35,417 nt of DNA from Gammaproteobacteria bacterium (GTDB lineage: Bacteria > Pseudomonadota > Gammaproteobacteria > Steroidobacterales > Woeseiaceae). Both the position numbers and the translations under genes were made by a program. Numbering within the stretch: position 1 is the first letter of the stretch; each line of letters begins with the position of its first letter. Where the stretch lies: assembly GCA_009937605.1 (NCBI GenBank), contig JAACFG010000011.1:1-35417 (forward strand). The letters are read 5' to 3'. This document shows, piece after piece, positions 1 to 35,417 of the stretch. Under the pieces are notes generated by a model. The model did no database searches, was not told the origin of the DNA, and saw only the letters and a program-made list of their open reading frames with translations.

Positions 1-672
1 TACGCGCAGATGGGTGTGGAGCTCAAGTACCTGATCACCGCCAGTTTCATGGCAGCGCCGGGTGGGCTGATGATGGCCAAGATCATGATGCCGGAGACCG
101 CGGCACACGAGGAGGCACCGGAGCAGGAAGAGATCGAAGAGGAAGATCCGCCCGTCAATATTTTCGAAGCGATCGGCAATGGCGCGATAATCGGTATGAA
201 CGTCGCGCTCAGTGTCGGGGCGATGCTGGTCGCTTTCGTCGGTCTCATTTATCTGATCAATGGTCTGCTTGGCCTCTTCGGGGGGCTGATCGGTGTCGAT
301 GACCTGACCGTCCAGTGGGTGCTGGGCAAGCTGTTCGCACCGATCGCTTTCCTGATCGGCGTACCCTGGGGGGAGGCCATTCAGGCAGGCAGCCTGATCG
401 GTCAGAAGCTCGTTATCAATGAGTTCTACGCGTTTGTCAGCTTCATTGAAATCAAGGAAACGCTCTCGCCGTACACGCAGCTCGTCGTCACGTTTGCACT
501 GTGTGGATTCTCCAATCTCGCATCAATCGCGATTCTCCTTGGCGGACTGGGCGCTATTGCGCCCACCCGGCGCCACGATATTGCAAGACTTGGTCTAAAG
601 GCGGTCATTGGAGGTACACTGGTCAACCTTTTAAACGCATCGCTTGCCGGGTTCTTTTTCGCCCTGCAGTAG
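1..672 (+). CDS. CNT-family nucleoside permease, C-terminal part (5' end outside window)
   Basis: The reading frame is open from the first base, so this is the C-terminal ~223 residues of a concentrative nucleoside transporter, an inner-membrane ion-coupled nucleoside importer. It aligns by eye along its whole length with the complete CNT at 10308-11528: both have LKYL, FMAAPGG and MAKI near the start of the visible part, then a charged cytoplasmic loop, then NEF and LCGF-x-N-xx-S motifs. In characterised CNTs the last two line the nucleoside site. The loop here is unusually acidic, with about ten Glu/Asp in 20 residues. The stop lies 12 bp before deoB, so the two are probably co-transcribed. 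Family assignment is secure; the substrate range is not visible. Confidence 0.93.
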
Positions 673-684
673 ATAAACAGGAAT

Positions 685-1887
685 ATGGCCAGAGCAATCA
701 TTCTCGTTCTCGACTCTTTCGGCATTGGCGCGACGGCCGATGCTGAGTCATTTGGTGACACCGGTTCGGACACGCTGGGCAACATAGCCCGGGAGCGAGC
801 CAGCGCCGGCCGGCCTTTGCAATTACCGAACCTGGCGAAACTCGGGCTGTTCCATGCCGGGCAGGAAAGCACGGGAAAATTCGCCACCGACGTTGATACC
901 GACGTCGAGATCATCGGTGCGTACGGACACGCCGCGGAAATGTCGAGCGGCAAGGATACGCCCAGTGGCCATTGGGAGATTGCGGGAGTGCCGGTCCTGT
1001 TCGACTGGGGTTACTTCACGGGAAAGACCGACACGTTCCCGCCCGAATTACTTGAGAAACTGATTGAAAGGGCGGATTTGCCGGGTGTTATCGGCAATTG
1101 TCACGCCTCGGGCACGACGATCATCGCCGAACTCGGTGATGAGCACGTGCGCACCGGCAAACCGATTGTCTATACATCGGCCGACAGTGTCTTCCAGATC
1201 GCATGCCACGAGGAGGCATTTGGTCTCGAGCGCCTGTACGAACTCTGTGATATCGCGCGCGAACTTGTCGATGACTACAACATCGGTCGTATCATCGCCC
1301 GGCCGTTCGTCGGCGATGGCCCTGATACCTATGCTCGTACCGCCAATCGCCGGGACCTGACGACGCCACCGCACGCGCCGACCGTGCTTGACAAACTGGT
1401 TGCCAATGGCGGTGACGTTATCAGCATCGGGAAAATCGCCGATATCTACGCACACCAGGGCATTACACAAAAGGTCAAAGCAAGCGGCAACGCGGCACTG
1501 TTCGATGCCACGCTCGATGCCGTGCGCACGGCTGGGGACGATACAATTGTCTTCACGAATTTCGTCGACTTCGACATGCTGTACGGTCACCGCCGCGATG
1601 TAGAAGGCTACGCGACCGCGCTCGAGTATTTTGATGGACGTCTGCCCGAAGTGCTTGAACTCATGAAAGAGGACGACCTGCTCGTCCTGTGTGCCGATCA
1701 CGGTTGCGATCCGACGTGGCCGGGCAGTGACCACACGCGCGAGCACATTCCGGTGCTCGCATACGGGGCAGGACTCAGGGCTGGCTCACTGGGTCAGCGC
1801 GAGACCTTCGCCGATATCGGGCAGAGCCTGGCCGCGCATTTCGGCCTCGAGCCTATGGATTACGGCAAGAGTTTTCTGAGTGAATAG
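685..1887 (+). CDS. deoB: Phosphopentomutase
   Basis: Interconverts (deoxy)ribose 1-phosphate and 5-phosphate in the cytosol, linking nucleoside phosphorolysis to central metabolism. The 400-residue length matches the family (E. coli DeoB is about 407). It belongs to the alkaline phosphatase superfamily: an N-terminal metal-binding DSFGIGA begins at residue 10, a TSADS segment sits near residue 165, and the C-terminal ADHGCDP and SDHTREH clusters carry further metal-binding Asp and His residues. The ATG follows an AGGA-like site in the 12-bp gap after the CNT gene. It partners functionally with deoA at 8938. No deoxyribose-phosphate aldolase (deoC) is present in the window, so if one exists it lies elsewhere. 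The next gene overlaps its last 8 bp. Confidence 0.97.
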
Positions 1888-3709
1888 TATTTTCGCAGAG
1901 CTCAAGCGGCGTAACGTCATTCGAGTTGCGGGCATGTATGCGGTGGTTGGCTGGGTGCTGGCTCAGATCGGGACGACGCTTGAGGAGACCATGGGGCTCC
2001 CTGCCTGGTTCGATGGCCTTATCGTTGCCCTGCTGCTTATCGGGTTTCCAATCGCACTGATACTCGCGTGGGCTTTCGAACTAACCCCGGAAGGCATGGT
2101 GAAGACGGAGGCTGTGCCCGAGGGTGAGAGCATTACGGCGGAGACCGCTCGGAAACTCGACTATGCGATCGTCTTCGGACTGGTGCTGCTGGTGGCCACA
2201 GTTCTCTGGCAGAGCAGCGGTACTGATGTGGTTGTTGTTGATAATGAAGTCGACACGGCGAGCGAACTGACGACCGGGAGTGCGGCAGAAGACACCTCGA
2301 TCGCGGTATTGCCATTTGCTGACCTTTCTCCGGCGAGTGATCAGGAGTATTTTTCGGATGGCATTGCCGAGGAGATACTCAACGTTCTTGTTGGTGTCAA
2401 AGGACTGGAAGTTACGTCACGAACATCATCGTTTCAGTTCAAGGGTGCGGATCTGGGCATTCCGGCTATCGCGAAATCCCTGAACGTACGGCACGTCGTC
2501 GAGGGCAGTGTGCGCAAGTCCGGTGAGACCATTCGAGTCACAGCACAGCTCATCGACGCCGATAACGACAAGCATCTGTGGTCGGACACATTTGATCGTC
2601 CACTCACCACAGAGAACATCTTCGCAATTCAGGACGAGATTGCGAAATCGATCGTTATGGCGCTGAGTGACACGCTCGGTATCGGGCGCCTCGAACCTGT
2701 TGAAGTTGTACCTGTTACAGAGAACCTGACCGCGTACGAATTGTTCCTGCAGGCACGGCCCCTGTTCCTCGCACGACTGGATCTCGATGTTGCCGACGAG
2801 TTGCTGGCCAGGGCCCTTGAGCGGGATCCCGAATTTTCAGAAGTGTGGGAAATGAGAGCGGCGCTTCAGACTCTGAAGTTTGAGTATGGCTATTCCGATT
2901 TGGCGATTGATGAAGCTGATCAGCTGGGCAACGAGTTTGCAGAGCGCGCGCTTTCATTGGAACCGAGAAGTGCAACGGCCATGGCAGTTATTGCAAAGGT
3001 AGACGGCAATGCCGCTCAGGCTCTCCGGAGAAAGGTGAACCTGGCAAGCGTCATCGCTGATTTCGACAAGGCTCTGGAGATAGAGCCGCGAAACGCATCG
3101 GCCCTGCTTTGGCGCGGGCTGCGTTATCTTGCGATCGGTGATCTTGACGCCTCACTCGAGGATTTTACGAAATGCCTGGAGTATGAGATCTACTACACGC
3201 CTTGCATGGAGAACTACTACACCACCCTGGCAGCCATGGGTCGCGATGAGGAAGCGATTACAGCATATTTGGAAGGCCTCAACACGAGCACCGTGCAGGT
3301 CGGGTATTCCCACCTTCCCTTGCTTGCGCGAAATGGCGAAGAAATAGCGTTCAAGTCGGCAACGAACAACGAGCATCTACTTCAGGGGTGGCGTCGGCAT
3401 GACGAGTTGTGGCTCGCCTACCAGAATCCGGAGCAGGATCACTCTGAGTTGATCGAGTCCGTTCGTAACTACGTGGACAATAGAGAAGGAGCGTATGAGG
3501 AAATCGCAGAATTTGTCGTGCAACCACTCGGCATGGGTTGGCGTATCCCTGACACGCTGCTTCTTTGGGATGCATCTTTGAAACACTATCGTCAGACCAG
3601 CGAATTCAAGACCTACATTCGCGAATCCGGCGTATTTGAGTATTGGCAGGCCGCAGGTTTTCCCCCTCAGTGCCGGCCAGTTGGCAGGAACGATTTCGAG
3701 TGCGACTAG
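1880..3709 (+). CDS. Membrane-anchored TolB-like/TPR protein
   Basis: This 609-residue protein starts at a GTG overlapping the deoB stop. The start is supported by the N-terminus (FAELKRRNV followed by a hydrophobic segment), which is typical of this family. Three membrane segments are visible, at about residues 15-33, 43-66 and 93-110. After them comes a TolB-amino-terminal-like domain (AVLPFADLS, then YFSDGIAEE, then [10 protein letters not shown] and TAQLIDA, about 140-265) and a TPR-like helical repeat region to the end. Related proteins often carry an adenylate cyclase or winged-helix domain in front; none is present here. Its role is unknown. A membrane signalling or scaffold function is a guess from architecture. 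It shares the deoB transcript, and its stop codon overlaps that of the convergent thioesterase gene. Confidence 0.85.
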
Positions 3710-4170
3710 ACCGAGCCCTTCCACGAATCCGGAACCCGAACCGCGATCACTTCGCCTTCAGCAGTTTGAACATCACCTGAGAAGACACGGCATTTCACCA
3801 GCGTCTTGCGCTCGCCGAACTCCTCGATCGTGGCGCGTAGTTCGAGATCCTTGTTGATCGGCGTCGGAGCGAGGTAGTTAACAGTCAGTCGGCCTGTCAC
3901 ACACCAGATTTCAGGTGCCGCGCCGATTTCGCGACCCTCCTGCAGGTAGTAGTTCGACAGGGCCGTCCCGACGCTGTGGCAGTCGATCAGGCTCGCGATC
4001 GTACCGCCGTAGACATAGTGCTCCGGGCCCGCGCACTGCTCCTGTCTTGGCGTGTAGCGACAAACGCATTCGTCACCGTGCCAGTGGCTCTTGATCTGCA
4101 TCCCTTTGTCATTGTCGGCGCCACAGCCATAGCAATGATTGTGCGGTAGCAGGTCCTGGATGGCGGTCAT
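3706..4170 (-). CDS. PaaI-like hotdog-fold thioesterase
   Basis: This 154-residue protein has the single-hotdog layout of PaaI/YbgC-type acyl-CoA thioesterases: an N-terminal HNHCYGCG segment, then YGGTIASLIDCHSVGTA. The latter corresponds to the family's GG..a.l.D helix, which carries the catalytic acidic residue, and is followed by TVNYLAP-type beta strands. It starts 3 bp after the stop of the lipoprotein amidohydrolase and is probably translated from the same mRNA, with only a weak ribosome site. The substrate cannot be predicted, and the protein has no obvious place in nucleoside metabolism. The family call is firm; the function is open. Confidence 0.88.
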   Translation of the reverse strand: MTAIQDLLPHNHCYGCGADNDKGMQIKSHWHGDECVCRYTPRQEQCAGPEHYVYGGTIASLIDCHSVGTALSNYYLQEGREIGAAPEIWCVTGRLTVNYLAPTPINKDLELRATIEEFGERKTLVKCRVFSGDVQTAEGEVIAVRVPDSWKGSV

Positions 4171-4173
4171 GCG

Positions 4174-5619
4174 TTATTTCGCCCGGTTTCTGTTGTCGAG
4201 CGCGGCCTGGATTCTCGCCGCAAGTGCGCTGGCTTCCGCTGCAACGCGCGAGGTATCGATCGTGAGCATCTCGCGTTCCCTCATCAGAATTTCTCCATCG
4301 ACAACAACGGAGGCGACATCCTGTTCATCACTGACGAATACAAGATGCGAAATGACGTTGTATGTCGGCACGTGGTGCACGTCTTCAAATGCTACCTGGA
4401 TCAGGTCAGCACGCTTACCGACTTCGAGAGAACCGATCGTGTCACCGAGGCCGATTGCCGTGGCGCCACCGCTGGTCGCCATGCCCAGCACGGTCGTGGC
4501 CGGAATGACTTCCGGATTCATACGGTCGACCTTCTGCAGGAGTGAAGCGAGGCGCATCTCCTCCCACATATCGAGATCGTTATTACTGGCCGCGCCGTCT
4601 GTGCCGAGCCCAACGCGCACTCCGGCGTCCAGCATCTCGGTAATCGGTGAGATACCGGAGGCGATTTTCATATTGGATGTCGGATTATGAATCACACCGA
4701 CCTTGCGCTCGGCGAGAATCGGGATTTCTTCCTTCGTCGGCCAGACGACATGTGCCGCGATCGTCGGTCCCTCAAAGAAGCCGATCGATTCGTACAACTC
4801 GATGCTCGGCATCCCGTAGGTATCCTGTGAATACTGCAGTTCGAACGGGGACTCCGAGACATGGATGCTGATCGGCACACCGAGTTCCATCGCGGCAGCC
4901 CGTGTCGCCGCAAGTTGCTCGGCATTCAGTGTGTAATTCGCGTGCGGTCCGAATATTGGTGAGATACGGCTGTTCCTGCCTTGCCAGCGTTGGACGAAGC
5001 CGACGCCCTTGGCAATAGAGTCGTCGGCGTTCTCGGCATCGGGGCTACGTTGGTCGATGACAGTTGCGGAAATCATCGCGCGCATACCGCAGCTGTCGAC
5101 GACTTCGGCGATGGTATCGGGGAAGTAGTACATATCGACGAACGTCGTCGTGCCGCCACGAATCATTTCCCAGCAGGCAAGTTCGGTCCCGATGCGGACG
5201 AACTCCGAGTCAACGAATTCCACTTCGGCCGGAAAGATGTAGTTCTGCAGCCAATCCATAAGATCGAGATCATCGGCGACGCCGCGAAGCAGGGTCATGG
5301 CCGCATGGGAGTGTCCGTTGACAAGACCGGGCATGACGACCCGGTTGTTGCCGTCGAGCGTCTCTTTGGCTCTGTATTCGGCTTCGATGTCGGCCACGCT
5401 GCCGATCGCGATGATCAGGCCTTCGTCGATCGCGACTGCGCCGTTGTGCAGAACAGTCCCGGCCGGGTCCATCGTGACGATGTGATCGCCTCTCACGATC
5501 AGGTCGATACGCTCGTCGTCCGCAGAATCCGGGGCACCGGACGCTGGTTCACGAGGACCGCAAGCGGCGACTGATGCTAATAGAAAAAAGCTTATTAAAC
5601 AGTATCTTATTGTTGTCAT
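4174..5619 (-). CDS. Lipoprotein amidohydrolase of the MtaD/SsnA deaminase family
   Basis: This is a metal-dependent amidohydrolase of the group containing methylthioadenosine/S-adenosylhomocysteine deaminase and chlorohydrolases. Visible hallmarks are NGHSHAAMTLLRG (HxH metal site), IHVSES, the HVVWP histidine, NPTSNMKIASG and GLGTDGAASNN (final Asp). I start it at 5619, not at the in-frame ATG at 5670. The 5619 ATG has a GAGAGGGA ribosome site and opens a lipoprotein signal peptide ending VAAC at Cys20. Glycine at +2 does not signal inner-membrane retention. Family members are normally cytosolic, so the export signal is unusual. A periplasmic or surface deaminase of adenosine-like nucleosides would suit the neighbourhood, but the substrate is inferred. 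An extended -10 lies just upstream. Confidence 0.9.
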   Translation of the reverse strand: MTTIRYCLISFFLLASVAACGPREPASGAPDSADDERIDLIVRGDHIVTMDPAGTVLHNGAVAIDEGLIIAIGSVADIEAEYRAKETLDGNNRVVMPGLVNGHSHAAMTLLRGVADDLDLMDWLQNYIFPAEVEFVDSEFVRIGTELACWEMIRGGTTTFVDMYYFPDTIAEVVDSCGMRAMISATVIDQRSPDAENADDSIAKGVGFVQRWQGRNSRISPIFGPHANYTLNAEQLAATRAAAMELGVPISIHVSESPFELQYSQDTYGMPSIELYESIGFFEGPTIAAHVVWPTKEEIPILAERKVGVIHNPTSNMKIASGISPITEMLDAGVRVGLGTDGAASNNDLDMWEEMRLASLLQKVDRMNPEVIPATTVLGMATSGGATAIGLGDTIGSLEVGKRADLIQVAFEDVHHVPTYNVISHLVFVSDEQDVASVVVDGEILMREREMLTIDTSRVAAEASALAARIQAALDNRNRAK

Positions 5620-5638
5620 AGTTCCCTCTCCGACGCGT

Positions 5639-5644
5639 ATTGTA
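5639..5644 (-). promoter_or_regulatory. Predicted extended -10 for the lipoprotein amidohydrolase
   Basis: Read on the minus strand this is TACAAT preceded by TGC, an extended -10 element. The -35 match is poor. Initiation about 7 bases downstream would give a very short leader that still contains the GAGAGGGA ribosome site. It lies downstream of the terminator of the preceding TonB receptor, which supports a separate promoter for this gene. Seen by eye only. Confidence 0.4.
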
Positions 5645-5669
5645 GCACCGGGATTTAAGGCGATGGCCA

Positions 5670-5693
5670 ACGCCGCTCGCGCACATCCATGTA
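5670..5693. repeat. Dispersed 24-nt intergenic repeat, copy 1
   Basis: The segment contains GCACATCCATGTA and matches 26277-26300 at 21 of 24 positions. Both copies lie next to the poly-A side of a terminator serving a minus-strand TonB receptor. The core is an imperfect small palindrome (ACAT-CC-ATGT). It looks like a dispersed intergenic repeat family rather than coding sequence. Confidence 0.6.
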
Positions 5694-5694
5694 T

Positions 5695-5725
5695 AAAAAA
5701 AGAGCCGGCACAAGGCCGGCTCTTT
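5695..5725 (-). terminator. Rho-independent terminator of the TonB receptor gene
   Basis: On the minus strand an AAGAGCCGGC arm, a 5-nt loop and GCCGGCTCTT form a perfect 10-bp stem, followed by a run of T. It begins about 22 bp after the stop of the receptor gene at 5748-7901. It separates that gene from the amidohydrolase-thioesterase pair. Confidence 0.9.
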
Positions 5726-5747
5726 AGCGACTATCTGATCAGGAGAA

Positions 5748-7901
5748 TCAGAAGCTCTTGACCAGTCGCAGTCCGAATTCGCTCGCATCGTTACTCAGAA
5801 TCTGCAGGATATAGTCCCCGGTATTCAGGCGGGCGTTATCGTAGCGCTCGTCCGTCACATTACGACCGTAGAGACCCGCCGTGAATGAGCCATCCGGCGA
5901 GTGGTACGCGATATCGACGTTCAGCAATGCACGGCTGTCGATCGCCGTCAGACGGCCAGGATCCGAACTCGGCTCACCATACATATTGTCGCGATACGAG
6001 TAGTCCAGACGCATCCTGACTTCGGCGCCGCTTGCCAGCGGGATCGCCCACATCGGGCTTATCGACCAGGTGAGTTCCGGTGTCAATGGTGCAACCGGTT
6101 TCACGCCCTGCTGTTCGTCAACATCGACGTCGATGTAGCCAAGCGTTGCCTGGAACGAGAAATTATCCGTGAAGAAATACGTGTTTTCCCACTCGAAGCC
6201 GGTCGATGTCTGGTCGACGATCAGGTTCACGGTGCTGAAGCCGCCACCCGACGTGGTGCTAACCTGGTACGGAAGATCTGAGTACTCCGTCGTAAAGATC
6301 GCCGCGCTCATCGAGAAATGATCAGTGATCTGGCCCTTGATGCCGACCTCAAGGTTCGTGGCCGTGATGTTGTCGCTGGCTTTGAAGCAGTCGTCATCAT
6401 CATCCGGGTCGGTATCGGCAAACAGGCAGAACGGACGTGCCGGGTACTGGCCCGACTGGTAACCGGTTTGTACGGTCGCGTAGCCTGTCAGACCATTATC
6501 GAACGAATAATTTGCCGCCAGTTCCCAGGTAATCTCATCGAAGTCGCGACTATCGTCATAAGGTCCACTGCCAACATTGGTGAAAGCCGTCTTCTCGTCT
6601 TCCGTATAGCGCAGGCCGCCGGAAAGGCGAAACTTGTCTGTGAAGTCATAACCGAGATTGCCATAGATGGCCACGCTCGTAACATCCTGCGACAGGAAAA
6701 ACGTCCCGGGGAATGTCAGGAACACGGTCGGGTCCTGGTTGTTGAAGCCGTCTTCCTCGAAGTAGTAGAGGCCGGATACAAAGTCGAATGCACCCATGTC
6801 ACCACTGAACTGGAATTCAAGTGATGTCTGGTCCGCCTCGCCGGTCTCCGGGAATGACAGGAAGTCGTCAACAAAGCTGTCATCATCAAGACCTGCCTTG
6901 TACTCGGACGTACGGGTGCTGGCGATGATCTTCGAACTGTAGGTGTCATTCCAGTTCCAGTCCGCCGTCAACGAGAAGCCCTCTGCCTTGTTGGTCACGA
7001 TTGTCTGGCTGGCTTGCCCGGTGTTGTTATCGTAAGGATCGGAAGAAACGTCGGAATTGCGGTAGCCCGCGCCATACACAGCGCCGTTCGGCAATTCGTC
7101 GATCAATGTCGTGTAGGGACGAAGACCGCCTTCGCCGTCATTGGCGTCATAAGCCAGGACCAGCGAGAAATTGTCGCTCGGAGCGTAACGCAGGGCAGCG
7201 CGTCCATAAACTTCCTTCGTTTCGCCAACTTCGATGCCGGCATTCGGCAGATTCAGGAAATCGCCGAGCCCATCACGACTCCTGTAGCCGCCCGTGAATG
7301 CCAGGGCGACCGTATCCGAAAGATTCATGTCGGCGTAGAAATCACCATTGAGTCGTCCACGGCTGCCGACTTCGAGGCCAACCTTGGCACCTTCATTGGC
7401 GCCGGGCGTCTTGGTGATGATGTTGATCGCGCCACCGATGGAGTTACGGCCGTACAGGGTGCCCTGGGGACCGCGCAACACTTCGATACGCTCAATGTTG
7501 GTCAGGTTCCAGTTCTGGCCGACCTGGCGGCCCAGGTAGACACCGTCCACGTAGACGCTCACACCGGGGTCCGTGGTGATCAGGTGATCCTGCAGGCCAA
7601 TGCCACGAATGAACGGGTTGGCCGAGGAGATATGGCCGGCGGAAAACTGGGTGATATTGAGGTTCGGCACGAACTTGCCAATATCCACGATTTCGATAAT
7701 GCCTTGCTCGGCGAGCTTGTCGCCCTCAAATGCGCTGATCGCGATAGGCACCTCATAGATGCTGGCCTCGCGCTTGGTCGCTGTGACCATGATTTCTTCA
7801 ATAAGGGCGTCGTCACCATTCTGCGCGATCGCGGTTGGCGAAACGGCCAGCGCGGATGCAAGAGCAACGAACAGGAGACCCTTAACCTTGTGATTGTTCA
7901 T
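5748..7901 (-). CDS. TonB-dependent outer-membrane receptor (FecA/CirA-like)
   Basis: A 717-residue outer-membrane receptor. The signal peptide ends near residue 26 (SPTAIAQ). Next come a TonB-box-like segment (EEIMVTATKRE), a plug domain with NPFIRGIG, VYVDGVYLGR, IERIEVLRGPQGTLYGRN and GGAINIITK, and a long beta-barrel ending in Phe, as expected for barrel insertion. The ATG has a GGGGGA ribosome site. Receptors of this type move ligands across the outer membrane using TonB energy. The ligand is not readable from sequence. Neighbouring deaminase and nucleoside genes suggest nucleosides or oligonucleotides as a hypothesis only. It is transcribed alone: a terminator follows it, and a TATAAT -10 lies 72 bp upstream. 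Confidence 0.95.
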   Translation of the reverse strand: MNNHKVKGLLFVALASALAVSPTAIAQNGDDALIEEIMVTATKREASIYEVPIAISAFEGDKLAEQGIIEIVDIGKFVPNLNITQFSAGHISSANPFIRGIGLQDHLITTDPGVSVYVDGVYLGRQVGQNWNLTNIERIEVLRGPQGTLYGRNSIGGAINIITKTPGANEGAKVGLEVGSRGRLNGDFYADMNLSDTVALAFTGGYRSRDGLGDFLNLPNAGIEVGETKEVYGRAALRYAPSDNFSLVLAYDANDGEGGLRPYTTLIDELPNGAVYGAGYRNSDVSSDPYDNNTGQASQTIVTNKAEGFSLTADWNWNDTYSSKIIASTRTSEYKAGLDDDSFVDDFLSFPETGEADQTSLEFQFSGDMGAFDFVSGLYYFEEDGFNNQDPTVFLTFPGTFFLSQDVTSVAIYGNLGYDFTDKFRLSGGLRYTEDEKTAFTNVGSGPYDDSRDFDEITWELAANYSFDNGLTGYATVQTGYQSGQYPARPFCLFADTDPDDDDDCFKASDNITATNLEVGIKGQITDHFSMSAAIFTTEYSDLPYQVSTTSGGGFSTVNLIVDQTSTGFEWENTYFFTDNFSFQATLGYIDVDVDEQQGVKPVAPLTPELTWSISPMWAIPLASGAEVRMRLDYSYRDNMYGEPSSDPGRLTAIDSRALLNVDIAYHSPDGSFTAGLYGRNVTDERYDNARLNTGDYILQILSNDASEFGLRLVKSF

Positions 7902-7972
7902 ATTTTTCCCCCGAAGGAAAGGTTATGGTGCAGTGAATGGATAGCGGTTTGCCTGATATCCGGATGCAGCAG

Positions 7973-7978
7973 ATTATA
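7973..7978 (-). promoter_or_regulatory. Predicted -10 of the TonB receptor gene
   Basis: A perfect TATAAT on the minus strand, in the 128-bp divergent gap between this receptor and the dioxygenase operon. Initiation would give a leader of roughly 65 nt. No convincing -35 box sits at 16-18 bp, so an activator may be needed. Seen by eye only. Confidence 0.45.
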
Positions 7979-8029
7979 GCTCAATGTCCAGCTTGTTTGG
8001 CCCGTCTGCCTGCTCTAAGGTAATGTTCT

Positions 8030-8929
8030 GTGACCCATCAAAATGACATTCCAAAGACCATTCCGACCTTCGATGCTCCGCCCGATGGCCGCCTTTCAGC
8101 TGACATGGTCGCGGCCTATCGCGACGCCGGTGTCATCGTCCTGAAGGGTTTCGTGGGTGAAGAAGCGTGCACGCGATTGCGCCAACGCGCCATGGAAATG
8201 GTTGAAACGTTCGATCCGTCCGAAGTACGCAGCGTCTTCTCGTCAGCCATGCAGACGCAACACAATGACAGTTACTTTATTGACTCCGGCGACAAGATCC
8301 GATTCTTCCTGGAACAGGATGCGTTCGATGAAAGTGGCGAACTGCGCCAGGATAAGGAACACAGTCTGAATAAGTTGGGCCACGCCATGCACGACTGTGA
8401 CGCGGTGTTCGATCGCTTCTCACGGACACCTGAGCTGGCGGCGGCCGTTCGAGCTCTCGGTGTCGACGATCCGGCAATCGTGCAGTCGATGTACATTTTC
8501 AAGCCACCCAATATTGGCGGGGAAGTGGTTTGTCACCAGGACTCCACGTACATCTACACCGAACCCGAGTCTTGTGTTGGGTTCTGGTTCGCGCTCGAAG
8601 ACGCGACACTGGAGAATGGCTGTATGCAGTTCATTCCAGGCGCTCACAAGCTACCGCTCAAGAAACGTAACTATCGCAAGGCTGACGGCGAACTCGTTAT
8701 GGAGATACTCGATGACACGCCGTGGCCTGAGGAAAACAAGGTGGCCGCCGAAGCAGAAATGGGAACGCTGGTTATTTTCGATGGCCGTGCGCCCCACCTG
8801 AGCGCTGCGAATCGCTCGTCCAGGTCCCGACACGCGTATACGCTGCATGTAATTGATCAGAAATGCCATTACCCGGCAGAAAACTGGTTACAGCGCGGTG
8901 ACGACCTGCCGCTTCGTGGCTTCGACTAA
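8030..8929 (+). CDS. Phytanoyl-CoA dioxygenase (PhyH) family Fe(II)/2-oxoglutarate oxygenase
   Basis: This 299-residue protein has the double-stranded beta-helix iron site of the PhyH family: His169-x-Asp171 in CHQDST, distal His256 in APHLSAANRS, and downstream Arg residues (SRSRHAY) suited to binding 2-oxoglutarate. Its overall length and motif pattern resemble PHYHD1-type proteins more than lipid-specific phytanoyl-CoA hydroxylase. It starts at a GTG preceded by AAGG, and deoA starts only 8 bp after its stop. It is the first gene of a nucleoside-catabolism operon, so a nucleoside or nucleobase substrate is worth considering; this is inference. The oxygenase family is certain from the residues, the substrate is not. 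Confidence 0.9.
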   Translation: MTHQNDIPKTIPTFDAPPDGRLSADMVAAYRDAGVIVLKGFVGEEACTRLRQRAMEMVETFDPSEVRSVFSSAMQTQHNDSYFIDSGDKIRFFLEQDAFDESGELRQDKEHSLNKLGHAMHDCDAVFDRFSRTPELAAAVRALGVDDPAIVQSMYIFKPPNIGGEVVCHQDSTYIYTEPESCVGFWFALEDATLENGCMQFIPGAHKLPLKKRNYRKADGELVMEILDDTPWPEENKVAAEAEMGTLVIFDGRAPHLSAANRSSRSRHAYTLHVIDQKCHYPAENWLQRGDDLPLRGFD

Positions 8930-8937
8930 GGAATACC

Positions 8938-10251
8938 ATGTTATTCAAAGATATTATTCGCAAGAAGCGCGACGGCGGGGAGCTGACCGACGACGAGATC
9001 CAGATTTTCGTCGACGGTCTCGCCACCGAAAGCCTGCCTGCGGAACAAGTCTCGTCATTGGCGATGGCCATTTGCCTGAACTCAATGAGTTTCGACGAGG
9101 CGGCCATACTGACATCGAAAATGGCACTGTCCGGCACCGTCCTGGACTGGAACGCAGAAGCGCTGGATGGGCCTGTCGTCGATAAACACTCGACAGGCGG
9201 GGTCGGGGACAAAGTGAGCTTCCTGCTCGCGCCGATCGCTGCGGCCTGCGGCTGTTACGTGCCGATGATTTCGGGGCGTGGCCTTGGGCATACGGGGGGC
9301 ACGACCGACAAAATAGAGTCGATCCCGGGCTACAACGCTATGCCGGACTTCGAGACCTTTCGCAGGGTCGTCAAGGAGGTCGGATGCGCGGTCATAGGCC
9401 AGACGCCAGAGTTGGCTCCGGCGGACCGGCGCTTGTATGCAATACGGGACGTGACTGGCACGGTCGAGTCTGTTCCCTTGATTACTGCATCTATCCTGTC
9501 GAAGAAGATCGCAGCCGGGCTTGGCGGCCTGGTCATGGACGTCAAGGTGGGTACCGGGGCGTTCATGACGACAATCGAGAGAGCCCGCGAGTTATCGACC
9601 AGCATAATCAATACCGCAGCCAACCTGGGGGTGAGAACCCATACTCTGATTACCGATATGAACGAGGTGTTGGGGACGACGGCTGGTAACGCACTGGAAA
9701 TAGAAGAGTCCGTTCTATTCCTGCGCAATCAGCAGCGAGAGACTCGCCTGAACGAAGTTGTTATGGGCCTGTGTGCGGAGATGCTCCTTGTCGGGGGGAT
9801 TGAGGAGGATCGAGATGCGGCCGCACGGATGTGTGACGAAGCCGTGACCAGTGGTCATGCCGCCGAGGTCTTCGATCGCATGGTCAATGCGCTCGGTGGT
9901 CCTGCAGATTTCGTTGCCGATTATTCGCAATACCTCGCGCGCGCCCCAGTGGTCCGGCAGGTTCATGCGACCGGCACTGTAACGGCCATGAATACGCGCG
10001 CCGTAGGCGGCGCGATTATCGAATTGGGCGGCGGTCGGCACGTGGTCGGTGAAAAACTCGACCTGTCGGTCGGGTTCAGCAACATCGCGCCTATTGGTAC
10101 CGAGCTCGACGGAGAAACGCCATTGGCGGTCATACATGCCGCGTCGGAAGACGCGGCGGCGGCGGCAGAGAAACACCTGCTCGAGGCTGTCAGTCTGGGA
10201 GATAAGGCACCGCCAGCCACCCCGGTAATTCACGAGATTTTGACCGGCTAG
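8938..10251 (+). CDS. deoA: Thymidine phosphorylase
   Basis: Phosphorolyses thymidine or deoxyuridine to the base and deoxyribose 1-phosphate in the cytosol. The length of 437 residues is close to E. coli DeoA (440). The conserved catalytic and substrate residues all appear one position earlier than in the E. coli enzyme: His84 in the DKHSTGGVGDK phosphate loop (82-92), Arg170, Ser185 and Lys189 in the stretch from IRDVTG to ILSKK. The SGRGLGHTGGT loop is intact. The start follows the dioxygenase stop by 8 bp. The deoxyribose 1-phosphate product would go to DeoB (685-1887) and the base to the PreTA/HydA path at 17405-21422. A broader pyrimidine-nucleoside phosphorylase specificity cannot be excluded. 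Confidence 0.96.
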   Translation: MLFKDIIRKKRDGGELTDDEIQIFVDGLATESLPAEQVSSLAMAICLNSMSFDEAAILTSKMALSGTVLDWNAEALDGPVVDKHSTGGVGDKVSFLLAPIAAACGCYVPMISGRGLGHTGGTTDKIESIPGYNAMPDFETFRRVVKEVGCAVIGQTPELAPADRRLYAIRDVTGTVESVPLITASILSKKIAAGLGGLVMDVKVGTGAFMTTIERARELSTSIINTAANLGVRTHTLITDMNEVLGTTAGNALEIEESVLFLRNQQRETRLNEVVMGLCAEMLLVGGIEEDRDAAARMCDEAVTSGHAAEVFDRMVNALGGPADFVADYSQYLARAPVVRQVHATGTVTAMNTRAVGGAIIELGGGRHVVGEKLDLSVGFSNIAPIGTELDGETPLAVIHAASEDAAAAAEKHLLEAVSLGDKAPPATPVIHEILTG

Positions 10252-10253
10252 AC

Positions 10254-10304
10254 GCCCCCGATGCGGTAAACTAGCCGGATCAAAGAATAAGAATAGTCGG
10301 GGGC
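10254..10304 (+). promoter_or_regulatory. Possible stem-loop masking the start of the CNT gene
   Basis: GCCCCCGA at 10254-10261 is perfectly complementary to TCGGGGGC at 10297-10304, with a 35-nt loop. The second arm ends 3 nt before the CNT start codon and contains the only G-rich candidate ribosome site. Pairing would hide it. Base pairing is seen; the regulatory effect is inferred. Confidence 0.4.
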
Positions 10305-10307
10305 TCC

Positions 10308-11528
10308 ATGACCAATTTCATCGGTATAGCCGGGATCGTCGCAATCCTCGCGATTGCATTTGCGTTCTCCAGCAATCGCAAAGCGATTAACTTGCGCATT
10401 GTCGGCGCGGCATTCGCTCTGCAGGTCGTGATTGCGACGATCGTGCTTTACTGGGACAGGGGTCGCAGGGCGATCGAGATCATGAGTGACGGTGTGATGG
10501 CCGTAATCGGCTATTCCAGAGCCGGCATCGACATGGTGTTTGGGCCCCTCGCAGATACCGAAACAATCGGTTTCAGTTTCGCGATCAACGTGCTGCCGAT
10601 CATCATTTTCTTTTCGGCGTTGATGTCGGTGCTGTATCACCTGCGCGTCATGGAGTGGATTGTAAAACTGGTTGGCGGTTTCCTGCACAAGGTCATCGGT
10701 ACAGGTGCCGTCGAATCGATGAACGCAGCGGCAAATGTTTTTGTTGGCCAGACTGAAGCGCCGCTCGCCGTGCGGCCCTACCTCAAGAACCTGACCGAGC
10801 CACAGATGTTTGCGGTGATGGTCTCGGGACTGGCCTCAATCGCGGGTACCGTTCTCGCAGGCTACGCAATGATGGGTGCCGAGCTCAAATACCTGCTCGC
10901 CGCTGCATTCATGGCAGCGCCGGGCGGCCTGCTCATGGCAAAGATCGTCATGCCCGACGACAAAGTCGTTCGTTCGGGCGAGCACGAAGAGCTGGTCATG
11001 GAGCGCAGTGAACACAAGAACGTGATCCTGGCAGCAGCATCAGGTACCACCGATGGTTTGCGCCTGGCAGCAAACATCGGTGCGATGCTGATCGCTTTCG
11101 TGGCGCTAATCGCACTGTTTAACGGGATCGTCGGCTGGGTCGCAGGCTGGTTCGGATACGAACTGACACTGCAGATGATCCTGGGCAGGATATTCCAGCC
11201 GCTAATGTTCCTGCTCAGCGTGCCGTGGGAAGAAGCGCAGGCCGCGGGCGCGTTGTTTGGCGAGAAGCTGATACTCAATGAGTTCGTCGCGTTCTCAAAC
11301 CTGAATGAATACCTGGCTGGCTATAGTCCGCGCACAGTAGCGATCGTCACGTTCTCACTCTGCGGTTTCGCCAACCTCTCGTCTATCGCCATTTTGCTCG
11401 GTGGCCTCGGTGTATTGGTGCCGGAAAAGCGGGACCTGATTGGGCAACTGGGACTCAAGGCCGTCCTCGCGGGCTCGCTTTCGAACCTGATGAGCGCTGC
11501 GCTGGCCGGTTTGCTACTGACGTTCTAG
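10308..11528 (+). CDS. CNT-family nucleoside permease
   Basis: A complete 406-residue concentrative nucleoside transporter in the inner membrane. The family's signature residues are visible: Gln148-Thr149-Glu150 in FVGQTEAPL, NEFVAF near residue 325, and LCGFANLSS near residue 350. These correspond to residues contacting nucleoside in the structurally known Vibrio CNT. Several hydrophobic segments cover the rest of the protein, with a charged loop around residues 220-245. It sits between deoA and the nucleoside hydrolase in the + strand operon. It is a paralogue of the CNT cut by the left window edge. Pyrimidine or general nucleoside uptake is likely; the coupling ion is unknown. Confidence 0.96.
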   Translation: MTNFIGIAGIVAILAIAFAFSSNRKAINLRIVGAAFALQVVIATIVLYWDRGRRAIEIMSDGVMAVIGYSRAGIDMVFGPLADTETIGFSFAINVLPIIIFFSALMSVLYHLRVMEWIVKLVGGFLHKVIGTGAVESMNAAANVFVGQTEAPLAVRPYLKNLTEPQMFAVMVSGLASIAGTVLAGYAMMGAELKYLLAAAFMAAPGGLLMAKIVMPDDKVVRSGEHEELVMERSEHKNVILAAASGTTDGLRLAANIGAMLIAFVALIALFNGIVGWVAGWFGYELTLQMILGRIFQPLMFLLSVPWEEAQAAGALFGEKLILNEFVAFSNLNEYLAGYSPRTVAIVTFSLCGFANLSSIAILLGGLGVLVPEKRDLIGQLGLKAVLAGSLSNLMSAALAGLLLTF

Positions 11529-11532
11529 CACC

Positions 11533-12483
11533 GTGGCGCCGCGTCCAATAATTATCGACTGCGATCCGGGTCAGGACGATGCTGTCGCGCTGTTCCTGGC
11601 GATGGCGTCACCGGATGAGCTCGATATACTCGGAATAACGACGGTCGCAGGCAATGTGCCGCTCGAACTGACGCAGCGCAACGCGCGCATGATGTGCGAT
11701 ATCGCGCAACAGCAGGCGCTACCCGTCTTTGCCGGTTGCGAAAAACCCATGGTGCTGGACGCGATAACGGCCGAGTACATTCATGGCAACACGGGTATTG
11801 ATGGCGTGGATGTATTTGAACCCGAAACTCCATTACAGGAGCAGCACGCTGTCGACTATCTCATCGAGACATTGCTGGCGGCGGAAGAGGGGAGTGTGAC
11901 CCTGGTCCCGACAGGCCCGATGACCAATCTCGGAACGGCCATTGAGCGCGAGCCGGCGATTCTTAATGGCGTCCGCGAGATAGTATCGATGGGTGGGGCG
12001 ATGCGTGAAGGCGGCAATCGTTCACCGTCCGCAGAATTTAATATCCTGGTTGACCCACATGCCGCGGACATCGTTTACAACTGCGGCAAGCCGGTCACAG
12101 CAATGGGCCTCGACGTCACTCACAAAGTCCTGTCGACGCGCGAGCGCGTTGCGCGCATTCGAGACCTGGGCAATGGCGTCGCCGAAGCCACGGCAGACAT
12201 GCTGAGTTTCTTTCACCGTTACGACACCAAGAAGTACGGTTCCGAAGGCGCGCCGCTGCACGATCCTTGTACGGTGGCGTGGTTGCTACAGCCCGGGCTT
12301 TTTGAGACAAGACGCTGCAACCTGTCGGTCGAAAAACAATCCGAGCTGACACTCGGCCACACCGCGGTGGATTTCTGGCACGTGACCGACAGGCCGCACA
12401 ATGTTGACTGGGCCAGTGATATTGATGCCGCAGGCTTTTACGAACTGCTCATCGACCGCCTCGGTCGCTATGGAGACAGCTAG
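11533..12483 (+). CDS. Inosine-uridine preferring nucleoside hydrolase family protein
   Basis: Hydrolyses the N-glycosidic bond of ribonucleosides to give base and ribose. The calcium-binding DCDPGQDD motif (Asp9-Asp16) opens the protein. The TGPMTNLG and SMGGA...EFN...DPHAA segments match the family, and the C-terminal metal Asp lies in LHDP (His243-Asp244). The 316-residue length is normal. The start is a GTG 4 bp after the CNT stop with no clear ribosome site, so translational coupling is likely. The adjacent ribokinase would phosphorylate the released ribose. The pyrimidine-rich context suggests uridine/cytidine use, but purine nucleosides are also possible. No signal peptide is visible, so it acts after uptake. 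Confidence 0.94.
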   Translation: MAPRPIIIDCDPGQDDAVALFLAMASPDELDILGITTVAGNVPLELTQRNARMMCDIAQQQALPVFAGCEKPMVLDAITAEYIHGNTGIDGVDVFEPETPLQEQHAVDYLIETLLAAEEGSVTLVPTGPMTNLGTAIEREPAILNGVREIVSMGGAMREGGNRSPSAEFNILVDPHAADIVYNCGKPVTAMGLDVTHKVLSTRERVARIRDLGNGVAEATADMLSFFHRYDTKKYGSEGAPLHDPCTVAWLLQPGLFETRRCNLSVEKQSELTLGHTAVDFWHVTDRPHNVDWASDIDAAGFYELLIDRLGRYGDS

Positions 12484-13325
12484 TGCCGTCGATTACTGTC
12501 ATCGGTTCGGTCAACCTCGACATCGTCGCCAAGGCGGCGCGCCTGCCTGCGCCCGGTGAGACGGTGACCGGCGCCGAACTGTTTCGTTACCCGGGAGGGA
12601 AGGGCGCCAACCAGGCGTTGGCGGCGAGTCGACTGGGTGCTGATGTCACTCTTATCGCGCGTGTTGGAGAGGATGGCGCTGCCGATGAGGCGCTCGCGCT
12701 GCTACGCGACGGCGGAGTCGAGCTGTCGCAGTGCGTAGCGCTTGCGGGTGTACCAACCGGTACGGCATTGATCGCTGTGGCACCGTCCGGCGAGAACCAG
12801 ATCGTCGTCGCGCCGGGAGCGAACCGGCACCTGGCGCCGAATGATGTAGACATTCCGGTGACAGACGCACTGATCTGCCAGCTTGAAGTGCCGGTCGATA
12901 CCGTGGCGAAAGTGGCGTCGGAGTTCACCGGATTCCTGGCCGTGAACCTGGCGCCGGCTGCCAGAATTGATGTGTCCGTACTCCAGCGAGCGGACCTGGT
13001 CGTGGTCAATGAGACCGAGTCGGCCTGGTACGGCGAGTCACTTGGTGCTTGCGACGGGATGGTCGCGACTACGCGCGGCGCGGGGCGGGCTACGCTGGAG
13101 CAAGATGGAACGCTTGTCGCCGAGGCGCAGCCACCGGTCGTCGAGTCGATCGATGCAACCGGTGCGGGTGACACGTTCACCGCCGCGCTCACGGTCGCGC
13201 TTGTCGAAGGGCAGAAACCTCAGGATGCTCTCGCGTTTGCTTGTGCTGCCGGCGCAGTCGCGACAACGAAAATGGGCGCGCAACCATCGCTGCCAATGCG
13301 AGATGAGGTGATGTCGAATGGCTAA
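12483..13325 (+). CDS. rbsK: Ribokinase
   Basis: A PfkB-family sugar kinase converting ribose to ribose 5-phosphate. It shows the ribokinase GGKGANQA sugar-binding motif near residue 40, NETESAWY (the N-x-x-E motif), and DATGAGDTF with catalytic Asp230. At 280 residues it is somewhat shorter than E. coli RbsK (about 309), without loss of a recognised motif. The GTG start overlaps the last base of the nucleoside hydrolase stop (TAGTG), which strongly implies coupled expression. It handles the ribose set free by the hydrolase. Other PfkB sugars remain possible, but the neighbour makes ribose the best call. Confidence 0.92.
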   Translation: MPSITVIGSVNLDIVAKAARLPAPGETVTGAELFRYPGGKGANQALAASRLGADVTLIARVGEDGAADEALALLRDGGVELSQCVALAGVPTGTALIAVAPSGENQIVVAPGANRHLAPNDVDIPVTDALICQLEVPVDTVAKVASEFTGFLAVNLAPAARIDVSVLQRADLVVVNETESAWYGESLGACDGMVATTRGAGRATLEQDGTLVAEAQPPVVESIDATGAGDTFTAALTVALVEGQKPQDALAFACAAGAVATTKMGAQPSLPMRDEVMSNG

Positions 13326-13644
13326 CGATCAGGATTTCGTCGATTTCGTCATTGACCAGGTACAGAATGGCTGTGACGTGTCATACCGACACATGTTTGG
13401 CGGAACCAGCCTGTACCTGAACGGCAAAGTCGTTGCACTAATCTGCGACAATCGGCTGTTCGTCAAGCCGACCGAGGCAGGGCGGACGTACATCGGCATG
13501 GTCGTCGAGGCGCCCCCGTATCCAGGGGCAAAGAATTCGTTCCTCATCGAGGACGAGATTGAGGACGCAGAGTGGTTGACTGAACTCTTCGTCCTGACTG
13601 AGAGAGAACTTCCGGCACCGAAGCCGAAGAAGAAACGCAAATAA
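13318..13644 (+). CDS. TfoX N-terminal-domain protein
   Basis: This 108-residue protein has the conserved pattern of TfoX-N domains: YRHMFGG at about 22-28, SLYLNGKVVALI, then DNRLFVK and a C-terminal helix. A basic Lys-rich tail (PKPKKKRK) ends the protein. The C-terminal TfoX domain is missing, as in many stand-alone family members. It overlaps the ribokinase gene by 8 bp and has a GAGGTGA ribosome site inside that gene. Full-length TfoX/Sxy regulates competence in some gammaproteobacteria. Whether this single-domain form regulates anything is unknown. It is the only protein besides the TolB-like/TPR one with any link to regulation in the window. Confidence 0.9.
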   Translation: MANDQDFVDFVIDQVQNGCDVSYRHMFGGTSLYLNGKVVALICDNRLFVKPTEAGRTYIGMVVEAPPYPGAKNSFLIEDEIEDAEWLTELFVLTERELPAPKPKKKRK

Positions 13645-13656
13645 GAAGGGAGCGTC

Positions 13657-16600
13657 ATGAGAATAATCAAAGCCATCGCAATGTTGAGCCTCGCGATTTT
13701 CGCGACCGCATTCGCGCAAGAAGATGAGAAGCCCGAGCCCGGGTTCAATGAGGCGACGTTCAAGGGCCTTGAGATGCGTAGCATCGGGCCGGCGTTCATG
13801 TCGGGACGAATTGCCGATATCGTTATCGATCCAACGGACCCGAGTACCTGGTATGTCGCTGTTGGCAGCGGTGGTGTCTGGAAGACAGACAATGCCGGCA
13901 CGACGTGGACCCCGGTGTTCGACGATCAAGGCTCTTATTCAATTGGTTGCCTGGCCCTTGACCCGAACAACCCGAACACGGTCTGGGTAGGCACCGGTGA
14001 GAACGTCAGCGGTCGCCACGTTGGTTACGGCGACGGTATTTATCGCAGCCGTGACGGTGGCATGAGCTGGGAGAACATGGGCCTCGAAGACTCAGAACGT
14101 ATCGGCATGATTCGCATTGACCCACGTGACTCCAATACGATTTTCGTGGCTGCGCAGGGCCCCCTCTGGTCGGGTGGCGGCGAGCGCGGTCTCTACAAGT
14201 CCACCGATGGTGGTGAGAACTGGCGGAAAGTGCTGGGCGACGGCTTCGGCAACACGGACGAAGACGATCAGTACACCGGTGTCAATGAAGTGCATATGGA
14301 CCCACGTAATCCGGACGTTATGTACGCGGTCACGTGGCAGCGCATGCGTAACGTGGCCGTCGTCATGGACGGTGGGCCGGGCACAGGTATTCACAAATCT
14401 GTCGACGGCGGAGAGACCTGGCGTGAACTCACGAAGGGTCTGCCTGAAGGAATGATGGGCAAGACCGGTCTCGCGATAAGCCCGCAAGACCCCGACACGA
14501 TCTACGCGACGATTGAGCTCAACAACCGCAAGGGTGGTTTCTGGCGATCGGACGATGGTGGCGAGAGCTGGGAGAAGAAGAACGACTACCTCTCAAGCGC
14601 GACCGGTCCGCATTACTACCAGGAGATTTTTGCCAGTCCGCATTTCGAAGGGCACGTCTACCAGATGGACGCGTTGATGCGCATGACGAAAGACGGCGGC
14701 GACACGTTTCTTCCACAGCCAGCCGAAAACAAGCACGGCGATCATCACGCGCTCGCGTTTCGTGAGGACGATGAAAACTACCTGCTGATTGGCACCGATG
14801 GCGGCGTGTACGAGAGTTTCGATCTCGGGGCGACCTGGCGTTTCGTCAAGAACCTGCCGATTACGCAGTACTACAAGGTCGCAGTCGATTACGACGAGCC
14901 GTTCTACAACATTTATGGCGGCACGCAGGACAACAACAGCCAGGGGGGTCCATCGCGCACCATGAATATGGTCGGTATTCGCACGAGCGACTGGTTCGTG
15001 ACGATGTTTGGCGATGGTCACCAGTCCGCGGTCGATCCGAACAATCCCGATATTGTTTACGCCCAGTGGCAGCAGGGTAACCTGACGCGTTTCGATCGCC
15101 GTACGGGCGAACAGGTGTACATCAAGCCACAGGCCCGTGAAGGCGAGCCGCCTGACCGCTTCAACTGGGACTCGCCGATTCTTATCAGTCCACATGATTC
15201 AAAGACGCTGTACTTTGGTACGCAGCGCGTGTGGAGAAGCGATAACTACGGCGATAGCTGGACGCCGATTAGCGGCGACCTGACGCGCGATGAGAACCGC
15301 GTACGCCAGCCGATTATGGGTCGCACGTGGAGTTATGACGCACCTCGCGATCTCTGGGCCATGTCGCAGTTCAATACGGTGACATCCCTTTCCGAATCAC
15401 CGCTGGTCGAGGGCCTCATCTACGCGGGAACCGATGACGGCCTGATTCAAATTAGTGAAGACGGCGGCGCCAACTGGCGAGAGATCGATTCACTGCCTCG
15501 CGTGCCCGATCGCTTCTTCGTCAATGACATAAAGGCTGACCTGCACGATGCCGATACGGTCTACGTTGTCGTGGACGATCACAAGAGTGGTGATTTCGCA
15601 CCCTACATTCTGAAGAGTGAGAATCGTGGCAGAAGCTGGAAGAGCATCTCGAGCAATCTGCCGGAACGTCACGTTGTGTGGCGTGTCGTGCAGGATCACG
15701 TCAAACCCGGCCTGATGTTTGCCGGTACGGAGTTTGGCGTTTTCTTCACCGTAAACGGTGGTGGCTCCTGGACGAAGCTCAAAGGTGGTGCACCGAATAT
15801 TTCGTTCCGTGACCTGGTTATTCAGACAAGGGAAAATGATCTTGTCGGAGCCACGTTCGGTCGCAGTTTCTATGTGCTTGACGACTATACGCCGTTGCGC
15901 GATGTGAACGACAGCATGCTGAAATCGGGTAGCGTCCTGTTCCCGGTTCGCAAGGCGGACTGGTACGTACCGAGGCGCCCCATGGGTTGTGATGAACCAA
16001 CCTGTAAGGCAAGCCAGGGCGACTCCTTCTATACCGCTCCCAATCCGGCCTTTGGCGCGACGTTTACGTACTATCTCGCCGAAGAAATCATGAGCAGCAA
16101 GGATGCGCGCCGCAAGGTAGAGAAAGAGAAGGAAGCGAAGAACGAGGACGTCGTTGCGGCTGACTGGGATACGGTCATTGCCGAATCGCGGGAGGACGCG
16201 CCGGCCATCGTCTTCCTCGTTGAGAATCTGGATGGCACGATCATCGATCAGGTCGACGCTCCGGCTACGGCAGGTTTCAATCGTGTCGCCTGGGATCTGC
16301 GCTACCCGTCAGTTGAACCATGGGCGCCGGTGCCCGAGGGAGAGGAGCCCCACGAGGGAACAGGCATCCTGGCTATTCCGGGTAGCTACATGGTTTCCAT
16401 GCACAAGCGCATCGATGGCGAGATGATCGATCTCGGTCAGAAACAGACGTTTAACGTGGTTTCGATTCGCCCGGACCCGGCGATCGATGGCAGCTCGCAG
16501 CAACAGCGTGTGATATTCGAAGCCCAGGTCAACGAACTGCTTCGTGCTGCAGCGGGCAGCTCCGAAGCGGTGGATGCTGTTGTCGGCGAACTCGATGCAG

Positions 16601-16959
16601 TCAAAGCGACGCTCCATCGCTCGATGACGGACGGCTCGCTGTACGAACTGGCGAACTCCGTCCAGCAACGCCTCAAGGAATCGGGTGAGAAGCTGACGGG
16701 GAACGAGCTACGCGACTTCTATAACGATCTGCCGATCATGACCGTGCAGGCGCGTTTATGGCATGCACGCTTCGACCCGTCGAGTAGCGCTCACGGCCCG
16801 ACGGCGGCACAAAAAGAATCTCTGCGTATCGCTCGCAAGCTCTACGACGAAACCGTTGCCGAGCTAACCCAGTTGGTTGATGGTGACTACGCGGCCCTGA
16901 AAGAGGCGATGGATATCGCCAAAGTGCCGTGGACGCCGGGGAGGGGGATTCAGCCGTAG
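13657..16959 (+). CDS. Secreted BNR/Asp-box beta-propeller protein (VPS10/sortilin-like)
   Basis: A large protein of 1100 residues. A signal peptide (hydrophobic core, then ATAFAQ) is followed by at least eleven Asp-box/BNR-type motifs, for example KTDNAGTTW, RSRDGGMSW, KSTDGGENW, KSVDGGETW, RSDDGGESW, RSDNYGDSW and FTVNGGGSW. These are spread over roughly the first 720 residues and imply one or two seven-to-ten-bladed propellers of the VPS10/xyloglucanase-like type. The C-terminal third has a charged linker, a small beta domain (about 845-930) and a helical tail. It lies 12 bp after the TfoX-N gene with a strong AGAAGGGAG site. The family is common but biochemically undefined in bacteria. 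A sialidase or other glycosidase role is not supported by visible catalytic residues. Confidence 0.85.
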   Translation: MRIIKAIAMLSLAIFATAFAQEDEKPEPGFNEATFKGLEMRSIGPAFMSGRIADIVIDPTDPSTWYVAVGSGGVWKTDNAGTTWTPVFDDQGSYSIGCLALDPNNPNTVWVGTGENVSGRHVGYGDGIYRSRDGGMSWENMGLEDSERIGMIRIDPRDSNTIFVAAQGPLWSGGGERGLYKSTDGGENWRKVLGDGFGNTDEDDQYTGVNEVHMDPRNPDVMYAVTWQRMRNVAVVMDGGPGTGIHKSVDGGETWRELTKGLPEGMMGKTGLAISPQDPDTIYATIELNNRKGGFWRSDDGGESWEKKNDYLSSATGPHYYQEIFASPHFEGHVYQMDALMRMTKDGGDTFLPQPAENKHGDHHALAFREDDENYLLIGTDGGVYESFDLGATWRFVKNLPITQYYKVAVDYDEPFYNIYGGTQDNNSQGGPSRTMNMVGIRTSDWFVTMFGDGHQSAVDPNNPDIVYAQWQQGNLTRFDRRTGEQVYIKPQAREGEPPDRFNWDSPILISPHDSKTLYFGTQRVWRSDNYGDSWTPISGDLTRDENRVRQPIMGRTWSYDAPRDLWAMSQFNTVTSLSESPLVEGLIYAGTDDGLIQISEDGGANWREIDSLPRVPDRFFVNDIKADLHDADTVYVVVDDHKSGDFAPYILKSENRGRSWKSISSNLPERHVVWRVVQDHVKPGLMFAGTEFGVFFTVNGGGSWTKLKGGAPNISFRDLVIQTRENDLVGATFGRSFYVLDDYTPLRDVNDSMLKSGSVLFPVRKADWYVPRRPMGCDEPTCKASQGDSFYTAPNPAFGATFTYYLAEEIMSSKDARRKVEKEKEAKNEDVVAADWDTVIAESREDAPAIVFLVENLDGTIIDQVDAPATAGFNRVAWDLRYPSVEPWAPVPEGEEPHEGTGILAIPGSYMVSMHKRIDGEMIDLGQKQTFNVVSIRPDPAIDGSSQQQRVIFEAQVNELLRAAAGSSEAVDAVVGELDAVKATLHRSMTDGSLYELANSVQQRLKESGEKLTGNELRDFYNDLPIMTVQARLWHARFDPSSSAHGPTAAQKESLRIARKLYDETVAELTQLVDGDYAALKEAMDIAKVPWTPGRGIQP

Positions 16960-16997
16960 GAGCGGCGACTCGCCGCGATCGCGGCCGATGGCCGCTC
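16960..16997. repeat. Nested GC-rich inverted repeat between convergent operons
   Basis: Two perfect hairpins, GCGGCG-ACT-CGCCGC (16962-16976) and GCGGCC-GAT-GGCCGC (16981-16995), sit inside an outer GAGCGGC/GCCGCTC pair. The TAGGAGCGGC...GCCGCGA theme resembles REP-like repeats I recall from Pseudomonas and Xanthomonas relatives. It fills nearly the whole gap between the BNR gene and cdd. It may stop transcription from both sides, though no T-run is present. Confidence 0.7.
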
Positions 16998-17009
16998 ATA
17001 CAGCCGCGA

Positions 17010-17408
17010 CTACGGCAAGTGGAATGAGGCTGGCAGGAGATCGTCTATCGAGTACTCCTGCCAGTCGCCACTGTCATCGATAGCGAGGATCACGGTCTCC
17101 TTGTCCGCGAACTCATTGATGCGCTGGCGACAGCCACCACAGGGCGTGCAGGGACCGATGTCTCCCGCACCGCCAACCACGGCGATTTTCACGATGCGCT
17201 TGCCGCCCTGTTGCACCATGGCGCCAATAGCGCTGGCCTCGGCGCAGCTACCGAGCGGGTAGGCGGCGTTCTCGACGTTGCAGCCAACATGCAGGTGTCC
17301 GCGGTCATCGACAATGGCGGCCCCAACACTGTAATTCGAATAGCGGTTGTAGGCATTGCGGCGTGCGTCGGTGGCAGCGCTGATCAGGTCTTCGTTCGCT
17401 ACGCTCAT
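17010..17408 (-). CDS. cdd: Cytidine deaminase
   Basis: Deaminates (deoxy)cytidine to (deoxy)uridine in the cytosol. The zinc site is intact: Cys55-Ala-Glu57 (CAE, with Glu57 as proton shuttle), Cys90 and Cys93 in PCTPCGGCRQ. NVENAAY (44-50) is the ribose-binding segment. The length of 132 residues fits the homotetrameric short form, unlike the longer E. coli dimer. The start codon overlaps the preA stop (ATGA). It is the last gene of the reductive pyrimidine operon, and it would channel cytidine into the uridine pool used by the nucleoside-cleaving enzymes encoded on the opposite strand. Confidence 0.97.
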   Translation of the reverse strand: MSVANEDLISAATDARRNAYNRYSNYSVGAAIVDDRGHLHVGCNVENAAYPLGSCAEASAIGAMVQQGGKRIVKIAVVGGAGDIGPCTPCGGCRQRINEFADKETVILAIDDSGDWQEYSIDDLLPASFHLP

Positions 17409-18685
17409 TCGCTTTCCGTGTTGCGCATCGGGTTATTGGGGTGATCCGTCCAGGCCAGCGCTGCGTCATTGTCGTCGCTGACCTGCTTCATAGTAATGCA
17501 GCTGTCTACCGGGCACACGCTAACGCACAGGTTACAGCCGACGCATTCGTCATCGATAACTTCGAAGCGTCGTTCGCCATCAACCGTGTGCGTAATTGCC
17601 TGGTGCGACGTGTCTTCGCAGACAACGTGGCAGCGGCCGCACTTGATACAAAGGTCCTGGTCGATGACTGCCTTTTCGACGTAATTAAGATTAAGGTGCT
17701 GCCAGTCGGTGACGCTCGGTACCGCTTTGCCGATCAGCTCATCGAGCGCCATGTCCTTGTCGTCAAGAAAGGTCGAGAGCCCGTCGGCGAGATCATCGAT
17801 GATCTTGAAGCCGTAGACCATCGCGGCCGTACATATCTGCACATTCGATGCGCCGAGCGCGAGGAAGTCCACAGCATCGCGCCAGTTGGTAATGCCGCCG
17901 ATACCGGAAATCGGTAGCGCGCTGGTTTCCCGCGTGCGCGCGATTTCGGCAACCATGTTCAATGCGATCGGTTTTACAGCCTCGCCACAGTAACCGCCAT
18001 GGGTTCCCATGCCGCCGGTCGTGGGGTACATGGTCAGCGTGTCGTAGTTGACGCGCATGATGGAATTCACGGTATTGATGAGGGACACGGCGTCAGCACC
18101 GCCGGCCTGCGCGGCCTTGGCGGGCGGCAGAATACTCGCAACATTCGGAGTCAGTTTCACAATCACCGGGATCTTCGCTGCGCTCTTCGCCCACTCGGTC
18201 GCCATCTGGATGTACTCGGGGACCTGGCCAACCGCAGCGCCCATACCACGTTCAGACATGCCGTGCGGGCAGCCGAAGTTAAGCTCGAGCCCGTCGGCCC
18301 CCGTGTCCTCGATCATTGGAAGATGTTTTGCCCAGGCTTCTTCGTTCATCGGCAGCATGACCGAAACCACCACCGCACGATCCGGCCAATCACGTTTGAT
18401 CTGCCGGATCTCGTCGAGATTGGTCTGCAGCGGGCGATCTGTGATCAACTCGATGTTATTAAAGCCGATGACGCGACGTTCGTTGCTGTGCAGCGCGCTA
18501 TAACGCGGCCCGCTGACGTTGACGATCGGCGGCCCTTCTTCGCCCAGCGTCTTCCAGACGACGCCGCCCCATCCTGCCTCGAAAGCGCGGTTGACGTTGT
18601 AGGCCTTGTCCGTCGGTGGCGCGGACGCGAGCCAGAACGGGTTCGGAGATTCTATCCCTAAAAATGTGGACTTGAGGTCAGCCAT
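17405..18685 (-). CDS. preA: NAD-dependent dihydropyrimidine dehydrogenase subunit PreA
   Basis: The FMN and iron-sulfur subunit that reduces uracil and thymine to dihydropyrimidines. The N-terminal DHOD-like barrel contains the active-site loop NFGCPHGMSERGMG, whose Cys corresponds to the catalytic acid of mammalian DPD. Two C-terminal 4Fe-4S clusters are clear: Cys346/349/352/356 and Cys381/384/387/391. At 426 residues it is slightly longer than E. coli PreA (411). A GGGGGAG ribosome site lies at the end of preT, 2 bp from whose stop the gene-to-gene gap begins. In mammals PreT and PreA are fused in one chain; here they are separate adjacent genes. Direction in vivo (reduction, not oxidation) fits with hydA and ureidopropionase in the operon. 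Confidence 0.97.
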   Translation of the reverse strand: MADLKSTFLGIESPNPFWLASAPPTDKAYNVNRAFEAGWGGVVWKTLGEEGPPIVNVSGPRYSALHSNERRVIGFNNIELITDRPLQTNLDEIRQIKRDWPDRAVVVSVMLPMNEEAWAKHLPMIEDTGADGLELNFGCPHGMSERGMGAAVGQVPEYIQMATEWAKSAAKIPVIVKLTPNVASILPPAKAAQAGGADAVSLINTVNSIMRVNYDTLTMYPTTGGMGTHGGYCGEAVKPIALNMVAEIARTRETSALPISGIGGITNWRDAVDFLALGASNVQICTAAMVYGFKIIDDLADGLSTFLDDKDMALDELIGKAVPSVTDWQHLNLNYVEKAVIDQDLCIKCGRCHVVCEDTSHQAITHTVDGERRFEVIDDECVGCNLCVSVCPVDSCITMKQVSDDNDAALAWTDHPNNPMRNTESE

Positions 18686-18687
18686 CT

Positions 18688-19982
18688 TTATTGCTCCCCC
18701 AGGTGGCGGTCAATATCAATTGCCGCGAGCTTGCCGTGCTGCACGGCAGTCACGGTTAAGTCATCGCCGTCGATGACACAATCGCCGCCAGCCCATACTC
18801 TATCGAGCGATGTCCGGTGCCAGCCGTCGATGACGATGCGCCCATTTTCGGTAGCAGGCCCTTCGATGCCGTTGAGGTGTTGTCCGATCGCCTTGAAAAC
18901 GACATCGGCATACAGGACGAATTTGCCACTATCGGCATCAAACTCCACGCCCGTAACGTGCTCGTCGCCGAGAATACGTTTTGGGGGAGCGCGGTGGTGA
19001 ATCGTGACGCCGGACGTCTGCGCCAGTGCCTGCTCAAACGCGCTGGCACTCATGTTTTCCGGTCCGCGGCGATAAACCATGTGAACCTGCTCGGCACCCA
19101 GGTGACGGCTCTGTACGGCGATGTCGATCGCGGTCATGCCACCGCCGATGACCACCACGGTCCTGCCCACCGGTAATTCACTGAGATCTCCGGCCTGCCG
19201 CAGCTCGGCGATGTAGTCGGTGGCGTTAACGACACCGTCCTTGTCCTCGCCGTCGATTCCAAGATCATTCGAGCGACCCAGCCCGATACCCAGGAACACG
19301 GCGTCGTATTCGTTTCGGAGGTCGGTAAGGCTGACGTCAGCACCGAGTGCACAATTGTTGCGAACCTCGATTCCGCCGATCGCGAGGATGTAGTCAGCCT
19401 CATTCTGGGCGAAATCATTAACGGTCTTGTACGCGGCGATGCCGTACTCATTCAATCCGCCGACTTTTTCATCGCGGTTGAAGATGACGACATCATGACC
19501 CAGCGTGGCGAGGCGATGAGCACAGGACAATCCGGCTGGCCCACCGCCGACCACAGCGACCCGCTTACCGGTAGGCGCTGCACGCGCGAATAGCTGCTGT
19601 CCTGTTTCGATCAGTGGGTCGGTTGCGTAGCGCTGCAACAAGCCGATCTCGACGGGTTTCTCCTCATGCGTGTTGCGCACGCAGGCTTCTTCGCATAGGA
19701 CCTCGGTCGGACATACGCGAGAACACATGCCGCCCATGATGTTCTCGCTCAGGATGGTTCGCGCCGAGCCCTTAATGTTGTCGCTGCGAATCTTCTGGAT
19801 AAAAGCCGGAATGTCGATGCCCGTCGGGCATGCATCTGTGCAGGGGGCGTCGAAGCAAAAGTAGCAGCGGTCCGCCTCGATCAGCGCCTCTGATCGGGAC
19901 AGCGCTGGATGCAGGTCGCTGAAATTGGCGGCAATTTCATCCGGTTCCAGGCGCTTACTGCGAATGTCAGGCTGTTCCGTCA

Positions 19983-19983
<1 letters not shown>
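18688..19983 (-). CDS. preT: NAD-dependent dihydropyrimidine dehydrogenase subunit PreT
   Basis: The FAD subunit that passes electrons from NAD(P)H through iron-sulfur clusters to PreA. The N-terminal cluster cysteines are Cys40/43/48/52 and Cys87/91/97/101. An FAD Rossmann motif (VVGGGPAG) lies near residue 146 and an NAD(P)H Rossmann motif (VVIGGGMTAID) near residue 272. A C-terminal WAGGDCVIDGDDLTVTAV closes the FAD site. This matches glutamate synthase small-chain/PreT architecture. Complete Cys sets and adjacency to preA favour PreT over a GltD role. Its ATG shares one base with the hydA stop (TAATG), implying coupled translation. Confidence 0.96.
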
Positions 19984-22889
<2,906 letters not shown>

Positions 22890-22897
<8 letters not shown>

Positions 22898-23768
22898 CAG
22901 TTAATGGCCCGTAGGTCTCCGGGCGTCGATCGCGGAAGAACTGCCAGGTGTCGCGCACCTCGCGCACCATGTCGAGGTCGATCTCATGCACCAACAGCTC
23001 ATCATCGCCGTAACTGGCTTGCGCTTCGATTGCACCGCGAGGATTGACGATATAGCTGGATCCGTAGAACTCACCCATATTGTGCGTCGAGGCCCAGGGT
23101 TCTTCGCTACCGATGCGATTGATTGCGCCGATGAATACGCCGTTCGCTGCAGCCGATGCCGGCTGTTCGAGTTCCCACAGGTACTTCGATAGTCCCGCAA
23201 CGGTCGCGGATGGATTGACGATGTACTCGGCACCATTCAGTGCCAGCGCGCGCCAACCCTCGGGGAAGTGCCGGTCGTAGCAAATGTAGACGCCGAGTTT
23301 CAGATAGGCGGTTTCGAAAACAGGATAGCCGAGATCGCCGGGTTTGAAGAAGAACTTCTCGTAGAAGCCGGGATCGACCTGGGGAATGTGCGTTTTGCGG
23401 TATTTGCCCAGGTACCTGCCATCGGCGTCGATGACCGCGGCCGTGTTGTAATACACGCCCGTCATATGTTCCTCATAAATCGGTACAACGATCACCATGT
23501 TGTACTTCTTCGCATATTCCTGCATCAGCTGCGTTGTCGGCCCGTCGGGAATTTTCTCAGCGGCGGCGTACCACTTGCGGTCCTGGCCGGGGCAGAAATA
23601 GGGTTGGGTAAAGACTTCCTGAAAGCACAGGACCTGGACTCCCTGCTTGCCGGCATCTTCGATGAACGGAATATGCGCCTCGATCATACGCTCCCGGATT
23701 TCATCGGGTTGCATCGAGCCGTCGCCCTTGAGCGCCATCTGGATCAGGCCACACTTAACCTTGGACAT
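22890..23768 (-). CDS. Beta-ureidopropionase (N-carbamoyl-beta-alanine amidohydrolase)
   Basis: A nitrilase-superfamily amidase that hydrolyses N-carbamoyl-beta-alanine to beta-alanine, CO2 and ammonia, the final step of reductive pyrimidine breakdown. The Glu-Lys-Cys triad is visible: Glu51 in FQEVF, Lys125 in KYRKTHIPQ and Cys163 in YICYDRHFPEG. I start the gene at 23768 rather than 23783 because a GAGAGGGA site precedes this ATG at good spacing and MSKVKCGLIQ is the expected N-terminus. This gives 292 residues. It is the first gene of a six-gene operon with hydA and preTA. An N-carbamoyl-D-amino-acid or putrescine amidase is less likely in this setting. Confidence 0.95.
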
Positions 23769-23797
23769 GAGTTTCCCTCTCAACGGATTTTGTTGTT

Positions 23798-23825
23798 AGT
23801 CGTCTACCTACAGTCGTCCATAATA
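23798..23825 (-). promoter_or_regulatory. Predicted promoter region of the pyrimidine-degradation operon
   Basis: In the 75-bp gap before the operon, the minus strand carries TATTAT (23820-23825), a good -10 candidate without a clear -35. Just downstream, GACGACT occurs twice, 14 bp apart (at 23812-23818 and 23798-23804), covering the expected transcription start. The tandem copies could bind a repressor. By-eye prediction only. Confidence 0.4.
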
Positions 23826-23843
23826 GCAGCGAAATCGCGACAT

Positions 23844-24641
23844 CTACTGCACTGAGGACCACGATCCGTGCATCGGATTTGGCAGGATGTACCAGCCGTT
23901 GCCCCAGTATTCGGCATATTTCCTGACTGCCGCGTCCCTGGAGGCGCGCGTGCCTGCCTCGGTACAAGGTGCGTAGACCTTCTTGCGGGCACAGGGTATG
24001 AAGTCGCCGAGATCATCGCCGATGACCATGATGACTCTGTGGCTCTCACCAATCAGCTGTCGCCGCACCAGTTTTTCGCGCTTCCAGTCGGGTTGCTCAT
24101 CCGCCAGGGAAACAAACTCTGGCTCGGTCGAAATACCGATTTCCTGCAGACCTTCGATAACCGTCTGTTTCTGCGGACAGGCTTCGGATTCGCCCTCGTA
24201 TTGTTCGCACGGCCTGTTGGTCAGGAAGAATATCTGCACGCCCGCCGCGCGAGCGGCCTTGACGAATTCCACGACTCCGGGGACTGGTTGTGCCGTGTGC
24301 TCGCGATCCCAGTAATCCAGTTTGTAGTTGTCGAACGGCCGCTCAAAGCTGATCTGGAAATCAACGTTGTTGATGACTGTTTCATCAATGTCCAGGATGA
24401 CTGCAGCTGGAAGCTTCTCAGCACCGGTCTGCCCGGGCAGAGCCGTCCAGGACGTGTCGTCAATGAACCTGGGCAGCGCTCGTGTAGCCGTGCCATATAC
24501 CTGCCGAGTGACTGCCCCGTACTCGGCAGCATTCTTCACCCAGAACAGGCCCAGGTCATCTTCAGGATCGGGAGCTTGTGAAGCGCACGCCGTCAACAGG
24601 AGCGCAAAAATGGCAAGCGTTGCCGTACGTGTCGTTTTCAT
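23844..24641 (-). CDS. Lipoprotein acid phosphatase/5'-nucleotidase, e(P4)/OlpA type
   Basis: A HAD-superfamily phosphatase with a lipoprotein signal peptide (LLTAC, Cys19). The DDDD-type motif LDIDET gives nucleophile Asp84 and Asp86, FFLTNRP is motif II and GDDLGDF is the acidic motif. At 265 residues it matches Haemophilus e(P4) and related class C acid phosphatases, which dephosphorylate nucleoside monophosphates and NMN at the outer membrane. The start lies only 22 bp from that of the divergent nucleotidase. The stop is 75 bp upstream of the ureidopropionase start. It probably supplies nucleosides for the CNT permeases. Substrate preference among nucleotides is not readable. Confidence 0.92.
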   Translation of the reverse strand: MKTTRTATLAIFALLLTACASQAPDPEDDLGLFWVKNAAEYGAVTRQVYGTATRALPRFIDDTSWTALPGQTGAEKLPAAVILDIDETVINNVDFQISFERPFDNYKLDYWDREHTAQPVPGVVEFVKAARAAGVQIFFLTNRPCEQYEGESEACPQKQTVIEGLQEIGISTEPEFVSLADEQPDWKREKLVRRQLIGESHRVIMVIGDDLGDFIPCARKKVYAPCTEAGTRASRDAAVRKYAEYWGNGWYILPNPMHGSWSSVQ

Positions 24642-24663
24642 GATTTCAGGTTAGCATGCCCAC

Positions 24664-26271
24664 ATGAGAAAAATCACTCCGCTAATCGTCGCCGTCGGCC
24701 TGTTGTTTTCGGCCTGCGCAGCGACGTCGAACCAACAGTCCGAACAGCCGTCTGACGGGCTGACATTTATTCATCTCAACGATACGTATCGAGTCGGCGC
24801 GGTCGAAGACGGCAAGCGCGGTGGCTTCAGTCGCGTGGTCACACTCGTACACGAACTGCAGGCGCAGGGGCGCGACGTTCGCATCCTGCATGGTGGCGAT
24901 TTTCTGTATCCCTCGCTGGAGAGCAATCTCTGGGATGGCCTGCAGATGGTCGATGCCATGAATTTCGTCAATGCGATCGCGCCAATGTACGTAACGTCGG
25001 GCAATCACGAATTTGATCGCCGAGGATCATCGCAATTGGTTGCGGCAATCAAGGCCTCCGAGTTCAATTGGCTCGGAGACAACTACACGTTCAAGACCGG
25101 CGACGAGGTTGCAGACAACGCCCTGCAGGCAGCGTTCACGTTTGAGCACGCTGGCGAAACGATCGGCGTCTTCTCATTGACTCTGCATGAGTACGATGGC
25201 GGCAACAAGCGGGACTACCTCGAGGTCGATCGCGACTACAAAGCGGTCGCCGAAAGGACAATCGCCGAACTGGAAGACCGCGGTGTCGACCTGATAATTG
25301 GCGTTACCCATCTGCTCATGTGGCAGGACGTTGAGATTGCGAGCCTCAAGGCTGCGCATCCCAAGGTGGCGTTTATCGTCGGTGGCCACGATCACGAGCC
25401 GCAATACAGCGCCGCCAGCGACACGTCCGCCCTCGTGATGAAAGGCGCATCAAACGCGCGCGTTATCTGGCGAATCGATGTTGAGTTCGATGCCTCGGGA
25501 GCCTTTGTTGTCAACGAGGAGCGTATCGATCTGGATGAGTCGATACCTCTTGATCCGGATTACGAGGTGCTGGCCGCCAAATGGAACGATCTCCTGATCG
25601 GGAAATTTCCATTTCTCAATGCCCGCGTAGGCACTGCGGCAATTGCAATGGATGCTCGCGAGGAGACCGTCAGGAGCAGTGAGACCAGTTGGGGAAATTT
25701 CATCACTGATCAGATGCGTTCTGCGTTCGGCGAGCCCGAGGCGGATTTTGCCTTTATCAATTCCGGTACCCTGAGGCTCGACGACTACATCGAGGACGAC
25801 ATCCTGTTCGATGACATCGGGAGAACGTTTGGCTTCAGTTCTTATCTCAGGCATACGACCCTGACAGGCGCAGAGTTCAGGCGCGTTCTTGAAGCCGGTT
25901 ATCGCGGTGGTCCCGAGGCTCAGGGCTATTTTCCACAGATTTCGGGTTTCCGGGTCTGTGTCGATCGCAGTCGCGACGAATTCGATCGCATCGTCAGCTT
26001 GCAGGTGCCGACAGAGGGCGGCTGGAGTGAAGTTGACGAGAAGCGTGAATACACGGTCGTTGTACCCGACTTTCTTTATGGCGGAGGTGACGGCTACGAG
26101 CTTCCGAAGGATCGCTTCGCATCCCGGCCGGGCTCCGAGTTGAAGTACCTGGTGCTTGACGCGATCTTGCGTGCCCAGGGTCTTGGGCAGGCGGTTGGTG
26201 TTCCGGTAACGGAGGAAAACCGGCGCTACCATTCGCCCGGTGAAGGCGAGGATTCCTGCTTTAGGGATTGA
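24664..26271 (+). CDS. Lipoprotein 5'-nucleotidase/UshA-family metallophosphatase
   Basis: A 535-residue two-domain nucleotidase. A lipoprotein signal (Cys18 in FSAC) is followed by the metallophosphatase domain: HLNDTY (Asp40), GGDFLYPS, GNHEFD, VTHL and GGHDHEP. The C-terminal 5'-nucleotidase substrate domain begins near residue 340 (SWGNFITDQM, FINSGTLR, then a Phe-containing SGFRV). In UshA the first motif is D-x-H; here it is Asp40-Thr-Tyr42. I recall a family branch with HFNDVY-like sequence, so the Tyr may be normal for that branch. It probably frees nucleosides from nucleotides in the periplasm or at the surface, together with the divergent e(P4)-like phosphatase. Confidence 0.93.
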   Translation: MRKITPLIVAVGLLFSACAATSNQQSEQPSDGLTFIHLNDTYRVGAVEDGKRGGFSRVVTLVHELQAQGRDVRILHGGDFLYPSLESNLWDGLQMVDAMNFVNAIAPMYVTSGNHEFDRRGSSQLVAAIKASEFNWLGDNYTFKTGDEVADNALQAAFTFEHAGETIGVFSLTLHEYDGGNKRDYLEVDRDYKAVAERTIAELEDRGVDLIIGVTHLLMWQDVEIASLKAAHPKVAFIVGGHDHEPQYSAASDTSALVMKGASNARVIWRIDVEFDASGAFVVNEERIDLDESIPLDPDYEVLAAKWNDLLIGKFPFLNARVGTAAIAMDAREETVRSSETSWGNFITDQMRSAFGEPEADFAFINSGTLRLDDYIEDDILFDDIGRTFGFSSYLRHTTLTGAEFRRVLEAGYRGGPEAQGYFPQISGFRVCVDRSRDEFDRIVSLQVPTEGGWSEVDEKREYTVVVPDFLYGGGDGYELPKDRFASRPGSELKYLVLDAILRAQGLGQAVGVPVTEENRRYHSPGEGEDSCFRD

Positions 26272-26276
26272 TCAGG

Positions 26277-26300
26277 ACGCCGCTCTCGCACATCCCTGTG
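26277..26300. repeat. Dispersed 24-nt intergenic repeat, copy 2
   Basis: Matches 5670-5693 at 21 of 24 positions. A second short relative of the core, GTACATCCATGTAC, follows at 26314-26327 and is a perfect 6-bp inverted repeat around CC. The group lies between the convergent nucleotidase and receptor genes, just beyond the terminator. Confidence 0.6.
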
Positions 26301-26327
26301 CTTCGCGGCATAAGTACATCCATGTAC

Positions 26328-26355
26328 AAAAAAGGGCGGCCCGAGGGCCGCCCTT
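26328..26355 (-). terminator. Rho-independent terminator of the Oar-like receptor gene
   Basis: On the minus strand AAGGGCGGCC, a 4-nt loop and GGCCGCCCTT form a perfect 10-bp stem followed by T residues, 22 bp after the receptor stop. The + strand side lacks a T-run, so it serves mainly the minus-strand gene. Confidence 0.9.
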
Positions 26356-26377
26356 CTTACTCAGACTGAGCTGGTAC

Positions 26378-29300
26378 TTAGAAGTTGTACTGGAAGCCGA
26401 TACGCATTCTCCAGAGCGAAGCTCGTGTCGAGCGGCTCTGGCTCTGAGGAACGTATTCCTCGAACACATACTGACCATTTTCCAGGCTTGCCTCAACGAC
26501 CGGCGCGGCACGCGGGAAGCTGCGTTCGTACAGCACGCCCCATTCGTCATTGAGCAGGTTGCCGAGATTTTCGATCGTGAAGTAGATGCTGGCCTTTTGA
26601 TCGCTGGCGAAACCGGGGATTTCCTGGCTGATACGCAGATCAAACTTGGTCCACCAGTCGCTTTGCAGAGAGTTGCGAGCAACAATGCCGCCACCGTACT
26701 TGGTCAGGCCTTTTCCTTCTGCCCATGCAAAGAATGCGTCCTGGTCGAAGCCCGGATCGAAGACGACGTTCGGGTCATTGGGACCGTCAGGCATGTACAA
26801 CAAGCTGCGATCGTCATCCGGGCAGAAGAACGGCCCGCAGACGAACATCGCCTGCTCAGAGAACGTAGCGCTGTAAGGACGGCCCTTGTTGGCAGAACCA
26901 AACAGGGTGAAGCGCGTCACGTTATTGCCAAACCACTCAGCCTGGTAGCCGAGCTTCGCGATGAACCGATGCTCCATCTCGTAGTTTGCCCTGGCGACGC
27001 CTGGATCGTTCGGATCCCCAACGGAAATGTTGAAGAAGTTGGAGAATGCGACCGAACTCGTCATCGGGCTGACTTCGGTGGAATCCGTGTACGCGTAACC
27101 AAGGGTCCAGTCCAGACCGAAGTCATGGACTTTGCTAAGCGTTGTAGAGAAGCTCAGCTGCTCGCCATCGCTACCCTGAACGTTGTCCAGGATGAAGTCG
27201 CCATTGAAGAGACGATCACACACGGGCCCTGTGCCAATAGGGTCGGTATCACAGCCCGCAACACTCTTGTCGGCCTGGTAGTAGATGGGCCGACCGTCAG
27301 GTGCCGTGTCAGTCTGCACATACGTGTCGTCACGGATGACCGCCGAGTTATCAGATCTCGAGAAGATCAGGTCGGCATTGAGCAGGTACCCGTCTCCGAA
27401 ATTCCAACTCGCACCCAGTGAGAGCTTCCAGTTAGCCGGAATCTCGAAGTTGGGATCAATTGCGTTCACACCAGAGTTTGCTGTCCCATTGGCAACGAAG
27501 TCGATCATTGTTGATGGCGCATCAAATACCGGCTGGCCATTGCCGTCTGTGCCGAGAGGTACCGGGTCTGCGCCATTAGCGCCTGGAGAACCGAGGAAAC
27601 GATCAGGATTGATATTCAGGTCTCGAACGTCACCATCACCTTCGCGCGCCTGTACCTGCGTGATACCGTCGTTCTGGTAGTTGTTACCCAGCCACACGTT
27701 CGGGTTGCCACCGCTGTAGAGACCGAAACCACCGCGCAAAGTCAGATCTTCGTTGATACCCCAGCTGAAGCCCAGTCGAGGTTGCAGCAAGTCCAGACCG
27801 TCGAAATTCTTGCGGTTCGTGAAGCCCGTGCGCGCGATAAAATTACTGTTCTCCGTCGGCAGGTCGCTGCTCGTATACCAGTCGTATCGCAAGCCTGCGA
27901 CCAGGATGAAGTCGCTATTCGGAAACGTGATCTCGTCCTGGACGTAAACAGTGTTAACCGCGTAGGCGAACTCGGCGGCCGCATCATTCGGATTCAGGGA
28001 CGGCGCCGCATTGCCGTAGTAGATGTCGTCCGGGCTGAGGGCTTCGAACTGATCAATACAACCGTCCGGATTGCCGTCACGGCTGCAACCAACCGTATTG
28101 CCGTCGAGGTCCGTATTCTCCTCGTCGAAGCGATACTCGCCGATCGTGTGCTGCAGGAACAGGTTGAAGATATCGACTTCTTCCATCTCGTAGCCGAACC
28201 CCCAGAGGTGGTCCCCTGCGGACCAGTTGCCCGCGAGCTTGAGATTCAGGGTGGTGTAATCAAGATCGTTTGACTGACGGGAGTCGTCGCCACCGAGATA
28301 GACGATCGCCCGATCGAAGCTGCCGTCACCATCATTGTCGGCATAGGTCTCGATCTGTACTTCGCCAAAGCCTTGGTTGTTGATTGTTTCCTGCCGGTTG
28401 TCGAGATCGGAGTAGCCGACCTTGACTTCCGTGCTGAACCTGTCGGTCCAGTCAGAAAATACCATCACGTTATAGGCTTTCAGCTCAGCGCCACGCTCGT
28501 AGAAATGATTCGAAAACTCGTATTCGTCGGAATCACTATCAGACTGCGATGTATTGAAGCCGTCGTTGTAGTTGTATGTAAACGCCGCATTGTGATTGTC
28601 ATTAATAGTCCAATCCAGACGCAGCAGGTACTTCTCGTCGTCGTAGGGCCTGTTCAGGATGGTGGCGCCTGGATCATAGCCGTAAACGTTCTGGGCAATC
28701 TGGGCGATCCTGTCGAGCTGTGCCTGTGTGGTACCGGCAACCGGACGACCGCAGGTCTGATCGCCGGCGCAGCGATCGAATATGTCCGCAGCGTCTCTCT
28801 TCTCATACGAGAAATGGAAGAAGAGATTGTCTTGAACAATTGGGCCGCCGACCGAGAATCCCCAGCGCGTGTCATCGAAACTGCCCTGATCGATTTTGTC
28901 GCCTTCGAGCGAATCTCCTATGAAACTGTCGTCTCCGTAGCTTGCCCAGAATCTGCCAGTCCAGGAATTGGTGCCCGAGCGTGTTACGGCGTTGACGTTA
29001 CAGGCCGTGAAGCCGCCGTACTGTACATCGAACGGGGATAGCTCAACAGACACCTGTTCAATCGCATCGAACGGGAACGGCATGCGTTGCGTCGGGTAGC
29101 CATTGCTGTTCAAGCCGAAGTTGTCATTCTTTTTGACGCCATCGACCGTCAGGCTGTTGAACCGGGGGTTCGCACCGACACACTGCACGGAATCGACAAA
29201 GGCCCTGTCAATATAGACGCGGGGATCGACGCGCACGATGTCATTGATGTCACGATTTATCGACGGCATGTTCTGCAGGTCGTCGAAACTGAAGCTCGTC

Positions 29301-29746
29301 GCCGGCCCAAGGGCCACTTGTGTGACTTGAACAACGGCGGCCGTAACGACGATTTCCTCGATATCCGCCGGACTCAGGGTAACCGCTGAATTAAACGTCT
29401 CACCCAGATTGATATAGACATCGGTAACCGTGTGGCTGGCATGATCGGGCATGGTGATAACGACCGTGTACGGGCCACCAACAGAAAGGTCACCTACCTG
29501 GTACTGCCCCGAGGCGGACGAGGTCGCTCGACTGACGCGCCCCGTTCGGGTATCTGTGATTTGAATGGTTGCGCCCACAGCCGCACTACCATCGGAAGCC
29601 GTAAGGCTGCCGCGTATGGCGGAAGTGGTTTCCTGTGCGTTTGACGCAACAGGAAGAGCGACAATAAAAACTGCGGCCAGGGCCACAAGCGATAACTGTT
29701 TCATCGCTGCGAACGCCGACCTGAAGACTCGAGATTTTTGATTCAT
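26378..29746 (-). CDS. Oar-like TonB-dependent receptor with carboxypeptidase-regulatory-like domain
   Basis: A large outer-membrane receptor (1122 residues from the chosen start). The signal peptide ends ASNAQ, after a long basic N-terminus. Next comes a carboxypeptidase D regulatory-like beta domain (about 40-130: AIRGSLTASDGSAAVGATI...), then a divergent plug (NDIVRVDPRVYID, GGFTACNVNAVTRSGTN), then a long barrel ending GFQYNF. This is the layout of Oar-type receptors. I chose the ATG at 29746 because of its GGGGAT site; in-frame codons up to 29857 add no signal-like sequence, and an ATG at 29704 is a less likely alternative. The ligand is unknown. The gene is monocistronic, with its own terminator and a palindrome in its promoter. 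Confidence 0.93.
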   Translation of the reverse strand: MNQKSRVFRSAFAAMKQLSLVALAAVFIVALPVASNAQETTSAIRGSLTASDGSAAVGATIQITDTRTGRVSRATSSASGQYQVGDLSVGGPYTVVITMPDHASHTVTDVYINLGETFNSAVTLSPADIEEIVVTAAVVQVTQVALGPATSFSFDDLQNMPSINRDINDIVRVDPRVYIDRAFVDSVQCVGANPRFNSLTVDGVKKNDNFGLNSNGYPTQRMPFPFDAIEQVSVELSPFDVQYGGFTACNVNAVTRSGTNSWTGRFWASYGDDSFIGDSLEGDKIDQGSFDDTRWGFSVGGPIVQDNLFFHFSYEKRDAADIFDRCAGDQTCGRPVAGTTQAQLDRIAQIAQNVYGYDPGATILNRPYDDEKYLLRLDWTINDNHNAAFTYNYNDGFNTSQSDSDSDEYEFSNHFYERGAELKAYNVMVFSDWTDRFSTEVKVGYSDLDNRQETINNQGFGEVQIETYADNDGDGSFDRAIVYLGGDDSRQSNDLDYTTLNLKLAGNWSAGDHLWGFGYEMEEVDIFNLFLQHTIGEYRFDEENTDLDGNTVGCSRDGNPDGCIDQFEALSPDDIYYGNAAPSLNPNDAAAEFAYAVNTVYVQDEITFPNSDFILVAGLRYDWYTSSDLPTENSNFIARTGFTNRKNFDGLDLLQPRLGFSWGINEDLTLRGGFGLYSGGNPNVWLGNNYQNDGITQVQAREGDGDVRDLNINPDRFLGSPGANGADPVPLGTDGNGQPVFDAPSTMIDFVANGTANSGVNAIDPNFEIPANWKLSLGASWNFGDGYLLNADLIFSRSDNSAVIRDDTYVQTDTAPDGRPIYYQADKSVAGCDTDPIGTGPVCDRLFNGDFILDNVQGSDGEQLSFSTTLSKVHDFGLDWTLGYAYTDSTEVSPMTSSVAFSNFFNISVGDPNDPGVARANYEMEHRFIAKLGYQAEWFGNNVTRFTLFGSANKGRPYSATFSEQAMFVCGPFFCPDDDRSLLYMPDGPNDPNVVFDPGFDQDAFFAWAEGKGLTKYGGGIVARNSLQSDWWTKFDLRISQEIPGFASDQKASIYFTIENLGNLLNDEWGVLYERSFPRAAPVVEASLENGQYVFEEYVPQSQSRSTRASLWRMRIGFQYNF

Positions 29747-29855
29747 TATTGATCCCCGACTTTTAGAAACGCGAAAGTCCAGCGCCCGACTATGACAGCT
29801 GGGTTTCGCCTGGTTATTTTTCGCCCAATTTCGAGCCGAAGGCACGAAAGTGGAC

Positions 29856-29861
29856 ATTATC
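29856..29861 (-). promoter_or_regulatory. Predicted -10 of the Oar-like receptor gene
   Basis: GATAAT on the minus strand, one mismatch from consensus. The -35 position at 17-18 bp spacing falls inside the perfect palindrome at 29873-29887 and is itself weak, suggesting that a bound protein controls this promoter. Leader length would be about 100 nt. Confidence 0.35.
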
Positions 29862-29872
29862 TTTAGGTGTTG

Positions 29873-29887
29873 GCGCTAATTTAGCGC
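29873..29887. promoter_or_regulatory. Perfect 15-bp palindrome, candidate operator
   Basis: GCGCTAA-T-TTAGCGC is a perfect 7-1-7 inverted repeat placed over the expected -35 region of the Oar-like receptor promoter. The symmetry and location fit a dimeric transcription factor. The factor is not encoded nearby. Confidence 0.5.
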
Positions 29888-29999
29888 AGGGAAAATGCTT
29901 GTGCAATAAGGGTTTGTGCGGGTTTCTGCGTGACGATCGGGAGGTTAGTGGATAGTCTGCCGATGGCCATCAGAAACGGTGTCACGAACCGGCCACAAG

Positions 30000-31871
30000 C
30001 TATTGTTTTCCTGTCATTTCGATCGTTGCGACGATTGGCCAGTGGTCGGAGACGCCGGACTTTTCGGCGCTCCGATAGCGTTGTGGCACGCCGTCTGCGG
30101 ACACCTGCGCGGGGTTGTCGTTTGCAACCCCCACCGAATCAGCGCGAATTCCTGCTGTTGCTTTTTCACCACGGGCCGGCGAGAACAGGATCATGTCGAG
30201 GAATGACCAGGTGTCGTCACGACCGTAATAGTAAGTACCTTCACAGTCGCGGCAACCGAGATCGTGCGCCACCACCCAGACCGGCCGAGCATAGTCGTCC
30301 AGCATATTCTCGCGGACATCCTCGGTACTCGTCGTGTTGAAGTCGCCGGCGGCGAACACGTGGTGATCGTCGGGCAGGGCGTTTCGCAATGCCGCCAGGT
30401 GCTCATAGGCAGCAACCCGCATCGGTGTCGGATGAAACGGGGCGGGAAAATGCACGCTGAATCCGGTCAGGACGGAACCATCGGGCATTTCGAAGTCGGC
30501 CTGCAGCACGCCGCGCGTATCGCCCTGGCGGTCGGGAAACTCCGGGATCAGCAGCGGGTGTAATTGTGGCTCGCCCACGAGCGGTAGTTTCGACAGAAAG
30601 GCGACATCGATGCCCCGCGTATCCGTTCCCTCGACCAGGATCGCTGGAAGGTAACCAAGGCCGTCGAGGTGTTCATTGCGCAGTCGCTCGAGTACCGCGA
30701 CGTTCTCGACTTCCTGCATCGCGATGATGTCGGCGCCCTGACCATTGTTTACCTGGCGAATGGTCGTCGCGAGCACACCGAGTTTGTGATCCAGCGCTGC
30801 ATCGCTCCAGTCGAGATACAGGCACTCATTACGCCAGCTCTCGACTTCGATGCCATTGCAGGCTTCGATGTGCGCTGCGTTCTGCTTTGCCGCCAGTGGC
30901 AGATAGGCTTTGTCGTCCTTGCCAGGATCGTCGACATTGTCGAACAGGTTTTGCACATTGAAGGACATGACGGTCACGCCGCCCCCGGCTCGCGCCTCCA
31001 CCGGAATGTCGAGATCGATGCGCAACAATAATGAGTGCTTGTTCTCTCCGGTTACCATGATCGTGCGCCGGTCGTCGGCGAACGCGACGGCCTCGGCATT
31101 CTTGAAATTGCCCAGCCCGATTCGAATCGGTTTGTTGTTGAGTGCCTCGAACCAGGTCTGGTTTGGGCGTCGCAGGTAATAGTAGACAGCCCGGTACGTC
31201 AGTATGACGGCGGCGCGGTTATCCTGCGATATGTCCATGCCAACGGGTTGCCAGTGCCAGTCCTTCGTCTTGGGGGCAAACTCGACATCCTGGCGGCTGG
31301 GTCTTGGCAGGCTGTCGATCGTACCGAGCCAGGTTGCGGTTACCTTGTCGTCATCGTCAGTCCGCAGGGGTACTTCGTAAAGTGATGGAGGTATGTCGCG
31401 TTTCGATAGCACCAGCGCACGCTCATTTTCGATATCGACGGCTACGGCTTCGGCATCGCGTCTTCCGTTCGGATACTTGAACCGGACTTCCCAGTCGACC
31501 TTGGTTTTGCCCTCGCCAGCCTTCGGTTCCTTGAAGACATAGAGCGTGCGGGTTTTGTGCTGAAGGTCATTGTCGCCGATATCGGCGACAACCAGGTAGG
31601 GTTCGCCGTCGAGCGTAAACGAGGCGAGGTCTTCCCAGTCCTTGTTGTTCGACTTCTTGAGTTCGGTCCTGCCGAGGCTCGCGCCGGTCAGGTCAATCGC
31701 GTACAGGATTTCCTTGGCGCCGCTGTCATTGATGATCCAGAGTACGCCCGGTTCGCGCTGGGAGCGCGCAAGTCCGCTGGCTTCGCGGATCTTCGGGTCT
31801 TCGAGGCGTCCGGCGACCTCGAATGCCAGCGTTGCCGGCTGCTCCGCATTGGAGCAGCCGGCAAGCAGCAC
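30000..31871 (-). CDS. Lipoprotein with propeller-like domain and endonuclease/exonuclease/phosphatase domain
   Basis: The N-terminal half (to about residue 300) looks like a beta-propeller (EASGLARS, VLWIINDSGA, VVADIGDND, EAVAVDIENE). The C-terminal half is an EEP-fold hydrolase with its catalytic set visible: SFNVQNLF (Asn), MQEVEN (Glu), HFPAPFHP, AGDFNTT (Asp/Asn) and SDHWP (Asp/His). EEP members include DNase I-like nucleases and phosphodiesterases. The GTG at 31871 gives only five residues before the lipoprotein Cys (LLAGC). Reading upstream in frame adds RRVVLLV, a normal lipoprotein signal, so a non-ATG start at 31892 (ATT) or 31895 (CTG), on top of the preceding receptor's TGA, is likely. 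An extracellular nuclease feeding the nucleotidases is my inference. Confidence 0.85.
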   Translation of the reverse strand: MLLAGCSNAEQPATLAFEVAGRLEDPKIREASGLARSQREPGVLWIINDSGAKEILYAIDLTGASLGRTELKKSNNKDWEDLASFTLDGEPYLVVADIGDNDLQHKTRTLYVFKEPKAGEGKTKVDWEVRFKYPNGRRDAEAVAVDIENERALVLSKRDIPPSLYEVPLRTDDDDKVTATWLGTIDSLPRPSRQDVEFAPKTKDWHWQPVGMDISQDNRAAVILTYRAVYYYLRRPNQTWFEALNNKPIRIGLGNFKNAEAVAFADDRRTIMVTGENKHSLLLRIDLDIPVEARAGGGVTVMSFNVQNLFDNVDDPGKDDKAYLPLAAKQNAAHIEACNGIEVESWRNECLYLDWSDAALDHKLGVLATTIRQVNNGQGADIIAMQEVENVAVLERLRNEHLDGLGYLPAILVEGTDTRGIDVAFLSKLPLVGEPQLHPLLIPEFPDRQGDTRGVLQADFEMPDGSVLTGFSVHFPAPFHPTPMRVAAYEHLAALRNALPDDHHVFAAGDFNTTSTEDVRENMLDDYARPVWVVAHDLGCRDCEGTYYYGRDDTWSFLDMILFSPARGEKATAGIRADSVGVANDNPAQVSADGVPQRYRSAEKSGVSDHWPIVATIEMTGKQ

Positions 31872-31891
31872 TAGTAGAACTACGCGGCGAA

Positions 31892-34231
31892 TCAGTCGCC
31901 GAACTCTAAGCTGACTTCCAGGCCCCAGATTCTGGGTTCATTGACGAAGCCCGTGTTGTTGCTGAAATCGATAAAGCCGAGCACGTTGTTCTCGTCCGTA
32001 ATGTTACGGCCGAACAGGGCGACCTCGAGACCGCTTTGGTGATTCATGTAGCCAATTCGGAGTCCGCCCTCGTACTGATTCGAGGTCTGGAACTCTACGG
32101 CCTCATACAGAGGCATGTTGATATCGCCGTACCAGACCCAGTCGGTCAGGAAGTAGATCTCCGAGTCGGCGCCGATCGGCCTGCCGTACCGAATCTCCAG
32201 GTTAGCGGTGGTCTCCGGCGCTCTCGGGAACGGGTTACCGTCGACCGAAACCTGTGATGTGTTGTCCGGGTTGACCGGGTCGAGCACCGTACACAGGCCT
32301 GATCCGCAAGGCGCCGTGAACAGGTTCGGGTCATTGATTTCGGTGTCGTTGTACGCCAAGCCGCCGGATACCAGCAGGTTGTCAGTGATCAGGAATTGCG
32401 CGTCGATTTCAAAACCGACGGCCTCGCCTTCCTTGGAGTTGACTACCTGGTTCGTATTGGATGCGCCGCCGATAATCGACAACTGCATATCGTCGACTGT
32501 GTACGAGAACACGCCAATGTTCAGGCGCACGCGATTGTTGGCGAGATCGGCTTTGTAGCCGGCCTCGTACGAGGTGATCGTCTCCGGGTCGGCAACCGAT
32601 GGGCTCTCGCCGAAGGCGACATCACGACCCTGGATCGTTTGCGCACGGAAGCCATTGGCGACTCGTCCGTACAGGCTCGAGTTGTCAGTCAGCGCATAGT
32701 TCGCGCTGATTTCCCAGCTCGATTGGCTGTCGTCAACCAGGATATCTTCGGGCACCGGAATACCCAGGTTTTGCCACAAGTAAGCCTGCTGTAACACGGT
32801 GAAACCTTTTTCATCATCCGTGTAGCGCACGCCGGCCGCCAGGGTCAGGCGATCGGTCACGTCGTAGCTGCCCTGGCCGAATACAGCCCAGGCCGTGTTG
32901 TCGTACTGAACGATATTGTTCTGTACGAAATTAAGATCGTCATCAAACGACGCAAAGTTCTCCGTTTCGACTTTGAGCATGGAGTCGAAGTAGAAGAGGC
33001 CAATCTGCCAGTTGAATGGGCCGTCGTCGGCGCTCGAAAGGCGAAATTCCTGCGTGAACTGGTCGGTTTCGGCGCCGTCCTCAGTAACCGATGGTACGAG
33101 GATCTCACCAGGCCAGGTCCTTGCCGGGAGGCATGGGAAAGGGCACAGAACGTTGGTATCCGCCCACGTGAGACCATCGGGCGGTGTCGGCGTGGAGAAG
33201 ATGTTGACGACACCACCGTCGATATCACCGCGGCTCGAACCGTCGGCATCCTGGAACGAGGTGATCGAACTGAAACTGGTATCGTCGAAGTCCCAGGTCA
33301 GGTTCAGCGTTACGCCGGTCGAATCATAGCCCTGCGGGTTATTGTCGCCCCCGTCGTACCAGACCGTGTCACGTGTGTAGTTCTGGTTCAGGTCGTTGCT
33401 TCCCGTCGTGAATACGTTCGCGCGGAAGATTGACGAGGTGCCTTCGAGGCTGCGCGTCTGGACGCTGAGCAATGCACTGAAGCGATCGGTTGGTTCCCAG
33501 AGCCCCTGGAGGCGAACGGCTACGTCCTCATAGTCGCCGAGAGATTCCAGTCCGGTCTGGCCGTTGGTGATCCAGTTGTCGCGAGTGCGGTACAGGACAG
33601 AAGCGCGTCCCGCAAACGTACTGCCGAGACTGCCGCCGACCGCACCGTCAACATTGATGGTGTTGTTCTCGGCCCAGGATACCCTGGCGTACCCTGAAGT
33701 TTCGTCCGCCGGGCGGCGCGTATTGACCTTAATGATGCCGGCCGTCGTGTTCCGACCGAACAGCGTGCCCTGGGGACCGCGAATGACTTCGATGTTCTGT
33801 ACGTCGAAAATCGGGAAACTCTTCAGGACAGTATTTTCCAGGACAACATCGTCCATGATGAACGACACGGGCTGGGATGCTCCAAGGTCAAAGTCGATGT
33901 TGCCTAGTCCACGAAGGTAAAAACGCGGCGCGGCGCGGCCATTCGATGACTCGGCATACAAACCGGGGACGCGTCCTGACAGGGCGAGAACGTCCTCGCT
34001 GCCAGAGAACAGCGCGTGCAGATTTTCACCCTGGATCGTGGCAACGGAAATTGGAACGTCCTGCAACGCTTGTTCGCGTTTCTGCGCAGTGACTACGATT
34101 TCTTCCAGAACCCCTTCCATCTGCGCCATTGTGGGCGCTGCAAGCAAGCTCGCGAGGGAGATCGCGGCGGCGCCTTTCAAGGCGAGGTTAAGGGAGGAGC
34201 GCTTCTTGTTTGTTGTGTCTGAACCACACAT
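31892..34231 (-). CDS. TonB-dependent outer-membrane receptor
   Basis: A 779-residue receptor. The signal peptide ends APTMAQ near residue 37; then EEIVVTAQKRE (TonB-box-like), a plug with FYLRGLGNIDF, IEVIRGPQGTLFGRN and TAGIIKVNTRRP, and a 22-strand-type barrel. I start it at the ATG at 34231, which has an AGGAG site 8 nt upstream; the in-frame extension to 34339 runs into the cupin gene and adds no signal. The C-terminus is LEFGD, so Phe is third from the end and not terminal as usual. It lies between a cupin gene (40 bp upstream) and the EEP lipoprotein (overlapping or within 20 bp), suggesting one transcript for binding, cutting and import of one substrate. Confidence 0.94.
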   Translation of the reverse strand: MCGSDTTNKKRSSLNLALKGAAAISLASLLAAPTMAQMEGVLEEIVVTAQKREQALQDVPISVATIQGENLHALFSGSEDVLALSGRVPGLYAESSNGRAAPRFYLRGLGNIDFDLGASQPVSFIMDDVVLENTVLKSFPIFDVQNIEVIRGPQGTLFGRNTTAGIIKVNTRRPADETSGYARVSWAENNTINVDGAVGGSLGSTFAGRASVLYRTRDNWITNGQTGLESLGDYEDVAVRLQGLWEPTDRFSALLSVQTRSLEGTSSIFRANVFTTGSNDLNQNYTRDTVWYDGGDNNPQGYDSTGVTLNLTWDFDDTSFSSITSFQDADGSSRGDIDGGVVNIFSTPTPPDGLTWADTNVLCPFPCLPARTWPGEILVPSVTEDGAETDQFTQEFRLSSADDGPFNWQIGLFYFDSMLKVETENFASFDDDLNFVQNNIVQYDNTAWAVFGQGSYDVTDRLTLAAGVRYTDDEKGFTVLQQAYLWQNLGIPVPEDILVDDSQSSWEISANYALTDNSSLYGRVANGFRAQTIQGRDVAFGESPSVADPETITSYEAGYKADLANNRVRLNIGVFSYTVDDMQLSIIGGASNTNQVVNSKEGEAVGFEIDAQFLITDNLLVSGGLAYNDTEINDPNLFTAPCGSGLCTVLDPVNPDNTSQVSVDGNPFPRAPETTANLEIRYGRPIGADSEIYFLTDWVWYGDINMPLYEAVEFQTSNQYEGGLRIGYMNHQSGLEVALFGRNITDENNVLGFIDFSNNTGFVNEPRIWGLEVSLEFGD

Positions 34232-34259
34232 TGGATATCTCCTGATGAGTCGTTCGCGC

Positions 34260-34265
34260 AGTATA
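34260..34265 (-). promoter_or_regulatory. Predicted -10 before the TonB receptor/EEP gene pair
   Basis: TATACT on the minus strand in the 40-bp gap between the cupin and receptor genes, one mismatch from consensus. The -35 would fall in the end of the cupin gene and is weak. The receptor may therefore have its own promoter in addition to read-through. By-eye call. Confidence 0.35.
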
Positions 34266-34271
34266 CCGCCG

Positions 34272-34619
34272 TTACTCCAGAGTGGTGTAGCATTCCTGCG
34301 AAAATTTCGGCGCACAAACACAAACGAAAATGAGGTCATTCGCGCCGGTATTTTCGATGCTCTGTGCCACGCCCCGGGGAATGGTCACGGTGTCGCCCGG
34401 ACCAACGGGAAACGGAGCGGTGTCGCCGACCGTCATCCGGCCAGTACCCGATTCGATAACATAGACTTCGTGGACGGACAGGGCGTGCAGCTGGGTGGTG
34501 ACACCCGGCTCCACGCGGGTACGCGCGAGCGAGAATTCCGGCCAGCGCTCCTCGTTAACAAGCTCGGCTATGAAGCACCGCTCACCCGTCCAGACTTCGG
34601 GTTTCGATTTTTTCGCCAT
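34272..34619 (-). CDS. Small single-domain cupin
   Basis: This 115-residue protein is one cupin barrel. Motif 1 is visible as HALSVHEVYVIESGTGRMTVG, with two His and a Glu as likely metal ligands; motif 2 is DTVTIPRGVAQSIENTG. Motif 2 normally has His where Gln is seen here, so metal binding may be weakened or different. There is no signal peptide. Similar proteins are annotated as mannose-6-phosphate isomerase-like without proof, and nothing here supports that activity. It is the first gene before the receptor and EEP lipoprotein, and diverges from the SDR gene with 38 bp between starts. Function unknown. Confidence 0.88.
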   Translation of the reverse strand: MAKKSKPEVWTGERCFIAELVNEERWPEFSLARTRVEPGVTTQLHALSVHEVYVIESGTGRMTVGDTAPFPVGPGDTVTIPRGVAQSIENTGANDLIFVCVCAPKFSQECYTTLE

Positions 34620-34657
34620 CAGAGGACAATACCCCTAATTAATGGCCGGAGCACCGC

Positions 34658-35417
34658 ATGAATAACTCGAGAGACAGGCCCGTGCAGGACTTGCTCGACC
34701 TGACGGGCGAGACCGTGCTCGTAACCGGAGCCAGCGGCAATATCGGGCAGGCTATTGCCGAGCGCCTCGCACAAGCCGGCGCGACCATTGTTGTGCATTA
34801 CTATCGCAATGAGCCGGCTGCAGTAGAACTTGCAGGCCGCCTCGGCGGTGCGACCGTGGTTCAGGCGAACCTGGCCAGTGAAGCGGATGTCGATGCCATG
34901 TATGCGAAGTCCTGTCCGAGCATGGTCGTCAACAATGCGGCCGCGCAGCCGCTAACAAGCCTCGAGGATATGGGTTACGACGAGTGGCGGGCGATGCTGG
35001 CCGCCAATCTCGATGGCGCTTTCCTGGTCACTCAACGTGCCGCGCGGGCCTGGGCGGGAAAAGGCGGCGCGATCGTGAATATCGCTTCGATCGAGGCGCT
35101 GGATCCGGCAGTAGGGCACGGGCACTACGCGACGAGCAAAGCGGGCCTGGTCATGTTGTCGCGTGCCGCGGCGCTTGAGCTGGGTGCTGCCGGTATCCGA
35201 ATTAATTGCGTGTCGCCCGGCCTGATCGACAAAGAAGGACTGAGCGATGAGTGGCCGGACGGCGTCGCTCGCTGGCAGGATCGAGCGCCGCTCGGGCGGC
35301 TCGGGACTCCCAATGACGTCGCCGACGCGGTATTGTTCCTGCTCAGCCCCGCCGCCCGCTGGATCAGCGGCACCAACCTGGTCGTCGACGGGGGAATGTC
35401 GGCCCAAAGCAAATGGT
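34658..35417 (+). CDS. Short-chain dehydrogenase/reductase (3' end outside window)
   Basis: The frame is open from the ATG at 34658 to the end of the window (253 codons), so only the very end may be missing. It has a Rossmann TGASGNIG cofactor motif near residue 24, NNAAAQP, LAANLDGAF, and the catalytic Ser144, Tyr157 and Lys161 (HYATSK). It closes with SPGLID and a typical VVDGGMS C-terminus. A GGAG site precedes the start. It is a generic classical SDR of the FabG/gluconate-dehydrogenase-like type. The substrate is not recognisable, and a link to nucleotide use is not evident. It diverges from the cupin gene and may belong to the next locus on the right. Confidence 0.92.
   Translation, partial: MNNSRDRPVQDLLDLTGETVLVTGASGNIGQAIAERLAQAGATIVVHYYRNEPAAVELAGRLGGATVVQANLASEADVDAMYAKSCPSMVVNNAAAQPLTSLEDMGYDEWRAMLAANLDGAFLVTQRAARAWAGKGGAIVNIASIEALDPAVGHGHYATSKAGLVMLSRAAALELGAAGIRINCVSPGLIDKEGLSDEWPDGVARWQDRAPLGRLGTPNDVADAVLFLLSPAARWISGTNLVVDGGMSAQSKW

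Follow-up and report, generated by a model that had tools for sequence, protein, structure and literature searches.

Does a contig crowded with nucleoside genes, surface phosphatases and TonB-dependent receptors hold one locus for feeding on nucleic acids, or ordinary operons that are simply neighbours? The window analysed here is one whole contig, 35,417 nucleotides long, of a Woeseiaceae metagenome genome. An earlier note had interpreted it as an integrated locus for using extracellular pyrimidine nucleotides, from surface hydrolysis to beta-alanine, an interpretation that is partly supported by the present analysis. The window is one conserved Woeseiaceae locus by which RNA and DNA from outside the cell are probably turned into food, with 2'-O-methyl groups on RNA nucleosides predicted to be stripped first.

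Gene content and proposed pathway

Pfam and NCBIfam models identified 26 genes in the window, including all 19 named in the note, whose observation is thereby confirmed. Its remark that there was "little else" proved loose, as seven of the 26 are other genes lying among them (TPR, thioesterase, PHYHD1-type dioxygenase, TfoX_N, sortilin/BNR, cupin and a partial SDR). Gaps within the two longest one-strand gene runs are −8 to 60 bp.

10–672, +, CNT nucleoside permease 1, C-terminal part (Nucleos_tra2_C, E 3.4e-77)
685–1887, +, DeoB phosphopentomutase (TIGR01696, above cut-off)
1880–3709, +, TPR protein (Pfam TPR families)
3706–4170, −, 4HBT-type thioesterase (PF03061)
4174–5670, −, MTA/SAH (adenosine-type) deaminase family lipoprotein (Amidohydro_1; 4f0r, E 2.7e-99; lipobox VAAC)
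5748–7901, −, TonB-dependent receptor 1, slot 1 (PF00593 and Plug)
8030–8929, +, PHYHD1-type Fe(II)/2OG dioxygenase, predicted 2'-O-methyl-nucleoside demethylase (PF05721)
8938–10251, +, DeoA thymidine phosphorylase (TIGR02643, above cut-off)
10308–11528, +, CNT nucleoside permease 2 (TIGR00804, above cut-off)
11533–12483, +, nucleoside hydrolase, RihA/UriH-like (PF01156, E 2.2e-98; under NCBIfam equivalog cut-offs)
12483–13325, +, ribokinase-like PfkB kinase (TIGR02152, 217.7 bits against a cut-off of 299.65)
13318–13644, +, TfoX_N protein (PF04993; in 5 of 44 neighbourhoods)
13657–16959, +, secreted sortilin/BNR-repeat protein (PF15902; in 6 of 44 neighbourhoods)
17010–17408, −, cytidine deaminase (TIGR01354, above cut-off)
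17405–18685, −, PreA, dihydropyrimidine dehydrogenase subunit, cassette (NF006183, above cut-off)
18688–19983, −, PreT-like dihydropyrimidine dehydrogenase subunit, cassette (Fer4_20 and Pyr_redox_2; no NCBIfam cut-off reached)
19983–21422, −, dihydropyrimidinase, cassette (TIGR02033, above cut-off)
21419–22897, −, NCS1 base permease, cassette (PF02133, E 1.3e-96)
22890–23783, −, beta-ureidopropionase-like CN hydrolase, cassette (PF00795; no NCBIfam cut-off reached)
23844–24641, −, e(P4)-like acid phosphatase/5'-nucleotidase lipoprotein (PF03767; TIGR01533, 119 bits against a cut-off of 216; lipobox)
24664–26271, +, 5'-nucleotidase lipoprotein, UshA/CD73 superfamily (PF02872, PF00149; lipobox)
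26378–29857, −, TonB-dependent receptor 2, CarboxypepD_reg type, slot 2 (PF25183, PF13620; Plug just under cut-off)
30000–31871, −, lipoprotein, YjiK-like beta-propeller fused to an EEP phosphoesterase/nuclease domain (PF19580/PF03372)
31892–34339, −, TonB-dependent receptor 3, slot 3 (PF00593 and Plug)
34272–34619, −, small cupin (PF07883; in 9 of 44 neighbourhoods)
from 34658, partial SDR

CNT permease 1 is truncated where the contig begins, with a reading frame open from base 1, and the true start of the deaminase lipoprotein is probably internal. The only regulator candidates in the window are the TfoX_N and TPR proteins, neither of which is found in most relatives; the TPR protein adjoins DeoB in one relative too (G040).

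For the locus as a whole, we infer all substrates and fluxes. The surface module, comprising the e(P4)-like, 5'-nucleotidase and EEP lipoproteins and the slot 2 and 3 receptors, would serve hydrolysis and outer-membrane uptake, the lipoproteins converting nucleic acids and nucleotides to nucleosides that would be imported via the receptors and then the permeases. In the nucleoside module (CNT, deaminase lipoprotein, PHYHD1-type enzyme, DeoA, nucleoside hydrolase, ribokinase, DeoB and cytidine deaminase), the PHYHD1-type enzyme would restore ordinary nucleosides from 2'-O-methyl nucleosides, whose methyl group prevents their digestion, before breakdown of sugar and base, ribonucleosides would be hydrolysed to base and ribose, and deoxynucleosides would be phosphorolysed. 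The reductive cassette (PreA, PreT, dihydropyrimidinase, NCS1 permease and ureidopropionase) may then degrade uracil and thymine, yielding beta-amino acids and ammonia. The purine and deoxyribose ends would be completed in relatives by DeoD, DeoC and an aldehyde dehydrogenase (ALDH).

Conservation across Woeseiaceae

Gene content, order conservation, module boundaries and motifs were observed directly. The neighbourhood comparison that the note had proposed was run on 44 opened neighbourhoods, window included; most share the same gene order, across six or more genera if that of the window is counted, and the lack of conservation that the note had envisaged was not found. The grouping is thus beyond chance. 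Of the 61 genomes that have both DeoA and the 5'-nucleotidase, 40 carry them no more than 40 kb apart on one contig, without exception on a shared strand, and in 32 of those 40 PreT lies between them. Slot 2, bordered by the 5'-nucleotidase and the EEP lipoprotein, is filled by a receptor in 25/25 neighbourhoods with both borders seen, window included. Together, this linkage and this receptor support the note's claim of a single locus, here seen to be conserved, that uses nucleotides in several steps and includes receptors.

The pyrimidine genes stand as described, but a pyrimidine-only locus does not, because DeoD, DeoC and aldehyde dehydrogenase come next in relatives. Beyond the position at which the window's contig ends, the rightward genes include DeoD in 20/44 neighbourhoods, usually with DeoC (19/44), and ALDH in 14/44. 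The genome to which the window belongs did not yield the relatives' DeoC, its sole match being at 41%.

Order conservation is partly a matter of common descent, because unrelated cox genes persist beside the locus as well: of the 14 locus neighbourhoods that extend at least 5 kb to the left, nine retain them. This favours an account in which ordinary neighbouring operons for breaking down pyrimidines, salvaging nucleosides and scavenging phosphate are held together by inherited synteny, with receptors that take up, for example, iron chelates or peptides. Consistent with it, the receptors are the least conserved parts of the locus (33–73% in relatives), and two of them match siderophore-type NCBIfam models, only under cut-off. 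Slot 1 holds a receptor in 15/30 neighbourhoods and is empty in 15/30, and slot 3 is filled in 10/18 and empty in 8/18. Against this account, in the five of the 14 neighbourhoods with another left flank the interior is kept over the stretch covered in four, the exception being G082, in which the locus breaks off after CNT2. Modules also drop out as units: two small genomes of ~1.5 Mb (G045 and G094) lack the whole surface module, as well as the PHYHD1-type gene, nucleoside hydrolase and kinase. With slot 2 invariably filled, and the PHYHD1-type/deo link recurring outside the family in another gene order, inherited synteny appears an unlikely explanation for the whole. In G011 and on one G093 contig, the locus was not seen around PreT.

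An optional reductive cassette

PreA, PreT, dihydropyrimidinase and beta-ureidopropionase form part of one gene run with gaps of −8 to 2 bp, and the best solved relatives of the CN hydrolase are 2vhh (CG3027) and the beta-ureidopropionases 8pt4/6ftq. The genes for the note's route to beta-alanine are therefore present, but they are not a fixed part of the locus: the cassette is complete in 30, partial in five and absent in nine of the 44 neighbourhoods. Where it is absent, cytidine deaminase still borders the gap in 8/9, and is followed by e(P4) or 5'-nucleotidase after 9–125 bp in 6/9. A family member with a single-contig, 4.06-Mb genome (G105) carries the locus without it. The preTA-to-ureidopropionase part is an optional, removable five-gene cassette, flanked by the genes for cytidine deaminase and e(P4).

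Surface lipoproteins

All four lipoproteins (deaminase, e(P4)-like, 5'-nucleotidase and EEP) carry a lipobox motif, and the best solved relative of the first is the MTA/SAH deaminase 4f0r. The note was right to see a 5'-nucleotidase lipoprotein, and imprecise in labelling it "UshA": Thermus 5'-nucleotidase (2z1a, E 2.2e-25) and CD73 (4h2f) are both nearer than UshA, and a survey, as far as its available text goes, scores Woeseiaceae as without ushA-like genes (PMC10454023). The first metal motif of the 5'-nucleotidase is DTY. For the EEP lipoprotein, Foldseek matched the AlphaFold2 model to 3qqz (YjiK), TDP2 and nocturnin, and the EEP motif residues are invariant across 16 aligned sequences; the protein scores 19.4 bits against the ExeM/NucH model (cut-off 300). 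Its motifs and modelled TDP2/nocturnin-like fold make it a candidate secreted nuclease. Outside Woeseiaceae, none was found beside nucleoside genes in the seven neighbourhoods opened, of 16 genomes with a match.

Two phosphatase-type lipoproteins raise the idea that the locus mainly scavenges phosphate from nucleotides, its catabolic genes just clearing leftovers. This is highly improbable, given that Pfam revealed no transporter for phosphate in the ORFs scanned from the window, and that both sugar and base catabolism are encoded, with DeoC and ALDH in relatives.

A PHYHD1-type dioxygenase among nucleoside genes

The gene at 8030–8929, missed in the note, encodes a protein matching the human PHYHD1 structures 2opw/3obz in the PDB (E 3.7e-61). 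By sequence it is a close relative of human PHYHD1 and a predicted 2'-O-methyl-nucleoside demethylase. In December 2025, PHYHD1 was reported to demethylate 2'-O-methyl nucleosides in free form but not to act on nucleotides or RNA (PMC12709175, as far as the text available goes). With the assayed PHYHD1/FJS demethylases of that report, the window protein shares PF05721, the HxD...H motif, equivalents of K102, H105, Q139 and W277, and, as in the bacterial enzymes, a Tyr at position 161. The iron site and 2OG arginine (positions 156, 158, 246 and 257) are present in 38/38 aligned bacterial sequences, window included. The four ribose-contact residues, taken from docking in the same report, are likewise kept in 38/38, against 0/22 PF05721 paralogues of relatives (W277 alone in 9/22), in an alignment where the control proteins are just 15–26% identical and have a gap at the K102 column in 18/22.

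Among Woeseiaceae, the gene lies directly upstream of deoA in 61/68 matches, being away from it in G001, G011 and G081, and DeoA is present in all 67 family genomes with the gene. Outside the family it adjoins deoB or deoA in 28 of 38 matches and does not in ten, counts to which two order searches begun from known positives contributed, the unselected phylum sample giving 3/8. There the usual neighbour is DeoB, and the gene order differs from that of the family; the three such loci opened contained PNP_UDP_1 in 3/3 and permeases in 2/3.

Because the gene precedes deoA, the enzyme might instead modify nucleosides at a different position, with hydroxylation of thymidine or deoxyuridine as one example. 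Fungal pyrimidine-deoxynucleoside dioxygenases exist, and the adjacency to DeoA within the family fits such a role. This alternative is nonetheless improbable: the ribose-contact residues are kept, the usual neighbour outside the family serves both ribose and deoxyribose, and the PHYHD1-group enzymes assayed in the available text of PMC12709175 demethylate 2'-O-methyl nucleosides. DeoA is also kept in 5/5 neighbourhoods without the dioxygenase gene, three of which also lack hydrolase and kinase, a weak argument because four other neighbourhoods keep the dioxygenase gene without the nucleoside hydrolase.

For demethylation, the available text of PMC12709175 describes no genome context of bacterial PHYHD1-type genes. 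An enzyme with so recently reported a substrate is here found among nucleoside genes in two bacterial classes, and genome context therefore supports the biochemistry independently; it also indicates the next destination of 2'-O-methyl nucleosides.

Relation to known systems

In polysaccharide utilisation loci of the SusCD type, a single block covers surface hydrolases, uptake through TonB receptors and inner permeases, and catabolism. The window follows the same logic, its receptors being co-located with surface hydrolases and catabolic genes and its receptor slots differing between relatives, whereas its predicted cargo is nucleosides, and Pfam detected no SusD-like protein or glycan hydrolase among its 26 genes. 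By NCBIfam names, DeoA, DeoB, DeoC, DeoD and PreTA are enzymes in common with E. coli, in which the deo and preTA genes occupy separate operons; the Woeseiaceae locus joins them with receptors, nucleotidases and the dioxygenase.

The "DNA-degradation loci" of Ca. Izemoplasmatales similarly co-locate secreted nucleases, phosphohydrolases and transporters, with synteny in relatives and a proposed use of environmental nucleic acids (PMC8289736, available text). Those loci have ABC and phosphate transporters and several nucleases, where the window has CNT and NCS1 permeases instead; unlike them, it unites TonB receptors, CNT permeases, a PHYHD1-type enzyme and a reductive pyrimidine cassette in one block. 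The main text of that report does not contain the term "TonB", and according to its available text, its authors were unable to identify genes for breaking down pyrimidine bases anaerobically. The RK9NH/RK9DPA 2'-O-methyluridine cluster is another bacterial gene pair degrading 2'-O-methylated nucleosides, beside a deoxyribose-phosphate aldolase relative, and employs a nucleoside hydrolase rather than a dioxygenase (PMC6278475, available text).

Implications for Woeseiaceae

A wider reading is offered tentatively, as falling somewhat short of an even case: that this is a dedicated nucleic-acid utilisation locus of Woeseiaceae, equivalent for nucleotides to what polysaccharide utilisation loci are for glycans, in which the receptor slots, serving nucleosides or oligonucleotides, can be swapped and a separate enzyme digests 2'-O-methylated RNA; and that PHYHD1, known from animals as an enzyme of nucleoside turnover, belongs at root to bacterial operons for nucleoside catabolism, where it breaks down RNA methyl marks as food. 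Woeseiaceae are widespread in marine sediments. Extracellular DNA there is a major source of phosphorus, nitrogen and carbon, according to the available text of PMC8289736. If the reading is true, the locus would give its TonB receptors a testable cargo, and one block would explain the nucleic-acid feeding of Woeseiaceae, from the surface to beta-alanine.

Gene content and conservation of the locus

The window spans one entire contig of its source genome (3.12 Mb in 232 contigs, 86.6% complete) and has 26 genes by Pfam and NCBIfam. These include all 19 that an earlier note, working from the sequence, had read as one integrated pyrimidine-nucleotide utilisation locus with TonB receptors; the remaining seven encode a TPR protein, a thioesterase, a PF05721 dioxygenase, a TfoX_N protein, a sortilin/BNR protein, a cupin and a partial SDR. 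The contig start truncates the first CNT gene, and a lipobox is present in all four lipoproteins. The features discussed by position are:

5748-7901, TonB receptor 1 (slot 1)
8030-8929, PF05721 (PhyH) dioxygenase of PHYHD1 type
13657-16959, sortilin/BNR protein
26378-29857, TonB receptor 2 (slot 2, between the 5'-nucleotidase and EEP lipoproteins)
30000-31871, EEP lipoprotein
31892-34339, TonB receptor 3 (slot 3)

The two longest same-strand runs are tightly packed, with gaps of -8 to 60 bp: PhyH-DeoA-CNT2-hydrolase-kinase-TfoX-sortilin, and e(P4)-ureidopropionase-NCS1-dihydropyrimidinase-PreT-PreA-cytidine deaminase. The five genes from ureidopropionase to PreA are here termed the cassette, and the e(P4)-like, 5'-nucleotidase and EEP lipoproteins with the receptors, the surface module.

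A family search (E <= 1e-60) of 107 Woeseiaceae genomes, own genome counted, found matches to DeoA in 85, PreT in 73, PhyH in 67 and the 5'-nucleotidase in 66. DeoA and the 5'-nucleotidase co-occur in 61 genomes; in 40 of these they lie less than 40 kb apart on one contig, always on the same strand, and PreT falls between them in 32. From part of the family, 43 neighbourhoods of 42 relatives were opened (44 with the window), chosen for a close PreT or a long contig or, where PreT was missing, by PhyH, DeoA or 5'-nucleotidase matches. Several of these 44 stretches cover only part of the gene order, which is repeated in genus g1 and, from five other genera, in genomes G004, G005, G009, G027 and G105; it is not shown in G011 or in contig C1 of G093, and in G082 it breaks off after CNT2. 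The proposed grouping is thus conserved across many Woeseiaceae, and its recurrence across the family rules out chance adjacency. Inherited synteny accounts for some of this order: unrelated cytochrome oxidase genes (NCBIfam names) are also kept on the left flank in 9 of the 14 locus neighbourhoods that extend 5 kb or more in that direction (G011 and G093 C1 left out). Another left flank occurs in G067, G070, G082, G084 and G093, all of which except G082 keep the interior over the stretch covered. The large, secreted sortilin/BNR protein closes the deoA run in 6 of the 44 neighbourhoods.

To the right, relatives carry DeoD (20 of 44 neighbourhoods), DeoC (19, on the opposite strand in G064 and G074) and aldehyde dehydrogenase (ALDH; 14), which would cleave purine nucleosides and complete the deoxyribose branch. 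Among the 24 neighbourhoods without DeoD, 21 end earlier, while G011, G082 and G093 C1 are long enough yet lack it. The window contig itself stops short of this place, and a search of its own, incomplete genome with the relatives' DeoC gave only a 41% match, elsewhere in the genome. These downstream genes rule out a pyrimidine-only locus, and the limit to pyrimidine nucleotides set by the earlier note does not hold.

A PHYHD1-type dioxygenase beside deoA

The gene at 8030-8929, missed in the sequence-only reading, matches human PHYHD1 (2opw/3obz; E 3.7e-61) with 41.6% identity over 274 aligned residues. A lipid role is disfavoured, as the match to phytanoyl-CoA dioxygenase is far weaker (E 5.9e-13). 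PHYHD1 and its bacterial, fungal, plant and viral relatives are reported to demethylate free 2'-O-methyl nucleosides, not nucleotides or RNA, and docking places the ribose against K102, H105, Q139 and W277 (PMC12709175). All 38 bacterial sequences aligned (29 from the family, eight from outside it and the window's own) carry equivalents of all four residues. Among PF05721 paralogues taken from the same genomes or from close ones (22 of 35 matches, eight locus-type and five others being left out), none has all four together, and all 22 keep both iron histidines; single columns of this alignment are uncertain, because the paralogues are only 15-26% identical to the window protein. At position 161, 23 of the 38 sequences have Tyr and 15 have Phe; the bacterial enzymes of the published study are given with Tyr there (PMC12709175).

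Genomic context points to nucleosides. Within the family, 61 of 68 matches lie on the same strand at most 2.5 kb before DeoA, and in 58 of these the gap is 5-38 bp; DeoA is present in all 67 genomes with the gene. The other seven comprise contig ends (G083, G031), a partial match (G033), an ambiguous case (G098) and three copies away from deoA (G001, G011, G081), those of G001 and G011 being only 41-43% identical. In an even class sample (369 genomes) the only two genomes with the gene belong to the window's genus, and eight outside matches came from 398 genomes sampled evenly across the phylum. Three of these, from another class, lie near cytidine deaminase, DeoA and PNP_UDP_1 genes, two of the three loci also carrying DeoB and BPD_transp_2 permeases; the other five do not. 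Searches within the orders of two positives, which bias the counts upward, found DeoB adjoining in 11 of 11 and 16 of 21; over all distinct outside matches, 28 of 38 adjoin deoB or deoA, a figure likewise biased upward by searches from known positives. The order differs outside the family, where the gene follows deoB or deoA, whereas in Woeseiaceae it precedes deoA. A tie to nucleoside hydrolase is suggestive only, the hydrolase being present in 23 of 27 neighbourhoods with the PHYHD1-type gene vs 2 of 5 without. A PHYHD1-type gene (44%) is also carried by the mobilizable Azospirillum ramasamyi plasmid NZ_CP029836.

Surface lipoproteins and receptor slots

AlphaFold2 and Foldseek show the EEP lipoprotein to be a fusion of two domains: an N-terminal propeller, for which the C-terminal domain of YjiK is the best match, and an EEP domain at the C-terminus that resembles TDP2 and nocturnin (mean pLDDT 76, pTM 0.52); a sequence search gave no PDB match. 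The modelled fold assigns the superfamily only, not a substrate. The EEP motif residues are invariant in 16 aligned sequences. Some relatives share the fusion seen in the window, whereas in several others the halves are matched separately, with separate reading frames in G046 (EEP half) and G099. As a widespread unit the surface module is rejected: of 16 outside genomes with an EEP match, the seven neighbourhoods opened place the gene away from nucleoside genes.

The 5'-nucleotidase aligns with the Thermus enzyme (2z1a) and CD73, its first metal motif reading DTY vs DTH in 2z1a. Near-full-length matches in G025, G029, G066, G076 and G081 each contain one in-frame stop (TAG, TAA or TGA), reflecting either broken genes or sequencing errors. 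A survey scores Woeseiaceae as without ushA-like and cpdB-like genes (PMC10454023), so the window 5'-nucleotidase falls outside that count. The deaminase lipoprotein is closest to MTA/SAH deaminase, and adenosine-type substrates are therefore plausible.

Slot 2 is occupied in 25 of 25 neighbourhoods with both borders visible, by receptors 33-63% identical to the window's (20 on the minus strand, five on the plus); receptors of three kinds occupy slot 1 in 15 of 30, and slot 3 is occupied in 10 of 18. The surrounding enzymes are mostly 50-97% identical. In G040, G064, G074, G076 and G087 the slot 2 receptor is inverted relative to the window and its neighbours are not, which suggests receptor exchange at a fixed place.

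The reductive pyrimidine cassette and module loss

The cassette is complete in 30 of the 44 neighbourhoods, absent in nine and partial in five, four of these at stretch or contig ends and the fifth in G011. Setting aside the uninformative G082, all eight cassette-free neighbourhoods keep cytidine deaminase, followed by e(P4) or 5'-nucleotidase after 9-125 bp in six; in the other two, the next match is a receptor about 615 bp on. Elsewhere in the genome, G093 has a cassette and G005 a PreT, each on another contig. G045 and G094 (about 1.5 Mb) lack the entire surface module (e(P4), 5'-nucleotidase, receptors, EEP) and, on the ribonucleoside side, the PHYHD1-type gene, hydrolase and kinase; they retain DeoB, deaminase, DeoA, CNT, cytidine deaminase, the cassette and DeoD-DeoC-ALDH.

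Outside the family, Rhizobiales and Kiloniellaceae supply the clearly named PreT relatives in the best 80 of 168 records (59-62% identity). PreA adjoins PreT in all seven alphaproteobacterial loci opened (L172-L178), and the stretches examined around them gave no NCS1 or ureidopropionase match. These matches do not support a recent import of the cassette; with its clearly named outside PreT relatives alphaproteobacterial, part of it may be an old transfer, in either direction.

Proposed mechanism

Among the matches listed in the open-licence literature, neither such a locus nor a bacterial PHYHD1 gene cluster is described; the nearest published idea found is that of the DNA-degradation loci of Ca. 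Izemoplasmatales (PMC8289736). From the content, order, modules, motifs and contexts observed, we infer the following substrates and steps. Outside the cell, the EEP and phosphatase lipoproteins would release nucleosides, which would be imported by the receptors and then CNT. The PHYHD1-type enzyme would strip 2'-O-methyl groups that would otherwise resist hydrolase and phosphorylase; sugars may then be used through hydrolase and kinase, or through DeoA and DeoB (with DeoD, DeoC and ALDH in relatives), and uracil and thymine would be used through the cassette.
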